From: an uncultured Litoreibacter sp. | Lineage (GTDB): Bacteria; Pseudomonadota; Alphaproteobacteria; Rhodobacterales; Rhodobacteraceae | Direction: 5' to 3' | Length of the DNA: 64,000 bases | NCBI GenBank assembly: GCA_947501685.1 | Contig: CANMWQ010000007.1 | Coordinates: 1 to 64,000, forward strand | Shown: piece after piece, positions 1 through 64,000 of the stretch | How positions within the stretch are numbered: the first letter of the stretch is position 1 | How the letters are laid out: every line of letters begins with the position of its first letter | Translations under genes and position numbers: made by a program | The notes under the pieces: generated by a model | The model's input: the letters and a program-made list of their open reading frames with translations, nothing else | Told to the model about the DNA's origin: nothing | Database searches by the model: none

Positions 1-76
1 GCTGTCGCCAGTTGACTATGAAATGAAACAGCAGAAAATGCATGAGGCAGGCGTCTAGGAAACTAGGGGCACCTCA
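1..76 (+). mobile_element. 3' end of an IS3-type transposase (window-truncated)
   Basis: An open frame entering from the window edge reads LSPVDYEMKQQKMHEAGV and stops at TAG (56-58). The LSP(V/x)(D/E)(Y/F)E tail is characteristic of the C-terminus of IS3-family OrfB (rve-domain) transposases. The following GGGGCACCTCA (66-76) could be the right terminal inverted repeat, since its complement begins TGAGGTGCCCC. Only 18 codons are visible, so subgroup and integrity cannot be judged. It lies in the accessory element next to the integrase at 615-1769. Confidence 0.5.
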
Positions 77-78
77 TA

Positions 79-456
79 GTGTATAATTCCTGGCAAGGAA
101 TTATGAAATCTCTTGGCTCTGCAATCAAAGAGAGGAATATCGTCATCACTGGAGGTGACGCGCTTTCTCAGGCAGGTTTCACACAAGCTCCAAACGCAAT
201 CCTGAAGAGCGACCAAATCTCCTCAGGTGCAAAACTGGTCTACGCGATGTTGCTGTCCTACGCATGGCATGACGACTTTTGCTTCCCGGGTCAGGAGACC
301 CTGGCAAGCGACATTGGCATCGCCCGAGGGACGGTGAACCGGCATGTCCAAGAGCTCGCCGACAAAGGCTTCATCAAGATCAAGCGGCTTGGGCAGGGAA
401 GAGCAAACATCTATGAGGTGAACCTCAAAGCGAAGGTTCTGGGCAAAAGACGGTAA
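79..456 (+). CDS. Winged-helix DNA-binding protein, replication-initiator type
   Basis: A 125-residue protein (117 if started at ATG 103). The core from about residue 38 is a winged helix: a helix (KSDQISSGAKLVYAMLLSYA), then PGQETLASDIGIARGTVNRH as the helix-turn-helix with recognition helix, then a wing ending in GRANIYEV. This matches the helix-turn-helix family common at the start of plasmid and phage replication proteins and in small element regulators. The frame opens with GTG 79, only 3 nt beyond a possible IS end, so the N-terminus may have been shortened by the insertion. It probably acts as a regulator or replication protein of the element. The target is unknown. A perfect palindrome follows at 475-494. 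Confidence 0.7.
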   Translation: MYNSWQGIMKSLGSAIKERNIVITGGDALSQAGFTQAPNAILKSDQISSGAKLVYAMLLSYAWHDDFCFPGQETLASDIGIARGTVNRHVQELADKGFIKIKRLGQGRANIYEVNLKAKVLGKRR

Positions 457-474
457 CATCCTGATGTCATGATT

Positions 475-494
475 TGTGACATCTAGATGTCACA
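475..494. promoter_or_regulatory. Perfect 20-bp palindrome, candidate operator
   Basis: TGTGACATCTAGATGTCACA is a perfect inverted repeat 19 bp after the winged-helix gene. A third half-site, GATGTCA, occurs at 463-469, so TGACATC/GATGTCA appears three times in 30 bp. This looks like a binding site for a dimeric regulator, plausibly the adjacent winged-helix protein. Between here and 614 I see no gene. Confidence 0.4.
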
Positions 495-614
495 GAATGA
501 GACGCCTAGTTGTCGCAATTTCTGACACTAAGAAGACCCAAGGAAGAACATTGAGAAATTAATATTCAAAGACCTTTTAAGAAAGGAATTGAAATTCCGA
601 TCAGTTGACAAGGC

Positions 615-1769
615 TCACGTCGAAAACGGCTTCTTCCGCACATTGATCGCAGCCGCGTCTAAGCTGTTCTTCAAATGCACGGCATAGTGCTTCTCGATCA
701 TTTCTACGCTTGTCCGGCAGTTCTTCGCGATCTGGTAGATGTCCGCGCCCTCAAGCAGCCGGAAAGAGATGTAGCTATGGCGCAGGGAGTAGAGCGTTCG
801 CCTGTTCCCCTCGCGATCTACCTTCAGGTCCTGTTCCTCAAGGATGCGATTGAATTGCTTCTTGTGATCTACCGGAAAGAGACGGTCGGTCGGTTCCGGT
901 TGATTGCGCTCCATCATTCTCTCAAAGGGACGAACAGCACCGGTGGTGCTTTTGCAATAACCCACTCCGCGCTTGCCGCGGACTTGGATTTCCAAGATCG
1001 TCTCGCCGGTGGCGTCATCTTCGACGATCTGGACATCACGGTATTCAAGCCAGTTGGCTTCGTCAGGACGAATACCGGTATTTGCCATGAAAAGGATTTT
1101 GTCGTGCAGCTGCTCGGCAAGGCGCTTGTGGTATGCACTAACCGCAGTTTTGATGTTTTCCCGGGTGGCGGTGTACAGCTTCTTGTATTCTTCATGAGAG
1201 AACCAAGCCCGGTGTGTTACCTTCTTGGAGCCGCTGTAGGGTGCGGAGACGTCAGGGACATAATCAATCCAGCCTTGGCGCAATGCCGTCTTAAGAACGT
1301 GCCTTAAAGTTACGATTTCGTGCAGCATGGTGCTGCGAGAGGGGGGCTTAAAATTCGTATCGTTCTTCAGTCTGAAAATACGGTAGTCCTGAACCGCACC
1401 GGCAGTGATTTCCTTCACTCCCATTTTTCCGAAGAACGGCAGCAGGTGATTGCGAAGTCTTCCGTAGTGCCCCTGAACGTAGACTGGATTTCGCTCGCCC
1501 TCTGTCATGATTTCGTACTCTTCAGTGAACCGCTTTGCGGCCTGCGCAAACGTTGGGCCACTCAACAGGGTTCCTTCAGATTTCATCTGCCGGAGCTGCA
1601 GGTACCAGTCCTCGGCAAAGTCCTTGGCCTTTCCCAAACTTCTCTCTTTGGTACTTACCCTGCGGTTCTTTCCCTCAAGATACGTTGAGCATTGCCACAC
1701 TGGGCTGCCCTCACGCTGATAAACATACACTTTTCCGCCCAGAATCGTGTGTTTTTCCGCCATATCCAA
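615..1769 (-). CDS. int: Site-specific tyrosine recombinase (integrase)
   Basis: A 384-residue integrase (382 if started at the second ATG). An N-terminal arm-type segment (about 10-60) and a SAM-like core-binding domain (about 70-180) precede the catalytic domain. Visible catalytic elements are R234 (TGIRPDE), R330-H331 (YSLRHSYIS) and nucleophile Y362 (EKHYAVH). The first box-II His is Tyr, and the usual LGH before the nucleophile reads KNC, a variant I recall from a recognised phage-type integrase subfamily. The start codon faces the 3' end of tRNA-Arg, about 107 bp away, the usual arrangement for elements that use a tRNA 3' end as attB. It should catalyse integration and excision of the element extending left of the window. 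Confidence 0.93.
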   Translation of the reverse strand: MDMAEKHTILGGKVYVYQREGSPVWQCSTYLEGKNRRVSTKERSLGKAKDFAEDWYLQLRQMKSEGTLLSGPTFAQAAKRFTEEYEIMTEGERNPVYVQGHYGRLRNHLLPFFGKMGVKEITAGAVQDYRIFRLKNDTNFKPPSRSTMLHEIVTLRHVLKTALRQGWIDYVPDVSAPYSGSKKVTHRAWFSHEEYKKLYTATRENIKTAVSAYHKRLAEQLHDKILFMANTGIRPDEANWLEYRDVQIVEDDATGETILEIQVRGKRGVGYCKSTTGAVRPFERMMERNQPEPTDRLFPVDHKKQFNRILEEQDLKVDREGNRRTLYSLRHSYISFRLLEGADIYQIAKNCRTSVEMIEKHYAVHLKNSLDAAAINVRKKPFST

Positions 1770-1875
1770 ACATCCACGCCCAATGTGTCGATTTGTGTAA
1801 GGTATGTGTAACGGTGAATCGGGCCAATAGCCGATTCGAGGCCATCTCTTAAATACTTGTTTTTATGGGATATTT

Positions 1876-1952
1876 TGGCGGACTGGGGAGGATTCGAACC
1901 CCCGACCCCTTGATTCGTAGTCAAGTACTCTATCCAACTGAGCTACCAATCC
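1876..1952 (-). tRNA. tRNA-Arg(ACG), with encoded CCA
   Basis: On the minus strand a 77-nt cloverleaf starts GGATTGG, has a D-arm (GCTC...), an anticodon stem CTTGA/TCAAG around loop CT-ACG-AA, and a T-loop TTCGAAT. The acceptor stem GGATTGG pairs with CCAGTCC (one G-U), followed by discriminator G and a genome-encoded CCA at 1876-1878. The ACG anticodon, read as ICG after deamination, decodes CGN arginine codons. The 3' half adjoins the integrase side, so it is the probable attachment site of the element to the left. Confidence 0.96.
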
Positions 1953-2015
1953 GCGTGTCGGTGGACTTAAACCTCGCCCTATCGCTTTGCAAGAGCAAAG
2001 CGCCGCTGTTTCGTG

Positions 2016-3419
2016 CTATTCGGCGGCTTGGTCTATTTGAAGCGGGTTTTTTGGCAGAGTGAGGGCAAACTCGGTGCCGGTCTCGTCGGTTTTTCGGAGT
2101 GACAGGGAGCCGCCATGACCTTGCACCAGCTCTGAGGCAATCACCAACCCGAGGCCCGTCCCGCCTTTGCGCACGCCACCTTCAAAGGGCCGGAACAGAT
2201 GCTCCTGGGCTTTGGGCGGCAGACCGGGGCCGGTGTCGCACACGCCGATATGCCAGTCTTGATCTGTCTCATGAGCGGTGATCTTGATGGTGCCGGGCGT
2301 ACCCGTGGCCTCGATCGCCTGACGGGCGTTGCGCACCAGATTGCCAAGGACGCGAAACAGCTGCTCCTCGTCAACGCGCACGGTCATGCCCGGCTCGACC
2401 TGATCAAGGAATTTGACCGACCCGTCAGAGGCCAGTCTTTCGCCCTCCAGCACGTCGTCAACCAGATCGCTCAGCGCCACAAGGTTCAGGCTCGGTGCGG
2501 GTTCTTCGACGCGGCCAAAGGCCAGCGTACCCTCACACAGACTGACCGCGCGGCTCAGCGAGTTGACCAGCTTGGGCGCGGAGCGCTGGACAGCCGGATC
2601 CTCGCTGCGCTCCATACGGTCTGCAAGCAAGGTTGCGGTGGTGAGAATGTTGCGCAGGTCGTGGCTGATCTTGGCGACCGCACCGCCCAATTGTGCGAGC
2701 CGCTCCTTTTGCCGTAACGCGCCGGTGAGCTGGGTTTGCAGGTGGGCGAGCGCATCCTCAGCGGAGCGCAGCTCAGTGATCGTGGACTGGGGTGTAAGGA
2801 TGCGCCGGGCATCTTCCGGGGCCTCGGCATAATGCTCGATATGTTCGACCACGCGTTTGACGGGTTTGACCATAAACCTTCGAACCGCCACAAACAGCAG
2901 CAACGCAGAGACCACGGAAATGACCAGTGACAGAAGAAGAATGCGGATGCCGTAGTCAATCATGGCGTCGCGCAACGGCGCTTGCGGCATGGTGACGTCG
3001 ATCATGGTTCCCGCCGCATTGGTAGGAGAGCCGATCACCCGTATCACCCCTTCAGCGGGCGTCACCAACTGGCGCAGCGCGCCAGACATCAGGTAAAGCG
3101 CGGACGGTTCCCTGAGATCGACCATAGTCGTCACGGAACCGGGCACCGGTGAGGACAGCACCAGCTGGCTGACGGCGTCGCGCCTGAGCGCCACGTTGTA
3201 GACCCCCGCATTGTCCAAAAGCTCCTGCGCGAGGGTCGCGGGGATCTGGGTGTTTTCGGAGGCCAGCACCGAAAGCGACGCGATCTGCGCCTTTTCGAGA
3301 CGGGCCGCCAGATAGTCCTGCCTGTAGCGCGCCACGGAGGGCACAAAGATCAGCACTTCTGCCGCCATCACAAAGATGATGGACAGGATCAGAAACCGAC
3401 CTGACAGCGACTTAATCAA
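2016..3419 (-). CDS. Orphan membrane sensor histidine kinase
   Basis: A 467-residue kinase. It has two membrane segments (about 9-30 and 158-180) bounding a periplasmic sensor of about 125 residues, then a HAMP-like linker. The HisKA dimerisation helix carries phospho-acceptor H253 in KISHDLRN. The ATPase domain has the N-box NLVRNARQAIE, CDTGPGLP (G1) and GTGLGLVIASELVQGHGG (G2). The start is TTG, placed by the strong ribosome site AGGAGAGG a few bases upstream. It is the last gene of an operon with a flavoprotein and a TVP38-type protein. No response regulator is adjacent, so its partner is unknown. Confidence 0.9.
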   Translation of the reverse strand: MIKSLSGRFLILSIIFVMAAEVLIFVPSVARYRQDYLAARLEKAQIASLSVLASENTQIPATLAQELLDNAGVYNVALRRDAVSQLVLSSPVPGSVTTMVDLREPSALYLMSGALRQLVTPAEGVIRVIGSPTNAAGTMIDVTMPQAPLRDAMIDYGIRILLLSLVISVVSALLLFVAVRRFMVKPVKRVVEHIEHYAEAPEDARRILTPQSTITELRSAEDALAHLQTQLTGALRQKERLAQLGGAVAKISHDLRNILTTATLLADRMERSEDPAVQRSAPKLVNSLSRAVSLCEGTLAFGRVEEPAPSLNLVALSDLVDDVLEGERLASDGSVKFLDQVEPGMTVRVDEEQLFRVLGNLVRNARQAIEATGTPGTIKITAHETDQDWHIGVCDTGPGLPPKAQEHLFRPFEGGVRKGGTGLGLVIASELVQGHGGSLSLRKTDETGTEFALTLPKNPLQIDQAAE

Positions 3420-3451
3420 CAGCCTCTCCTCTTGGCCCGTTCAATACTGCA

Positions 3452-4870
3452 TCACGGCAAATACCGCTGCACAAGACCAACAACCCGTTTGACCATCGCG
3501 CTTTCAAACAGTCTAGGGGAGAAATATGCCCCCGCCGCGCGCTTGTTGACCTCGCCCAAAGTCGGGTAGGGCGCAACCATACCAGCAACTTGGCTCATTT
3601 TCAGGTTATTTGCGATAGCCAGCGCCCAGACCCCGATCAAATCTCCCGCCGACGCCCCTACAATGGAGGCCCCCACAGGCCGGCCTTTCACGACCATCAC
3701 CTTGATGAATCCGGTTGTCTTGGCCTCGGCGATGGCGCGGTCATTCTCGTGCAGCTCGAACCGGGCGACCTCGACGGCGGCCCCGTGCTTCTTGCGCGCC
3801 TGCGCCTCTGTCAGGCCCACTTGGGCCAGCTCAGGGTCCGTATAGGTGGCCCAAGGCAGGTGGTCCTGCTTGGCCTTCGATGGCAACCCGAACAGGATGG
3901 AGCGGATCACCACGCCCGCATGATACCCGGCCACATGGGTAAATTGCAGCTGACCCGCGACGTCACCAATGGCGTAAACCTTCTTGTTGGAGGTCCGCAT
4001 CGACGCGTCCACTTTGATCCCGCCCCGATCATAGGCAATGCCGCCCTTGTCGAGCCCGAGATCATTCACATTGGCCGAGCGCCCCACGGCCATCAGCAGG
4101 TGCGTGCCCTTGAACACACGGCCATCCTTGGCCTTGACGGTAATGTTGCCCGCTTTGCCCGATATCTCTTCGGCCATCGCGTCTTCTTCGATCACAAGCC
4201 CCTCGTCGCGCAGTCGGTCCAACACGACCGCCGCAAGCTCGGGGTCATCCTTGCCCATCGCCTTGGCGCCTTCAATCACGGTCACCTTGGATCCCAACCG
4301 CAGATGCGCCTGCGCCATTTCGATGCCAATTGGCCCGCCACCGATGACCAGCAAATGTCCGGGCTGCTCGCGCAGCTCCCAAAGGGTTTCGTTGGTCAGG
4401 TAGGGCACTGCGTCCAGCCCCGGTATCGGCGGCACAAATGGAGACGACCCGGTCGCCACCACAATGCGCCGCGCGGTGATTTCATACGCGCCCGCCTGAA
4501 CCGTGTCCGCGTCAATGAAACGGCCACGCTCCTGAATGACGTTGACGCCAAGCCCCTCGAACCGCTCCACGCTGTCGACGGGTTCAATCGTGGCGATCAC
4601 GCTGTTCACATGGTCCTTGGCCGCCGCGTAATCGACCTTTGGCGTGACATTGGCCACGCCGAACTTGGCCCCATTGCGCATCAGATGGGCCTGCTTGCCC
4701 GCCGCTATCAGCGCCTTGGAGGGCACGCAGCCGTAATTCAGGCAATCGCCGCCCATCTTGTGGTCTTCCAGCAGCACAACATCAGCGCCCATCTGGACGG
4801 CCCCCGCGGCCACCGACAAACCACCGGACCCTGCCCCTATGACCAACAGGTCCGTTTTCAATTTCGTCAT
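3452..4870 (-). CDS. FAD-dependent disulfide oxidoreductase (MerA/Lpd-like)
   Basis: 472 residues of the class-I pyridine-nucleotide disulfide oxidoreductase family. FAD motif GAGSGG is at 12-17, the redox-active pair C43/C48 is in GGDCLNYGCVPSK, the second Rossmann motif is GGGPIGIE, and a C-terminal dimerisation domain follows. The family's His near the C-terminus (HPT) is replaced by Tyr in APYPTLGE, so it is unlikely to be a conventional lipoamide dehydrogenase. It also lacks an N-terminal heavy-metal domain and the MerA C-terminal Cys pair. It starts 4 nt after the upstream TVP38-type gene, a pairing I recall from other bacteria. The substrate is unknown. Confidence 0.88.
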   Translation of the reverse strand: MTKLKTDLLVIGAGSGGLSVAAGAVQMGADVVLLEDHKMGGDCLNYGCVPSKALIAAGKQAHLMRNGAKFGVANVTPKVDYAAAKDHVNSVIATIEPVDSVERFEGLGVNVIQERGRFIDADTVQAGAYEITARRIVVATGSSPFVPPIPGLDAVPYLTNETLWELREQPGHLLVIGGGPIGIEMAQAHLRLGSKVTVIEGAKAMGKDDPELAAVVLDRLRDEGLVIEEDAMAEEISGKAGNITVKAKDGRVFKGTHLLMAVGRSANVNDLGLDKGGIAYDRGGIKVDASMRTSNKKVYAIGDVAGQLQFTHVAGYHAGVVIRSILFGLPSKAKQDHLPWATYTDPELAQVGLTEAQARKKHGAAVEVARFELHENDRAIAEAKTTGFIKVMVVKGRPVGASIVGASAGDLIGVWALAIANNLKMSQVAGMVAPYPTLGEVNKRAAGAYFSPRLFESAMVKRVVGLVQRYLP

Positions 4871-4874
4871 GGTT

Positions 4875-5609
4875 TTAGATACCTTCTTTGCCGCGCACGG
4901 CTTTCAGCAAGATGGGCAATGCCGCAAGAGCACAGAGCCCAAGGATCGGCAGCAGGATATGCGGCTCAAAGATAATCCCCAGATTTGGCGTCTCGCCGCG
5001 CTCAAAGACCTCGCCCAGCCCAGCTCCGACGGAGGTGTACACCACCGAGCCCGGGATGATGCCAAAAAAGGTCGAAATCACAAAGCGCCGATACGGCACA
5101 TCGACCAGCGCAGGCACTAGGTTGGCGACGAAGAACGGCACCGCTGGCACCAAACGGATCAAGAACAGAACCGACCATTGGTTCTCGTCGATGCCGTCTT
5201 TGATCTTTTTCACAAGGCCGGACCCGGTCTCCATCTTATCGGCCAGCTTATCGCCAAAACCGATACGTGCCGCTGTAAAGATCGCTGTTGCCCCGATGGT
5301 CGCCCCCAACACGTTATAAAGCGCACCCGGAAAGGTCGCGAAGAGAAAGCCACCCGTCAGGGTCGCAATGGCGGCCCCCGGCAGCGAGAACGCCACGATC
5401 ACGATATAGACCGCGATAAACAGTACAACGGCGAGCAGGTAGTTGGCGTCGCGAAAGCTGATCAGCGCTTCGCGGTTCTCTTGCAAAGCCTGAAAACTCA
5501 GGTAGTCGCGCAAGAAGAAGGCCCCCAGAAGGGCCGCGAGGGCGACCATGATGATCGGCAACCGCTTTTGAAGCGCAGGTTTGTCGGGCGTATGGGTCAT
5601 GTCACTCAT
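4875..5609 (-). CDS. TVP38/TMEM64 (DedA/VTT superfamily) membrane protein
   Basis: An inner-membrane protein of 244 residues with about five to six hydrophobic segments. The central region contains FSLPGAAIATLTGGFLF and RLVPAVPFFVANLVPALVDV, the two half-repeats typical of the SNARE-assoc/VTT domain. The start at 5609 is preferred over an in-frame ATG at 5648 because AAGGA lies 10 nt before it. It is the first gene of the operon with the flavoprotein and the histidine kinase. Family members are thought to act in lipid or ion movement across membranes. A specific role is not evident here. Confidence 0.85.
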   Translation of the reverse strand: MSDMTHTPDKPALQKRLPIIMVALAALLGAFFLRDYLSFQALQENREALISFRDANYLLAVVLFIAVYIVIVAFSLPGAAIATLTGGFLFATFPGALYNVLGATIGATAIFTAARIGFGDKLADKMETGSGLVKKIKDGIDENQWSVLFLIRLVPAVPFFVANLVPALVDVPYRRFVISTFFGIIPGSVVYTSVGAGLGEVFERGETPNLGIIFEPHILLPILGLCALAALPILLKAVRGKEGI

Positions 5610-5916
5610 TTCGGGTCGGTCCTTGAAAAGTAATGTTGCGCCCTTCATGACGAAAACACTCCCTCCGCGATACCGCGCTCACGGTGGGTTGATCTGGAGT
5701 GAACAGTTGAGCGCGTTTTTTGACCGGAACGCTACGTCTTGACCCAAAGATCGCGGTCTGCCCGTGCATTCGGACGCAGATTGTTGCAAAAACAGGCCGC
5801 TCAGCGACGCCATTGCCGTTGACGGGCCGCACGCGCCTGTCTATGACCCGGGTTCTGATCATGGTTGGGCCTCGAATCTCAGTGATTTTCCGCCCGCACC
5901 CACAAGGAGGCTCCCG
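5610..5916. other. Divergent intergenic region between TVP38 gene and rpmH
   Basis: About 300 bp without a gene. It must hold the leftward promoter of the TVP38-flavoprotein-kinase operon and the rightward promoter of rpmH (candidate at 5819-5847). No convincing leftward promoter was found. Confidence 0.5.
5819..5847 (+). promoter_or_regulatory. Candidate sigma-70 promoter of rpmH
   Basis: TTGACG (5819-5824), a 17-nt spacer, then TATGAC (5842-5847), about 70 nt before the rpmH start. Element matches and spacing are good for a housekeeping promoter. There is no experimental support. Confidence 0.5.
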
Positions 5917-6054
5917 ATGAGCAAACGTACATTCCAGCCGTCGAACCTGGTTCGCAAACACCGCCACGGCTTCCGTGCGCGCATGGCAACCAAAGCTGGC
6001 CGCAAAATCCTGAACGCGCGCCGCGCAAAAGGCCGGAAGTCGCTGAGCGCGTAA
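5917..6054 (+). CDS. rpmH: 50S ribosomal protein L34
   Basis: 45 residues beginning [20 protein letters not shown] and ending [11 protein letters not shown], the full and highly basic L34, a component of the large ribosomal subunit. One residue is added after Met compared with the commoner MKRTFQ form. Ribosome site AAGGAGG (5904-5910) lies 6 nt before ATG. It heads the conserved rpmH-rnpA-yidD-yidC group. Confidence 0.97.
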
Positions 6055-6077
6055 GCGCCGCCGATCTCCCCACAGTA

Positions 6078-6482
6078 TTGGAACCGCCGGAGGCACGCGT
6101 AGCAGGACATCCCGTCCCGGACGCAACCCAGCCTCCGGCGGTTTCCGTTTTGCCTGCAACTTTGACAAAACGCCGCGACTTTCTGCGCGCTGCCAAAGGC
6201 AAACGTGCCGCCGCCACCGGGTTCTTGCTGCAAGCCTATGACCGCGCCGACGGCGACCCCGCTATCCGCGTCGGCTACACCTGCTCCAAGAAAGTCGGCA
6301 ACGCCGTGGCCCGCAACCGCGCCAAACGCCGCCTGCGCGAGATTGCCCGCGCCGTCCTGCCGACACATGGCACGCCCGGCTTCGACTACGTGCTTGTCGG
6401 CCGTTTCGAGAAAACCGCCGAACGGGACTTCGCAAAGCTCTTGGACGATTTGCGCCGCGCCTTGGACACGGTACACAGATGA
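6078..6482 (+). CDS. rnpA: Ribonuclease P protein component
   Basis: 134 residues. The basic RNA-binding signature KKVGNAVARNRAKRRLREI (RNR motif) identifies the protein subunit that assists the RNase P RNA in tRNA 5' maturation. The conserved region starts at TKRRDFLRAAKG. The preceding 30 residues are proline-rich and unconserved, so the start may lie a little later, but no better ribosome site is evident. It follows rpmH by 23 nt and overlaps yidD by 4 nt. Confidence 0.95.
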   Translation: MEPPEARVAGHPVPDATQPPAVSVLPATLTKRRDFLRAAKGKRAAATGFLLQAYDRADGDPAIRVGYTCSKKVGNAVARNRAKRRLREIARAVLPTHGTPGFDYVLVGRFEKTAERDFAKLLDDLRRALDTVHR

Positions 6483-6718
6483 CCCCACTGGCCTTCGTCA
6501 TCTCCTTGCCCGTGCGCGTCTACCGCAAGACCTTCAGCTCTTGGGTCGGCTTCAACTGCCGCTACGACCCGACTTGCTCGGCCTATGCGATGGAGGCTTT
6601 GGAAAAACATGGCGGGCTGCGCGGCACATGGCTGGCCGCCAAACGCATCGGGCGCTGCCACCCTTGGGGCGGCATGGGGGTCGACGACGTGCCAGACCCC
6701 AAGGACCGCAACAGGTGA
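6479..6718 (+). CDS. yidD: Membrane protein insertion efficiency factor
   Basis: 79 residues with an N-terminal hydrophobic/amphipathic helix and the family signature CRYDPTCSAYAMEAL, then GRCHPWGGMGVDDVP. The three conserved cysteines and the HPWGG motif are present. YidD assists YidC-dependent insertion at the inner membrane. ATG overlaps the rnpA stop (ATGA), indicating translational coupling. Confidence 0.95.
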   Translation: MTPLAFVISLPVRVYRKTFSSWVGFNCRYDPTCSAYAMEALEKHGGLRGTWLAAKRIGRCHPWGGMGVDDVPDPKDRNR

Positions 6719-6765
6719 CCATTCCGCCCCTTCCACAGGCCCCGCGACAAAGGTAAGGAGAGGCC

Positions 6766-7602
6766 ATGCTTGATCAACCCGACGACATTCACCCACTATT
6801 TTACGGCGCGCCCTCGACCACCGAGTTCAAGAAGCTGCGCAAGCGCATCATCCGCGACACCCGCGCCGCCATCGACGATTTTGGCATGGTGGAGCGCGGC
6901 GCGAAATGGCTGGTTTGCCTGTCGGGCGGCAAGGACAGCTACACCCTGCTCGCCGCCCTGACAGAGCTGCAATGGCGCGGCGTCCTGCCCGTAGAGATCG
7001 TGGCCTGCAACCTGGACCAAGGCCAGCCCAACTTCCCAGCCACGGTGCTGCCGGAATTTCTGGAAACCATGAAGGTCCCTCACCGGATCGAGTACCAAGA
7101 CACTTATTCCATCGTCATGGACAAAGTCCCCGCCGGGCGCACCATGTGTGCGCTCTGTTCACGGCTAAGACGCGCAAATCTCTACCGAATTGCCCGCGAG
7201 GAAGGGTGCAGCGCCGTGGTGCTGGGCCACCACCGCGACGATATTCTGGAGACCTTCTTTTTAAACCTGTTCCACGGATCGCGGCTGTCCACCATGCCGC
7301 CGAAACTGGTCAATGAAGAAGGCGACTTGTTCTTGTATCGCCCGCTGGCCTATGTCGCCGAAGACGACTGCGCGCGCTTTGCCAAAGCCATGCAATACCC
7401 GATCATTCCCTGCGACCTCTGCGGCTCGCAAGACGGGTTGCAACGTCAGAATATCAAGGAACTTCTGAACGGCTGGGAGGCCAAATCCCCCGGTCGTCGC
7501 CAGAAAATGTTCCGCGCCTTGATGAACGCCCGGCCCTCGCATTTGCTGGACCCGAAATTGTTTGATTTTGCGGGTCTGGAGACGAAACCTCCGACAAATT
7601 AG
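6766..7602 (+). CDS. ttcA: tRNA 2-thiocytidine(32) synthetase
   Basis: 278 residues of the TtcA family. PP-loop [10 protein letters not shown] binds ATP for tRNA adenylation, and Cys pairs CALC and CDLC are in the positions that ligate the Fe-S cluster. [19 protein letters not shown] is a further family motif. The enzyme thiolates C32 in a subset of tRNAs. Its position between yidD and yidC is an insertion into the classical rnpA-yidD-yidC string. Confidence 0.95.
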
Positions 7603-7695
7603 TGAAAATGCGTGGCAAGTGCCGCAGCCACGTTAACCTTCCAAACACTACGCGCCGCTAGCGTCCACGTAACTTCAGTTGCGGGGATATTAAGC

Positions 7696-9225
7696 GTGTA
7701 CCAGTCAGTAACCCAACCCATCCTTCATTTACCCCATTCCGCCATCAGGCGGGCCGTGCTCAGCATCGCGCTCGTGCTTGTCCCAGTCGCCTCGGTCACT
7801 GCTTACATCTTGGGCTCCGACACGGTCCTTCTGGCCATCGCGCTGACCTTTCCTGCCATGGTAATGTTGGCTTTGAGCAGTGGGGACAGGGACGCCGGCC
7901 CCGCCACACGCAGGCTCACGGAAAAAGGGGAAGAAGGACTGGTCACCCTCCTGGACGAGGAGCTGGCCTCCGGTCCCTCCGCCAAGAAAACCGCCTGCAT
8001 TGTCTTCAGCGTCGACAAGTTTTCCGAATTTGCCCAAGACCTTGACCGGGTGGCCATCGACACCGCCATGAAACTGGTTCTGGATCGTATGAAAGGCGCC
8101 GTGCGCGCCAGCGACGACGTGATGGCCCTGTCACCACACAGTTTTGGTGTGATTGTGCGCGCGATCCGCGCCCCCGAAACAAGCGCGGTTCTGACCCTAT
8201 GCGAACGCATTGACGAAGCGACCTCCGCACCACTGCAACTGGATGGCGGCGTCTTTCATGTCACCCTATCCTCGGGCTTCTGTCTGGACGCCCGCGCCGA
8301 TGAGCGCACCGGGGCGGCTATGCTCACCGCCGCCAAAGCAGCGCTTGACGAAGCGATGCAAAATGCCCCGCGCGCGATCCGTGGATACTCCCATCGCACC
8401 ATCGCTCCGATCCAATCCGCCCTCTCCGAAGAGGTGCTGCAAGCTTTGGAAAACGGCCAGATCAAGCCGTGGTTTCAACCCCAGATCTCCACTGACACAG
8501 GTGAAATTACCGGCTTTGAAGCCCTCGCCCGGTGGGAGCACCCCACGAAAGGCATCCTGCCGCCCACCGCCTTCGTCCCTACGCTGGAAGCCGCACATCG
8601 TCTTGAAGAGCTGGGTGAGGCGATCCTCAACCAAACCCTGCGATCCTTGTCGGAATGGGACAAAGCCGGTGCTTTGGTGCCCGCAGTCTCCGTCAATTTT
8701 GCCACTCAGGAATTGAGAAATCCAAGCCTTGTGGAGCGGATCAAGTGGGACGTTGATCGGTTCGAGCTGGACCCATCGCGGCTGACCGTAGAAATCATCG
8801 AGACTGTGATCTCGGAGCATGACGACGATATCATCACTCGCAACATCCGCGCCTTAGGGTCGCAGGGTTTTGGCATTGATCTGGATGATTTCGGCACTGG
8901 CCATGCCTCCCTGTCCAACATCCGCCGCTTTGCTGTTGACCGTATCAAGATCGACCGCTCCTTCGTCGCGAATGTGGACTCTGACCCCGAACAACAGCGC
9001 ATGGTCGCAGCCATCATCGGGCTAGGGGAACGGTTGGGCATCGAAACTCTCGCGGAGGGTGTTGAAAACATTGGTGAACAATCGTTGTTGTCCCAGCTGG
9101 GCTGCAACCACCTGCAAGGGTTCGCCATCGCCCGCCCGATGCCATTCGACAAGACCATCGACTGGATCCTGCACCATCAGAACACGCTGAACAACGCGCC
9201 CGTCCTTGGCAAACGCATCAGTTAG
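7696..9225 (+). CDS. Membrane EAL phosphodiesterase with degenerate GGDEF domain
   Basis: About 509 residues from GTG 7696, chosen because GGGGA lies 9 nt upstream. The frame is open from GTG 7612 but has no ribosome site there. Two N-terminal membrane segments are followed by a GGDEF-like domain in which the signature reads LSPHSFGVIV, so cyclase activity is not expected. The C-terminal EAL domain keeps its metal and catalytic residues: FEALARWEH, DDFGTG, DRIKIDRSF and AEGVE. Likely function is hydrolysis of cyclic di-GMP at the inner membrane. It is unrelated in role to its neighbours ttcA and yidC. Confidence 0.88.
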   Translation: MYQSVTQPILHLPHSAIRRAVLSIALVLVPVASVTAYILGSDTVLLAIALTFPAMVMLALSSGDRDAGPATRRLTEKGEEGLVTLLDEELASGPSAKKTACIVFSVDKFSEFAQDLDRVAIDTAMKLVLDRMKGAVRASDDVMALSPHSFGVIVRAIRAPETSAVLTLCERIDEATSAPLQLDGGVFHVTLSSGFCLDARADERTGAAMLTAAKAALDEAMQNAPRAIRGYSHRTIAPIQSALSEEVLQALENGQIKPWFQPQISTDTGEITGFEALARWEHPTKGILPPTAFVPTLEAAHRLEELGEAILNQTLRSLSEWDKAGALVPAVSVNFATQELRNPSLVERIKWDVDRFELDPSRLTVEIIETVISEHDDDIITRNIRALGSQGFGIDLDDFGTGHASLSNIRRFAVDRIKIDRSFVANVDSDPEQQRMVAAIIGLGERLGIETLAEGVENIGEQSLLSQLGCNHLQGFAIARPMPFDKTIDWILHHQNTLNNAPVLGKRIS

Positions 9226-9342
9226 AATAGCCCTGATTTTCATGGTCAATCAGCAAATAGCTTCCCTGAAAACCGCTTGACCTTTCCATGCTCAGCCTAT
9301 TGAACAGCCTGCACAAACTTCAGTCAGGCGGCGGCTTCCAAA

Positions 9343-11154
9343 ATGGACGATCAGAACAAGAATCTTATCCTCGCGACTGCGCTCAGCTTTCTCGTCATCA
9401 TGGTCTGGTTCCTGATTTTCCCACCTGAGGAGCAAGCCCCGGCCACGGCGACCCAAACCGCTGAGACGACGCAAGATGCAGGCACCACAGGACAAATCGC
9501 GCCCGCGCCTGGCACGGCCTTGGTCCCCGTCACCCCGTCTGAAAGCCGGGAGGCCGCATTGGCCACCGCTGAACGCATCACGATCGACACGCCCAAGCTG
9601 AAAGGCACCCTGTCCCTGACCGGCGGCCGGATTGATGACCTGTCACTGAAAGACTACCGCGAAACGCTGGACGAAGACGCGGAGATCGTGACGCTTCTCT
9701 CGCCGGTTGGCAGCCCCAACGCATATTACGCGCTCTACGGCTGGGCCCCCGCAGGCGATCTGACCCACAAACAGGTCCCGAACGCCAACACCCTTTGGCA
9801 GATCGAAAGCGGCACCACATTGGGCGTAGATAGCCCGGTCCTGCTGAAATGGGAAAACGACGCGGGGCTGATCTTCCGCCGCGAGGTCTCCATCGACGAC
9901 GACTACATGTTTTCGATCACGCAATCGGTGGAAAACACCTCCGACACCGCCCGCAAGCTTCAGCCCTACGGCATCGTCGCGCGCCACGGCGAACCGGACG
10001 TTGTTGGCTTCTTCATCCTGCACGAAGGCATGGTCGGCATGGCCGATGGCGAGCTGACGGAGATCGACTACAACGACATGCCTGAGCTGGACGTGATCGC
10101 CCGCGAAGCCTCCAACGCACAGCTCACCGAAGTCACGGAAAACGGCTGGGTCGGCTTTACCGACAAAAACTGGATGACGACGCTTATCCCGACACCCGGC
10201 ACGCCGTTTACCTCCGTGACCAAATACGTGCCGCAAGCCGACATCTACCAAACCGAAGCCCGCCAACTGACGCTGTCCGTCGCACCCGGGCAGACCGCAA
10301 CCTCGCAAAGCAGCCTTTTTGCCGGGGCCAAGGAATGGGAGTCGATCCGCAACTACGAGCGAAGCGGCATCGAAGGGTTCGTCGACTCTATCGACTGGGG
10401 ATGGTTCTTCTTCCTGACCAAACCCATCTTCGCCGTCCTGCATTGGCTCAACGTGCTGATCGGCAACATGGGCTGGTCGATTATCGTGCTGACGCTGCTG
10501 ATCAAGGCCGTGCTGCTGCCGCTGGCCTACAAATCCTATGTCTCCATGGCGAAGATGAAAGAGCTTCAGCCCGAGATGGAGAAACTCAAGGAAAGCGCGG
10601 GCGACGACCGCCAGAAGCTGCAGCAAGGCATGATGAAGCTCTACAAGGACAACAAGGTGAACCCGGCGGCCGGGTGTTTGCCGATCCTGATGCAGATCCC
10701 GATCTTCTTCTCACTCTACAAAGTGATTTTCGTCACCATCGAGCTGCGCCACGCGCCATGGTTCGGCTGGATCCGCGACCTCAGCGCGCCGGACCCCTCC
10801 TCGATCCTGAACCTGTTCGGGTTGCTTCCATGGGGCACGCCCGAGGTCGGCTCCATCTTCTTCATCTTCTCGCTGGGCGTTTTGCCGATCATCTTGGGCA
10901 TCTCGATGTGGTTGCAGCAAAAGCTGAACCCCGCGCCCACCGACGCCACGCAGGCGATGATCTTTGCATGGATGCCATGGGTGTTCATGTTCATGCTGGG
11001 CAGCTTTGCCTCCGGTCTGGTCCTCTACTGGATCGCCAACAACGTGATCACCTTCGTGCAGCAATACGCCATCATGCGCAGCCAGGGCTACAAGCCGGAC
11101 CTCTTCGGCAACATCATTTCCAGCTTCAAACGACGCCCGAAAACCGAAGAATGA
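9343..11154 (+). CDS. yidC: Membrane protein insertase YidC
   Basis: 603 residues, usual for a Gram-negative YidC. It has an N-terminal anchor (about 6-26), a low-complexity linker, a large periplasmic P1 domain (about 65-330), then the conserved insertase core. The core includes NMGWSIIVLTLLIKAVLLPL, the cytoplasmic loop with LKES..DRQKLQQGMMKLYKDNKVNP and GCLPILMQIPIFFSLYKV. A basic tail (KRRPK) may contact ribosomes. It inserts and folds inner-membrane proteins with or without SecYEG. The stop overlaps the start of the MOSC gene (ATGA). Confidence 0.97.
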   Translation: MDDQNKNLILATALSFLVIMVWFLIFPPEEQAPATATQTAETTQDAGTTGQIAPAPGTALVPVTPSESREAALATAERITIDTPKLKGTLSLTGGRIDDLSLKDYRETLDEDAEIVTLLSPVGSPNAYYALYGWAPAGDLTHKQVPNANTLWQIESGTTLGVDSPVLLKWENDAGLIFRREVSIDDDYMFSITQSVENTSDTARKLQPYGIVARHGEPDVVGFFILHEGMVGMADGELTEIDYNDMPELDVIAREASNAQLTEVTENGWVGFTDKNWMTTLIPTPGTPFTSVTKYVPQADIYQTEARQLTLSVAPGQTATSQSSLFAGAKEWESIRNYERSGIEGFVDSIDWGWFFFLTKPIFAVLHWLNVLIGNMGWSIIVLTLLIKAVLLPLAYKSYVSMAKMKELQPEMEKLKESAGDDRQKLQQGMMKLYKDNKVNPAAGCLPILMQIPIFFSLYKVIFVTIELRHAPWFGWIRDLSAPDPSSILNLFGLLPWGTPEVGSIFFIFSLGVLPIILGISMWLQQKLNPAPTDATQAMIFAWMPWVFMFMLGSFASGLVLYWIANNVITFVQQYAIMRSQGYKPDLFGNIISSFKRRPKTEE

Positions 11155-11894
11155 CCGCGCGTGTTCACCAACTCTGGCGGCACCCGATCAAAAGCCACGG
11201 GCATGAGGCACTGCAAAAAGCCAAGCTGATCACGGGGCAAACCCTGCCTTGGGACCGCACCTGGGCAGTGGCACATGAGGGTGCCAAAACGGATGGGACG
11301 GCGTGGGCGCCATGCGCAAATTTTTCGCGCGGTGCAAAGGTTCCAGGCTTGATGGCCATCGAGGCCACGCTGGATGAGACCACCGAAACCATCACCTTGC
11401 GCCATCCGAACCGCCCCGATGTCACGCTCCATCCTGAGCGGGACGCGGACAAGCTGATCGAATGGGTCCGCCCCTTGATGCCCGAGGACCGGGCGCAATC
11501 AACACGGGTTGTCAGGGTGCCGGAGCGGGGCATGACGGATACGGATTTCCCCTCAGTTTCGATTGCCAATCTGGCCAGCCATGCGGCTGTTGAGGCCAAG
11601 TGCGGCAATGACTTGTCCACCCGGCGATGGCGGGCGAACATCTGGCTCTACGGCCTCGCCGCGTGGACGGAGTTCGACTGGATCGGCAAAACTCTTGCCA
11701 TCGGCGAGGTCCGGCTGGAGGTTCAAGAACGCATCACCCGTTGCCTTGCCACGACAGCGAACCCTGAAACCGGCGCGCGCGACGCCGACACTTTGGGCGT
11801 GCTGAAGACTTGGAACCATCAGGATTTCGGGGTCTACGCCACCGTAACCCAAGGCGGTGAGATAGGCTTGGGCGACACAGCGCGCGTTCTGTAA
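11151..11894 (+). CDS. MOSC domain protein (molybdenum-cofactor sulfurase C-terminal-like)
   Basis: 247 residues starting MTARVHQLWRHPIKSHGHE, the N-terminal MOSC_N-like motif, with the MOSC core RRWRANIW and ERITRCLATTANPETGARDAD, containing the conserved Cys that can carry sulfur or bind molybdenum cofactor. Standalone MOSC proteins often serve N-hydroxylated-compound reduction or metal-sulfur transfer; the substrate here is unknown. ATG overlaps the yidC stop, and the arrangement yidC-MOSC-engB recurs in Rhodobacterales. Confidence 0.88.
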   Translation: MTARVHQLWRHPIKSHGHEALQKAKLITGQTLPWDRTWAVAHEGAKTDGTAWAPCANFSRGAKVPGLMAIEATLDETTETITLRHPNRPDVTLHPERDADKLIEWVRPLMPEDRAQSTRVVRVPERGMTDTDFPSVSIANLASHAAVEAKCGNDLSTRRWRANIWLYGLAAWTEFDWIGKTLAIGEVRLEVQERITRCLATTANPETGARDADTLGVLKTWNHQDFGVYATVTQGGEIGLGDTARVL

Positions 11895-11919
11895 CGCCTT
11901 TCAGGCAAGGGGATTTCCC

Positions 11920-12570
11920 ATGGCATTTCAATTTTCCGTCGCCCCGCAGCCCGACCCGGCAGAGCAAGAGCTGGGCCGCAAGCTGTTCGCAGGCGAAACC
12001 GATTTTCTGAAAGGCGTGGTCGCGATGAACGGCTTGCCGGAAGCCGACCGCAAGGAGGTTTGCTTTGCGGGCCGCTCCAATGTCGGCAAGTCCAGCCTGA
12101 TCAATGCGCTGACCGGCCGCAAGGCGCTCGCTCGCACCTCGAACACGCCCGGCCGCACCCAGGAGATCAACTTCTTCACCCTGCAAGGCTCGCATTATCT
12201 GGTGGATTTGCCCGGATATGGCTTTGCGGAGGCCCCGTTGCCCGTGGTCGAAAAATGGCAACGGCTGCTGAAATCCTACCTCTCGGGGCGGCAAACCCTG
12301 CGCCGGGCCTTTGTTTTGATTGATGCGAGGCATGGCGTCAAAAAGGTAGATCAGGACATTCTGGACCTGCTCGACCGCTCGGCAGTGACCTTTCAGGTGG
12401 TGCTGACCAAGATCGACAAGATCAAGGAGGCGCATATCCCAAAGCTGATCGAAAGTGTCAGCCAGTCCCTGTCAAAGCATCCCGCCGCCTTCCCGGAGAT
12501 CGTTTTGACCTCGTCCGAAAAATCCGACGGTATTGCCACGTTGCGGAGCATCATCGCCGGGCTGGACTGA
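11920..12570 (+). CDS. engB: Ribosome biogenesis GTP-binding protein EngB/YsxC
   Basis: 216 residues. P-loop GRSNVGKS is at 51-58, switch region RTSNTPGRTQ, G3 DLPGYG, G4 TKID and a G5 region near TSSEKSDG. Family members act in late assembly of the 50S subunit. It is 25 nt after the MOSC gene with a possible AAGGGG ribosome site. The stop is 1 nt from the stop of the convergent SDR gene. Confidence 0.95.
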   Translation: MAFQFSVAPQPDPAEQELGRKLFAGETDFLKGVVAMNGLPEADRKEVCFAGRSNVGKSSLINALTGRKALARTSNTPGRTQEINFFTLQGSHYLVDLPGYGFAEAPLPVVEKWQRLLKSYLSGRQTLRRAFVLIDARHGVKKVDQDILDLLDRSAVTFQVVLTKIDKIKEAHIPKLIESVSQSLSKHPAAFPEIVLTSSEKSDGIATLRSIIAGLD

Positions 12571-12571
12571 T

Positions 12572-13306
12572 CTAGACGTGCTGCGCGCCGTTCACCTCGA
12601 TCTCCGTGCCGGAGATGTAGCTTGCCCCGTCTGAGCATAAAAACAGGATCGCCGCCGCAACCTCGTCTGGTTCCCCCAAGCGGCGCATCGGCAATTCATC
12701 GGCCATCTCTTCTGTGCCCGGCGACAAGATCGCGGTGCGGACCTCCCCCGGTGCGATAGCGTTGACGCGCACACCGAGCGGGCCGAAATCATGCGCCATT
12801 TCACGGGTCAATGCTGCAAGTGCAGCTTTCGATGTCGCGTAAGCCGCGCCTGCAAACGGATGCACGCGGCTCCCTGCGATTGAGGTGACATTCACCACCG
12901 ACCCTTTCGCAGCAGTCAATTCATCCTTCAGGCCCCGCGCCAAAACCACGGAGGCGAAGAAGTTCACATGAAACACATGCCCCCATGTCCGCAGGTCCGT
13001 GTCCAATGTATTGAGCCGCGCACCGCCCTCGCCCTTGGGCGAAATCCCCGCATTGTTCACCAGCGCATGCAGCTTGCCGTTGAGGCGCGAACGGATGCTC
13101 TCAATCGCCTCAATCGTGTTTTTGGGATCGGCCAGATCGACCTGCACATGGTTCTCTTCCCCGCCACCCCACGGGCATTCTTTGGGAAACGCATGCCGGG
13201 AGCAGGTGATCACCCGCCACCCCTCCGCGCTGAACCGGCGGACGGTCGCGTGCCCGATGCCCCTGCTCGCACCGGTCAGCAGCATAATTTTCGGGTCGTC
13301 ACTCAT
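12572..13306 (-). CDS. Short-chain dehydrogenase/reductase
   Basis: 244 residues from ATG 13306 (GGAGAGG lies upstream; a longer open frame is not supported). It is a classical SDR with cofactor motif TGASRGIG (11-18), NNAG, catalytic Ser in NVTSIAGS and the YATSK active-site Tyr/Lys pair. The C-terminal segment reads SYISGTEIEVNGAQ. It is an NAD(P)-dependent oxidoreductase of unknown substrate and the only minus-strand gene between rpmH and aapP, convergent with engB and divergent from argB. Confidence 0.9.
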   Translation of the reverse strand: MSDDPKIMLLTGASRGIGHATVRRFSAEGWRVITCSRHAFPKECPWGGGEENHVQVDLADPKNTIEAIESIRSRLNGKLHALVNNAGISPKGEGGARLNTLDTDLRTWGHVFHVNFFASVVLARGLKDELTAAKGSVVNVTSIAGSRVHPFAGAAYATSKAALAALTREMAHDFGPLGVRVNAIAPGEVRTAILSPGTEEMADELPMRRLGEPDEVAAAILFLCSDGASYISGTEIEVNGAQHV

Positions 13307-13428
13307 ATCGAGCCTCTCCATATTTGGGGTGAGCCTAGCTGTGGCTGGGCGAAAGACAATGCGATCTACGAGGCTTGGCAGGTTGCTGCGCAGAGGGTAA
13401 CAGGATGCGGCAGACCATTGGAACCAAC

Positions 13429-14292
13429 ATGAAAAAGCAGACCTCAATGAACAGAGACTGGATCGCCACTGCGCGCACCTTGTCAGAGGCGTTGCCCTAT
13501 ATGCAACGCTATTCCGGCGCGACCGTGGTCATAAAGCTGGGCGGCCACGCGATGGGCAGCGACGAGGGCATGGCCAGTTTTGCACGGGACGTGACGCTGA
13601 TGCGGCAGGTCGGCATTAACCCTGTTGTGGTGCATGGCGGCGGGCCGATGATCAACGAGATGCTGGACCGGCTTGGGGTCAAATCAGAGTTTCTGGATGG
13701 CAAACGGGTCACCGACGCGGCCACGGTTGAAGTGGTGGAGATGGTGCTTTCGGGCAAGGTCGGCAAGCGGATTGTGCAGGCGATCAACGATCAGGGCGGC
13801 CGTGCGGTGGGTCTTTCTGGCAAAGATGACAACATGATTGTCTGCGAGCCAGCCAATCCGAAACTGGGGTTGGTGGGGGCTCCAGTTGAGGTCAACGCGC
13901 ATATTATACGGCAGATGTTTGATGCCGGGATCATTCCCGTGGTCGCCCCTCTTGGGATTGGGCGCGATGGGGAGACCTATAATATCAACGGCGATACCGC
14001 CGCCGGAGCCGTCGCTGCCGCATTGAAAGCGGACCGGCTGTTATTGCTCACAGACGTCTCTGGCGTGAAGGACGCGCAGGGCGAGGTGCTGACGGAACTC
14101 AGCAAATCCGACATCGAAACCATGACCAAAGACGGCGTCATTGCAGGCGGCATGATCCCGAAAACCGAAACCGCACTCGCCGCGCTGAACGGCGGCACAC
14201 GAGCGGTTGTCATCCTTGACGGGCGCGCGCCGAATGCCTGCCTGCTTGAGCTGTTCACGGAACACGGGGCCGGGTCGATTATTCGCCTCTAG
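13429..14292 (+). CDS. argB: Acetylglutamate kinase
   Basis: 287 residues from ATG 13429. An alternative ATG at 13405 has the better ribosome site (GAGGG). Conserved segments include [10 protein letters not shown] (phosphate and lysine site), [10 protein letters not shown] (substrate), [29 protein letters not shown] and [11 protein letters not shown]. The enzyme phosphorylates N-acetyl-L-glutamate, the second step of arginine synthesis. Alphaproteobacterial forms of this length are commonly arginine-inhibited hexamers, but I cannot show that here. Confidence 0.96.
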
Positions 14293-14365
14293 CGTCACAA
14301 GATCGTGCAAGGCCTGCGGCTTTGCGTCCCTTGATCCCATGCTGTTTCCCCGTATCTTGCCAGAT

Positions 14366-15160
14366 ATGGAACATGAAACACTCACGCGTCTTAGCATCTT
14401 TTTAGGCCTCTTCGCAGTGCTCGCCTGCATCGAATGGCTGATGCCACGCCGCGACTTGACCCAGTCACGGGCCACGCGCTGGTCGACCAACTGGGGCTTT
14501 ACCGTAGTGAACGCGGTGTTTCTGAACCTCATGGCCTTTGCACTGCCGCTTTTGGCCGTGGGTGCTGCGATTGATGCAGGCCGCAATGGCTGGGGGCTGT
14601 TCAACGCACTGGCTTGGCCATCATGGCTTGAGATCGTCATCGCCATCCTGATCCTCGATTTCGCGATCTGGCTTCAACATCTGATCACCCATAAAGTGCC
14701 GCTTCTATGGCGGTTGCACCGGGTGCATCATGCCGATGTGGACATTGACGTGACCACCGCGATCCGCTTCCATCCCGTGGAGATCGGGCTGTCTATGCTC
14801 TTGAAAATAGGGCTTGTTTACCTGCTGGGCCCTGCCGCCTTGGCGGTTATTCTCTTCGAGATCATCCTTAATGGCACCGCGATGTTCAACCATGCCAATA
14901 TCAAGCTGCCGCTCTGGCTCGACGCGATCGTGCGCCGGGTTTTGGTGACGCCGGATATGCACCGGGTGCACCACTCGGTGGACCGGGCGGAGCATGACAG
15001 CAATTACGGGTTTGCCCTGTCGATCTGGGACCAGATGTTTGGGACCTATATTCCGCAACCCGTCGATGGGCATGACGCCATGAAGATCGGGCTTGAATGG
15101 CAGGATGACCGGCCCAGCAAATTCGGGTGGAGCCTCGCGCTGCCCTTCCGCAAGAAGTGA
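14366..15160 (+). CDS. Sterol desaturase / fatty acid hydroxylase family membrane protein
   Basis: 264 residues from ATG 14366; ATG 14339 is an alternative and neither has a strong ribosome site. Four or so membrane helices carry the histidine clusters of the di-iron membrane hydroxylases: QHLITH, HRVHHAD and HRVHHSVDRAEHDSNYG. The enzyme should use O2 to hydroxylate or desaturate a lipid substrate. Specificity is not evident. The stop overlaps the GTG of the next gene. Confidence 0.88.
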   Translation: MEHETLTRLSIFLGLFAVLACIEWLMPRRDLTQSRATRWSTNWGFTVVNAVFLNLMAFALPLLAVGAAIDAGRNGWGLFNALAWPSWLEIVIAILILDFAIWLQHLITHKVPLLWRLHRVHHADVDIDVTTAIRFHPVEIGLSMLLKIGLVYLLGPAALAVILFEIILNGTAMFNHANIKLPLWLDAIVRRVLVTPDMHRVHHSVDRAEHDSNYGFALSIWDQMFGTYIPQPVDGHDAMKIGLEWQDDRPSKFGWSLALPFRKK

Positions 15161-15810
15161 CCTACGCCGAGATCGAGGCGCAGGCAGAGGTTAACAACCT
15201 GTTAATCCTGGGCGGTTTTCACCCTGAAACCAAAAAGCATTTGCCGGATTGGTGCGAAACTCTGCTGTTATTTGGCCCAAAACCAGATTTCTGGGCCTCG
15301 TTTTCAACCTCCCCAGAGTGGCTGGACCACGCGCCGGACGCGATGGACCGCTGGTCCACCCGTGTTTTGGGCGACATGGCCACGCAGCTAAACGGCGAGG
15401 CGTTGTTTCCTTTTGGCGGCGCGCCGTTCCTGCCGTTTTTCAGCTGGGCGCTTAAATCTGGCCACGCATGGCAAAGCCCGGTCAACCTGCTGGTGCATAG
15501 CAAGGCGGGGTTAATGGTCTCCTACCGTGGCGCGCTGGCCTTGCGCGAAAAGCTGTCCCTGCCCCCTGCCCCCGCCAAGCCCTGTGACAGCTGCGATCAA
15601 CCCTGCCTGAGCGCCTGCATCCCGCGCGCGTTGACTGCAGACGGCTATGACGTGCCTGCCTGCAAGGCGCATCTGGCCTCGGAAAAGGGGCGTGAAAACA
15701 TGGAATTAGGCTGTTCTGTCCGGCGGGCTTGTCCGGTGTCTCAAAGCTATGCAAGGATGGCTGAGCAGAGCGCGTTTCATATGCGCAGCTTCATGGGAGA
15801 GAACCGCTGA
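15157..15810 (+). CDS. Cysteine-rich ferredoxin-like protein
   Basis: 217 residues from GTG 15157, which overlaps the upstream TGA (GTGA); a longer in-frame ATG lies at 15127. The C-terminal third has two cysteine groups, PCDSCDQPCLSACIP and, further on, C...C....ACPVSQSY, a pattern resembling the Fe-S region of QueG-type proteins. The N-terminal part is of the type ILGGFHPE...LLLFGP. It may bind one or two [4Fe-4S] clusters in an electron-transfer role. No catalytic domain is recognised. Confidence 0.7.
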   Translation: MTYAEIEAQAEVNNLLILGGFHPETKKHLPDWCETLLLFGPKPDFWASFSTSPEWLDHAPDAMDRWSTRVLGDMATQLNGEALFPFGGAPFLPFFSWALKSGHAWQSPVNLLVHSKAGLMVSYRGALALREKLSLPPAPAKPCDSCDQPCLSACIPRALTADGYDVPACKAHLASEKGRENMELGCSVRRACPVSQSYARMAEQSAFHMRSFMGENR

Positions 15811-16313
15811 AACTGATCCTGACCCGCCACTCGAAATCAAGCTGGGATGATCTGGACATGGACGACCATGACCGCCCCCTCAACACCAGAGGAGAGGCTG
15901 GCGCAGAACGTGTCGGCGCGTGGCTCGCAGACCGGGGACATGTGCCAGAACTGCTGCTCTGCTCGACGGCGAAGCGCGCGGTGATGACGGCACAGATCAT
16001 CATGGAGCAATTCGCCGACAAGCCGGAAATTGATTATATTGCAGGGCTTTACCATGCCTCACCCGACACAATCCTGAGCAAAATTCGCGCCGCAAAGCCG
16101 GGTGATGTGATGGTGGTCGGGCATAATCCGGGCATGGCCAGCTTCGCCGATCTGATCAGCGAAACGCGTCCGAAACACGAGCGTTTCAGCGTCTTTCCAA
16201 CGACCTCTACAATGGTGTCAGAGGTGCCAAAAGACAGCTGGGCCGACCTGAAATTTGGCGACGCACGGTTGCTGAATTTCGTGGTGCCGCGCGACCTGAA
16301 AGCGCTGATTTAG
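15807..16313 (+). CDS. SixA-like histidine phosphatase, probable CTG start
   Basis: 168 residues if translation begins at CTG 15807. The histidine phosphatase motif (RHSKSSW, replacing RHG) lies at residues 7-13 and would be lost if the first ATG (15858) were used. No ATG, GTG or TTG occurs upstream in frame before the previous gene's conserved end. GGGAGAG lies 5-6 nt before the CTG, and CTGA overlaps the upstream stop, as GTGA does one gene earlier. The second catalytic His is in VVGHNPG. SixA-type enzymes dephosphorylate phosphohistidine on phosphotransfer proteins. The target is unknown. Confidence 0.85.
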   Translation: MKLILTRHSKSSWDDLDMDDHDRPLNTRGEAGAERVGAWLADRGHVPELLLCSTAKRAVMTAQIIMEQFADKPEIDYIAGLYHASPDTILSKIRAAKPGDVMVVGHNPGMASFADLISETRPKHERFSVFPTTSTMVSEVPKDSWADLKFGDARLLNFVVPRDLKALI

Positions 16314-16315
16314 GC

Positions 16316-16348
16316 GTACACAACCCGTACACAGCCTGTACACATCCC
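16316..16348. repeat. Three tandem 11-bp repeats
   Basis: GTACACAACCC, GTACACAGCCT and GTACACATCCC follow one another exactly at 11-bp spacing just after the SixA-like stop. The core GTACACA is invariant. The gap lies between convergent genes, so a promoter-linked role is less likely. Confidence 0.6.
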
Positions 16349-16375
16349 GTCGTGACACCGGGGTGTCGGCAGCAA

Positions 16376-16405
16376 AAAGCCCCGCAACCAGAGGCGCGGG
16401 GCTTT
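16376..16405 (-). terminator. Intrinsic terminator of the aap operon
   Basis: AAAGCCCCGC and GCGGGGCTTT form a perfect 10-bp stem with a 10-nt loop. On the minus strand the stem is followed by a T run, downstream of aapP. Confidence 0.8.
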
Positions 16406-16428
16406 CGCGTGTCGTAATCTGACGAAAA

Positions 16429-17220
16429 TCAGTGTCCGAGGATCTGGCTCAGGAACAGTTTTGTGCGCTCGGATTGCGGGTTGTTGAAGAACTCTTCCGG
16501 CTCGTTCTGCTCCACGATCTGACCTTGGTCCATGAAGATCACGCGGTTGGCGACCTGACGGGCGAAGCCCATCTCGTGGGTCACGCAAAGCATGGTCATG
16601 CCTTCCTCCGCCAGCTCGATCATGGTGTCGAGCACCTCTTTGATCATCTCGGGGTCAAGGGCCGAGGTCGGCTCGTCAAACAGCATGATGCGCGGCTTCA
16701 TGCAAAGCGAGCGCGCGATGGCCACCCGCTGCTGCTGACCACCGGACAATTGGCCAGGGTACTTATCGGCCTGTTCGGGGATCTTCACTTTCTCAAGGAA
16801 GTGCATCGCGACCTCTTCGGCCTCCTTCTTGGGCGTCTTGCGCACCCAGATCGGGGCCAGCGTGCAATTCTCAAGAATGGTCAGATGCGGGAACAGATTG
16901 AAGTGCTGAAAGCACATCCCCACCTCGGAGCGGACCTTGTCGATGTTCTTCAAATCAGACGTCAGCTCGGTGCCGTCCACGATGATCTGGCCCTGCTGGT
17001 GCTCTTCCAGACGGTTTATGCAACGAATGAGCGTCGACTTGCCGGAGCCCGACGGCCCCGCGATCACGATCCGCTCGCCGCGTTGCACGGTCAGGTCGAT
17101 ATCCTTGAGCACGTGAAACGTCCCGTACCACTTGTTCATATTGGTGATTTGAATCGCAACCTCATCCGAGACTTGCATCTTGGAACGGTCGATTTCGCGA
17201 TCAGTTGCCAGGTCAGACAT
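16429..17220 (-). CDS. aapP: General L-amino acid ABC transporter, ATP-binding subunit
   Basis: 263 residues. Walker A GPSGSGKS (55-62), Q-loop region near [11 protein letters not shown], signature LSGGQQQR, Walker [13 protein letters not shown] and switch His in CVTHEMG are all intact. It is an ATPase of the polar amino-acid uptake (PAAT) class, energising AapQM. Ribosome site AAGGAGG precedes the start. It is the last gene of the aapJQMP operon, known as bztABCD in Rhodobacter, where it imports glutamate, glutamine, aspartate and asparagine. Confidence 0.95.
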
Positions 17221-17234
17221 ATTACAGACCTCCT

Positions 17235-18536
17235 TTAGTGAGACGTTTTGAGCTTGCGCTCAAGATACATCGAGTAACGGGACATGCCGAAGCAGATGAC
17301 GAAGAACAGCAATGCGATGAAGCCATACAGCTCCCAGAGCACACCAATCCAGTCACTGTCAGCGCGGATGGCCGTGGCCAGCCCAATCGGATCAAGCAGC
17401 CCGATGATCGACACCAGCGTGGTATCTTTGAAAAGCCCGATGAAGGTGGACACGATGCCCGGAATCGAGATTTTCAACGCCTGCGGCATGATGATCAACC
17501 GCTGCGCCTGCCAGTAGTTGAGACCAAGGCTGTCGCCGCCCTCGTACTGACCCTTTGGCAAAGCCGCCAGACCACCCCGGATCACCTCCGCCATATAGGC
17601 CGCGGAGAACAGCGTCACCATGATGATCACCCGCAGGATAATATCAAAGCTGGTGCCCGGTGGCAGGAAGATATTGAGCAATGTCGAGGCCACGAAAAGC
17701 AGCGTGATCAGTGGAACGCCACGAATAAACTCGATGAAGCCCACGCAGATCGTTTTGACAATGAGCAGGTCCGACTGACGCCCCAAGGCAAGAACAATAC
17801 CAATCGGCAGCGACAGCCCGATGGCCACCACGCCGATGGTAATCGACAAGAGCAACCCACCAAATTCACGCGAGCCGACTGTTTCCAGCGCCAGTGGCAG
17901 CACCGAGGCGAAGGCATTGGCGATCGGCGAGGCCAAGAACAGCCACCAGATGACCGCCGCCGCGACGGCCCCCACCATGGAGCCAAGCGAGCCAATCAGA
18001 TCTTCGCCGAAACGGACGATCAGATAGGCGATGACAAAGCCCAACGCGACCATGACCGGCAACCAGATAGTGCCGCCCCAAAGCAGCCATGGCATCAGGA
18101 ACGGGTAGATCGCGGACAGCCACAGCACCTTGCGGGGCACGGCAGTGAACAGGATCGGCGCAATCGCCACAATCAGCAGCACAAGGGCCAGAATTGGCCG
18201 CCAGCGCTCCTCCTGAGGGTAGAAGCCGAACAGGATTTGCTCCCACCGTTCACGGATCACACCCCAGCAGGCCGACCCGTGATCCGTACCCGTCATTTCG
18301 CGACATTCTCTGAGCGAGGTCGCACTCCATGTATTGCTGAACATCCAAGGCAGCAGGATCGACAGGATCAGGTAGATGAAGGCCAGCGACAACAGCGTGA
18401 TGATCGTGTTGATCGGGCCAGAGAACAGGTTCTCCCGCGCCCAGGCAATGGGCCCGATGGACGTGATCGGCGGTGCCTTCTCCGGCAGCATTTCGGTGCG
18501 GACGAAAGAGACGGTTTTTGCGTGTGTGTCACTCAT
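17235..18536 (-). CDS. aapM: General L-amino acid ABC transporter permease AapM
   Basis: 433 residues from ATG 18536, directly after the aapQ stop with GGAGCG upstream. Multiple membrane segments include an enlarged N-terminal part typical of AapM/BztC, and a C-terminal permease core with [13 protein letters not shown] and the EAA-type loop [23 protein letters not shown] that contacts AapP. It forms the inner-membrane channel with AapQ. Confidence 0.94.
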
Positions 18537-18537
18537 C

Positions 18538-19767
18538 TTAGCGCTCCGACAATTGCATACGGGAGTTGTAGACATTCATCACCGTGGAGATGATCAGCGA
18601 GATCGTCAGGTAGATCAGCATGCCCAAAAGCAGCGTCTCCAACTCGCGGCCTGTCTGGTTGAGCGAGATGCCCATCAGCGTGCCCGTGATGTCCATATAG
18701 CCCACCGCGATGGCCAGCGACGAGTTCTTGGTCAGGTTCAGATATTGCGAGATCAGCGGCGGGATGATGACCCGCAATGCTTGCGGCAGAACCACGAGGC
18801 TCATGATCCGGTTGGGACGAAGGCCCAATGCGCCGGCGGCCTCCGATTGACCTTTGGCGATGGCCATGATGCCGGAGCGCACGTTCTCCGCGATGAAGGC
18901 GGCCGTGTAGAATGACAGCGCCAGCCACAGCGCGATCAGCGAGTTGCGCAAATGCAGCCCGCCCTTAAAGTTGAAGCCCTTCAGCTCAGGTGAGGTCCAT
19001 TGCAGGCCCAGAACCAAAAGCAAAATCGCCATCGGCACGAACAGAATGCCCAGTTGCAGATACCACGTTGTCGGACGCACGCCGGTGGCGTTTTGCGTCG
19101 CGGTCGCGGATTTGCGCACATAGCGGACCCCCAGAACACTGGCCACAAACACCCCGATCACCAGCCACCATGCCACAGAAGAGCTGACCAGCTCCGTGGT
19201 GAAAGACGGCGCAGGCATGAAGATGCCGCGGTTGGTGATCGCCACGCTGTTGAGGATCATGGAGGCAGACGGCGTGTCTCCTCGGAAGGCGTTGGGTGCA
19301 GGCAAGGTTTCAATCAGGATGGCCATGGCCAGCACGATCCAGAGCAGCACCGGCACGTTGCGGAACATCTCCACATAGACGGTCATGATGCGCGCCACGA
19401 TCCAGTTCTTGGACAGGCGCAGCACCCCGATGGCAACGCCGAGGACGGTCGCAAGGATGCAGCCCAGAAATGCGATGACCAGCGTGTTCAGCACGCCCAC
19501 CATGGCGGCGCGGAAATGCGAGGATTGCGAGTTATATTCGATCAGGCGCTGGTTGATGTCGTAGCCAGCGGGCTCTCCGAGGAAACGGAAGCTGGGCTCC
19601 TTGCCCAGATCAGACAGGTTTTGCGCCGTGTTCCCGATGAGCCACCACACAAAGGCCGAGAAGCCCAACAACGCGATCACCTGAATGGTCATCGAGCGGT
19701 AGCGGGTATCGTAGAGCAGCATGGAAAGCCGGAAGGAATCCTTCGGCGGATCGGTGAGTGTCGTCAT
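18538..19767 (-). CDS. aapQ: General L-amino acid ABC transporter permease AapQ
   Basis: 409 residues from ATG 19767 (GGGGA upstream). It has about eight membrane segments. EMFRNVPVLLWIVL and the EAA loop FIAENVRSGIMAIAKGQSEAAGALGL are the conserved PAAT permease signatures, separated by the large insertion characteristic of AapQ/BztB. It pairs with AapM. It is separated from aapJ by a hairpin that probably reduces its expression relative to the binding protein. Confidence 0.94.
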   Translation of the reverse strand: MTTLTDPPKDSFRLSMLLYDTRYRSMTIQVIALLGFSAFVWWLIGNTAQNLSDLGKEPSFRFLGEPAGYDINQRLIEYNSQSSHFRAAMVGVLNTLVIAFLGCILATVLGVAIGVLRLSKNWIVARIMTVYVEMFRNVPVLLWIVLAMAILIETLPAPNAFRGDTPSASMILNSVAITNRGIFMPAPSFTTELVSSSVAWWLVIGVFVASVLGVRYVRKSATATQNATGVRPTTWYLQLGILFVPMAILLLVLGLQWTSPELKGFNFKGGLHLRNSLIALWLALSFYTAAFIAENVRSGIMAIAKGQSEAAGALGLRPNRIMSLVVLPQALRVIIPPLISQYLNLTKNSSLAIAVGYMDITGTLMGISLNQTGRELETLLLGMLIYLTISLIISTVMNVYNSRMQLSER

Positions 19768-19866
19768 CGTGGACGTCCCCTGTCTTGTCAGGCCCATTTA
19801 CATGACGCGTCGTTGCGCGTGGCGGCCTGCTTCTGGTCGGCTGTCGTAGGTCGTAAGGCAGATAAG

Positions 19867-19896
19867 AAAAGGGCGCGGGGTGAACCGCGCCCTTTT
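19867..19896 (-). terminator. Hairpin between aapJ and aapQ (attenuating terminator)
   Basis: AAAAGGGCGCGG pairs perfectly with CCGCGCCCTTTT over 12 bp with a 6-nt loop, followed by TTTTCTT on the minus strand. Its position after the binding-protein gene fits partial termination or 3'-end protection, giving excess AapJ. Confidence 0.75.
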
Positions 19897-19907
19897 CCGT
19901 AAAGTTC

Positions 19908-20927
19908 TTAGCGGAACGGTGGGGAGTACATCAGGCCACCGGCTGTCCACTGCGCGTTCAAACCACGTGCAAGGCCGATAGGTGTGTTCTCACCGATGTG
20001 ACGCTCGAAGCTTTCGCCGAAGTTACCACCAGCGGAGATGGCACGAACAGCCCACTGAGCGTCGAGGCCCATCATCTCGCCAAGGTTGCCTTCGGTGCCC
20101 AGCAGACGGTTGATCTCTGGGTTGTCGGTTGGGGCTGCGGACAGCTCACCGATATTGGCAGAAGTCACACCCAGCTCTTCAGCTGCGATCAGAGCGTTCA
20201 GAGTCCAGCGCACGATGTCGCCCCACTCATTGTCGCCGTGACGCACCAATGGGCCCAGCGGCTCTTTGGAGATGATCTCTGGCAGGATCACATGCGCAGA
20301 TGTGTCAGCGAAGGACGAGCGCACGGAGGCCAGCGCGGAGCTGTCTGTTGTGTAAACGTCGCATGCGCCAGCAAGGTACTGCTGCTGAGCTTCGGTCTGT
20401 GTTTCGATTGGCACAGGCTCGTAGGACATGTTGTTGACGCGGAAGTAGTCAGCAAGGTTCAGCTCGGTTGTTGTACCGGTCTGAATGCAGACGGTTGCGC
20501 CGTCCAGCTCGGTTGCCGATGTGACACCCAGCTCTTTTGGAACCATGAAGCCTTGGCCGTCATAGTAGTTCACACCAACGAATTCGAACTTCAGGTCGAC
20601 GTCGCGGCTGAAGGTCCATGTTGTCACGCGGGACAGCATGTCGACCTCGCCGGAAGCCAGCGCGGTGAAGCGCGTCTTGCCGGTTGTCGGGACGAACTCA
20701 ACGGCTTTCGCATCGTTCAGTACAGCGGCGGCAACGGCGCGACAGACGTCGACGTCAAAGCCTTCCCACTCACCGTCAGCATTTGGGGCTTCAAAGCCCG
20801 GAACGCCTGTGGAGACGCCGCAGTTCAATGTGCCGCGTGCTTTGACTTCGTCAAGCGTAGCAGCCGGAGCAGCAGCGGCGGCAAGGCCAGCAACTGTAAG
20901 AGCCCCGATAAAGACTGATTTTTTCAT
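19908..20927 (-). CDS. aapJ: Periplasmic L-amino acid-binding protein
   Basis: 339 residues from ATG 20927 (GAAGAGG upstream). The signal peptide runs MKKSVFIGALTVAGLAAAAA with cleavage near AAPAA. The mature protein starts with TLDEVKARGTLNCGVSTGVPGF, typical of AapJ/BztA, and keeps WEGFDVDVCRAVAAAVL and FTALASGEVDML. It is the substrate receptor of the AapQMP importer. First gene of the operon, with a candidate promoter at 21025-21055. Confidence 0.95.
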   Translation of the reverse strand: MKKSVFIGALTVAGLAAAAAPAATLDEVKARGTLNCGVSTGVPGFEAPNADGEWEGFDVDVCRAVAAAVLNDAKAVEFVPTTGKTRFTALASGEVDMLSRVTTWTFSRDVDLKFEFVGVNYYDGQGFMVPKELGVTSATELDGATVCIQTGTTTELNLADYFRVNNMSYEPVPIETQTEAQQQYLAGACDVYTTDSSALASVRSSFADTSAHVILPEIISKEPLGPLVRHGDNEWGDIVRWTLNALIAAEELGVTSANIGELSAAPTDNPEINRLLGTEGNLGEMMGLDAQWAVRAISAGGNFGESFERHIGENTPIGLARGLNAQWTAGGLMYSPPFR

Positions 20928-21024
20928 GTTTACCTCTTCCTGATGGGCCACCCACTCTTGGGTGGCTGTAGTGCGACCATTTACGCCGGCCGTGTTTGTT
21001 CGGGAGGATCCCCCTAATGGTCGC

Positions 21025-21055
21025 AGATAAGGCCAAAACTTGAACCCTACGTCAA
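21025..21055 (-). promoter_or_regulatory. Candidate promoter of aapJQMP
   Basis: On the minus strand TTGACG (21050-21055) and TTATCT (21025-21030) are separated by 19 nt, about 100 nt before aapJ. The long spacer makes it tentative. Confidence 0.35.
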
Positions 21056-21167
21056 GTTGATAAGGCTAACGGACGTAGGGGAAATCTAAAGTTTTTTCGT
21101 CGTTTCAGAGGGGATTTTTGCGATTTGCTTCACAATCAACCGCGTTTCGGATGGAATTGACACGAAT

Positions 21168-21875
21168 TCACCCACATAGCCGAAAGAAACGGTCCGCATG
21201 CAGGAACGCATCACGTTTTGCAGCCGCCATTTTCTCGGCCTCCTCGTCATAGCCCCATTGATCCGCCTGCCACGTCTCATCGATTCGGCTGACCTCCCAC
21301 AGATCGGCGGCGGGCGCATAGTTTTCGGTCACCGCGACCCCAATTATCAGCGAGCCCGACAGCGACACCAGATCGTGGAACGCCGTCAGCCGGTAGGCAT
21401 CAAACCCATGCACCCGCTGGCGGAGCGACTGCATGCTGCCCGCAGGCTGCTCGGCATGCATGACGCCGACATAGACCTGCAACGGGGTCTTCAAAGCGGT
21501 GGCCGACCAATCGACCAGCGGGTCCCAGCCCTTGTTCTGCCGCTCCACCAGCCCGCGCGGGTCGCTGGCGCGGTAGCAGATCAGGTCGCTGTCGCCGTAA
21601 GCCGCCAGCATATCCGCCACCTCCGCATGCTGCGGCGTGACCTTATCGGTGGCCGCATTGGCCGCGCGGGTAAACGGCATGGAGAGCGGGTCAATCTTGC
21701 CCTCCTGCGCCTCCCACTCGGCCGCCACCGCCTCGGCCATGCCGCGCGTCGGCAGGGTCAGCGCAGACTTCAAAGGCGTGCGCACATGCCGCCCGTCCAG
21801 CGTCACGGTGAACCCGCCCTCAACCTCGGCAATTGCGGTGTCGGTCCAAAACCTTTTGGCGGCCCAATCTGTCAT
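21168..21875 (-). CDS. ATP12-family F1-ATPase assembly chaperone
   Basis: 235 residues. The opening AAKRFWTDTAIAEVEGGFTVTLDGRHVRTPLKSAL and PLSMPFTRAANAATDKV...YGDSDLICYRA are hallmarks of the ATP12 family, which in mitochondria binds the F1 alpha subunit during ATP synthase assembly. A similar role is inferred in alphaproteobacteria. The start overlaps the stop of the HAD gene by 4 nt. Confidence 0.92.
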   Translation of the reverse strand: MTDWAAKRFWTDTAIAEVEGGFTVTLDGRHVRTPLKSALTLPTRGMAEAVAAEWEAQEGKIDPLSMPFTRAANAATDKVTPQHAEVADMLAAYGDSDLICYRASDPRGLVERQNKGWDPLVDWSATALKTPLQVYVGVMHAEQPAGSMQSLRQRVHGFDAYRLTAFHDLVSLSGSLIIGVAVTENYAPAADLWEVSRIDETWQADQWGYDEEAEKMAAAKRDAFLHADRFFRLCG

Positions 21876-22552
21876 AGCGGCAGGCCCAATAGCTGACTTA
21901 CAGCCGCATCAAGCGCCGCGAAATCGTCAATCATGATGTCTGTATGCGGCGCCAGATCGACCGCGTCGTGATAGCCCCACCGCACCGCGATTGTGTGGAA
22001 CCCCGCGTTGCGGCCCATCTCCATGTCAAACGTCGTGTCGCCCACGATCACTGCGTTATGCGGCTTGACCCCGGTGTCATATAGGCACTGTTCCAGCATC
22101 GAAGGGTGCGGCTTTGATGGGTGGTTGTCGGCCACCTGGCTTGTCACGAACAGCCCTTCGAGCCCATGCACCCCCATCATCCGCACCAGCCCGCGCCGGG
22201 ATTTCCCCGTGGCCACGCCAAGCAGCAACTCGTCCCGGGCGTGCAGCCGGTCCAACGCGGCGCGCGCGCCTGCAAACATCGGCGCGTCCTGCCGCACCTC
22301 CGCAGTCTCGGAGCGGTTGAAACTGTTCTTATAGGCCTCGACCACCTCCATCAGCGCGGCGTCATCCAGCGAGGGGTCCAGCTGGCGCATCGCCTCGGGC
22401 AAAGACAGCCCAATGATCGAACGCACGGCGGCCTCGTCAGGTGGAATATGGCCGCAGCTGTCAAAGGCGGTTTTCATCGCACCTTTGATATGCGCAAGGC
22501 TGTCGATCAGCGTGCCGTCGACGTCGAACACGACCAGTTTCAGCTCTGCCAT
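21872..22552 (-). CDS. HAD-superfamily (Gph-like) phosphatase
   Basis: 226 residues of HAD subfamily IA. Nucleophile motif FDVDGTLIDS (D10, D12), motif II in GVATGKSRRG, conserved Lys in HPSKPHPSM and acidic motif VIGDTTFDMEMGRNAG are present, with a helical cap between. It resembles phosphoglycolate phosphatase but the substrate cannot be fixed from sequence. It overlaps both neighbours in a tight operon (crcB, pseudouridine synthase, this gene, ATP12). Confidence 0.9.
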   Translation of the reverse strand: MAELKLVVFDVDGTLIDSLAHIKGAMKTAFDSCGHIPPDEAAVRSIIGLSLPEAMRQLDPSLDDAALMEVVEAYKNSFNRSETAEVRQDAPMFAGARAALDRLHARDELLLGVATGKSRRGLVRMMGVHGLEGLFVTSQVADNHPSKPHPSMLEQCLYDTGVKPHNAVIVGDTTFDMEMGRNAGFHTIAVRWGYHDAVDLAPHTDIMIDDFAALDAAVSQLLGLPL

Positions 22553-23595
22553 TGCTCGCTCGCATCAAACGGATCATTGGGCGCGTCCTTCTCGGTCCAG
22601 CCGAAATAATCCCATGTCGATTGCATGTGCTTAGGCAGCTTGGCCTCGACATGCAGCTCGGAGCCGTTGGGATGCTGGATCGTCAGGCTGCGCGAATGCA
22701 GGTGCATCTTCTTGGAGACCTCTTCGCCCAGCTCAGCCCCCCAGCCATCGCCCAGATTTTCCTGACCCGAACCGCCATATTTGCCGTCACCGACAATGGG
22801 ATGACCCATCTCCGCCATATGCGCGCGCAGCTGATGGGTCCGGCCCGTGACAGGCACCAGCGCCAGCCAGGAGGCGCGCTGACCGAGAAAGCAAAGCGTC
22901 GCGTAATCGGTATGCGCGCGCTTGGCGCCATAGGTGGCATCGACATCTTTGGGGTGGATCGCGTGCATCTTCTCGCCCTCCCCCTTGGCCCCGTGGCCGG
23001 GCGCTTTGACGAGCCCAAACTTGACGGTGCCGATCTTGGGGTAGGGCACGCCTCCGACCAACGCCCAGTAAATCTTGCGCGTCCGGTGATCACGAAACGC
23101 CTTGGTTAAATGGCTGGCCGCCGCCTGTGTGCGGGCCAGCAGCAAGACGCCGGACGTGTCCTTATCGAGACGGTGCACCAGACGGGGCTGCTCGTGTTTG
23201 CCGTATTGCAACGCGGGCAGCATGCCATCAACATGGCGGGTGGTTTTGGAGCCGCCCTGCACCGCCAGCCCCGCCGGTTTATTGATCACGATCACGTCGT
23301 CATCCATGTGGATGACGCAATCCTGGATCAACTTGGCGTCGGCCTTGGTCACAAAGGGCACGGCGCGCTCGGCCTCCACCTGATCCTGACTGGGCAAGGG
23401 AGGCACGCGCACGGTCTGGCCGGGGCCTACGCGGGTGTTGGATTTCACCCGCCCGCCATCAACGCGGATCTCACCCTTGCGACACATCTTTTCGACGCGG
23501 GCCTGGCTGACATGCGGGAAGTGGCGGCGAAACCAGCGGTCCAGCCGCTGCTCGGCCTCGTCGTCACGGACCTCGATATTTTGAACACGACTCAT
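22540..23595 (-). CDS. RluA/RluC-family 23S rRNA pseudouridine synthase
   Basis: 351 residues. An N-terminal S4 RNA-binding domain (about 10-75; QARVEKMCRKGEIRVDGGRV) is followed by the synthase domain with catalytic Asp in HRLDKDTSGVLLLA and the motifs GRTHQLRAHMAEMGHPIVGD. The architecture fits RluC or RluD type enzymes. The target position is not determinable here, although RluC is favoured by the context usual in Rhodobacterales. Confidence 0.9.
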   Translation of the reverse strand: MSRVQNIEVRDDEAEQRLDRWFRRHFPHVSQARVEKMCRKGEIRVDGGRVKSNTRVGPGQTVRVPPLPSQDQVEAERAVPFVTKADAKLIQDCVIHMDDDVIVINKPAGLAVQGGSKTTRHVDGMLPALQYGKHEQPRLVHRLDKDTSGVLLLARTQAAASHLTKAFRDHRTRKIYWALVGGVPYPKIGTVKFGLVKAPGHGAKGEGEKMHAIHPKDVDATYGAKRAHTDYATLCFLGQRASWLALVPVTGRTHQLRAHMAEMGHPIVGDGKYGGSGQENLGDGWGAELGEEVSKKMHLHSRSLTIQHPNGSELHVEAKLPKHMQSTWDYFGWTEKDAPNDPFDASEQWQS

Positions 23596-23969
23596 GCCCA
23601 GATGCCCCTTGCGATGAAAACCCCGGCGATCAGCCCCGCGATGGACAGGACCACGGAGGCACCAACGTAACTGGCCGCGGCGGCGGTCTGGCCGCGCTCG
23701 AACAGCGTGTAAGCCTCCAGCGAGAAGGCCGAAAACGTGGTGAACCCGCCAAGGATGCCAGTCATCACGAAAGGGCTGAGATGCGTGTTGGAGGTCTTGG
23801 CCGCGAAGACCACAAAGAACCCCATCGCAAAGCTGCCAAGGATATTGACGCTGAGCACGCCCAGCGGGAAACCCGGGCCCGTGGCTTTGAGAATGCCCAC
23901 GCCCATAAGGAAGCGCAGCGCGGCCCCGATTGCGCCTCCGGCGGCAACTTGAAGAGTGGTCATGAACAT
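23592..23969 (-). CDS. crcB: Fluoride efflux channel CrcB/Fluc
   Basis: 125 residues with four membrane segments and the family motifs GGAIGAALRF near the start, NILGSFAMGF and TGILGGFTTFSAFSLEA. CrcB (Fluc) forms a dual-topology dimer that exports fluoride. The start could be 23969 or the second ATG (23963). The stop overlaps the start of the pseudouridine synthase. Confidence 0.93.
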   Translation of the reverse strand: MFMTTLQVAAGGAIGAALRFLMGVGILKATGPGFPLGVLSVNILGSFAMGFFVVFAAKTSNTHLSPFVMTGILGGFTTFSAFSLEAYTLFERGQTAAAASYVGASVVLSIAGLIAGVFIARGIWA

Positions 23970-24012
23970 GCGCGTTGCATGTGCCTTTGGGCGTGAGGTG
24001 TCAAGGTTGTAA

Positions 24013-24065
24013 GGGGGCGCTGCCCCCCGCCCTGCGGGCGTCCCCCGGGATATTTTGGAACATGG
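24013..24065. repeat. Dispersed GC-rich palindromic repeat
   Basis: GGGGGCGCTGCCCCC-type palindrome followed by a GCCCTGCGGGC palindrome and CCCCCGGGATATTTTGGAACA. Repeats of this form, ending in GATATTTT, are scattered through intergenic regions of many Roseobacter-group genomes (recollection). The first arm may also act as a terminator of rarA. Confidence 0.5.
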
Positions 24066-24069
24066 AAAT

Positions 24070-25374
24070 TTAGGGGCGCTTTGCGCGCAGCTTGGCGAAA
24101 TAGTCGAGGCGTTTTTTCAACTCGCGCTCATAGCCACGCTCCACAGGGGTGTAGTAGACGCCGCGTTTCATCGTCTCGGGGAAATAGTTTTGCCCCGAGA
24201 ACCCGTCTTCGGCGTCATGGTCGTAGGCGTAGCCATCGCCGTAACCTTGGTCTTTCAACAAGCTGGTGGGCGCGTTCAGGATATGTTTGGGCGGCGGCTC
24301 TGAGCCAGTTGCCTTGGCCGCACGCATCGCGTTTTTATAGGCCGCATAGGCCGCGTTGGATTTGGGGGCGAGGGCGAGATAGATCACCGCCTGGGCCAGG
24401 GCCAGCTCACCCTCAGGAGAGCCGAGCCGCTCGTAGGTCTCCCACGCATCGAGGCAGACCCGGTGCGCGTTCGTGTCGGCAAGGCCGATGTCTTCGACCG
24501 CCATGCGGGTGATGCGGCGGGCCAGATAGCGCGGATCCTCGCCGCCTGTCAGCATGCGGGCAAACCAGTAGAGCGAGGCGTCGGGGTCCGAGCCGCGCAC
24601 CGATTTATGCAAAGCCGAGATCAGGTTGTAATGCGCGTCGCCCGATTTGTCATATTGCGCAGCCCGGCGCATGAGACGTTTGGACAGCCCCTCAGGGTCG
24701 AGCTTGTCTTCGGTCTTCCACGCGGCGATCTGCTCGATCAGATTCAAGAGCGCGCGGCCATCGCCATCGGCCATCTCCAGCAGCGCGGCACGCGCGTCAG
24801 GCGTCAGGGGCAGAGGCTTGTCCAATTCCTGCTCCGCCCGTTGGGCGAGGCGTTCGAGATCGGCGAGGCTGAGCCGTTCCAGCACCAGAACCTGCGCGCG
24901 CGACAGCAAAGCGGCGTTCAGCTCGAAGGAGGGGTTTTCGGTGGTGGCACCCACAAGAAGGATCGTGCCATCCTCCATATGCGGCAGGAACCCGTCCTGC
25001 TGGGCCTTGTTGAAGCGGTGGATTTCGTCGACAAAAAGCAGCGTGCCCTTGCCATTGGCGGCGCGCATCTTGGCGGCCTCGAACACTTTTTTCAGCTCGG
25101 CCACGCCCGAAAAAATCGCGCTGATCTGGACAAAATGCAACGCGCTTTCGCCTGCCAAGAGCCGCGCGATTGTGGTTTTGCCGACGCCGGGCGGGCCCCA
25201 AAAGATCAGCGATCCCAAGGACTTATTGGCCAGCATTACCCCAAGCGGGCTGTCGGGGCCAAGCACCTGTTCCTGACCGATCACCTCGCCCAGAGTTTTG
25301 GGCCTCAGACGATCAGCTAGCGGCTGCATCTTGGCCGGTTGCGCGGGCGTAGCGCTGTCGAACAGATCTGCCAT
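24070..25374 (-). CDS. rarA: Replication-associated recombination protein RarA
   Basis: 434 residues of the AAA+ clamp-loader-like MgsA/RarA family. Walker A GPPGVGKT (60-67), Walker B TLLFVDEIHRFNK, sensor-1 region LLVGATTENPSF, and the C-terminal tetramerisation domain ending with Y.P......GVYYTPVERGYERELKKRLDYF. It acts at stalled replication forks. Its ATG shares one base with the stop of the upstream protease gene. Confidence 0.95.
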   Translation of the reverse strand: MADLFDSATPAQPAKMQPLADRLRPKTLGEVIGQEQVLGPDSPLGVMLANKSLGSLIFWGPPGVGKTTIARLLAGESALHFVQISAIFSGVAELKKVFEAAKMRAANGKGTLLFVDEIHRFNKAQQDGFLPHMEDGTILLVGATTENPSFELNAALLSRAQVLVLERLSLADLERLAQRAEQELDKPLPLTPDARAALLEMADGDGRALLNLIEQIAAWKTEDKLDPEGLSKRLMRRAAQYDKSGDAHYNLISALHKSVRGSDPDASLYWFARMLTGGEDPRYLARRITRMAVEDIGLADTNAHRVCLDAWETYERLGSPEGELALAQAVIYLALAPKSNAAYAAYKNAMRAAKATGSEPPPKHILNAPTSLLKDQGYGDGYAYDHDAEDGFSGQNYFPETMKRGVYYTPVERGYERELKKRLDYFAKLRAKRP

Positions 25375-26753
25375 CAGAAGCGAAAGCGGAACGTAAACGG
25401 GCGTCCTTGGAAAATGCCGTCAAAACTCCAAGAGCGGCCCTCTGCCCCCTCCAGAAGGGCGATGTCGGCGGTTGAGGTCACCGGGTCGCCATTGATCGCG
25501 GTGATGATCGCCCCGACCCTAAGCCCGACCCGGCGCAGGGGGCCTGCGATCTGGGTGACGACCACGCCGGACATGTCGCTGGGCAGGCCAATTTCAATGG
25601 CCAGACGCGGGTTCAGGTTGGCGACGGTCAGCCCGGCCAAACTGCCTTCGCGCAGGGTGCGCGGGTCAGCGGCTGGCACCTCCGGGGCCTCGATCAGCGC
25701 GACCTCCACGCGGCGCTCGGACCCGTCCGAGAGGTAGTGAATGGTCGAGACCTCGCCCACACCGCGCACGGAGAGATGGTGCAGCATTTCGGCGGGCGCA
25801 TTCACCGGCCGCGCGTCCACAGACAGCACAATGTCGCCAGTGCTGAGGCCCGCTTGCGCAAAGGGGCTGAGCGGGTGCAGCGCAGTGATGACCACGCCTT
25901 CGGGCACCGCCAGACCAAAACCTTCGGCCAGATCGCCATCCACCGCCTGCCCGTTCACACCCGCCCAAGGGCGTTTGAACTCGGCATTGCCCGCGCGGGC
26001 CTGTTTGACGAATTGCGCGACCAGATTGGACGGGATGGAGAAGCCGACCCCGTTAGAGCCGCCTGAGCGGGTCAGGATGCGCGTGTTGACGCCAATCAGC
26101 CGCCCCGCAACATCAATCAGCGCGCCGCCGGAATTGCCCGGGTTGATCGCGGCGTCGGTTTGCAGGAAATAGCCGCGCGCATTGCCGGTGGCCACGCCGC
26201 TGCGCGCCAGCCCGGACACAATGCCCGAGGAGACGGTTTGCCCGATGCCGAACGGGTTGCCGATTGCGAGCGCCAGCTCTCCCACCTCGACCTCGTCACT
26301 GTCGCGGAAGGGCAGCCATGGCAGCGGCACGTCACTGTCAATCTTCAGGATCGCGAGATCGCTTTGCTCGTCGGCCAGTAAGATGCGGGCGTCAAACTCG
26401 CGGCGGTCGTTCAGCACCACGCGGATCTCGGTGGCCATGCCGACCACATGGTAGTTGGAGACCACAATGCCGTCTTCCGACAAGATCACGCCTGAGCCCA
26501 GCGAGTTTTGCACCCGTGGCATGGTCTGCTGCATGTCGGGGAAGAACTGGTCAAAGAACGGGTTGCCCATGAAGGGGGTGGCGCGGGCCGCCGTGCGGCG
26601 GTTGGCGAAGATGTTGACCACCGCCGGGGCGGCCTGTTTGACGAGGGGGGCGAAGCTAAGCGAGATCTCCGCCTGGCTATGAGGGACCTGCTGGGCGCTG
26701 GCCGGGGCGCAGAGCGCAGAGACGGCAAGGATGATGGAGAGCAAGAAACGCAT
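25374..26753 (-). CDS. DegP/DegQ-type periplasmic serine protease
   Basis: 459 residues. Signal peptide is 1-20 (cleavage after ASA). The trypsin-like domain carries the triad His in SNYHVVG, Asp in SDLAILK and Ser in NPGNSGGALI. Two PDZ-like regions follow, with VVITALHPLSPFAQAGLSTGDIVLSV in the first and VVVTQIAGPLRRVGLRVGAIITAING in the second. The protein should act in envelope quality control. It is separated from rplQ by the alpha-operon terminator. Confidence 0.93.
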   Translation of the reverse strand: MRFLLSIILAVSALCAPASAQQVPHSQAEISLSFAPLVKQAAPAVVNIFANRRTAARATPFMGNPFFDQFFPDMQQTMPRVQNSLGSGVILSEDGIVVSNYHVVGMATEIRVVLNDRREFDARILLADEQSDLAILKIDSDVPLPWLPFRDSDEVEVGELALAIGNPFGIGQTVSSGIVSGLARSGVATGNARGYFLQTDAAINPGNSGGALIDVAGRLIGVNTRILTRSGGSNGVGFSIPSNLVAQFVKQARAGNAEFKRPWAGVNGQAVDGDLAEGFGLAVPEGVVITALHPLSPFAQAGLSTGDIVLSVDARPVNAPAEMLHHLSVRGVGEVSTIHYLSDGSERRVEVALIEAPEVPAADPRTLREGSLAGLTVANLNPRLAIEIGLPSDMSGVVVTQIAGPLRRVGLRVGAIITAINGDPVTSTADIALLEGAEGRSWSFDGIFQGRPFTFRFRF

Positions 26754-26826
26754 GACAGAAACCTCTTTGACCTACACCTAACATATGCGGCGATCACGCG
26801 GCGAAAACAATGTCGCTACACATGCA

Positions 26827-26854
26827 AAAGCCCCACCTGGCCAGGCGGGGCTTT
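26827..26854 (-). terminator. Intrinsic terminator of the alpha segment (after rplQ)
   Basis: AAAGCCCC..CCTGG/CCAGG..GGGGCTTT, an almost perfect 13-bp stem, followed by TTTTGC on the minus strand. It lies between rplQ and the protease gene. Confidence 0.8.
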
Positions 26855-26890
26855 CAACTCGTCACCGTGAGTGGTCAGGCTTACTCGGTA

Positions 26891-27310
26891 CTAGTCTTGT
26901 GCAGCTTCTTCAGCTTCAAGGCGGGCTTTGTCAGCCGCACCTTTTGCGGACACATCGCGGTCCACGAATTCGATGATCGCCATCGGCGCCATGTCACCAT
27001 AGCGGAAACCGGCCTTGAGTACACGCACATATCCGCCCTGGCGGTCCTTGTAGCGTGGGCCCAGCACGTCAAACAGCTTGGCGACGTCCTTGTCCTGACG
27101 CAGCTTGGAGGCGGCCTGACGGCGCGCATGCAGGTCGCCGCGTTTGGCCAGCGTGATCATTTTCTCGATGATCGGGCGCAGCTCTTTGGCTTTTGGCAGG
27201 GTTGTTTTGATCTGCTCATGTTCGATGAGCGAGCCGCACATGTTGATGAACAGCGCTTTGCGGTGCTCATGGGTGCGGTTCAGGCGGCGGTAGCCTCTTG
27301 CGTGGCGCAT
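26891..27310 (-). CDS. rplQ: 50S ribosomal protein L17
   Basis: 139 residues with the canonical opening [20 protein letters not shown] and [22 protein letters not shown] near the end. L17 lies near the peptide exit tunnel. It is the last gene of the alpha segment, about 150 bp after rpoA. Confidence 0.97.
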
Positions 27311-27457
27311 TTTGTCGTTCCTTCTGGGTCGTCTATACTTTGTACGGGCTGCCCGATGCGTGTCGGTGCCTCTGTTGGGGCGGAATTGCCCATATGTTCC
27401 CGGTCATTTGCGCCGGCATTGTCGTGCGGGGCCCGCGTTTCCGCGAACCCCTATCTC

Positions 27458-28474
27458 TTAGAACTGGTCTTCGAACTTCTTGGCCAGGTCTTCGATGTTT
27501 TCTGGCGGCCAGTCGACGATGTCCATGCCCAGATGCAGGCCCATGCCCGACAGCACTTCCTTGATCTCGTTCAAGGACTTGCGGCCAAAGTTCGGGGTCC
27601 GCAGCATTTCGGCTTCGGTCTTCTGGATCAGGTCGCCGATATAGACGATGTTGTCGTTCTTCAGGCAGTTGGCAGACCGCACGGAGAGCTCCAGCTCGTC
27701 GACTTTCTTCAAGAGCAGCGGGTTGAATTCCAGCTCGTCCTCGTCGTCCTGCGCACGTGCGGACTCGGGCTCGTCGAAATTCACGAAGATGCCCAGCTGG
27801 TCTTGCAGAATGCGGGCGGCATAGGCCACCGCATCATCAGGCGAGATCGAGCCGTCGGTCTCAACCTTCATGGTCAGCTTGTCATAATCCAGCACCTGCC
27901 CCTCGCGGGTCGGCTGCACGTCATAGCTGACTTTCTTCACAGGCGAGAAAATCGCATCGATCGGCATCAGGCCAATAGGCGCGTCTTCGGGCTTGTTCTT
28001 CTCCGCAGAGACGTAGCCTTTGCCGGTCGCAACGGTCAGCTCCATGAACAGGTCGGCGCCATCATCAAGGTGGCAGATGACGTGGTCACGGTTCAGGATC
28101 TCGATGCCTGCGCTGTCGGAGATATCGCCAGCGGTCACGACAGCCGGGCCTTTGGCAGAAATGCTCAGGCGCTTCGGGCCTTCGACTTCCATGCGGATCG
28201 CCACGCCTTTGAGGTTCAGCACCACATCGGTGACGTCTTCGCGCACGCCCGCAATCGAGGAGAACTCGTGCAGCACGTTGTCAATTTGCACAGAGATGAT
28301 CGCGGCACCTTGCAGGCTCGACATCAGCACGCGACGCAGCGCGTTGCCCATGGTCAGGCCAAAGCCACGCTCCAGCGGCTCGGCGATGACAGTCGCCTTG
28401 CGTGCGGGATCGTTGCCGGGCTTGACGTCCAGCTGTGTCGGTTTGATCAGTTCTTGCCAGTTCTTATGGATCAT
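27458..28474 (-). CDS. rpoA: RNA polymerase alpha subunit
   Basis: 338 residues from ATG 28474, placed by GGAGG 6 nt upstream. An N-terminal dimerisation/assembly domain includes [24 protein letters not shown], and the C-terminal domain ([53 protein letters not shown]) binds UP elements and activators. Part of the alpha segment rpsM-rpsK-rpoA-rplQ. Confidence 0.98.
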
Positions 28475-28586
28475 AAGGGCCTCCATGCTCGTTCAGGGTC
28501 ATGTCCAAATACCCGGAACACTCGAGGTTGAAATGTCAAAGCCAGAGGGCAGCGCATGCCACCCCCTGACCCCAATCGTCTTGTCG

Positions 28587-28976
28587 TCAGACGCGGCGGC
28601 GCTTTGGTGGGCGGCAGCCATTATGCGCCATAGGCGTGACGTCGCGGATCGAGGAGATCTGGAAACCCACAGCCGCCAGAGCGCGCAGCGCGCTTTCACG
28701 ACCCGAACCCGGACCCTGCACTTCGACCTCAAGCGTCTTGACGCCGTGATCTTGTGCTTTCTTGCCCGCATCCTCTGCCGCCATCTGAGCCGCGTAAGGT
28801 GTCGATTTGCGCGACCCTTTGAAGCCCATGGTGCCAGCGGAGGACCACGAAATTGCGTTGCCCTGAACGTCGGAGATCAGGATCTTGGTGTTGTTGAACG
28901 AGGAGTTCACATGCGCCACGCCAGCGGCGATGTTCTTGCGAACCTTCTTCTTCGTTTTGACCTTATCGCGTGCCAT
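28587..28976 (-). CDS. rpsK: 30S ribosomal protein S11
   Basis: 129 residues including [38 protein letters not shown] and the C-terminal [19 protein letters not shown]11 forms part of the platform of the 30S subunit. It lies 15 nt downstream of rpsM. Confidence 0.98.
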
Positions 28977-28991
28977 TGATCAAACCCTCCC

Positions 28992-29360
28992 TTATTTCTT
29001 CTTACCGGCAATGGCCTTTGCGGGGCCTTTGCGGGTGCGAGCGTTCGTGTGGGTACGCTGGCCGCGCACAGGAAGATTGCGGCGATGACGCAGGCCACGG
29101 TAGCAGCCCAGATCCATCAAACGCTTGATGTTCATTGTCGTCTCGCGGCGCAGATCGCCTTCGACGGTGTAATTCTCGTCGATATGCTCACGCACTTTCA
29201 GAACTTCTGCGTCGGACAGCTCGTTCATGCGGCGGGAGCGTTCAATACCAACAGCCTCGCAGATCGCTTCCGCGGAGGTGTTGCCGATACCGGTGATGTA
29301 GGTCAAAGCGATTGGGACGCGCTTTCCGTCGGGCAGGTTAACGCCAGCAATACGAGCCAA
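28992..29360 (-). CDS. rpsM: 30S ribosomal protein S13, TTG start
   Basis: 122 residues when started at TTG 29360, giving the family opening (M)[28 protein letters not shown] lies about 7 nt upstream. An in-frame ATG at 29393 would add eleven unconserved residues and has no ribosome site. The C-terminus [24 protein letters not shown] is typical. S13 contacts the P-site tRNA and the 50S subunit in the 30S head. Confidence 0.96.
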
Positions 29361-29569
29361 AATGGTCTTCCTTCTAGGTCGCGGTTCCGTCATTCCGGAA
29401 CCTTTTTTCACAACATAAGCCCGGCGGTTTTTACAACCATCGGGCTTGATTTAGGTACTCATGCGCGGGGCCGTCTAGCTAGGTCGGCAGAGGCGCGATT
29501 CCCGTTCGGGATGGGGCGGTTTAGGCCTGATTGGGGGTGGGGTCAAGTGGGGCCTGCGCCCCAAATTGA

Positions 29570-30148
29570 TCAGTTGTCCAGTACCGCGTTGATCGCGGTC
29601 GAAACCTCGTCAATCGTGCCCAGCCCCGGCACCCATTCCAACTGGCCCATGCAGTGGTAATAGCCCAGCAGCGGCGAGGTCTTTTTGTAATATTCCATCA
29701 AGCGAACCTTGAGGCTTTCCTCATTGTCATCCGCCCTTGCCTGCTTGCCTGCGGCACGCGCCTCTTCGGCCCGGCCAACGATGCGCTTGACCAGCACCTC
29801 GTCATTCACTTCCATCGCGATGACCGCATCAAGCTGCGTGCCATGCGCTTTCAGCAGCGCGCCCAGCGCATCCGCCTGCGCCAGCGTGCGGGGGAAGCCG
29901 TCAAAGATAAAGCCTCCGCCATGATCGCCTTGCAGCTTTTCCTCGATCAGCCCGATGACGATCTCATCCGTGACCAGCTCGCCCGCATCCATCACAGCAG
30001 CAACCTTGTTGCCCATCTCCGTGCCGGAGGTCTTGGCCGCCCGCAACATGTCCCCGGTAGAGAGCTGGATCATGCCCCGCGTGTCGACAAGGATCTGCGC
30101 TTGCGTGCCTTTACCGGCACCGGGTGGTCCAAGAAGGATGATGTTCAT
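29570..30148 (-). CDS. adk: Adenylate kinase, short form
   Basis: 192 residues with P-loop GPPGAGKGT (7-15), [23 protein letters not shown] and a short lid region ([22 protein letters not shown]), so it lacks the long zinc-type lid. It interconverts AMP+ATP and 2 ADP. Its position between secY and rpsM is the ancestral location. It overlaps the secY stop by 4 nt. Confidence 0.96.
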
Positions 30149-31509
30149 TTACGTGCCGGGCTCCGCTTGCCCCGCTTCTTGGCGCCTTTGCCGCGAAGCT
30201 GGGATTTCTCAATGAGCCCCTCATACTGATGCGCCAGCATATGGGACTGCACCTGTTGTATCGTATCCATCGTCACCGACACCACAATCAAAACCGACGT
30301 CCCACCGAAGTAAAACGGAATGGCCAGCTGCGCGCGCAGGATTTCCGGCAACAGGCAGACCAGCGCCAGATAGGCAGAGCCCAGAACCAGCACGCGGTTG
30401 ACCACATATTCCAGATATTCGGCGGTGCGCTGACCGGGGCGGATGCCGGGGATAAAGCCGTTCTGGTTCTTCAGATTATCCGCCACGTCATCCGGCTTGA
30501 ACGCCACGTTGAACGTGTAGAAATACGCGAAGAACACGATCATCGCCGTGAAAAACAGCAGGTAGAGCGGCTGGCCGGGTCCAAAATAGGCAAGGATCGT
30601 CGCCATCACCGGACTGGTCGAGCCGCCCGAGAACGTGCTCATGGTGGTCGGCAACAAGAGCAGCGAGGAGGCGAAGATCGCCGGGATCACGCCCGACGGG
30701 TTCACCTTGACAGGCAGGTGGCTGGAGCCGCCATCATAGACTTTCATGCCCACCTGGCGACGCGGGTATTGGATATGGATCTTACGCAATGCGCGCTCCA
30801 TGAACACCACGAAGGTGATGGTCGCAATCACCACCAGCAGCACGCCGATGATCACCGCAGGGCTGATCGCACCAGAGCGGCCCTGGGCAAAGAATTGCGC
30901 CAGTGCTGCTGGCACCTCCGCGATGATGCCCACGAAGATAATAAGGGAAATACCGTTGCCGATGCCGCGCGCGGTGATCTGCTCGCCCAGCCACATCAGG
31001 AACATGGTGCCGCCCACCAGCGTGATCACGCAGGAGATGCGGAAGAACCAGCCGGGATCGGTGACAAGCCCGCCGGACTCGAGCCCTGCGGCCAGACCGT
31101 AGGCCTGCAACGTCGCCAGAAACACCGTGCCGTAGCGGGTATATTGGTTGATCTTCTTGCGACCCTGTTCGCCCTCTTTCTTCAATTGCTCCAGCTGAGG
31201 CACCATGGCCGTCATGAGCTGCACAATGATCGAGGCAGAGATGTAGGGCATAATACCCAGTGCAAACAGGCCCATACGGCCAATCGCGCCGCCGGTAAAC
31301 ATGTTGAGAATGCCGCCTACACCACCGGAAATCTGCTCCACAAAGTTGCGCAGCGCGTCGGCGTCGATGCCCGGCACCGGGATATAGGTGCCCAGCCGGT
31401 AAACGATCAGCAGACCGATGGTGAACAGGATGCGTTGCCTCAGCTCGGTCGCCTTGCCAAAGGCGGACCAGCTCATGTTTTGGGCCATTTGCTCGGCGGC
31501 TGATGCCAT
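30145..31509 (-). CDS. secY: Preprotein translocase subunit SecY
   Basis: 454 residues, ten membrane segments, with the lateral gate and plug region (VPGIDADAL...[21 protein letters not shown]) and cytoplasmic loops [27 protein letters not shown] and [12 protein letters not shown] that bind SecA or ribosomes. It is the central channel of the Sec translocon. The gene follows rplO as in the usual spc order. Confidence 0.97.
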
Positions 31510-31615
31510 GTGACTTGATCCCTGCTATCAAATGCAACGCCGCGGCCGGGGTTCCCCGTCGCGGCGCTGGAAAACTTGATTACATGTAAGGGGCGGGTCG
31601 GCCCCTCACAAGTTG

Positions 31616-32083
31616 TTATTCAGCTGCGGCCGCGACGGTCAAAGAACCTCCAGCCTTTTCAACGGCTTGGATGGCAGCTTTGGAGGCGCCGGTCACAGAG
31701 ATTTTAACCTTCGAGGTGATCTCACCTTTGGCCAGCACGCGGACACCGTCCAGCTTGCGGCGCACAACGCCGGTTTCAACCAGCATATCCTCGGTGATCT
31801 CTTTCTTGGCGTCGAGCGTTTTGGCGTCGATAAACTTCTGGATCAGGCCCAGATTGATCACCGCAAAGCTCTTCCGGTTGCGGCTGTTAAACCCGCGCTT
31901 TGGCAGACGCATATAGAGGGGCATCTGGCCGCCTTCATATCCGTTAAGTGCAACACCTGAACGGGATTTTTGGCCTTTGATACCACGGCCACCCATCTTA
32001 CCGGTGCCGGAACCCGGACCACGGCCCACGCGTTTGCGGGCTTTGGTGGCGCCAGGATTGTCGCGCAATTCATGCAGTTTCAT
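31616..32083 (-). CDS. rplO: 50S ribosomal protein L15
   Basis: 155 residues from ATG 32083 (AAGGAG upstream). It begins [22 protein letters not shown], and the glycine-rich [20 protein letters not shown] segment is diagnostic. It should follow rpmD directly, but a 1.3-kb insertion separates them, so rplO probably has its own promoter (candidate at 32180-32208). Confidence 0.97.
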
Positions 32084-32179
32084 ATCGCTTCTCCTTTGCC
32101 GGAAGCACCCCCGAAGCGAGATAGGGTGAACACGGCGTTTCTTAATGTTGATTCCGTGGATATGGAGGTCCACCGGGGG

Positions 32180-32208
32180 TGTTTAGTGGGGAATACCGCT
32201 TGGCGCAA
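32180..32208 (-). promoter_or_regulatory. Weak candidate promoter for rplO-secY segment
   Basis: On the minus strand TTGCGC (32203-32208), a 17-nt spacer, then TAAACA (32180-32185), about 97 nt before rplO. The matches are partial. It is offered because the insertion and terminator at the rpmD end leave this segment without its ancestral promoter. Confidence 0.3.
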
Positions 32209-32306
32209 GGCTTTGTCTGAACGGCACGTTTTGGGACATTTTGGGACAAAATTTTTGGGCCCATTCCCCAAAATGGGACAAAATATTTTGGCAGCTTTGG
32301 GGGGCG

Positions 32307-32359
32307 TTTTGTACAAAATGGGGTAACTTGGAAGCGGCCAAAACCCATTTTGTACAAAA
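32307..32359. repeat. 53-bp palindrome-ended element, copy 1
   Basis: Both ends are TTTTGTACAAAA (32307-32318 and 32348-32359). The reverse complement aligns with 48167-48219 in the rplB/rplW insertion, sharing the ends, AAATGGGTT, TGGCC and TTACCCC. Confidence 0.65.
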
Positions 32360-32388
32360 GTTCGTGGTTAATTTTGTGTGACCAAGGA

Positions 32389-32515
32389 GGGCCGCGCCTG
32401 ACCTTGGGGAGGCGCTCAGACCCAGATATTGGGCGCGCCCTGCCCATCATTGAGACGGTGTTCTATTTGAAACGTTGCAAACGCGCCTTCCCGGGGGGAA
32501 GGTCAGGCGCGGCCC
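32389..32515. repeat. 17-bp perfect inverted repeat pair
   Basis: GGGCCGCGCCTGACCTT at 32389-32405 and its exact complement at 32499-32515, separated by 93 bp, lying 30 bp upstream of the inserted 253-aa gene. They could be ends of a small element or a large hairpin in its leader. Confidence 0.65.
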
Positions 32516-32545
32516 GGCGATGCCGGGCAAAGAGGAAAATCAAAA

Positions 32546-33307
32546 TTGAAATACAGTCAGTATCTACAAAACACTGCCTTTGGAGCTCTGGTCGGCTCAA
32601 TTGCAACTTTCTCTCTATGCTGGATTTTTGGTGCCGAGCTCACCAATGATCTAACGAAGCTCTACACCTTCGTGGTGGCTGCGGTGCTCTCTCTTTTTGC
32701 GGCCAGCCTCACTTTGCTAGGCGTACTGGCAGGAATCGAAAACCAGAACGAGCTCGAAAAGAAACGAAATCGTCGAAAATTGCTCGCTGCAAAAGCAGTC
32801 TTACCCACCGCATTATCGACGATGTGCGAAATCTGCGAGAACGGGATGAGGTCATCTGAGCAGCTTCAAAGTGACGAACAAGGCCTTGAGTTCAGGTTAA
32901 GCTCTATTCATCAACTCCGTGTTGCCCCAGAGTTAGCGGGAATTTTCCAGGACATCATCGAACTAACTGAAGACGATGCAGTAGCGTCTCGCCTTTCGTT
33001 ATTGCTTAGAGAACACCAAATCTTCTTGGCCAGATGGAAGTCTGAATTCGGCCCGGAGGCAAAGGAGATAATGAAACATGAAAGCGACGCACGGCAACGA
33101 ACAGTATCTTGGGCTTATCTATACGCAGTCACTGTTTCGATGTTTGCCTACGCTCGCGGTGATGCTCCGAGCCTTCAAGATCACAACTCAACAGAATTAA
33201 TCACCTCCGCCCTAAATGCAGGGTTGGGCGGACTAGCATACATGGAAAAAGACTTTAGTGAAGAAATAGGGCTTTACAGCCGTACATTTGAGCGCCGCAC
33301 AAAGTAA
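32546..33307 (+). CDS. Unknown two-helix membrane protein inserted in spc operon
   Basis: 253 residues starting at TTG 32546 (AGAGGA 9 nt upstream; the next ATG is about 90 codons in). Two membrane helices (about 10-30 and 40-63) are followed by a cytoplasmic domain of 190 residues, predicted mostly helical, with many charged residues. I recognise no domain. It lies head-on to the ribosomal genes between rpmD and rplO and is visibly more AT-rich than its neighbours, suggesting acquisition. It ends at a strong hairpin shared with rpmD. Function unknown. Confidence 0.8.
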   Translation: MKYSQYLQNTAFGALVGSIATFSLCWIFGAELTNDLTKLYTFVVAAVLSLFAASLTLLGVLAGIENQNELEKKRNRRKLLAAKAVLPTALSTMCEICENGMRSSEQLQSDEQGLEFRLSSIHQLRVAPELAGIFQDIIELTEDDAVASRLSLLLREHQIFLARWKSEFGPEAKEIMKHESDARQRTVSWAYLYAVTVSMFAYARGDAPSLQDHNSTELITSALNAGLGGLAYMEKDFSEEIGLYSRTFERRTK

Positions 33308-33337
33308 GAAGCGCCCCGCGTTTCCGCGAGGCGCTTC
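33308..33337. terminator. Hairpin between inserted gene and rpmD
   Basis: GAAGCGCC-CGCG-TTTC-CGCG-GGCGCTTC, directly after the TAA of the inserted gene and downstream of rpmD on the other strand. It probably ends transcription from both sides. Confidence 0.65.
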
Positions 33338-33355
33338 AAATTATTTCACAACGAG

Positions 33356-33375
33356 ATTCCCGCTTTCGCGGGAAT
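33356..33375. terminator. Second hairpin downstream of rpmD
   Basis: ATTCCCGCTTTCGCGGGAAT is a perfect 8-bp stem with a 4-nt loop, 11 nt beyond the rpmD stop. There is no clear T run, so it may be a 3'-end stabiliser or a small dispersed palindrome. Confidence 0.45.
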
Positions 33376-33386
33376 GATGGTCAATC

Positions 33387-33575
33387 TCAGCCCTTCTCCT
33401 CAATAATCTCGACCATATGGGAGATCGAGTTCACCATGCCGCGCACGGAAGGGGTGTCTTCCAGCTCGCGGGTGCGGTTCATTTTGTTCAGGCCGAGGCC
33501 CACCAGTGTCGCGCGCTGTTTGGCGGGGCGACGGATGGGGGAGCCGATTTGTTTGACGACGATGGTTTTTGCCAT
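33387..33575 (-). CDS. rpmD: 50S ribosomal protein L30
   Basis: 62 residues, [20 protein letters not shown] with [24 protein letters not shown], the standard L30. It is now the last gene of its transcription segment because of the insertion before rplO. It starts 3 nt after rpsE. Confidence 0.97.
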
Positions 33576-33578
33576 GAT

Positions 33579-34157
33579 TTAGGCCTCCGCGTTTTCTGCT
33601 GCGGCCTCAGCGGCAGGCGCTTCGTCGCCCGTGCGCAGAATATCCGCAACTTTTTTGCCACGACGCTGTGCGATCATGCGTGGCGAGGACTCGTTGGTCA
33701 GGCCATTCAAGGTTGCACGGATCATGTTGTAAGGGTTGGACGAGCCGATGGATTTGGCAACGACGTCCTGCACACCCAGCATCTCGAACACGGCGCGCAT
33801 CGGGCCACCAGCGATGATGCCGGTACCTTGTGGCGCTGTGCGCATGACGACTTTACCAGCGCCGTGACGGCCCTTGGTGTCGTGGTGCAGCGTGCGGCCT
33901 TCGCGCAGGGGCACGCGGACCATCTGGCGTTTGGCCTGCTCGGTGGCTTTGCGGATGGCCTCTGGGACCTCTTTCGCCTTGCCTTTGCCGAAGCCAACGC
34001 GGCCCTTTTGGTCGCCTACGACGACGAGGGCTGCGAAGCCAAAGCGCTTACCGCCTTTGACGGTTTTGGAGACGCGGTTGATTGCAACCAGACGATCCTG
34101 AAATTCCGGAGTTTCGTCGCGATCGCGGCGGCCCCGATTTCCTTGTTCTCTTGCCAT
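33579..34157 (-). CDS. rpsE: 30S ribosomal protein S5
   Basis: 192 residues from ATG 34157 (AAGGA upstream). The double-stranded RNA-binding half includes [30 protein letters not shown], and the C-terminal half includes [19 protein letters not shown]. An Ala/Glu-rich tail ([14 protein letters not shown]) extends beyond the usual end. S5 is involved in decoding fidelity. Confidence 0.97.
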
Positions 34158-34234
34158 GTTGGCAGTCCTTTTTGTCAGTCGCCTGAAAGGCGTTTGTCTC
34201 AACCGCAGTGAGCTTGTGCCCCCCGGTCATCGAA

Positions 34235-34291
34235 GGTGGGCAAGTATTGCCCACCCTACAGTGTCGGGTAGGGTGGGCAAAACTGCCCACC
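34235..34291. repeat. Paired GGTGGGCAA palindromes between rpsE and rplR
   Basis: GGTGGGCAA-GTA-TTGCCCACC (34235-34255) followed by CTACA, then an inverted copy GTAGGGTGGGCA-AAAC-TGCCCACC ending at 34291. The same unit recurs near 43190 and 46051. It is a REP-like dispersed repeat inside an otherwise continuous ribosomal operon. Confidence 0.75.
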
Positions 34292-34298
34292 GCCACCT

Positions 34299-34658
34299 CT
34301 AGATCTTCAGACCGCCTTCGCGGGCTGCTTCGGCCAAGGCCTTCACCTTGCCGTGGAACAGGAAGCCGCCCCGGTCGAAATAGGCTTCGGTCACGCCGGC
34401 CTTTTTCGCACGTTTCGCGATTTCCGCGCCGACTTTCGTCGCCGCATCCACGTTGTTTTTGCCAACTAACCCCAAGCCCTTTTCGAGCGTGGAGGCCGAC
34501 GCAACAGTGTTGCCATTCACATCGTCGATCAGCTGGACCGAGATGTTCTTGGACGAGCGATGCACCGACAGGCGCATGCGCCCGGCATTCACCTTGCGAA
34601 GTTTGTTCCGAACGCGCAGGCGGCGTTTGATGAACAGATCACGTTTGCTATTGGCCAT
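34299..34658 (-). CDS. rplR: 50S ribosomal protein L18
   Basis: 119 residues: [40 protein letters not shown] and the C-terminal [28 protein letters not shown]18 binds 5S rRNA with L5. It overlaps rplF by one base and is separated from rpsE by a repeat pair. Confidence 0.97.
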
Positions 34659-35191
34659 TACTTCTTCTTCCCTTCTTTGCGGAAGATGTACTCATCTTTG
34701 TACTTGATGCCCTTGCCTTTATAAGGCTCCGGCTTGCGCCAAGCACGGATTTCGGCGGCCACCTGACCCACCTGCTGCTCGTCATTGCCTTCGACGATGA
34801 TCTCGGTCTGCTTTGGCGCAGAAACGGTCACACCCTCGGGCACTTCATAGACAACATCATGGCTGAGGCCGAGGTTCAGCTTCAGGTTGCGGCCTTCCAT
34901 CGCGGCACGGTAGCCCACGCCGTTGATCTCAAGCTCTTTCTTGAAACCATCGGTGACGCCGATCACCAGATTGCCAATCCGCGTGCGGGACATGCCCCAT
35001 TGCTGACGGGCGCGCTTGGATTTGCCACGCGGCTCAACGGTGACGACATTGCCGTCCACCTTGATTGTGACATCATCCGTAGCCGTGAAGCTGCGCTGGC
35101 CTTTGGGGCCTTTGACCGACACCGTCTGGCCGGAGACCGAGGCCTCCACGCCGGAGGGCAGGTCGACTGGTCTTTTACCAATACGAGACAT
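34658..35191 (-). CDS. rplF: 50S ribosomal protein L6
   Basis: 177 residues from ATG 35191 ([21 protein letters not shown]), with [13 protein letters not shown] and [22 protein letters not shown] at the end. It occupies the GTPase-associated side of the 50S subunit. An upstream in-frame ATG (35257) lies inside rpsH and is not used by the family. Confidence 0.97.
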
Positions 35192-35201
35192 TTTGCGCTC
35201 C

Positions 35202-35594
35202 TTAGAAGACGGTGCAGAGCACTTCGCCGCCGATATTCTGGGCGCGTGCATTTGCATCAGACATCACGCCTTTTGGCGTGCTGACAATCGACACACCCAG
35301 ACCCTGACGGACGGTTGGGATGTCTTTGGCACCAACGTAAACGCGGCGACCGGGCTTGGAGACCCGCTTCACTTCGCGAATAACAGGCGTGCCTTCGTAA
35401 TATTTCAGCTCGATGTTCAAAGCCGGGTGACCGTCTTTGCCCGTGGTGGCCTCGTAGCCACGAATGTAGCCCTCATCCGCCAACACATCGAGAACCCATG
35501 CGCGCAGCTTGGAGGCTGGCGTTTCCACGGTGGCCTTGCCCCGCAGCTGAGAGTTCCGGATACGGGTGAGCATATCTGCGATAGGATCGTTCAT
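35202..35594 (-). CDS. rpsH: 30S ribosomal protein S8
   Basis: 130 residues: [41 protein letters not shown] and [21 protein letters not shown]8 binds the central domain of 16S rRNA and, in enterobacteria, represses the spc operon by binding its mRNA near rplE. No such mimic was identified here. Confidence 0.97.
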
Positions 35595-35606
35595 TGATAT
35601 ACCTCC

Positions 35607-35912
35607 TTACCAGCTTGACTTAACCATGCCGGGGATTTGGCCCGAGGAGCCAAGATCCCGCAGCGCGATCCGGGAAATCTTCAGCTTACGGTAGTAAGCG
35701 TGAGGACGGCCGGTCAGCTGGCAACGGTTGTGAAGACGGACAGCGGAGGAGTTGCGGGGCAACTCGGCCAGTTTCAGACGCGCCTTGAAGCGCTCTTCCA
35801 TTGGTTTTTCGCGGTCGTTTGCAATTGCCAGAAGGGCAGCACGCTTGGCGGCGTATTTCTTCACCAGGCGCTCCCGCTTCTTCTCGCGTTCGATCATGCT
35901 TTTCTTAGCCAT
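35607..35912 (-). CDS. rpsN: 30S ribosomal protein S14 (zinc-free type)
   Basis: 101 residues, [20 protein letters not shown] with [26 protein letters not shown]. The CxxC pairs of the zinc form are absent, as in most proteobacteria. It lies between rplE and rpsH as usual. Confidence 0.97.
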
Positions 35913-35933
35913 GTCTTTTCTCCTATCCCGCGA

Positions 35934-36497
35934 TCAGCTGTTGAAGGGCATGTTGAAGGCTTTCAACAGGCTCTTGGCTTCAGCGTCGGTGGGTGCGGTG
36001 GTGCAGATGATGATGTCCATGCCCCAGGCTTCATCGATTTTATCAAAATCGATTTCCGGGAACACGATATGCTCTTTCAGGCCCATGGCGTAGTTGCCGC
36101 GGCCGTCGAAAGACTTGCCCGACACGCCGCGGAAGTCGCGGATGCGGGGCATGGCAATCGTGATCAGACGATCAAGGAATTCATACATCTTCTCACCGCG
36201 CAGGGTGACCTTGGCGCCGACGGGCATTTCCTCACGCAGGCGGAAGCCCGCGATGGATTTCTTGGCCCGTGTGACCATGGCCTTCTGGCCGGAGATGGCG
36301 GTCAGATCCGCCGCAGCCGACAGAGGCTTCTTGCTGTCTTTGACAGCCGCCCGGCCTGCGCCGATGTTCAGCACGATCTTGTCGAGACGCGGGATCTGCA
36401 TGTCGTTCTTGTAGGAAAATTCTTCCTTCAACGCTTTGCGGATCGTGTCTGCGTAGACCGCCTTGAGGCGCGGGGTGTAATTTGCTTCATCCAACAT
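35934..36497 (-). CDS. rplE: 50S ribosomal protein L5
   Basis: 187 residues: [39 protein letters not shown] and [21 protein letters not shown]5 binds 5S rRNA and contacts P-site tRNA. The ATG shares a base with the rplX stop. Confidence 0.97.
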
Positions 36498-36802
36498 CAG
36501 ATCACGTCTCCTGTTGTCTTGGCGTAGCGCACCTTCTTGTCGCCATCCATTTTGAAGCCAACGCGGGTCGGCTTGCCCTTGGCATCCACCAGCGACAGGT
36601 TCGACAGCTGAATAGGCATGGCCTTAGGCTGGCGGCCGCCCTGGTCGGTCTGGCTTTGCTTGACGTGGCGGATCGCGATGTTGATCCCGTCCACAACGGC
36701 TTTGCCGGTCTTGGGGTCGACGGACTGAATTTTGCCCTTTTTGCCCTTGTCCTTGCCGGTCAGCACGATGACCTCGTCGCCGGATTTCAGTTTAGCAGCC
36801 AT
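36497..36802 (-). CDS. rplX: 50S ribosomal protein L24
   Basis: 101 residues with the KOW motif [20 protein letters not shown] at the N-terminus and [17 protein letters not shown]24 helps start 50S assembly. It begins one base after the rplN stop. Confidence 0.97.
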
Positions 36803-36803
36803 G

Positions 36804-37172
36804 TTACAGCACCTCCGGAGCGAGCGAGATGATCTTCATGAAGTTCTTGGCACGCAGCTCGCGGACCACGGGTCCGAAGATACGTGTGCCAATCGGCTCA
36901 CCGGTGTTGTTGAGGATAACAGCCGCGTTGCGGTCAAACCGAATGGCTGTGCCGTCTTCGCGACGGACCTCTTTGGACGTGCGAACAACGACGGCCTTGC
37001 GGACGTCGCCTTTTTTCACGCGGCCGCGTGGGATGGCTTCCTTCACCGACACGACAATAACGTCGCCGACGGATGCGTATTTACGCTTGGAGCCACCCAG
37101 AACCTTGATGCACTGCACACGGCGCGCGCCGCTATTGTCAGCCACATCAAGATTGGTCTGCATCTGGATCAT
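36804..37172 (-). CDS. rplN: 50S ribosomal protein L14
   Basis: 122 residues: [46 protein letters not shown] and [11 protein letters not shown], the standard protein at the subunit interface. It normally heads the spc operon. Here it continues from rpsQ with a 63-bp gap. Confidence 0.98.
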
Positions 37173-37235
37173 GTGATGTCTCCCGACCTTTGGGGACGCG
37201 TCCTAACAGCGCCCCACGGTTTCGTGGTATTGGGG

Positions 37236-37469
37236 TTAAGCCTCGACGAGGACTTCCCAACGTTTGGTTTTCGATTTCGGCGCACATTCCTGAATGCGAA
37301 CCTGGTCGCCTACATTGAATGTGTTCTTCTCATCGTGAGCCCGGTACTTTTTGGACTTACGGATGGTCTTTTTCAGAACGGGGTGCGTGAAGCGACGCTC
37401 AACGGAAACCGTAACGGTTTGCGCGTTTTGGTTGCTGGTGACAGTGCCGGTCAGGATACGCTTAGGCAT
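37236..37469 (-). CDS. rpsQ: 30S ribosomal protein S17
   Basis: 77 residues: [45 protein letters not shown] and [20 protein letters not shown]. It is a primary 16S rRNA 5'-domain binder. It starts 4 nt after rpmC. Confidence 0.97.
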
Positions 37470-37473
37470 ATTC

Positions 37474-37683
37474 TTAAGCCTCCGATTTGGCAGCGTCGGC
37501 TGCTTTTTCGTTCAGAATGGTTTTCACACGGGCCGCGTCACGTTTGACCGCGCGCATCCGCGCCGTGCTTTCAAGCTGGCCGGTGGCCTGCTGGAAGCGC
37601 AGGTTGAAAGCCTCTTTTTTCAGGGTGGCCAGCTCTTCATTGAGCTGATCTGCGGTTTTTTCACGCAGTTCGCTGGCGTTCAT
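37474..37683 (-). CDS. rpmC: 50S ribosomal protein L29
   Basis: 69 residues from the second ATG (37683), matching the family opening [10 protein letters not shown] and leaving AAGGA about 8 nt upstream; ATG 37689 would sit too close. L29 lies at the tunnel exit and contributes to the SRP/trigger-factor docking site. It should directly follow rplP but is separated from it by about 5.6 kb of accessory DNA, so it now heads its own segment. Confidence 0.96.
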
Positions 37684-37990
37684 AGCCATGTTCCTTTTTC
37701 AAACACTGGAGGGCCGCTGTCCCGAACGAACGACGTCACCCTGATTCCAGTGGAGTGGGTGTAGAAGTGGTGGCTTTAGACCCCATAGGCTAGCAAAGCA
37801 AGGGCCACCCCGCATTTTCTTGGGGTCAGATGTGACGCCGCGCCCCGGGTCACGTGGCAAGTGGTCTGCATCCAGATACGCACCGGCACGATCACGCGGC
37901 GAGCGTATGTTTGGAACCACCTGTTTTTGCCATATTTCTGGACTATACCAGTGTACAATTCTCAGCATCGAAAGTAATACGGTTGAGAGA

Positions 37991-38671
37991 ATGGGATTAT
38001 TTGACAGGATAAAAAATCGACACGCTCAGGCACAGCTTGAGAAGGATATTACGCAAGCCATGCGTAATATGGGTCTGACCGACAAAGACGATGAGATGAA
38101 GCGCCCCGAGCCCATCGCTCTGCCAGACTTCAACCGGCAGGCATCCGGGCGCTTGCACGAACTGCTGTTCCCACCCGTACCTCAAATGATGTCTGAGATG
38201 ATCGAGCCTTACCACAGCAAGGAGCCGTTTCACTGGCAGCATTCTGGGCTCATGTATAATATCTCGGATCTCAAAGACCATTTGTGCACCCACCCCCACA
38301 AGGTACTCCGTGTGTTTTTAGAGCGCGTTGTCACAAGCTATTTCCCAGACACGCTATACCTAGAATTTGGGACCTATTTCAGCCTTCCGGGCAAACCTAA
38401 GGAATATAACGAGGCAGATGTTACTCAAATCTACGCACTATTTGCCTATGTGACCGGGCCGGACCTGCGTGCGGCGCATATAGCGTCGATACTAGACATC
38501 AGCGAAGGTATCGAAGACATTCGCCGCGACTACCAATCAGCAAAGCGCATTTTTGATGTCCAAGCCCCACAAGTGCACGCGTTCGAAACCGCTTTGAAAG
38601 AATGGGAGCGCAAGAATAAGCGCCCCAAAAAGCCAAAATGGCCAGATTACTTGACCAGCAATGAGACATAG
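37991..38671 (+). CDS. Unknown soluble protein in rpmC/rplP insertion
   Basis: 226 residues from ATG 37991 with GAGAG just upstream. No signal peptide or membrane segment is visible. It has an N-terminal Gln/Lys helix, an aromatic-rich middle (FHWQHSGLMYNISDLKDHL, FGTYFSLPGKPKEYNEADV) and a Lys-rich end (WERKNKRPKKPKWPDYLTSNET). I recognise no family. It lies head-on to the ribosomal genes, and the truncated oxygenase copy begins in its last codons. Confidence 0.7.
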   Translation: MGLFDRIKNRHAQAQLEKDITQAMRNMGLTDKDDEMKRPEPIALPDFNRQASGRLHELLFPPVPQMMSEMIEPYHSKEPFHWQHSGLMYNISDLKDHLCTHPHKVLRVFLERVVTSYFPDTLYLEFGTYFSLPGKPKEYNEADVTQIYALFAYVTGPDLRAAHIASILDISEGIEDIRRDYQSAKRIFDVQAPQVHAFETALKEWERKNKRPKKPKWPDYLTSNET

Positions 38672-39167
38672 CTTGCCAACCATCTCCTCCCTCTTCGTCA
38701 CCCGCCTCTACCAGTCCAAACTTGACGGCATCGACCCGGACGAGTTGGAGGCCTCTTGTTTCTCCATCGCCGAAGACGACGAGGCTGGGCAAGACTGGTG
38801 CGAGCGGGAGGGGTTTCCGGGCTATACCTCCTATGCCTCGCTGACCGACCTGCCGTGGCGGTTTCCGATCTTCAAGGACCTTGTGACGGCGCTCGATAAA
38901 CACGTCGCGGCTTTTGCCGAGGACGCGCAGTTTAACCTGGATGGGCGCGAATTGAAACTCGAAGACATCTGGATCAACATCCTGCCCGAGGGCGGCATCC
39001 ATACCAGCCATATCCATCCCCATTCCGTCGTCTCCGGCACGACATATGTGGCGATCCCGGCGGAGGGCGCGGCGATCAAGTTTGAAGACCCGCGCTCCCA
39101 GATGATGATGGCGGCCCCGGCCCGGCTGACGGGGGCCCGCGAGGAGATGCGGCAGTTGCTTTTGTGA
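38661..39167 (+). pseudogene. Truncated duplicate of 2OG-Fe(II) oxygenase gene
   Basis: The open frame of 168 residues is nearly identical to the intact gene at 41229-41837 from LFVTRLYQSKL through REEMRQ, then reads LLL and stops. Compared with the intact copy, 30 bp are missing just before the end and a further small change creates the stop. The second metal-site His, the Arg and the last strands are therefore lost. Its first eight codons differ from the intact copy and come from overlap with the preceding gene. A 9-bp hairpin (39156-39179) now spans the stop. Confidence 0.8.
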
Positions 39168-39330
39168 AAGCAAAAGCAATCAGAGCGGCACCCGGTGGCA
39201 AATCTGGGTGATCGAGTTGAACAAACATCTGGCCCGGAGGGCACCGACGGGCCACGCCCGACCCTCACCGACAGGGCATCAAAGATGACAGAGAGGCTCC
39301 TTGGACCTGTCACGCTTTTGTGCCGCTCCC

Positions 39331-39510
39331 CTAACCCTTATTCTCCGCCTCCAACTCCGCAGTCTTTGGCCCGGTCACCTGCTGCAAAGTCGCCTCCGAA
39401 TATAATTCCGGCTCCCAGTTCAGATGGGTCCAATCCGTCGCAATCAAATCAACCTCCAGCACGCGTTCGGCCTCTGGTCCGTCCCCAAAAAAGCCACACT
39501 TCGAAGCAAT
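39331..39510 (-). pseudogene. 3' fragment of a PPOX-type gene, copy 1
   Basis: On the minus strand the C-terminal segment EAERVLEVDLIATDWTHLN...YSEATLQQVTGPKTAELEAENKG resembles the end of pyridoxamine-phosphate-oxidase-like proteins. It shares YSEATLQQ..GP...A.E.ENK, and 22 identical bases, with the broken gene at 40677-41147. No start or N-terminal part is present here. It flanks the acyltransferase on the left. Confidence 0.55.
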
Positions 39511-39551
39511 GCATCGTTTGAATACTCGAATTTTGTTTACTGGCTGCACAC

Positions 39552-40670
39552 GTGATAGCATCACAGGATAAAATGAGCAGAGAACCTGGCTTGAAGAGCG
39601 ACGACCAAAGTCACAGAGAAAGCCTCGATGGCCTCCAATTTGGACGCGGTGTCGCCGCGTTGTTGGTGGTCGGACTGCATGCGAACGACTTCTATTTGCC
39701 AAAGCGGATATATGACGGGCAGCAGGGCCTGACCGCATTCAATATGGGATATGCCGGAGTGGACTTTTTCTTCGTCCTCTCCGGGTTCATCATCTATTAC
39801 GTCCATCACCAACACATATCAAAGCCCGCCGCCTTCGGTGAGTTTGTCTGGAAACGGTTCACGCGGCTTTATCCGTTCTATTGGGTCTTGCTGGCGTTCC
39901 TGCTGCTTCTCTATACGGCCTTTCCCGATAGAGGTCCCGATGCTGTCCGTGATCCAGTGGCCATTCTCTACAATTTGGCCCTATGGCCCACGGAAGAATT
40001 TCCGGTCATCGACCCCGCCTGGAGCCTCCACCACGAATTACTTTTCTACGTCGTCTTCGGCCTGTGCATTCTCAATGGCCGGATCGGCGCGCTGATACTG
40101 GCAGCTTGGATGGCTGGCTGCGTCATCGATCTATTCGATCCTGTACAGAGCTTTCCGGCAACCTTCCTCTTTTACGAACGCAATCTGCAGTTTGCGATGG
40201 GCCTTTGCGTCGCCTGGGTTGCCCTGAACCGAGGCATCTCTAATCACCGCCTTTGGCTGGCAATAGGAGCAATTGGGTTCTTTGGAACTGGATTGACGGA
40301 AGTCTACGAGCTCTTGCCTTGGTCAGAAGATATGCGCGGCATCTCGCTCGGTGTTGCGAGCGCGGTTTTGGTTGCAGGCCTGATCGACACGTCCTTACGT
40401 ATTCCAAAACTGGGGAAACTATTGGGGGATGCGAGCTACTCAATCTATCTTACCCATACGACGACTCTGGCGGTAGGAATAATCATCGCCAAAGCCCTTC
40501 CTTTGCCCGACATATCATCGTACGTCCTTGCGATCCCCCCAACCCTTATGACGTTGATCCTGGTGGCCAACGCCACAGCCATCGGGGTTGCAGTGCATCT
40601 TTGCGTAGAAAAGCCGCTGATTGCCTGGGTCCGAAGGCGGGGTGCCAAGAGCACAAAGACCAAAATTTGA
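39552..40670 (+). CDS. Acyltransferase family 3 (OafA/YrhL-like) membrane protein
   Basis: 372 residues with about ten membrane helices. Family motifs are LQFGRGVAALLVVGLHAND (catalytic His), GYAGVDFFFVLSGFII, FVWKRFTRLYPFYW, WSLHHELLFY and GDASYSIYLTHT. Such enzymes O-acylate surface polysaccharides or other glycans from the cytoplasmic side. No partner glycan cluster is nearby. It sits between two fragments of the same PPOX-type gene, so it was probably brought in by, or trapped in, a duplication. Confidence 0.9.
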   Translation: MIASQDKMSREPGLKSDDQSHRESLDGLQFGRGVAALLVVGLHANDFYLPKRIYDGQQGLTAFNMGYAGVDFFFVLSGFIIYYVHHQHISKPAAFGEFVWKRFTRLYPFYWVLLAFLLLLYTAFPDRGPDAVRDPVAILYNLALWPTEEFPVIDPAWSLHHELLFYVVFGLCILNGRIGALILAAWMAGCVIDLFDPVQSFPATFLFYERNLQFAMGLCVAWVALNRGISNHRLWLAIGAIGFFGTGLTEVYELLPWSEDMRGISLGVASAVLVAGLIDTSLRIPKLGKLLGDASYSIYLTHTTTLAVGIIIAKALPLPDISSYVLAIPPTLMTLILVANATAIGVAVHLCVEKPLIAWVRRRGAKSTKTKI

Positions 40671-40676
40671 CCGAGC

Positions 40677-41147
40677 TCAGGCCTCGCTGACGCCTCTATC
40701 CTCCCGAAAACGCTTGTTCTCCGGCTCCTGCGCTGCAATTCGGGGGCCAACAAGCTGCTGCAAAGTCGCCTCCGAATAGCCCTCAACTTCAGCCGCGCGG
40801 AGCGCTCATAATCCATCGCGAAGACCGAGACCATGTCGTCCCGCACGATAGTACCCATCGAGATCAACTGCCGGTTCCCCACATAACCCGCACAAACCAG
40901 CTTGTTCTCTCCAACGCCCCGCAAAAACTCGGCGCGGCCCGCCACGATGCTGCCGATGGGGCAAGCCATCCGGACTCACCAAGTCCAGAGAGATGCTCTC
41001 GCATGACTGCAGGAACGCAATGTCATCCTCCCGCAACGCCTCTTGCCTGCGATGCGGGTAAAACTTCTGGAACCGCTCATAGCTGCCATCTTCCTTCTGA
41101 AGATCAGCCACCGCCTCATGAGACATCAGATCAGCATAGTTTTTCAT
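40677..41147 (-). pseudogene. Broken PPOX-type (pyridoxamine phosphate oxidase-like) gene, copy 2
   Basis: The N-terminal part MKNYADLMSHEAVADLQKEDGSYERFQKFYPHRRQEAL...QHRGGP reads from 41147. The sequence continues in another frame as EFLRGVGENKLVCAGYVGNRQLISMGTIVRDDMVSVFAMDYERSARLK, so a frameshift lies near 40930. The middle is then missing, and a third frame supplies the tail YSEATLQQLVGPRIAAQEPENK to a stop at 40677. Pieces in order show a pseudogene of a flavin-binding split-barrel family protein. Confidence 0.75.
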
Positions 41148-41228
41148 GCGCGCCTCCGGATCTTGATCTCAATAGAGCAATCCTTGCTATTTCTGGAAAC
41201 TCACCAGAAATACACGTAAGACCTGCCC

Positions 41229-41837
41229 ATGAGCACCTTTAAATCCCTCTTCGTCACCCGCCTCTACCAGTCAAAACTCTCCGGCATCAACGCCGCCGAG
41301 TTGGAGGCCTCTTGTTTCTCCATCGCCGAGGACGACGAGGCCGGGCAAGACTGGTGTGAGCGGGAGGGGTTTCCGGGCTATACCTCCTATGCCTCGCTGA
41401 CCGACCTGCCGTGGCGGTTTCCGATCTTCAAGGACCTTGTGGCGGCGCTCGATAAACATGTCGCGGCTTTTGCCGAGGACGCGCAGTTCAACCTGGATGG
41501 GCGCGAATTGAAACTCGAAGACATCTGGATCAACATCCTGCCCGAGGGCGGCATCCATACCAGCCATATCCACCCGCATTCCGTTATCTCCGGCACGACC
41601 TATGTGGCAATCCCGGCGGAGGGCGCGGCGATCAAGTTCGAGGACCCGCGCTCCCAGATGATGATGGCGGCCCCGGCCCGGCTGACGGAGGCCCGCGAGG
41701 AGATGCGGCAGTTCCATTACGTGGCCCCGCAGGTGGGCGACGTGCTTTTGTGGGAAAGCTGGCTGCGCCATGAGGTGCCAATGAATATGAGCGAGGAAGA
41801 CCGGGTCTCGATCAGTTTCAATTACAATTGGAGCTAA
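41229..41837 (+). CDS. 2OG-Fe(II) oxygenase-like protein (TIGR02466 type)
   Basis: 202 residues, apparently intact. Metal-site residues are visible in IHTSHIHPHSVISGTTYV (His) and SWLRHEVPMN (second His), with Arg in EDRVSISFNYNWS to bind 2-oxoglutarate. It is probably a cytoplasmic hydroxylase; the substrate is unknown. A near-identical truncated copy lies 2.5 kb to the left. Confidence 0.82.
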   Translation: MSTFKSLFVTRLYQSKLSGINAAELEASCFSIAEDDEAGQDWCEREGFPGYTSYASLTDLPWRFPIFKDLVAALDKHVAAFAEDAQFNLDGRELKLEDIWINILPEGGIHTSHIHPHSVISGTTYVAIPAEGAAIKFEDPRSQMMMAAPARLTEAREEMRQFHYVAPQVGDVLLWESWLRHEVPMNMSEEDRVSISFNYNWS

Positions 41838-41906
41838 TTTCCCAACGGGATTGCAAGGTTTCTGCCCCATACCGGTCGCGCAACCACAAGACGGGGCCTT
41901 GCCAGA

Positions 41907-42578
41907 ATGGCGCGATATGTTCTGATTTTCCTATGGGGCCTGCTGCTGCCCAGCGCCGTGGCGGCGCAAAATGGCTCCCTCTTTGTGTCACAGGGTGGCG
42001 CAAGCGTGCTGGTCAGCACCTCGGCAGGCAGCCTGTTTCAACGCGCCTCCGTACCCGGGTTCCTGACGCCTCTGCCTGAGGGTGACGTGCCCTCCGGCAC
42101 GCTTCCTGCGTCGGTGAGCGGCCTTCTGGACCTGATCGCCTTGGCCGAAGCGGGGCCCGCGGGCTATAACGCGGTGCAACATGGCGCGCGGGTGCGGCCT
42201 GCGGGCGCGCCCTCGGACATGTCACTGGGCGAGATTTTTGACTGGATCACCGCCACCCCCGGCCAGCCGCATGCCATCGGCCGCTACCAGTTTATCCCCG
42301 CCACCCTGCGCCGTCTGGTGGGGATCAAGGGCTACGGGCGGGAGGTGCGGTTCTCGCCAGACGTCCAAGACCAACTCGCCCTGATCCTGCTGCAAGAGGC
42401 CGGGCTGGAGGCGTTCCAATCCCACACCCTGCCCCGCCGCGCCTTCATGAAAAACCTCGCCCGCATCTGGGCAGGCCTGCCTTTGCCCAGCGGACGGTCC
42501 TATTATGCGGGATATGCGGGGAATAAAGCGACAATGAGCTATGCGCGGTTTGAGGCGGGGGTCAGGGCGGTGTTTTGA
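41907..42578 (+). CDS. Exported lysozyme-like (GH104-type) protein
   Basis: 223 residues with a signal peptide (MARYVLIFLWGLLLPSAVAA). From about residue 70 the pattern LIALAEAGPAGYNAV, AIGRYQFIPATLRRLVGIKGY, SPDVQDQLALILLQEAG and RIWAGLPLPSGRSYYAGYAGNKATMSY matches the phage lambda lysozyme-like (GH104) fold; E in LAEAG would be the catalytic acid. It probably cleaves peptidoglycan in the periplasm. It could be of phage origin. It lies head-on to rplP. Confidence 0.7.
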   Translation: MARYVLIFLWGLLLPSAVAAQNGSLFVSQGGASVLVSTSAGSLFQRASVPGFLTPLPEGDVPSGTLPASVSGLLDLIALAEAGPAGYNAVQHGARVRPAGAPSDMSLGEIFDWITATPGQPHAIGRYQFIPATLRRLVGIKGYGREVRFSPDVQDQLALILLQEAGLEAFQSHTLPRRAFMKNLARIWAGLPLPSGRSYYAGYAGNKATMSYARFEAGVRAVF

Positions 42579-42668
42579 AGGAGTGTTGTCATCTCCGCGC
42601 AAGCGGAGAGCTGGCTAGCCGATCAAGGGAACTTCTGCGGCCCGAGCGACCTTCATTCTGCACTACCT

Positions 42669-42696
42669 GCCCGGAATCGAGCCGAAGGCGTCCGGC
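42669..42696. repeat. Remnant of the 165-bp dispersed repeat
   Basis: GCCCGGAATCGAGCCGAAGG and the following bases match, with few changes, the complement of the right end of the repeat seen at 47362-47526 and 50643-50806. Only this edge is recognisable. Confidence 0.4.
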
Positions 42697-42710
42697 AAAG
42701 CAAAGCCTGA

Positions 42711-43103
42711 TCAAGAAAAAGCGCCGGCTGTAGTCAATGCAATTATCGCTGCGAAGCATAGTGCGAAGTGCGGAGCGGCATGTGAGAAGGTTGCGTTAGT
42801 AAACTGTTCCAAGAATAGTGCTTTCTCAACTTTGTTCATAGCCGCAGCTGTCCGTTCATAAGACCTAAACGCGTCGATCATGGCCCAAAGAACTAAAAGC
42901 CCCGCACCGCTCAATAACAAAAAGAAAACGCGTTGATCTACGAACGCTTTCTCGGCAGTCACAAGCGAAGAAGCAATAGCTGCGAAACTAACGTACGTGA
43001 ACGGCAACTGCCACATTCGGTTCCCGTGAACAGTGATGCGTGTTTGAAGAGTTTCTAGTTGCGTCCTGAGCGAGTCAGTAGAAGGTGTGTTTTCTAAATC
43101 CAT
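42711..43103 (-). CDS. Unknown small membrane protein
   Basis: 130 residues from ATG 43103 (the frame is open to TTG 43124). There are three predicted membrane helices. A helical N-terminal region (LRTQLETLQTRITVHGNRMW) and a charged loop (SYERTAAAMNKVEKALFLEQF) lie between. I recognise no family. It is on the same strand as the ribosomal genes and lies just beyond the rplP terminator. Confidence 0.6.
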   Translation of the reverse strand: MDLENTPSTDSLRTQLETLQTRITVHGNRMWQLPFTYVSFAAIASSLVTAEKAFVDQRVFFLLLSGAGLLVLWAMIDAFRSYERTAAAMNKVEKALFLEQFTNATFSHAAPHFALCFAAIIALTTAGAFS

Positions 43104-43147
43104 TGGATTGATATCGTAGTGCAAAGTCGCTTTTTCAATAGCGAAAA

Positions 43148-43179
43148 ATAACCCCCACCGTTTTCACGGAGGGGGTTAT
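43148..43179 (-). terminator. Intrinsic terminator after rplP
   Basis: ATAACCCCC(A)CCG and CGG(A)GGGGGTTAT form a 12-bp stem with a small loop. On the minus strand it is followed by TTTTT. It ends the rplB-rplP segment where rpmC would normally continue. Confidence 0.8.
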
Positions 43180-43189
43180 CATTTCTACC

Positions 43190-43212
43190 GTAGGGTGGGT
43201 TTTCAACCCACC
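43190..43212. repeat. GTAGGGTGGG palindrome upstream of terminator
   Basis: GTAGGGTGGGTT-TTC-AACCCACC, a variant of the REP-like unit also seen at 34235-34291 and 46051-46075. Confidence 0.6.
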
Positions 43213-43319
43213 TCTTGTTCGTCGAAGCTGCCGGGTGCTGGGCACCTAGACTAGAACCGGGTGACGCTCTAGGTGAGTTTTCGGAGAAAACTCACCTGCC
43301 GCACACGGTAAGAGAAGAT

Positions 43320-43733
43320 TTACCAATCTTCCCGAACGACAACGCGTGTCTTGATCGGCAGCTTCATCGCGGCCAGACGCAGGGCTTCGCGGGCGACGGC
43401 GTCGTTGACACCGTCGATCTCGAACATCATACGGCCTGGTTTGACTTTGCAGGCCCAGAAATCCACGGAGCCTTTACCTTTACCCATCCGAACTTCGATG
43501 GGCTTGGAGGTCACGGGCAGGTCCGGGAAGATCCGGATCCAGACGCGGCCTTGGCGCTTCATGTGGCGGGTCATCGCACGACGGGCGGCCTCGATCTGGC
43601 GCGCGGTGATGCGCTCCGGCTCGGTGGCTTTCAAACCGTAGGTGCCGAAGTTCAGGTCAGACCCGCCCTTCGCCAGACCCTTGATCCGGCCTTTGTGCAT
43701 TTTGCGGAATTTCGTCCGTTTTGGCTGTAGCAT
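43320..43733 (-). CDS. rplP: 50S ribosomal protein L16
   Basis: 137 residues: [62 protein letters not shown] and the KTRVV end. L16 organises the A-site region of the 50S subunit. It is last in its segment and is followed by a terminator instead of rpmC. Confidence 0.98.
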
Positions 43734-43746
43734 TTAAGTGTCCCCC

Positions 43747-44454
43747 TTAGCGACGACCGCCGGCACCGCGAGGTGCTGGGCCGTCTTGGAGTTCTTGTTG
43801 CTTACGGTCACGTGCCTGTGGATCGTGTTCCATGATCTCGCCTTTGAAGATCCAGGTCTTGATCCCGATGATGCCATAGGCGGTCATCGCTTCGACATGT
43901 GCGTAATCGATATCGGCACGCAGAGTGTGCAGGGGCACGCGGCCCTCGCGGTACCATTCGGTCCGAGCGATCTCCGCGCCGCCAAGACGACCTGCGAGGT
44001 TGACCCGGATACCCAAGGCCCCCATGCGCATAGCGTTTTGCACGGCACGTTTCATCGCACGACGGAACGAAACACGACGCTCCAGCTGTTGCGCGATGCT
44101 TTCGCCAACCAATGCGGCGTCCAGCTCGGGCTTGCGAACCTCAAGGATGTTGAGGTGCAGTTCCGAGTCCGTAAACGCAGACAGCTTCTTGCGCAGGCCT
44201 TCGATATCGGCGCCTTTTTTGCCGATGATCACGCCCGGACGCGCTGTGTGGATCGTGACGCGGCACTTTTTGTGCGGACGCTCGATGATCACACGGCTGA
44301 TGCCGGCTTGTTTGCACTCTTTGTTGATGAACTCGCGCATCCGGATGTCTTCCAGAAGCAGATCACCGAAATCGGCGGAGTTCGCGTACCAGCGGCTGTC
44401 CCAGGTGCGGTTGACCTGAAGGCGCATGCCGATCGGGTTTACTTTGTTACCCAT
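43747..44454 (-). CDS. rpsC: 30S ribosomal protein S3
   Basis: 235 residues: [24 protein letters not shown], a KH domain with [18 protein letters not shown], and the C-terminal domain with [22 protein letters not shown]3 lies at the mRNA entry with helicase function. It overlaps rplV by one base. Confidence 0.98.
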
Positions 44455-44834
44455 TATGCTTGCTCCTCAACTTGGCGCACCAGGATTGTCAGCTCGGAGA
44501 ACGGCTTGACGATTTTACCAAACCGGCCACGGGCCCGAGGGCGTCCGCGCTTCATGGTCAGGTTCTTGCCGACATAGGCTTCCGCCACGATCAGCTCGTC
44601 CACGTCGAGGTTGTGGTTGTTCTCGGCATTGGCGATGGCCGACTGAAGGCATTTCTTCACATCATCCGAGATGCGCTTTTTCGAAAACGTCAGGTCGGCC
44701 AAGGCACGGTCGACTTTCTTGCCACGAATAAGCTGAGCCACCAGGTTCAGTTTTTGCGGGGAAGTGCGAAGCATGCGCAGTTTTGCCATGGCCTCGTTAT
44801 CTGCCACGCGGCGGGGGTTCTTATCCTTGCCCAT
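44454..44834 (-). CDS. rplV: 50S ribosomal protein L22
   Basis: 126 residues. The tunnel hairpin region lies near [23 protein letters not shown], and [21 protein letters not shown] is conserved. Macrolide-resistance positions in the loop look unaltered in length. It starts 3 nt after rpsS. Confidence 0.97.
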
Positions 44835-44837
44835 GGC

Positions 44838-45116
44838 TTACTTCCTTTTCGCTTTTTTATCTGCGGCGTGACCGTAATAGGTCCGAGTTGGCGCATATTC
44901 ACCGAACTTCTGACCGATCATGTCTTCCGAGACGTTGACTGGGATATGTTTCTTGCCGTTATAGACGCCAAACGTCAGGCCCACGAATTGGGGCAGGATC
45001 GTCGAGCGGCGCGACCAGATTTTGATAACTTCGTTGCGCCCGGAGTCTTTGGACACTTCGGCCTTTTTCAACACATGCGCGTCGACAAAAGGACCTTTCC
45101 ATACTGAACGAGACAT
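44838..45116 (-). CDS. rpsS: 30S ribosomal protein S19
   Basis: 92 residues: [50 protein letters not shown] and [21 protein letters not shown]. It is a component of the 30S head contacting S13. It follows rplB by 3 nt. Confidence 0.98.
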
Positions 45117-45119
45117 ATT

Positions 45120-45962
45120 CTAACGCCCCTTCTTCTTGGCATGACGCGAACGCAGGATGAGCTTCGACGACGCCTTTTTCTTGTTACGGGTCTTGGCACC
45201 TTTGGTAGGCTTCCCCCAAGGGGTGACCGGGTGACGACCACCAGAGGTCCGGCCTTCACCACCACCATGCGGGTGGTCGATCGGGTTCATCACAACACCA
45301 CGCACAGACGGGCGGATGCCCTTATGCCGGTTGCGGCCCGCTTTACCGAAGTTCTGGTTCGAATTGTCCGGGTTCGACACGGCACCCACGGTGCACATGC
45401 ATTCCTGACGGACCAAGCGCAGCTCGCCCGAGGAGAGCCGGATTTGCGCGTAACCACCGTCACGGCCCACAAACTGAGCATAGGTCCCCGCCGCACGGGC
45501 GATCTGGCCGCCTTTGCCGGGCTTCAGCTCGATATTGTGGATGATTGTCCCGATAGGCAGGCCGGAGAAAGGCATCGCATTGCCCGGCTTCACATCGGCC
45601 TTGGCCGTAGAGATCACCTTGTCGCCAACGCCCAAACGCTGCGGCGCAAGGATATAGGCCTGCTCGCCATCTGCATATTGAATGAGCGCGATAAACGCGG
45701 TCCGGTTTGGGTCATATTCAATGCGTACAACGGTCGCTTCCACGTCCATTTTGTTGCGCTTGAAATCGACGATACGGTAAAGGCGTTTCGCGCCCCCACC
45801 CTTGCGACGCATCGTGATCCGCCCGGTATTGTTCCGTCCGCCATTCTTGGTCAAACCCTCAGTGAGGGCTTTGACCGGGCGGCCTTTCCAAAGTTCCGAA
45901 CGGTCGATCAGAACCAACCCACGTTGGCCTGGCGTCGTCGGCTTATACGACTTGAGTGCCAT
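45120..45962 (-). CDS. rplB: 50S ribosomal protein L2
   Basis: 280 residues: [54 protein letters not shown] and the peptidyl-transferase-proximal [19 protein letters not shown]2 is needed for peptide bond formation and subunit joining. rplW should lie immediately upstream. Instead 2.3 kb of inserted DNA intervenes, with a terminator-like hairpin at 46087-46108, so this segment probably has its own promoter. Confidence 0.98.
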
Positions 45963-46050
45963 GCTTTCTGTCTTCCGTTTTCAGTGGCAGGGACGTGTCC
46001 CAACCTATGTCTGTATAGGGCCCCTGAGGTCCCCGGCTTTTATTCGGCTC

Positions 46051-46075
46051 GGTGGGCAATCTTGCCCACCCTACG
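46051..46075. repeat. GGTGGGCAA palindrome upstream of rplB
   Basis: GGTGGGCAA-TC-TTGCCCACC then CTACG, the same unit as at 34235-34291. Confidence 0.7.
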
Positions 46076-46086
46076 AACAACAACAA

Positions 46087-46108
46087 AGCCCCAGACGAAT
46101 CTGGGGCT
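46087..46108 (-). terminator. Hairpin upstream of rplB, blocks leftward read-through
   Basis: AGCCCCAGA-CGAA-TCTGGGGCT is a perfect 9-bp stem with a tetraloop, followed by TTGTTGTT on the minus strand. It would separate rplB from leftward transcription through the insertion. Confidence 0.6.
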
Positions 46109-46277
46109 GAGCCGATGGGGGTGTGTAGGTTGAGGGTGGGTGCGGGTCAAGGCTGAAGAAGAACAAATCAGGGTGGCAACTCAACTTAATCTGGGTCAAT
46201 CTCGCAAAAGCGGATTTGGTAGGCAATGCAGCCACCTCTTCTGCGAAAGAAATTTTGGAATAAGTGCTAGTTAACCA

Positions 46278-47363
46278 ATGAACACAAGTAAGCTCAGAGA
46301 AATTATTCTTCGAATTATTGAAGTTGAAGAACAGTTACAGACGCAAGACAATCTGGAAGCACTGGACAACGCCTTGGCAAGCCTCGTTAGCCAACCTGGC
46401 AATACGGGATTCCAAGACGAAGTTTCAGATAGCTTGAGGCGATTTTCGGAGAGTATGACAGAATTCAAAGCGGCATTCTCACCACGTGATTTTGAGCGAG
46501 TTTGCGAACTTTACGAGCCAGCATTTTCTCAGGCTTTAGTAGAAGAGATAAACAAGTCGATTGCTGAAAATGCTCTCTCGCCAAATGTTGCCAGCGAAAA
46601 AGTCAAAGGTGCCCGTGGAGGCCGTGAAACTGCATTTGATGCAATCACTAACCTTCGAGATGCGTTCGATTTTTTCGAAATTGGTGACGATCTTATGGAG
46701 ATTGGAAGCGCATCTGTTGGCTTTCAAATACCAAGGACCCTTTTCGATAATGACCTAGATGGTTTGATAAGCGAGTTGTTGGACATAAAAAGGGTGATCC
46801 AGTTCTTTTCCGAGGTCTCTGTGGGCGAATACGTACCGCCCAAAGTGGGAAGTATCTCCACAACTGATCCGCTTTTTTTCTTTGAAATGTTGCCTTTAAC
46901 AGCAAAATATCTAGCTGGTTCTGTGACATGGGCGATTGGTGTTTGGTTTTCAGTTGAAAAAATTCGGAATATCCGCGCTCAAACAGCTCAGCTTCAGTCG
47001 TTTTCTGCCGAAGAAGTCCAAGAAATATTTGACAGCAAGATAAAGAAAGAAATCGATGCCGCGGTAGAAACAAAAGTAAACCAGTTGCTGGAACAAGGTA
47101 ACGCCAAAGACGCGCAAAAAGGCGAATTGGTCGGGCAGCTTTCTTGGGCGCTCAATGTCCTGCTTGCCAAAATTGAAAGAGGCATGACAGTTGAGTTGAA
47201 GATTGCACCTCCACCTCCCACAACTGACGGCGAAGAAAATGACGAAGAAGACGTCAATTCAGATGAGACCAACGAAGCGCTTATTGAGATACAATCTGAG
47301 CTGATTTTTCCCTCTGCTAATGAAAACCCAGTTATGGAAATACCAGAGTTCAAGGAGGATTAG
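46278..47363 (+). CDS. Unknown AT-rich gene inserted between rplW and rplB
   Basis: 361 residues from ATG 46278. Predicted mostly helical, with one likely membrane segment at about 205-224 (LPLTAKYLAGSVTWAIGVWF), a coiled-coil-like stretch (EEVQEIFDSKIKKEIDAAVETK) and a proline run followed by an acidic tail (PPPPTTDGEENDEEDVNSDE). I recognise no family. Codon use is clearly more AT-rich than the neighbouring ribosomal genes, indicating recent acquisition. It is head-on to rplB and followed within 1 bp by a 165-bp repeat element. Confidence 0.8.
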   Translation: MNTSKLREIILRIIEVEEQLQTQDNLEALDNALASLVSQPGNTGFQDEVSDSLRRFSESMTEFKAAFSPRDFERVCELYEPAFSQALVEEINKSIAENALSPNVASEKVKGARGGRETAFDAITNLRDAFDFFEIGDDLMEIGSASVGFQIPRTLFDNDLDGLISELLDIKRVIQFFSEVSVGEYVPPKVGSISTTDPLFFFEMLPLTAKYLAGSVTWAIGVWFSVEKIRNIRAQTAQLQSFSAEEVQEIFDSKIKKEIDAAVETKVNQLLEQGNAKDAQKGELVGQLSWALNVLLAKIERGMTVELKIAPPPPTTDGEENDEEDVNSDETNEALIEIQSELIFPSANENPVMEIPEFKED

Positions 47364-47526
47364 CCGGGCATCGCCGGACCGGGGGATGGCGATCCAAGGT
47401 AAGTTCAGTAGAGCTTTATCCCCGCCAAACACATCTTCCGTATCAGCGACGCGCCAAGACCAACCAAATCGCCAGCCCGTGGGGCCGGTCTGGCGATGCC
47501 CGGCGCCTTCGGCTTGATTCCGGGCT
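47362..47526. repeat. 165-bp inverted-repeat element, copy A
   Basis: It starts AGCCGGGCATCGCC and ends CGGCTTGATTCCGGGCT. Near each end is the arm GCCGGGCATCGCC(G/A)GACCG...GGCGAT in inverted orientation, enclosing about 80 bp with an AGCTTTAT core. The same organisation, ends and length recur at 50643-50806. It looks like a non-coding miniature mobile element or large structured repeat. Confidence 0.75.
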
Positions 47527-47593
47527 GGTGAGCGGAACCACCCTTGATTTTCAATCCCCGAATATGCATCTGATGGGACGAAGGAGACGCATT

Positions 47594-47767
47594 GTGCAAC
47601 GAAAGACCAACGCCAAAGTCTCAAGAACCGCCACGACCGGTACGTTCACCGTCCAAAAGGAAGGCGGGTCTAAAACCGTGCATTCTTCTGGCAAGGAAAC
47701 GCCAAGGACCGTGACGTCCTCTATCGCCAAGAACAGGGACGCGCTGAAGCGGTTGGCCGATCGGTAG
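47594..47767 (+). CDS. Putative antitoxin partner of the Doc-like protein
   Basis: 57 residues from GTG 47594, placed by AAGGAG 7 nt upstream; earlier in-frame ATGs lie inside that ribosome site. The protein is small and basic: QRKTNAKVSRTATTGTFTVQ, EGGSKTVHSSG and a helical end SIAKNRDALKRLADR that could bind the toxin. It is not a recognisable Phd. The identification rests on size, order and overlap with the toxin frame. Confidence 0.6.
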   Translation: MQRKTNAKVSRTATTGTFTVQKEGGSKTVHSSGKETPRTVTSSIAKNRDALKRLADR

Positions 47768-48137
47768 TCGCCACTACCGTATCAAGCTGGGCGACATTCT
47801 CGAAGCCCATGAGCAATCTCTGGAAGCCTTCGGAGGCCTGCCCGGCATCAGCAACCTCGACAATATCCTCAGCGCAATGGGCCGCCCCTATCATGGCTAC
47901 CACCTCAGAATTTACGCCAAGGCCGCAGCGCGGCTGCACGGGCTCGCCACATCTCACGGCTTTAACGACGCCAATAAGCGCACTGCGTGGCTGACCACAG
48001 AAGTTCTCATCGCCAATAGCGGCTTCGAGTTGACCCTTCTGGAGGACGACCGACTGGACGACATTGTCGTCGATGTTGTCACAGGCGACATGACCCAAGA
48101 CGCATTAGCCGCGTGGTTCAAAGCCCGCATCTCGTAA
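47748..48137 (+). CDS. Doc-type (Fic fold) toxin, no canonical start codon
   Basis: The frame reads HYRIKLGDILEAHEQSLEAFGGLPGISNLDNILSAMG... and keeps the Doc active-site motif HGFNDANKRTAW, almost identical to that of phage P1 Doc (HIFNDANKRTAL), a kinase of EF-Tu Thr382. P1 Doc alignment places the start near 47760-47778, overlapping the antitoxin stop. Between the in-frame TGA at 47745 and ATG 47877 there is no ATG, GTG or TTG. ATG 47877 would remove about 43 residues including helix 1. It therefore uses a rare start (ATC 47760 or CTG 47787), depends on frameshifting, or is inactive. Confidence 0.75.
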   Translation, partial: SGWPIGSRHYRIKLGDILEAHEQSLEAFGGLPGISNLDNILSAMGRPYHGYHLRIYAKAAARLHGLATSHGFNDANKRTAWLTTEVLIANSGFELTLLEDDRLDDIVVDVVTGDMTQDALAAWFKARIS

Positions 48138-48166
48138 CAAGACCGCACCGATTTCCAACTCAAGAA

Positions 48167-48219
48167 TTTTGTACGAAATGGGTTCTGGCCCGCCAAAATT
48201 TACCCCAAAATGTACAAAA
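48167..48219. repeat. 53-bp palindrome-ended element, copy 2
   Basis: It begins TTTTGTACGAAATGGGTTCT and ends TGTACAAAA. It aligns with the reverse complement of 32307-32359. Its right end merges into the rplW terminator. Confidence 0.6.
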
Positions 48220-48250
48220 GCCCCGGCAACATGACGTTGGCCGGGGCTTT
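48217..48250 (-). terminator. Intrinsic terminator after rplW
   Basis: AAAGCCCCGGC pairs with GCCGGGGCTTT (11 bp), followed by TTTTG on the minus strand. It ends the rpsJ-rplC-rplD-rplW segment where rplB would normally follow. Confidence 0.8.
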
Positions 48251-48290
48251 CGCTCATTTTCTGTATGGCGGGATTCACCCCGCCGCCCGA

Positions 48291-48587
48291 TCAAAGACCA
48301 GTGCTCACGTCAATCGTGTTGCCCTCTTCGAGGGTCACATAGGCCTTCTTGACGTCCTTGCGCTTGCCAAGTTGGCCACGGAAGCGCTTGGATTTGCCCT
48401 TGGTGATCGTCGTGTTGACGGCCTTCACCTTGACGCCGAAGAGTGTTTCCACCGCTTCTTTGATCATCGGCTTGTTGGCCTCGATCGCCACTTCGAACAC
48501 AACCGCGTTGGCCTCGGAGGCCATGGTTGCTTTCTCGGTGATGATAGGCTTGCGGATCACGTCGTAATGTTCAGCTTTAGTGCTCAT
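48291..48587 (-). CDS. rplW: 50S ribosomal protein L23
   Basis: 98 residues: [45 protein letters not shown] and [24 protein letters not shown]23 is the main docking site for SRP and trigger factor. It overlaps rplD by 4 nt and is now terminal in its segment. Confidence 0.97.
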
Positions 48588-49204
48588 GACAGACGAGCCT
48601 CCAATGCTTCGAGACCGGCTTTGGTGATGACCAAAGTGTCGCGTTTCAGGATGTCGAACACGTTCGCGCCCATGGTGGGCAGGATGTCCAGACCGGCGAT
48701 GTTGCGCGCAGCTTGGGCGAAGTCAGCGTTCACCTCGGCGCCGTCGATGATCAGGGCGCGCTTCCAACCGAGCTCTTTGACCTGAGCGGCCAGAGCTTTG
48801 GTTTTTAGACCCTTGCCGTCGATATTGTCCAGGATCACCAGCTCGCCTGCATTCGCCTTGGCGGACAGCGCGTGCATCAGGCCCAGCTTGCGGACCTTCT
48901 TGGGCAGATCATGGCCATGGCTGCGAGGCGTCGGGCCTTTGTAAACACCACCACCGCGGAAGATCGGAGCAGACCGCGCGCCGTGGCGAGCGCCGCCGGT
49001 GCCTTTCTGGCGATAGATCTTCTTGGTGGAATAGTTCACTTCCGAGCGGGTCTTCACCTTATGGGTGCCGGCCTGCGCGTTGTTGCGCTGCCAACGGACC
49101 ACACGGTGCAGGATGTCCGCACGTGGCTCCAGGCCGAAGATGGCGTCAGGCAGCTCTACCGAGCCAGCCTTCTTGCCGTCGAGTTTGATGGCATCAGCTT
49201 TCAT
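48584..49204 (-). CDS. rplD: 50S ribosomal protein L4
   Basis: 206 residues from ATG 49204 (AAGGAG upstream): [28 protein letters not shown], the tunnel loop [36 protein letters not shown], and the C-terminal domain. In enterobacteria L4 autoregulates the S10 operon through its leader. No equivalent structure was identified. It overlaps the end of rplC. Confidence 0.97.
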
Positions 49205-50066
49205 CGGACTTGTCTCCTTCTGGGGCTGCATCTGTGTCAGCAGCATCCGCCTCGATGGAGGCTTCGGCTTCAGCCAATGCGGCAGCTTCTTGTGCGGCTT
49301 GCTCTTCGGCCAGACGCGCGGCTTCTGCTTCCGCCTCAGCGGCTGCGGCGGCTGCAGCTTCTTCAGCAGCTTTCTCGGCTTCTTTGGCAGCGGAGGCGAG
49401 ACCCGCCGGGAACAGCGTGTTCTCCGACAGCGGCTTTTTCACCGCGTCCTTGACCGTCACCCAGCCCCCTTTGGAGCCGGGAACAGCGCCTTTGATCATG
49501 ATCAGACCACGAGCCGTGTCGGTTTTGACGACCTGCAGGTTCTGCGTGGTGACACGGGCAGCGCCCATGTGACCGGCCATCTTCTTGCCTTTGAACACCT
49601 TGCCCGGATCCTGACACTGGCCCGTCGAGCCGTGCGAGCGGTGGGAGATCGACACACCGTGGGTCGCCCGCAGGCCCCCGAAGTTGTGACGCTTCATCGC
49701 ACCGGCAAAACCTTTACCGATCGAGGTGCCCGCCACGTCGACGAACTGGCCCTCAAAGTAATGCGCCGCGATCAGCTCTTCGCCGACCGGGATCAGGTTT
49801 TCTTCGTCAACGCGGAATTCCGCGATCTTGCGCTTGGGCTCTACCTTGGCGGCAGCAAAGTGACCGCGCATCGCCTTGGATGTGCGCTTCGCCTTGGCCG
49901 TACCGGCACCCAGCTGAACGGCCACATAGCCGTCCTTTTCGATTGTGCGGTTGGCAACAACCTCAAGTTTGTCGAGTTGAAGAACGGTCACAGGGATCTG
50001 CTTGCCGTCTTCCATGAAGAGGCGGGTCATGCCGACCTTCTTCGCAATTACACCGGAGCGCAACAT
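49194..50066 (-). CDS. rplC: 50S ribosomal protein L3 with long Ala/Glu tail
   Basis: 290 residues from ATG 50066 (AAGGAGGG upstream); L3 is usually about 210-240. The core [62 protein letters not shown] is normal. From about residue 228 an Ala/Glu-rich tail ([20 protein letters not shown]...GDKSDES) of about 60 residues follows, probably a helical or disordered extension. The tail codons run 11 nt into rplD. Confidence 0.97.
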
Positions 50067-50079
50067 AAGGTAGCCCTCC

Positions 50080-50391
50080 TTAAACTTTGATTTCGACGTC
50101 AACGCCGGCGGCCAGGTCGAGCTTCATCAGCGCGTCCACGGTCTGCGGTGTTGGGTCAACGATATCCAGCAGACGCTTATGCGTGCGGATCTCGAACTGA
50201 TCCCGAGATTTCTTGTCCACATGTGGACCCCGCAGAACGGTGAATTTCTCGATCTTGTTGGGCAGCGGGATCGGGCCACGCACATCAGCGCCAGTGCGCT
50301 TTGCGGTGTTTACGATCTCTTGGGTAGAAGCATCCAGAACCCGGTAGTCAAACGCCTTCAGGCGGATGCGAATGTTTTGGCTTGCAGCCAT
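50080..50391 (-). CDS. rpsJ: 30S ribosomal protein S10
   Basis: 103 residues: [66 protein letters not shown]. It is a component of the 30S head and of NusB-NusE antitermination complexes. It heads the first S10 segment, 1.0 kb from tuf. Confidence 0.98.
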
Positions 50392-50862
50392 GACATGTCC
50401 CCTTGGATTGGGGTCTCAACGGATTGGAGGACAGGCGCTCATCGCAGGCCCTCGTCGCGTCTAATGGCGGAACATAAAGAGGGGCACGCTTGGCATGCCC
50501 CTGTTCCTTGGGGTGCGTATAGGGGGAGTCGGTTTGGGTGGCAAGGACCTTTCTGTATCAGTGCGCAAAGTTCGTTTGACGTAGGCAAATGAACAGCGGC
50601 ACTCCATAAATCTGCTGGGTGCCAGCAACCTCGCGCCACCTCAGCCGGGCGTCGCCAGACCGCGGGGTGGCGATCTGAAAGAGGTTCTAAAAAGCTTTAT
50701 GGTGGCCAAGTCATCGTCCATGCTTATGGCGCGCTAAAATCAACCAAATCGCCAGCCCTGTCGGGCGGTCTGGCGATGCCCGGCGCCTACGGCTTGATTC
50801 CGGGCTAGGGCTGAATGTCGGGTTAGAGCCCAGACCTACGTAATCTCTTTCTCAAGTCAGTG
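50392..50862. other. Leader/intergenic region upstream of rpsJ
   Basis: 471 bp without a gene. It contains the hairpin AGGGGCA...TGCCCCT (50480-50502), copy B of the 165-bp element (50643-50806) and presumably a rpsJ promoter, which I could not place. Confidence 0.5.
50643..50806. repeat. 165-bp inverted-repeat element, copy B
   Basis: It starts AGCCGGGCGTCGCC and ends CGGCTTGATTCCGGGCT, 164 bp. The ends, the internal AGCTTTAT and the right-hand block CAACCAAATCGCCAGCCC match copy A at 47362-47526; the centre has diverged. Confidence 0.75.
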
Positions 50863-51231
50863 CTAAGCGTCCGCTATCATTTGCTCATATTCGGCTCTTA
50901 CGTCTTCATCAACGACAACATCTTTATTGCCCCCATAAAGCCGATCACTCTGGTCTCTGCGTGGCCCCGATATCCAGAAATAGTCACCACTTTCTAAATT
51001 GAAGTAGTTGGATTTGAACCCACGCCCTTTCAAACTCTGGAAGCGCCAACCCTTGTAATAAAGGGTTTTCCCCGATTTAGAGAAGTAGAGCCTCCCAATT
51101 CTGGCCGCTCCCTCTAGTCCATCATCACCCTTGAACTCAATGTACATGATCCTTGACCGAGCCAATTTGTATTCTTTCGGGAGTGGCATTTTGCGATTAA
51201 GGCGCTCAAGCCAATTCTCTTCCTGCTCCAT
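50863..51231 (-). CDS. Small conserved protein of unknown function between tuf and rpsJ
   Basis: 122 residues. The core ARSRIMYIEFKGDDGLEGAARIGRLYFSKSGKTLYYKGWRFQSLKGRGFKSNYFNLESGDYFWISGPRRDQ..DRLYGG looks like a compact beta-rich domain. From memory, short proteins with this RIMYIE...YWISGP pattern are widespread and sometimes mislabelled as deoxyxylulose-phosphate synthase, with which they share no catalytic region. Nothing suggests a ribosomal role. It lies on the operon strand and could be co-transcribed with rpsJ, but a terminator separates it from tuf. Confidence 0.72.
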   Translation of the reverse strand: MEQEENWLERLNRKMPLPKEYKLARSRIMYIEFKGDDGLEGAARIGRLYFSKSGKTLYYKGWRFQSLKGRGFKSNYFNLESGDYFWISGPRRDQSDRLYGGNKDVVVDEDVRAEYEQMIADA

Positions 51232-51325
51232 CGAAACATCCCCAAATTAAGTATCTTCAATCGTCCTAGCATGCATCGATGAATGTCAGCAAAGTCCCGC
51301 ATAGCGGAAATTCAATAAAAGAAAA

Positions 51326-51352
51326 AAAGGCCGCCCGGTTGGGGCGGCCTTT
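51326..51352 (-). terminator. Intrinsic terminator after tuf
   Basis: AAAGGCCGCCC and GGGCGGCCTTT, 11-bp stem, followed by a T7 run on the minus strand. It ends the str operon. Confidence 0.88.
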
Positions 51353-51430
51353 TCTATGTCTCAACCGAAGTGCTGCTCTCGGTCACTTTCTGCGAAAGTA
51401 ACCTGCCGCACACTGGGTCCGTTTCTCAAA

Positions 51431-52606
51431 TCACTCGGTGATTTTCGAAACGACCCCTGCACCAACTGTCCGGCCACCCTCGCGGATCGCAAAACGCAGG
51501 CCTTGCTCCATCGCAATTGGCGCGATCAGCTCGACGTCGAACTTCAGGTTGTCGCCCGGCATGACCATTTCGGTGCCCGAGGGCAGCTCAACTGTGCCCG
51601 TCACATCCGTCGTGCGGAAGTAGAATTGCGGGCGGTAGTTGGCGAAGAATGGCGTGTGACGGCCGCCTTCTTCTTTGGTCAGGATATAGGCCTCGGCCTC
51701 GAACTTGGTGTGCGGCTTCACGGAACCCGGCTTGCACAGAATCTGGCCGCGCTCGACGCCTTCACGGTCAACGCCGCGCAACAGCGCGCCAATGTTGTCG
51801 CCAGCCTCGCCCGAGTCGAGCAGCTTGCGGAACATCTCAACGCCGGTACAAGTCGTTTTCGAGGTGTCGCGGATGCCGACGATTTCGATCTCGTCACCCA
51901 CATTGATCACGCCACGCTCAACACGGCCGGTCACAACAGTCCCGCGACCAGAGATCGAGAACACGTCCTCGATCGGCATCAGGAATGGCTGGTCCACGGC
52001 GCGCGCAGGGGTCGGGATATACTCGTCCACAGCGGCCATCAGCTTCTTGATCGACTCTTCGCCGATCTCAGGCGTGTTGCCTTCCATCGCGGCCAGAGCC
52101 GAGCCCGGGATCACCGGAATATCGTCGCCGGGGTATTCGTAGGAGGACAGCAGCTCGCGGATTTCCATTTCAACCAGCTCGAGCAGCTCGTCATCATCCA
52201 CCTGATCCACTTTGTTCATGTAGACGACCATGTACGGAATGCCCACCTGGCGGCCCAGAAGGATGTGCTCGCGGGTCTGGGGCATCGGGCCGTCAGCCGC
52301 GTTCACCACCAAGATCGCGCCGTCCATTTGCGCCGCACCGGTGATCATGTTCTTGACGTAATCGGCGTGGCCGGGGCAGTCGACATGCGCGTAGTGGCGG
52401 CTGTCGGTCTCATACTCAACATGCGCGGTCGAGATGGTGATCCCGCGGGCTTTTTCCTCAGGCGCGCCGTCAATCTGGTCATAGGCCTGAAAGTCGCCAA
52501 AATACTTCGTAATCGCCGCCGTCAGCGTCGTCTTGCCGTGGTCAACATGACCAATCGTGCCGATATTCACATGCGGTTTCGTGCGTTCAAACTTTGCTTT
52601 TGCCAT
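51431..52606 (-). CDS. tuf: Elongation factor Tu
   Basis: 391 residues. G1 GHVDHGKT, G3 DCPGH, G4 NKVD, domain 2-3 motifs and the C-terminal [20 protein letters not shown] are intact. It delivers aminoacyl-tRNA to the ribosome. The C-terminal Thr in GGRTVGAG corresponds to the residue phosphorylated by P1 Doc, of interest because a Doc-like gene lies about 3.3 kb away. A second tuf copy, common in proteobacteria, is not in the window. Confidence 0.98.
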
Positions 52607-52633
52607 TTTCTGTAGTCCTTCTGAGGATATGTT

Positions 52634-53167
52634 TTAGGTCTGGTCGCCCGTGAGGGCTTGTTTCACAGTTTCGGCGAACCCATCGAGGGTTTGCCGGTAA
52701 TCTTTTTCGGCGCTGGGCGAGGTGACGATGCCGATGGTGCCCGGCAGGCGCACCGCCTCGCTGGAGCCTTTCAGCGCCGTGGGTGCCATCACAACCGCGT
52801 CGCTGCCGAGCGCCATGACGGACACAAGGCCCTCGACAAAGCTTGGGCCTGCCGCAACCGCTGCGCGCAGAGGCGAGGTCAGTTGCACCTTGCTCACCTG
52901 CACGGCGACCTGAACGGGGGTGCCGTTCGGATCAGAGGCCTGCGCGAGCGATTTGGTCAACGCAGCCGTCAGATCGCGTTGCAGCTGCGCCTTGGAGACC
53001 GAGATCTCCCGCCCTTCAACGGCCTGCGCCAGACCGCTGACATCAACAGACACTGCACGCACATTGATCGACCCGACGTCAGAGGTCAGGTCGGGTGCCT
53101 CGGCTGCGCAAGCCGCGAGGGCCAGCGCAGCGCCAAAGCTTACCAAAAGCCTGCGACGCAAGATCAT
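52634..53167 (-). CDS. Putative lipoprotein of unknown function between fusA and tuf
   Basis: 177 residues. The signal sequence [20 protein letters not shown] ends with a lipobox LAAC, so the mature N-terminus is probably an acylated Cys. The rest is a small exported domain ([56 protein letters not shown]). Its ATG overlaps the fusA stop by 4 nt, so it is translated with fusA although it has no translation role. No recognised family. Confidence 0.75.
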
Positions 53168-55281
53168 GCGAATTTCGCCTGAATTTCTTCAGAGATATTC
53201 GATGGGACAGGCTCGTAATGGCCGAACTGCATGGTGAAGTTCGCACGACCCGACGACATCGACCGCAAGGTGTTGATGTAGCCGAACATGTTGGCCAGCG
53301 GCACCTGAGCGTCAATCGCGATAGCGTTGCCGCGGGTGTCTTGACCCTGAACCTGACCCCGACGTGATGTCAGATCGCCAATGATACCGCCGGTATACTC
53401 TTCCGGCGTGATCACTTCGACTTTCATCACCGGCTCAAGCAGTTTCGCGCCAGCAAGACGCATGCCTTCACGCATACACATGCGGGCCGCGATCTCGAAC
53501 GCGAGAACCGAGGAGTCAACATCGTGGAACTTACCCTCGATCAAGGCCACCTTGAAGTCGATCACGGGGAAGCCCGCCAGCGGGCCGCTATCCATAACCG
53601 ATTTGATGCCCTTCTCGACGCCCGGAATATATTCCTTCGGCACCGAGCCGCCAACAACGCGGGACTCGAAAGAGTAGCCTTCGCCCGGCTCTGTTGGGGA
53701 GATCAGCAATTTGACCTCGCCGAACTGACCAGAGCCACCCGACTGCTTCTTATGCGTGTAGACATGCTCAACTTCACGCGAAATGGTCTCGCGATAAGCC
53801 ACCTGCGGCGCACCGATATTGGCCTCGACCTTGAACTCGCGCTTCATGCGGTCGACCAGAATGTCGAGATGCAATTCGCCCATGCCCTTCATGATGGTCT
53901 GACCTGATTCCAGGTCAGTTTCCACACGGAAGGACGGGTCCTCAGCAGACAGACGTTGCAGAGCAATGCCCATTTTCTCCTGGTCGCCCTTGGTTTTCGG
54001 CTCCACCGCGATCTCGATCACGGGCTCGGGGAAGGTCATCGTTTCCAGAACCACAGGGTCGTTGACGGCGCAGAGCGTGTCCCCAGTTGTGGTGTCCTTT
54101 AGGCCGCCCAGCGCGATGATGTCGCCCGCAAAGGCTTCGCTGATTTCGTCACGGTCGTTGGAGTGCATGATCATCATGCGGCCAACGCGCTCTTTCTTGC
54201 CTTTGGTCGAGTTCAGGAACGTGTCGCCCTTTTCCAGCTTGCCGGAATAGATGCGTGTGAATGTCAGCGAGCCAACAAACGGGTCATTCCAAATCTTGAA
54301 CGCCAGCGCGGAGAACGCCATGTCGTCATCAGCGCGACGCGCAATGTCGCGTGTCTCTGTCTCGTCGCCGGGTTTGAAGCCCATATAGTCAACGACGTCC
54401 AAAGGAGACGGCAGATAGTCGACCACAGCGTTAAGCAAAGGCTGCACGCCTTTGTTCTTGAACGCGGAGCCGCCCAGAACCGGGACGAAAGCCATCGACA
54501 AGGTGCCCTTGCGGATCAGAGAACGCAGCGTTGGAACGTCAGGCTCGTTGCCCTCAAGATATTCCATCATCGCATCGTCATCTTGCTCAACGGCAGCTTC
54601 GACCAGCTTGTTGCGCCACTCGTCAGCCATGTCTTTCAGGCTGTCGCGGATCGGTGCTTTCTTCCAGGACGCGCCCAGATCTTCACCTTCCCAGAGCCAC
54701 TCTTCCATGGTCACGAGGTCCAGCAGGCCTTCGAGCTCTGTCTCTGCACCGATTGGGATGCCGACGGGCACGGCTTTCGCGCCGGTCCGGTCTTCGATCA
54801 TGCGCACGCAGTTGAAGAAATCCGCGCCGATTTTGTCCATTTTGTTCACAAAGACCATACGTGGCACTTTGTAACGGTCGGCCTGACGCCAGACGGTTTC
54901 GGTCTGCGGCTCAACACCCGCATTCGCATCCAGCACGCAAACCGCGCCGTCAAGAACGGCCAGCGAGCGCTCGACTTCGATGGTGAAGTCAACGTGGCCG
55001 GGGGTGTCGATGATGTTCATGCGGTGCTTTTCAGAGTCCGGCGTGGTGCCGTCTTCTGTGCGCTCCCAGAATGTGGTGGTCGCAGCCGAGGTGATCGTAA
55101 TGCCGCGTTCCTGCTCCTGCTCCATGTGGTCCATGGTTGCAGCACCATCATGCACTTCGCCGATGTTATGCTCTTTGCCTGTATAATACAGGATGCGCTC
55201 CGAGCAGGTCGTCTTGCCGGCATCAATATGGGCCATGATGCCGAAGTTACGATAGCGCTCCAGTGGATATTCGCGTGCCAT
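53164..55281 (-). CDS. fusA: Elongation factor G
   Basis: 705 residues. G1 [10 protein letters not shown]2 [10 protein letters not shown]3 DTPGHVDF, G4 NKMDK, domains II-V present to the normal end ([15 protein letters not shown]). It catalyses translocation and, with RRF, ribosome recycling. It follows rpsG by 15 nt in the str operon. Confidence 0.98.
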
Positions 55282-55296
55282 AGCTCTGCGTTCCTC

Positions 55297-55779
<483 letters not shown>

Positions 55780-56151
55780 TTACTTAGGCTTCTTGGCGCC
55801 GTATTTCGAACGACGCTGCTTACGGTCTTTGACGCCTTGGGTATCCAGCACACCGCGCAGGATGTGGTAACGGACACCCGGAAGGTCTTTCACACGACCG
55901 CCACGGATCAGAACAACAGAGTGCTCTTGCAGGTTGTGGCTTTCACCACCGATATAGGAGATCACCTCGAACCCGTTGGTCAGGCGCACCTTGGCAACTT
56001 TCCGCATCGCGGAGTTCGGTTTCTTCGGTGTGGTTGTGTACACACGGGTGCAGACGCCGCGCTTTTGCGGGCATTCCTGCAGGTGCATGGACTTCGAGGT
56101 CTTGCGCTTTGGCTGCCGCGGCTTGCGGATCAGCTGTTGGATCGTTGGCAT
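55780..56151 (-). CDS. rpsL: 30S ribosomal protein S12
   Basis: 123 residues: [68 protein letters not shown]. The lysines in TTPKKPNS and GRVKDLPG are the wild-type, streptomycin-sensitive residues. First gene of the str operon. Confidence 0.98.
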
Positions 56152-56394
56152 TCAGGATTTCCCCTTGTTTGCGTCTTTCTCTGGGGCAGATCGCCCCGCT
56201 TGTCGTTTCACCCTTTGCAGGGCGGCTTCTGTTGCCTTTCGTGATCGCGGTTGCGCAAACACAAAAGCCCGCATCGGGTTACCCTACCTGGGTTCCGAGC
56301 GGTGGAGTTTCAGAGGTTGAGGGCAATAGCCGCCCCGAACTTGACCGTCCAAAATTTGAGTGCAGTTCGGGTGTAATCCGACCTGATTGCGCGC

Positions 56395-56423
56395 TTACTA
56401 GAAGGGATAGGGTAAGGTGTCAA
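56395..56423 (-). promoter_or_regulatory. Candidate promoter of the str operon
   Basis: On the minus strand a consensus TTGACA (56418-56423), a 17-nt spacer and TAGTAA (56395-56400), just beyond the transporter gene's stop and about 240 nt before rpsL. The -35 is perfect, the -10 weak. Confidence 0.5.
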
Positions 56424-56440
56424 CAGCCATAGCCCGCCCG

Positions 56441-57316
56441 CTACTTGGCCTGAGCCACATGGCGCTCCCGCCACAGGGTGAACAGCCCCGTCCCCACCAC
56501 AATCGCAGCACCCAGAAGCGTCAGCGCGTCGGGCCATTCGCCAAACACCGCGAGCCCCAGAACCAGCGCCACCAAAAGCGCCGTGTAGCGAAATTGCGAG
56601 ACCATGCCGATCTCTCCGACGCGCATGGCGGCGACCGAAAAGACGTAGCCGCCCAGCACGAACACCCCCGCGCCAATCAGGTTGCCCCATGCGGCGGGCG
56701 TGAAGGGTTGCCATTCAACCCCCAAGCTGGCCAGCCCGAAGGCCACGCAGATGGTGATGGCCGTCAGCAATGCGACCATCAGCGAGGGGATCTCCGCCGA
56801 CAAGCGCCGCGCGGCCAGATCGCGGATGGTCACGAACGCCACCGCGCCCAGCGCATAAAGCGAGTAGACCGTGAACCCCGCGCCCCCCGGCTGCACGATC
56901 AAGAGCACGCCGACAAAGCCGATGAGAATGGCCCCGATCCGGCGCCAGCCCACGGCCTCCCCCAAAAACACCGCGCCTGCCAGCGTCACGGCCAGCGGCA
57001 AGGCCTGCAATATCGCCGCCGCATTGGCCAGCGGCATGTTGAACAGCGCGGTCATGAAGAGATAAATCGCCACGATCTCAGCGCCCGAGCGCAGCGCGAT
57101 CAGCTTCAGATCCCTGCGCGCCACCCGCAACCGCAACGCACCCTGCGACCAAGCGAGTAGCGCCAGCAGCACGATCACCCCGATGGAGCGCACAAAGATC
57201 GCCTGCACCAGATGCAAATCCCCCGAGAGCGACTTCATGAACGCGTCATTGGTGGTAAACGCCGCCATAGACCCCGCCATAAACAAAGCGCCGCGTATAT
57301 TGGGGGTGAGGGTCAT
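56441..57316 (-). CDS. EamA/DMT-family transporter
   Basis: 291 residues, ten hydrophobic segments in two EamA repeats: N-terminal GALFMAGSMAAFTTNDAFMKSL and FMTALFNMPLANAAAILQALPLAVTLAGAVFLGE, and a second repeat ending SQFRYTALLVALVLGLAVFGEWPDALTLLGAAIVVGTGLF. Probably a metabolite exporter; the substrate is unknown. It lies between rpoC and rpsL, which are often adjacent. Confidence 0.9.
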   Translation of the reverse strand: MTLTPNIRGALFMAGSMAAFTTNDAFMKSLSGDLHLVQAIFVRSIGVIVLLALLAWSQGALRLRVARRDLKLIALRSGAEIVAIYLFMTALFNMPLANAAAILQALPLAVTLAGAVFLGEAVGWRRIGAILIGFVGVLLIVQPGGAGFTVYSLYALGAVAFVTIRDLAARRLSAEIPSLMVALLTAITICVAFGLASLGVEWQPFTPAAWGNLIGAGVFVLGGYVFSVAAMRVGEIGMVSQFRYTALLVALVLGLAVFGEWPDALTLLGAAIVVGTGLFTLWRERHVAQAK

Positions 57317-57498
57317 GGGGTTCGCCTAGCAGGTGCCGATGCCCGCGGCCAGAGGCGTTCCCTTCACTGCTCAATTGAGGCAGCGGAACAGATTTTGTTC
57401 AAACTGCCATAATTTGGTCATGTTTTTTGCCGATTAGGGATGTGTTAACGCCATGATTGCTTACACGGTGGCCAAATTTTACGAGGATATCATCCGTT

Positions 57499-57681
57499 AT
57501 GATGCTTCTTATCGCACTTAATCTGCTCTACATCAGCCAGCTGGTTTACGTCTCGGATCGTTGGATTCACGCGACCAAATCAATGGTTGAGGACAACCAC
57601 GCGACGCGGATGCGCAACGCGATCAACTGGAAGACAGCCCCTGCTGCGCGCAAGCGCAAGAAGACGGGCTTCTGGCGCTAG
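57499..57681 (+). CDS. Small protein with N-terminal membrane helix, unknown
   Basis: 60 residues from ATG 57499 (or 57502): one hydrophobic helix (MLLIALNLLYISQLVYVSDRWIHA) and a basic tail (APAARKRKKTGFWR). An overlapping 22-codon frame (57453-57521, MIAYTVAKFYEDIIRY...) could be a leader for coupled translation. It is plus-strand between divergent and convergent neighbours and ends before a bidirectional terminator. The family is not recognised. Confidence 0.55.
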   Translation: MMLLIALNLLYISQLVYVSDRWIHATKSMVEDNHATRMRNAINWKTAPAARKRKKTGFWR

Positions 57682-57742
57682 GCAACACCAGCGCAGCCGT
57701 TTCTTGACAGGCTCCCGGTGCAGACGAACTTCAATCCCAATT

Positions 57743-57778
57743 AAAAAGGCCCCGCTCAGTCAAGAGCGGGGCCTTTTT
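57743..57778. terminator. Bidirectional terminator after rpoC
   Basis: AAAAAGGCCCCGCTC and GAGCGGGGCCTTTTT form a perfect 15-bp stem with a 6-nt loop and T5 on either strand. It serves rpoBC (minus) and the small plus-strand gene. Confidence 0.9.
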
Positions 57779-57798
57779 CAATTCTTATGCCGTAAAGC

Positions 57799-60700
57799 CT
57801 ACTCGTCGCGGCTTTCCTCTGGGGTGTCCACGATCAGGTCGTCGGAGACGTCGCCCAAGGGCTCCTCAGGAGCCGCCAGTGCCAGCGCCGCCTCAGCCTC
57901 AGCCTTGCGCGCGTCGATGACCACGTTGTCGCGGTCCACGGCGATCTTGCGCATCTGCTGGGTCGCCCCACCAGTGCCCGCCGGGATCAGACGGCCCACG
58001 ATGACGTTCTCTTTCAGGCCGATCAGCTTGTCACGCTTGCCTTGTGTCGAGGCCTCCGTGAGCACGCGGGTCGTTTCTTGGAACGACGCAGCCGAGATGA
58101 ACGAGCGAGTCTGCAAGGACGCTTTGGTGATGCCCAGCAGGATCGGCTCACCTTCCGCAGGCGCATGCCCACGTGCGATGGCCTTCTCGTTGGCGGCGTC
58201 AAACTCGGCCTTATCAACATGCTCGCCTTTGAGCAGAGTGGTCTGACCAGATGCGCTGATCTCCCATTTCTGCAGCATCTGGCGGACGATCACCTCGATA
58301 TGCTTGTCGTTGATCTTCACACCTTGCAGGCGGTAGACGTCCTGAACCTCGTCGATCATGTAGTCGGCTAGGGCCTCCACACCCATGATGGACAGGATGT
58401 CATGCGGCGCAGGGTTGCCGTCCATGATGTAGTCACCCTTTTGGACGAAGTCGCCTTCGGCCACGGGGATGTGTTTCCCCTTGGGCACCATGTACTCGAC
58501 CTTGTGATCCGGATCCTCGGAGCTTTCAATCGCGATGCGGCGCTTGTTTTTGTAGTCCTTGCCGAAGCGCACATAGCCATCAATCTCGGCGATGATCGCG
58601 TGGTCTTTCGGACGACGGGCTTCAAAAAGCTCGGCCACACGCGGCAGACCACCGGTGATGTCCTTGGTCTTGGCCCCCTCACGCGGGATACGCGCAACCA
58701 CGTCACCGGCCTTGATGTCCTGCCCGTCTTCGATGGACAGGACGGCGTCGACAGACATCGGGTATTTCGCCGGGTTGTCATTGTCGAGACGTACAGGCTC
58801 GCCATTGGCATCCTCCAGAATAACCTCAGGCTTGAGGTCATTGCCTTTGGGTGCCGCACGCCAGTCAACCACAATCTTCTGGGTCATGCCGGTCGCGTCA
58901 TCGGTCTCGTCTTTGACAGCAATGCCGGAGATCAGGTCCACGAAACGGGCCTTACCGTCCTTCTCTGCAATGATTGGCAGCGTGTAGGGGTCCCATTCAA
59001 ACAGCTTGTCGCCGCGGGCCACTTTGGCCTTGTCCTTGATGTGCAGTTTGGAGCCGTAGCTGATCTTGTGACGCGCACGCTCGGTGCCGTTGGCATCCGT
59101 GATGGTGAGCTGCATGTTGCGGCCCATGACCACCTTTTCGCCAGCCGCATTCTCGAGGATGGAGGCGTTTTCAAACGCGACCTTACCCTCTTGGCTGGCT
59201 TCCAGGAAGGACTGCTGGCCACCTTGGGCAACACCGCCGATGTGGAAGGTCCGCATCGTCAGCTGCGTGCCCGGCTCCCCGATGGACTGCGCGGCGATGA
59301 TGCCGACAGCTTCACCGGTATTGACCAGCGTACCACGGGCAAGGTCACGACCGTAGCACATGGCGCAGACGCCCTCTTCGGCCTCACAGGTCAGCGGCGA
59401 GCGCATCTTGGCGTTCGGAATATCAGCCGCGTCAATCGCATCCGCTTTCCGCTCGTCAATCAGCTCGTCACGCGCCACCAGAACCTCGTCACTGCCGGGA
59501 ACAAGAATGTCCTCCGCCGCCGTGCGGCCCAGCAGGCGCTCACCGATGGAGGAGACAACCTCCCCATCATTGATGGCCGACGAGGCGTTGATGAAGTTCT
59601 CGGTCCCGCAATCATGCATGCGCACGATGCAGTCCTGCGCCACGTCTACCAGACGCCGCGTCAGATACCCGGAGTTCGCCGTTTTCAACGCCGTGTCCGA
59701 CAGACCCTTCCGGGCCCCGTGGGTGGAGTTGAAGTATTCAAGAACGGTCAGACCTTCCTTAAAGTTCGAGATGATCGGCGTCTCGATGATCTCGCCATTT
59801 GGCTTGGCCATCAGGCCGCGCATCCCGCCCAGCTGCTTCATCTGGGTGACCGAGCCACGCGCACCGGAATGCGCCATCATGTAGACCGAGTTCGGCTCGT
59901 TCTCGGAGCCGTCTTCCGCCCGACCCGAATCCGAGATCCGCGACATCATGGCATCGGTGACTTGGTCATTACATTTCGACCAGGCATCAATCACCTTGTT
60001 GTACTTCTCACCTTGGGTGATCAGGCCGTCCATATATTGCTGTTCGAACTCTTTCACCTGATCGCGGGTGCCATCGACGATGGGCCATTTGGTGTCCGGG
60101 ATGATCATGTCATCCTTGCCGAACGAGATGCCGGCCTTGAACGCCTCACGGAAGCCCATCGTCATGATCTGGTCGCAGAAGATGACGGACTCTTTCTGAC
60201 CGCAATAGCGGTAGACGGTGTCGATGACCTGCTGCACTTCCTTCTTGCGCAAAAGGCGGTTCACCAGCTCGAACGGCGCTTTCGCATTCAACGGCAAGAG
60301 CGCGCCAAGACGCAGACGGCCCGGCGTGGTCTCGAAGCGGGTCATCACCTCGTTGCCCTCGTCGTCAATCTGCGGCAGGCGGGCCTGGATTTTGGCGTGC
60401 AGATGCACGGTGCCAGCGTCCAGCGCGTGCTGCACTTCATCCACATTGGAGAAGACCATGCCTTCGCCAACCATGCCCTCACGCTCCATCGAGATGTAAT
60501 AGAGGCCAAGGATCATATCCTGCGACGGCACGATGATCGGCGCACCGTTGGCGGGCGACAGAACGTTATTCGTGGACATCATCAGAACGCGGGCTTCAAG
60601 CTGCGCTTCCAAGCTCAGCGGCACGTGGACCGCCATTTGGTCGCCGTCAAAGTCAGCGTTAAAGGCCGAACAGACCAGCGGGTGCAGCTGGATGGCTTTC

Positions 60701-62040
60701 CCCTCAATCAGCACCGGCTCGAACGCCTGAATGCCAAGACGGTGCAGCGTGGGCGCACGGTTCAGCATGACAGGGTGTTCGCGGATCACCTCATCGAGGA
60801 TATCCCACACTTCGGGACGCTCTTTTTCGACCAGCTTTTTCGCCTGTTTCACAGTAGAGGACAGACCTTTGGCCTCAAGCCGCGAGTAGATGAACGGCTT
60901 GAACAGCTCCAGCGCCATCTTCTTGGGCAGACCACATTGATGCAGCTTCAGCTCCGGCCCCGTCACGATGACGGACCGGCCCGAGAAGTCGACGCGTTTG
61001 CCCAAAAGGTTCTGACGGAAGCGGCCTTGCTTACCCTTCAGCATGTCGGACAGCGACTTCAGCGGGCGCTTATTGGCCCCCGTGATGGTCCGGCCACGAC
61101 GGCCATTGTCGAACAGAGCGTCAACGGATTCCTGCAACATCCGCTTCTCGTTGCGCACAATTATATCCGGTGCACGCAGCTCGATCAGGCGCTTGAGACG
61201 GTTGTTCCGGTTGATCACACGGCGGTAGAGATCGTTCAGGTCGGACGTCGCGAAACGACCGCCATCCAGAGGCACCAGCGGGCGCAGTTCTGGCGGGATC
61301 ACAGGTACGACGGTTAGGACCATCCATTCCGGACGGTTGCCGGACTCAAGGAAGTTCTCGACCAGTTTCAGACGCTTGATGATCTTCTTGGGCTTCAGCT
61401 CGCCAGTGGCTTCCGCGAGGTCTTCGCGCAGCTGCTCGGCTTCGGCTTCCAGATCAATCGCGGCCAGCATTTCGCGGATCGCCTCAGCACCGATATTGGC
61501 GGTGAAGGCGTCCATGCCGTAAGCGTCTTGCGCGTCGAGGAATTCTTCCTCGTTCATCAATTGGCCGTAAGTCAGGTCAGTCAGACCCGGCTCGATCACA
61601 ACGTAATTCTCGAAATAGAGAATGCGTTCCAGATCGCGCAGCGTCATGTCCAGCATCAGGCCGATGCGGGATGGAAGCGACTTGAGGAACCAGATGTGAG
61701 CCACTGGGGCCGCCAATTCGATATGGCCCATACGCTCACGACGGACCTTTTGCAGCGTGACTTCCACACCGCATTTCTCGCAGACAACGCCGCGATATTT
61801 CATGCGCTTATATTTGCCGCAGAGGCATTCGTAATCCTTGATCGGGCCAAAGATACGCGCGCAGAACAGACCGTCGCGCTCAGGCTTGAACGTCCGGTAG
61901 TTGATGGTTTCCGGCTTCTTGATCTCGCCGTAGGACCACGAGAGGATCCGCTCCGGGGAGGCCAAGGAGACTTTGATTTCGTCAAAGGTCTTTGGCGGGG
62001 TTACCGGGTTAAACGGGTTGGTTGTCAGTTCCTGGTTCAT
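57799..62040 (-). CDS. rpoC: RNA polymerase beta' subunit
   Basis: 1413 residues. The N-terminal zinc ribbon [20 protein letters not shown], catalytic [13 protein letters not shown] (three Mg-binding Asp), bridge-helix/trigger-loop region [19 protein letters not shown] and the second zinc site [19 protein letters not shown] are all present. It forms the active centre with RpoB. It follows rpoB by 55 bp. Confidence 0.98.
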
Positions 62041-62095
62041 ATTTTTACCTATCGGTTATGTGCAGAAGGAAGGGTGGGAAGAGAGGCTGACGCCC

Positions 62096-64000
62096 CTATT
62101 CCTCATCCTCCGCATCCAGGAGTTCCATGTTGAGGCCGAGGCCGCGGACTTCTTTCACAAGCACGTTGAACGATTCCGGGATACCGGCCTCGAAATTGTC
62201 CTCGCCTTTGACGATCGACTCGTAGACTTTCGTCCGACCCGCAACATCGTCTGACTTCACAGTCAGCATCTCTTGCAAGGTGTAAGCCGCGCCGTAGGCC
62301 TCCAGTGCCCAAACCTCCATCTCCCCGAAACGCTGGCCGCCGAACTGGGCTTTACCGCCCAGAGGTTGCTGCGTGACAAGGCTGTAAGGCCCGGTGGAGC
62401 GTGCGTGGATTTTGTCGTCCACAAGGTGGTGCAGTTTCAGCAGATACTTCACGCCGACCGTGACAGGACGCGCAAACTGCTCCCCCGTGCGACCGTCATA
62501 GAGCACCGACTGACCCGACGTGTCGAACCCGGCTTTGGTCAAAGCCTCGTTCACATCGCTTTCCTTCGCACCGTCAAAGACCGGCGTCGCAATCGGCACG
62601 CCCTTGCGGACGGCTTCAGCGCTTTCGATCATGTCGACGTCGATCATGTTGCCGAAGGCCTCGTTGAAGGTCTCGTCGCCATAAGCGTGCTGCAACGCGT
62701 CACGAACGGGCTGGCTGTCGCCGGTGCGTTTGAAATCATCAAGCGCGTCGTCGATCTTCAGACCCAGACCACGTGCGGCCCAACCCATATGGGTTTCAAG
62801 GATTTGCCCGACATTCATACGCGACGGCACGCCCAGCGGGTTCAGACAGAAATCGACCGGAGTACCATCCTCAAGGAACGGCATGTCCTCCATCGGCACA
62901 ACTTTGGAGATCACCCCTTTGTTGCCGTGACGGCCGGCCATTTTGTCACCCGGTTGCAGCTTGCGCTTCACAGCCACGAAGACCTTGACCATTTTCATCA
63001 CGCCCGGTGGCAGGTCGTCGCCGCGGCGGACTTTCTCGACCTTGTCCTCGAAACGGGCTTCCAGAGCACGCTTTTGCGCCTCGTACTGGCTGTTGAGAGC
63101 CTCGACCGCTGCGGCCTCGGTTTCCTCGGCCAGTGCCAGCTGCCACCATTGACCGCGCGACAGCATTTCCAGCATTTCAGGCGTGATTTCCGAGTTCGGC
63201 TTGACGCCTTTCGGACCTTTCACGGCCTTCTTGCCAAGAATCATGCCTTGCAGACGCGCGTAGATGTTGCGGTCCAGAATGCCCATTTCGTCGTCACGGT
63301 CACGCGCCAGACGCTCGACCTCTTCACGCTCGATTTGCACGGTCCGCTCGTCTTTTTCAACGCCGTGGCGGTTGAAGACGCGCACTTCCACGACAGTCCC
63401 GAAGTCACCCGGCTTCACGCGCAAAGACGTATCCCGCACGTCGGAGGCCTTCTCACCAAAGATGGCGCGTAGAAGCTTTTCTTCCGGCGTCATCGGGCTT
63501 TCGCCCTTAGGTGTGATCTTGCCGACCAGAATGTCGCCCGGCTCCACATCCGCGCCGATATAGACGATGCCCGCCTCGTCGAGGTTGCGCAAAGCTTCTT
63601 CACCGACATTGGGGATGTCACGCGTGATTTCCTCTGGCCCAAGCTTGGTGTCACGGGCGGCGACCTCGAATTCCTCGATATGGATCGAGGTAAACACGTC
63701 GTCACGCGCGATGCGCTCGGAGATCAGGATGGAGTCCTCATAGTTGTAGCCGTTCCAAGGCATAAACGCGACGAGCACGTTTTTCCCAAGCGCCAGCTCA
63801 CCCATATCGGTGGATGGACCATCGGCAATCACCTCGCCTTTGGACACAACGCCACCCACTTTGACCAACGGACGCTGGTTGATGCAGGTGTTTTGGTTCG
63901 ACCGCTGGAACTTGCGCAGGGAATAGATATCCACGCCCGGATCGCCGGGTTCCAGATCATCCGTCACCCGCACAACGATACGCTGCGCATCGACCTGGTC
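62096..64000 (-). CDS. rpoB: RNA polymerase beta subunit (C-terminal part; cut by window edge)
   Basis: About 634 residues are visible, the frame being open to the window end. Conserved segments are [62 protein letters not shown] and the C-terminal [38 protein letters not shown]. The rifampicin-resistance region lies beyond the window. Co-transcribed with rpoC. Confidence 0.98.

Follow-up and report, generated by a model that had tools for sequence, protein, structure and literature searches.

In most sampled Rhodobacterales, the S10-spc-alpha cluster is divided at a few fixed joints bearing predicted terminators, promoters and leader RNAs

Introduction

The S10-spc-alpha cluster of ribosomal protein (r-protein) genes is a textbook example of conserved gene order, and why its members stay together is an open question. 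In its E. coli-type form, the S10 and spc operons are subject to feedback by L4 and S8. Here we ask how the cluster can be interrupted by unrelated genes in an uncultured Litoreibacter sp., starting from a window (the whole stretch of DNA that was analyzed) of 64,000 nt. An initial annotation had seen in these interruptions an unusual break of a conserved cluster, and had explained it either by an insertion hotspot or by less need for a single transcript.

Results

The window has every r-protein gene from rpsJ to rplO, on the minus strand and in ancestral order, as the initial annotation had it. The four interruptions that it described are borne out, with gaps of 1039 nt at tuf/rpsJ, 2328 nt at rplW/rplB, 5630 nt at rplP/rpmC, and 1303 nt at rpmD/rplO. 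None of the remaining joints from rpsJ to secY exceeds 150 nt (the two rplF joints, measured separately, are at most 15 nt across 86 loci). We refer to the pieces, all on the minus strand, as module A (rpsJ-rplC-rplD-rplW, 48291-50391), running from rpsJ (50080..50391) to rplW (48291..48587); module B (rplB-rpsS-rplV-rpsC-rplP, 43320-45962), from rplB (45120..45962) to rplP (43320..43733); module C (rpmC to rpmD, 33387-37689), from rpmC (37474..37689) to rpmD (33387..33575); and module D (rplO-secY-adk-rpsM... rpoA), which begins with rplO (31616..32083). These boundary genes were identified by translation and tblastn, except for rplP (translation) and rplO (tblastn). Elsewhere in the window, fusA and tuf are separated by an ORF, and rpoC and rpsL by an EamA-family gene.

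We surveyed 101 loci of the order, from 80 genera, scoring a joint as open when its gap was at least 300 nt and omitting from each count any locus in which no partner gene turned up within range. The same three joints were open in most of the measurable loci: rplW/rplB in 52/84, rplP/rpmC in 68/84, and rpmD/rplO in 58/73. Of the remaining 17 joints from rpsJ to rplO, each measured in 79-91 loci, none was open except rpsQ/rplN in a single locus of 86, and rplO/secY was open in 1/80. Named relatives gave a similar picture (25/35, 25/32, and 11/16 for the three joints, respectively), while none of the comparison loci was open there (0/36, 0/36, and 0/34), a contrast that is partly circular, as is that for the pseudoknot described below, for four Rhodobacteraceae-titled metagenome contigs (L039, L047, L048, and L052) that were placed among the 37 comparison loci by their closed joints and an L16 only 78-81% identical. 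The tuf/rpsJ gap reached 300 nt in 10/57 loci of the order but also in 3/28 comparison loci, so an open gap there does not set the order apart.

The joints vary in state among relatives. At rplW/rplB, the 2328 nt of the window contrast with 92 nt in a second genome of its genus, and some relatives keep short joints (e.g., 101-130 nt) with gene order intact. In several others the pieces are fully dispersed, with breaks again at the three joints; the modules of one genome (G096) lie 0.52 Mb apart. An apparent change of gene order in L019 proved to be a start-call artifact. An assembly artifact at the junctions, one of the conditions under which the initial annotation would have been wrong, is very unlikely and was rejected, as one genome whose locus lies on a 4.19-Mb contig (G002) is open at all three joints (2101, 2347, and 1172 nt at rplW/rplB, rplP/rpmC, and rpmD/rplO). 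Ruegeria arenilitoris (L002) likewise has all three open, with 3154, 2080, and 2084 nt. Thus, the interruptions are genuine and shared well beyond the window genome; judged from these sequences, its cluster and that of most sampled members of the order are split at one small set of fixed joints.

Terminator-like hairpins mark these joints. Hairpin scans of the window placed strong ones on the minus strand after tuf (51322..51353), rplW (48219..48248), and rpmD (33308..33337). The initial annotation had also claimed a terminator after rplP; here the hairpin (43152..43172, minus strand) is weaker, lies about 150 nt downstream of the gene, and was found by a looser scan but not counted by the stricter one. 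Across loci, terminator-like hairpins follow rplW in 65/83, rplP in 76/84, rpmD in 66/73, and tuf in 24/57, while letter-shuffled sequence would give only 1.0-1.6 after rplW, rplP, or rpmD. Control joints carried fewer (rplO/secY 13/80, rpsQ/rplN 2/86, rplR/rpsE 10/69).

Downstream of the cargo, sigma-70-like promoter sites could be read from the minus strand of the window before rplB (TTGACC-17-TACACA, 46122..46150), rpmC (TTGCTT-17-TAAAGC, 37773..37801), and rplO (TTGCGC-17-TAAACA, 32180..32208). A general sigma-70 scan of the window returned 5 sites, versus 8.6 in shuffles, and none at these three positions; the promoter claim rests on a position-specific comparison of each site class across loci. 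At p<=0.05, promoters were predicted for rpmC in 65/79 loci, for rplO in 64/71, and for rplB in 31 of the 44 testable loci (40 others had no hairpin anchor or were too short), with control counts of 3/67 for rpsE, 6/86 for rplN, and 22/80 for secY. The last of these weighs against the reading, in that secY has a promoter-like site in those loci and yet the rplO/secY joint is almost always cargo-free. By prediction, then, the S10/spc region is not a single transcription unit free of internal terminators and promoters, which supports the earlier suggestion that its transcription units are really split.

Each module downstream of an open joint is also preceded by a structured leader. That of rplB (45965..46034, minus strand) is an already known candidate, the L2-Alphaproteobacteria ribosomal leader RF03142, which it matches with 51 bits against a gathering threshold of 37.8, directly upstream of the rplB start at 45962. 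Between this leader and the rplB promoter lies a UUCG-capped hairpin followed by a T-rich stretch (46087..46108, minus strand), in a region (46085-46112) with a fold z of -4.81.

The rpmC leader (37690..37757, model R1) and the rplO leader (32084..32140, model R2), both on the minus strand, represent new candidate families supported by covariation and model searches. In the rpmC alignment, 96.6% of cells are paired and covariation is 0.374 versus 0.165 when shuffled; for rplO the values are 95.4% and 0.364 versus 0.109. The rplO leader also contains a predicted pseudoknot on the minus strand, in which loop 32113-32119 pairs with 32085-32091 beside the start codon (covariation 0.165 versus 0.056 shuffled). 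It was found in 97/97 ingroup loci, and a version of 6 bp or more occurs in 1/34 others; the pieces were picked by best pairing, a choice that favors this helix. A candidate rpsJ leader hairpin, CGACGAGGG...CCTCC (50424..50462, core 50426-50458, minus strand), was aligned from 64 sequences, with 97.8% of cells paired and covariation of 0.375 versus 0.131 shuffled. All three elements thus combine a conserved structure backed by covariation with a consistent position 5' of an r-protein gene. As single sequences, the window leaders do not fold with unusual stability (z of -1.34 for rpmC, 0.20 for rplO, and -1.01 for rpsJ). The rpmC alignment (A2) holds 91 of 97 sequences (L019, L024, L026, L040, L084, and L108 were left out), and 18 further rpmC sequences, several of which carry the motif, failed the search expression. 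For rpsJ, the expression fitted 64/109 loci and missed 45, some of which lack the motif, and one of the 64 rows of its alignment (A5; L085) was swapped for a hand-set window row. In alignment A1, three rows were trimmed by hand (L126, L143, and L159).

Both models are confined to the order with few exceptions. Leaving out L181, R1 was found in 83/86 loci that have rpmC and R2 in 80/80 that have rplO, with 0/37 comparison loci for either. R1 was absent from three loci with rplP/rpmC gaps of 124, 101, and 116 nt (L118, L150, and L166, respectively), and L036, judged by eye, also has no rpmC leader. The rpmC leader accompanies all 68/68 broken rplP/rpmC joints and 13/16 short ones. In a held-out test on genomes with a displaced module, 13 of which lay outside its alignment, R1 matched 14/14, each time directly before rpmC. 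Each model gave one weak second match (R1 in genome G089, R2 in locus L167); weak matches outside the order (one genome for R1, five for R2) were never beside r-protein genes. Compared with 4227 Rfam families as 201-base stretches, the rpmC and rplO leaders had no match at E<=10, and the rpsJ leader had none at gathering score. We found no mimicry of 16S or 23S rRNA by R1 or R2; the top match, at 10.3 bits, fell outside the 16S gene. Collectively, these predictions indicate that the joints usually carry the same punctuation, namely, an intrinsic terminator, variable cargo, a sigma-70-like promoter, and a structured leader.

The initial annotation had noted plus-strand genes, facing the r-protein genes, in three of the interruptions, and our translations and family searches agree. 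The rplW/rplB joint holds an opposed gene of unknown family (46278..47363, plus strand) and a Fic/Doc toxin-like fragment whose N-terminal part is missing in this frame (47877..48137, plus strand). At rplP/rpmC, an ORF without a family match runs in the direction of the r-protein genes (42711..43124, minus strand), and the rest is on the plus strand: a gene without a family match, whose homologues occupy this joint in L009 and L013 (41907..42578), a full-length putative 2OG-Fe(II) oxygenase of family TIGR02466 (41229..41837), an acyltransferase (PF01757; 39552..40670), a truncated second TIGR02466 copy (38661..39167; matching the full one over 470 nt at 95.1%), and an ORF with no family above the cut-off (37820..38671). 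The opposed gene at rpmD/rplO (32546..33307, plus strand) likewise has no family above the cut-off. Across the three joints, 163 cargo genes run in the same direction as the r-protein genes and 167 are opposed, so that orientation, as annotated, is random; 198/228 cargo clusters are confined to one locus. The oxygenase, present in 58/68 broken rplP/rpmC joints, appears to be a long-term resident of that slot and might act on an r-protein such as its neighbor L16; its PDB relatives included none with known function, only two uncharacterized structures (3bvc and 2rg4).

Discussion

Taken together, these data make it probable that the cluster of this order consists of four modules, each transcribed and regulated separately, with insulated joints in which foreign genes are tolerated. 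The S10-spc-alpha genes would be re-divided into rpsJ-rplW, rplB-rplP, rpmC-rpmD, and rplO onward. Each joint before modules B, C, and D would present, in order, the terminator of the upstream module, a cargo slot, a promoter, and a leader controlling the downstream module; module A is likewise preceded by a candidate leader. We infer that the promoters and terminators function as predicted and that each leader represses once a protein of its own module binds, in the case of rplO through the pseudoknot beside the ribosome-binding site. DNA inserted into a slot, in either orientation, would then cost little, since every module would have its own terminator, promoter, and regulation, and for that reason unrelated genes could come and go in the slots, presumably swapped by homologous recombination through flanking genes, and whole modules could move away. 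The regulatory split probably preceded the insertions, since leaders exist without cargo and every broken rplP/rpmC joint has one.

Both earlier proposals thus appear right in part: the mostly single-locus cargo and the same-genus difference at rplW/rplB fit a hotspot, and the predicted separate units fit a relaxed need for one transcript. What had been missed was the order-wide pattern, with its fixed joints, a structured leader for each downstream module, and physical separation at those same joints.

Other readings of the locus fare less well. The ribosomal cluster might simply be one of many interrupted conserved operons, with no special punctuation; extra ORFs are known in the nuo operons of this group, and the window's own interruptions at fusA/tuf and rpoC/rpsL point the same way. 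We nevertheless consider this unlikely, given that nearly all loci keep the other internal joints closed and that the predicted terminators, promoters, and leaders are found mostly at the joints that open. Targeting of the joints by mobile elements or site-specific integration would account for the high cargo turnover, and a dispersed 77-nt repeat matches the genome fully or partly at 23 places, including three inside these gaps. However, no transposase or integrase was present among the 25 listed of 82 Pfam families from 109 sampled cargo proteins, so mobile elements as the sole cause are not supported, and modules also move whole; we regard this reading as highly improbable. It is harder still to credit that the cluster remains one long transcript in which the hairpins serve processing or stability and the promoter-like sites are minor. 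The relatives with short joints and intact order would suit such a transcript, but opposed cargo is as common as same-direction cargo, and modules can lie as far apart as in G096.

Beyond the modular organization favored here, we raise tentatively, and with more doubt than conviction, the possibility that the whole order has swapped classical S10/spc feedback for four module-specific leader circuits, each responding to one of the proteins that its module encodes, and that this freed the cluster for breakage, foreign filling, and scattering. The sampled genera offer a natural experiment by stages, from closed joints through short ones with leader and promoter to filled and dispersed ones, which now allows a test of whether such clusters are kept together more by regulatory wiring than by shared assembly or position. 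They also add two or three new, strongly covarying candidates to the known leader RNAs, one of them with a start-codon pseudoknot, in an order that includes culturable marine and phototrophic members. In the open-licence literature, among the matches listed (titles and abstract openings), we found no report of the broken cluster or of the rpmC, rplO, or rpsJ leaders in this order.

The proposed arrangement shares with the E. coli-type S10 and spc operons the principle of r-protein operon feedback through RNA sites, but its limits fall at rplW|rplB, rplP|rpmC, and rpmD|rplO rather than at rpsQ|rplN and rpmJ|rpsM. The rplB element of the window is itself a member of RF03142, whose table entry names rplB, rpsS, rplV, and rpsC as the genes under control and gives the motif a rating of "?" (Eckert and Weinberg 2020, PMC7247131); that entry draws no tie to a broken cluster or cargo, and the rpmC, rplO, and rpsJ leaders belong to other modules. 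A further parallel is with published inter-operon insertions, in which, as summarized by their author, genes were inserted between operons and complete disconnection at those sites followed in many species, with relaxed selection for synteny proposed as the reason. The examples in that summary lie at rpoBC/str, str/S10, or rplL, whereas the joints described here lie inside the E. coli-defined S10 and spc operons, recur across an order, and bear a predicted terminator, promoter, and leader together with random cargo.

The cluster is broken at the same three joints across the order

The initial annotation described ribosomal protein genes in their ancestral order with interruptions, and this is borne out: in the window, from a 3.32-Mb genome in 16 contigs, the ribosomal protein genes from tuf to secY lie on the minus strand, parted by gaps of 1039 nt at tuf/rpsJ, 2328 nt at rplW/rplB, 5630 nt at rplP/rpmC and 1303 nt at rpmD/rplO. 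The cargo in these gaps includes an acyltransferase, a Fic/Doc fragment, a full and a truncated copy of a TIGR02466 putative 2OG-Fe(II) oxygenase, and open reading frames (ORFs) without a family.

The comparison of synteny with related Rhodobacterales that the annotation had called for showed rplW/rplB, rplP/rpmC and rpmD/rplO to be open in most sampled loci. Even sampling of the order gave a match in 195 of 196 genomes, and the 100 loci fetched, with the window, made up 101 loci from 80 genera (counted by genus codes). Taking as denominators the loci with both genes found within range, gaps of at least 300 nt were present at rplW/rplB in 52/84, at rplP/rpmC in 68/84 and at rpmD/rplO in 58/73. 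The tuf/rpsJ joint was open in 10/57, fusA/tuf in 2/25 and rplO/secY in 1/80, while the 17 other joints from rpsJ to rplO had no such gap, except for rpsQ/rplN (1/86). A scan for relatives of L16 retained 80 named loci; among those that we assigned to the ingroup, the three joints were open in 25/35, 25/32 and 11/16. The 37 comparison loci, with Rhizobiales, Caulobacteraceae and Hyphomonadaceae among their titles, gave 0/36, 0/36 and 0/34. The breaks are thus a property of the order, beyond this genome.

Other features were seen in and around the window's gaps. A family-less ORF (52634-53167) overlaps the end of fusA and parts it from tuf (gap of 557 nt), and an EamA-family gene (56441-57316) lies between rpoC and rpsL. 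The Fic/Doc toxin-like fragment (47877-48137) lacks its N-terminal part in this frame, as family matches begin at profile positions 51 and 59. Another locus, L009, has a longer, 121-aa relative at its rplP/rpmC joint. A dispersed repeat matches the genome at 23 places, in full or in part, and three of these lie in the gaps (47450-47526, 50730-50806 and 42669-42697), and inverted copies of a palindromic repeat, GTAGGGTGGGC...GCCCACC, lie at 34268-34292 and 46050-46074; it is also present 5' of rplB in other loci.

Cargo is mostly private to single loci

From 188 gaps of at least 300 nt we collected 333 ORFs of coding-like composition. Relative to the ribosomal protein genes, cargo at the three joints ran in the same direction in 163 cases and was opposed in 167; at tuf/rpsJ, three were same-direction and none opposed. 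Most cargo clusters (198 of 228) were confined to one locus. The exception is TIGR02466, found in 54 loci as an ORF and in 4 more by tblastn, and present in 58 of the 68 broken rplP/rpmC joints, with 28 ORF copies opposed and 27 same-direction. This putative oxygenase (41229-41837 in the window) is a long-term resident of the rplP/rpmC slot, in either orientation. Two relatives with solved structures, 3bvc and 2rg4, are uncharacterized. The composition cut-off was passed by 164 cargo proteins with a length of 120 aa or more; Pfam assignment covered 109 of 110 drawn from them at random and found 82 families. Among the 25 of these that were listed are transporters, ion channels, enzymes, signaling proteins and VWA domains, but neither transposases nor integrases.

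Predicted terminators and promoters flank the joints

Predicted terminators, counted as terminator-like hairpins within 150 nt downstream of a gene, followed rplW in 65/83 loci, rplP in 76/84, rpmD in 66/73 and tuf in 24/57, compared to 13/80, 2/86 and 10/69 at control joints and a letter-shuffled expectation of 0.2-1.6. Promoter-like sites, scoring above 95% of that region's own shuffles, were found 5' of rpmC in 65/79 loci, of rplO in 64/71 and of rplB in 31/44 testable loci, compared to 22/80 (secY), 3/67 (rpsE) and 6/86 (rplN) at controls. Because a general promoter scan of the window detected none of the three predicted joint promoters, and returned fewer sites than chance, the promoter claim rests on the comparison across loci. 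A possible attenuator, seen by eye in many loci, is a UUCG-capped hairpin with a T-rich stretch after it, placed between the predicted rplB promoter and the L2 leader.

Each module begins with a candidate leader RNA

The L2-Alphaproteobacteria leader, RF03142, lies directly 5' of rplB (45965-46034) and was, together with one tRNA, the only Rfam element in the window at gathering score. The elements before rpmC and rplO had no Rfam match at E 10. The rpmC leader has a three-helix structure common to 91 sequences, with 96.6% of cells paired, both-side changes in 9 of 13 pairs, and covariation of 0.374 versus 0.165 when shuffled and at most 0.154 in slid versions. The rplO leader has two helices in 83 sequences (95.4% of cells paired; covariation 0.364 versus 0.109 shuffled), and a candidate leader before rpsJ, aligned from 64 sequences, reached 97.8% and 0.375 versus 0.131; the rpsJ search expression failed in 45 of 109 loci, of which, by eye, several bear the motif and some do not. 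As single-sequence folds were of unremarkable stability, it is covariation that carries the leader claim.

In a predicted rplO pseudoknot, the hairpin loop pairs with a stretch beside the start codon, taking in the last Shine-Dalgarno G. With its pieces picked by best pairing, it was present in 97/97 ingroup loci, with 6-8 bp in all but one (5 bp), and reached at least 6 bp in 1/34 others. Its covariation was 0.165 versus 0.056 shuffled, but slid versions reached 0.144, which leaves this helix less well supported than the others.

Run against 100 sources, the covariance models of the rpmC and rplO leaders (R1 and R2) detected 83 of the 86 loci that have rpmC and all 80 that have rplO, respectively; most of the sequences concerned had also gone into building the models. 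R2 had a single additional, weak match, in locus L167, and neither model matched in the 37 comparison loci. Of the 144 genomes screened from the class, 4 had an R1 match, 8 an R2 match and 3 an RF03142 match; all three models matched the window's own genome and two (G001 and G002) marked as the same family. The remaining matches were weak and not near ribosomal protein genes, with kinship shown for few of the non-matching genomes. In a held-out test on 14 genomes whose module is displaced, R1 located the leader directly 5' of rpmC in every one; 13 of these had no part in the R1 alignment.

Sampled loci also have conserved hairpins 5' of rplN (gene at 36804-37172; hairpin CGAAACCCTGGGG...CCCCAAAGGTCGGGAG) and secY (gene at 30145-31509), possibly further regulatory RNAs. 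Cargo is almost never present at these joints.

Regulation may have preceded insertion, and modules disperse at the same joints

The rpmC leader was present at all 68 broken rplP/rpmC joints and at 13 of 16 short ones, the other three being without it. As a leader without cargo is thus common at this joint and cargo without a leader was unseen among the 68, these data suggest that separate regulation arose first, making insertion tolerable.

Dispersal falls at the same joints as the breaks: in many loci the ribosomal protein genes start or stop at a module limit, and kilobases of other sequence lie past it. Most of the genomes concerned are drafts. Within the window's genus, genome G096 has rplO 3.9 kb after rplP, the eleven genes rpmC-rpmD being absent there and the rpmC leader lying 0.52 Mb away from that locus; in G059 the rpmC leader is on a separate contig. 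Six further genomes (G088, G099, G048, G073, G006 and G100) have rplO and the rpmC leader on different contigs, with at least 15.9 kb 5' of rplO in which no ribosomal protein gene was found, and in G037 rplW and rplP are ~74 kb apart. Loci L090 (genome G043) and L029 appeared to be exceptions starting at rplW, a reading that we rejected: the rplW 5' of rplB is a remnant, 5'-truncated in L090 and in two frames in L029, and both genomes carry a full-length rplW elsewhere. In the window, the truncated TIGR02466 copy spans 470 nt at 95.1% identity to the full copy. Such remnants would be the expected residue of duplicative homologous recombination, which may be the mechanism.

Relation to known systems

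Among the papers listed by our literature searches, none described the order-wide split or leaders before rpmC, rplO and rpsJ, and the main text of a 2010 structured-RNA survey leaves rpsJ and rplO unmentioned (PMC2864571). RF03142 is an already published candidate leader (PMC7247131). For other classes, insertions into this cluster and its disconnection have been published (PMC8046335). Ribosomal protein operons are known to have leaders; a division of the cluster by several of them into insulated modules, as proposed here, we did not find in print.
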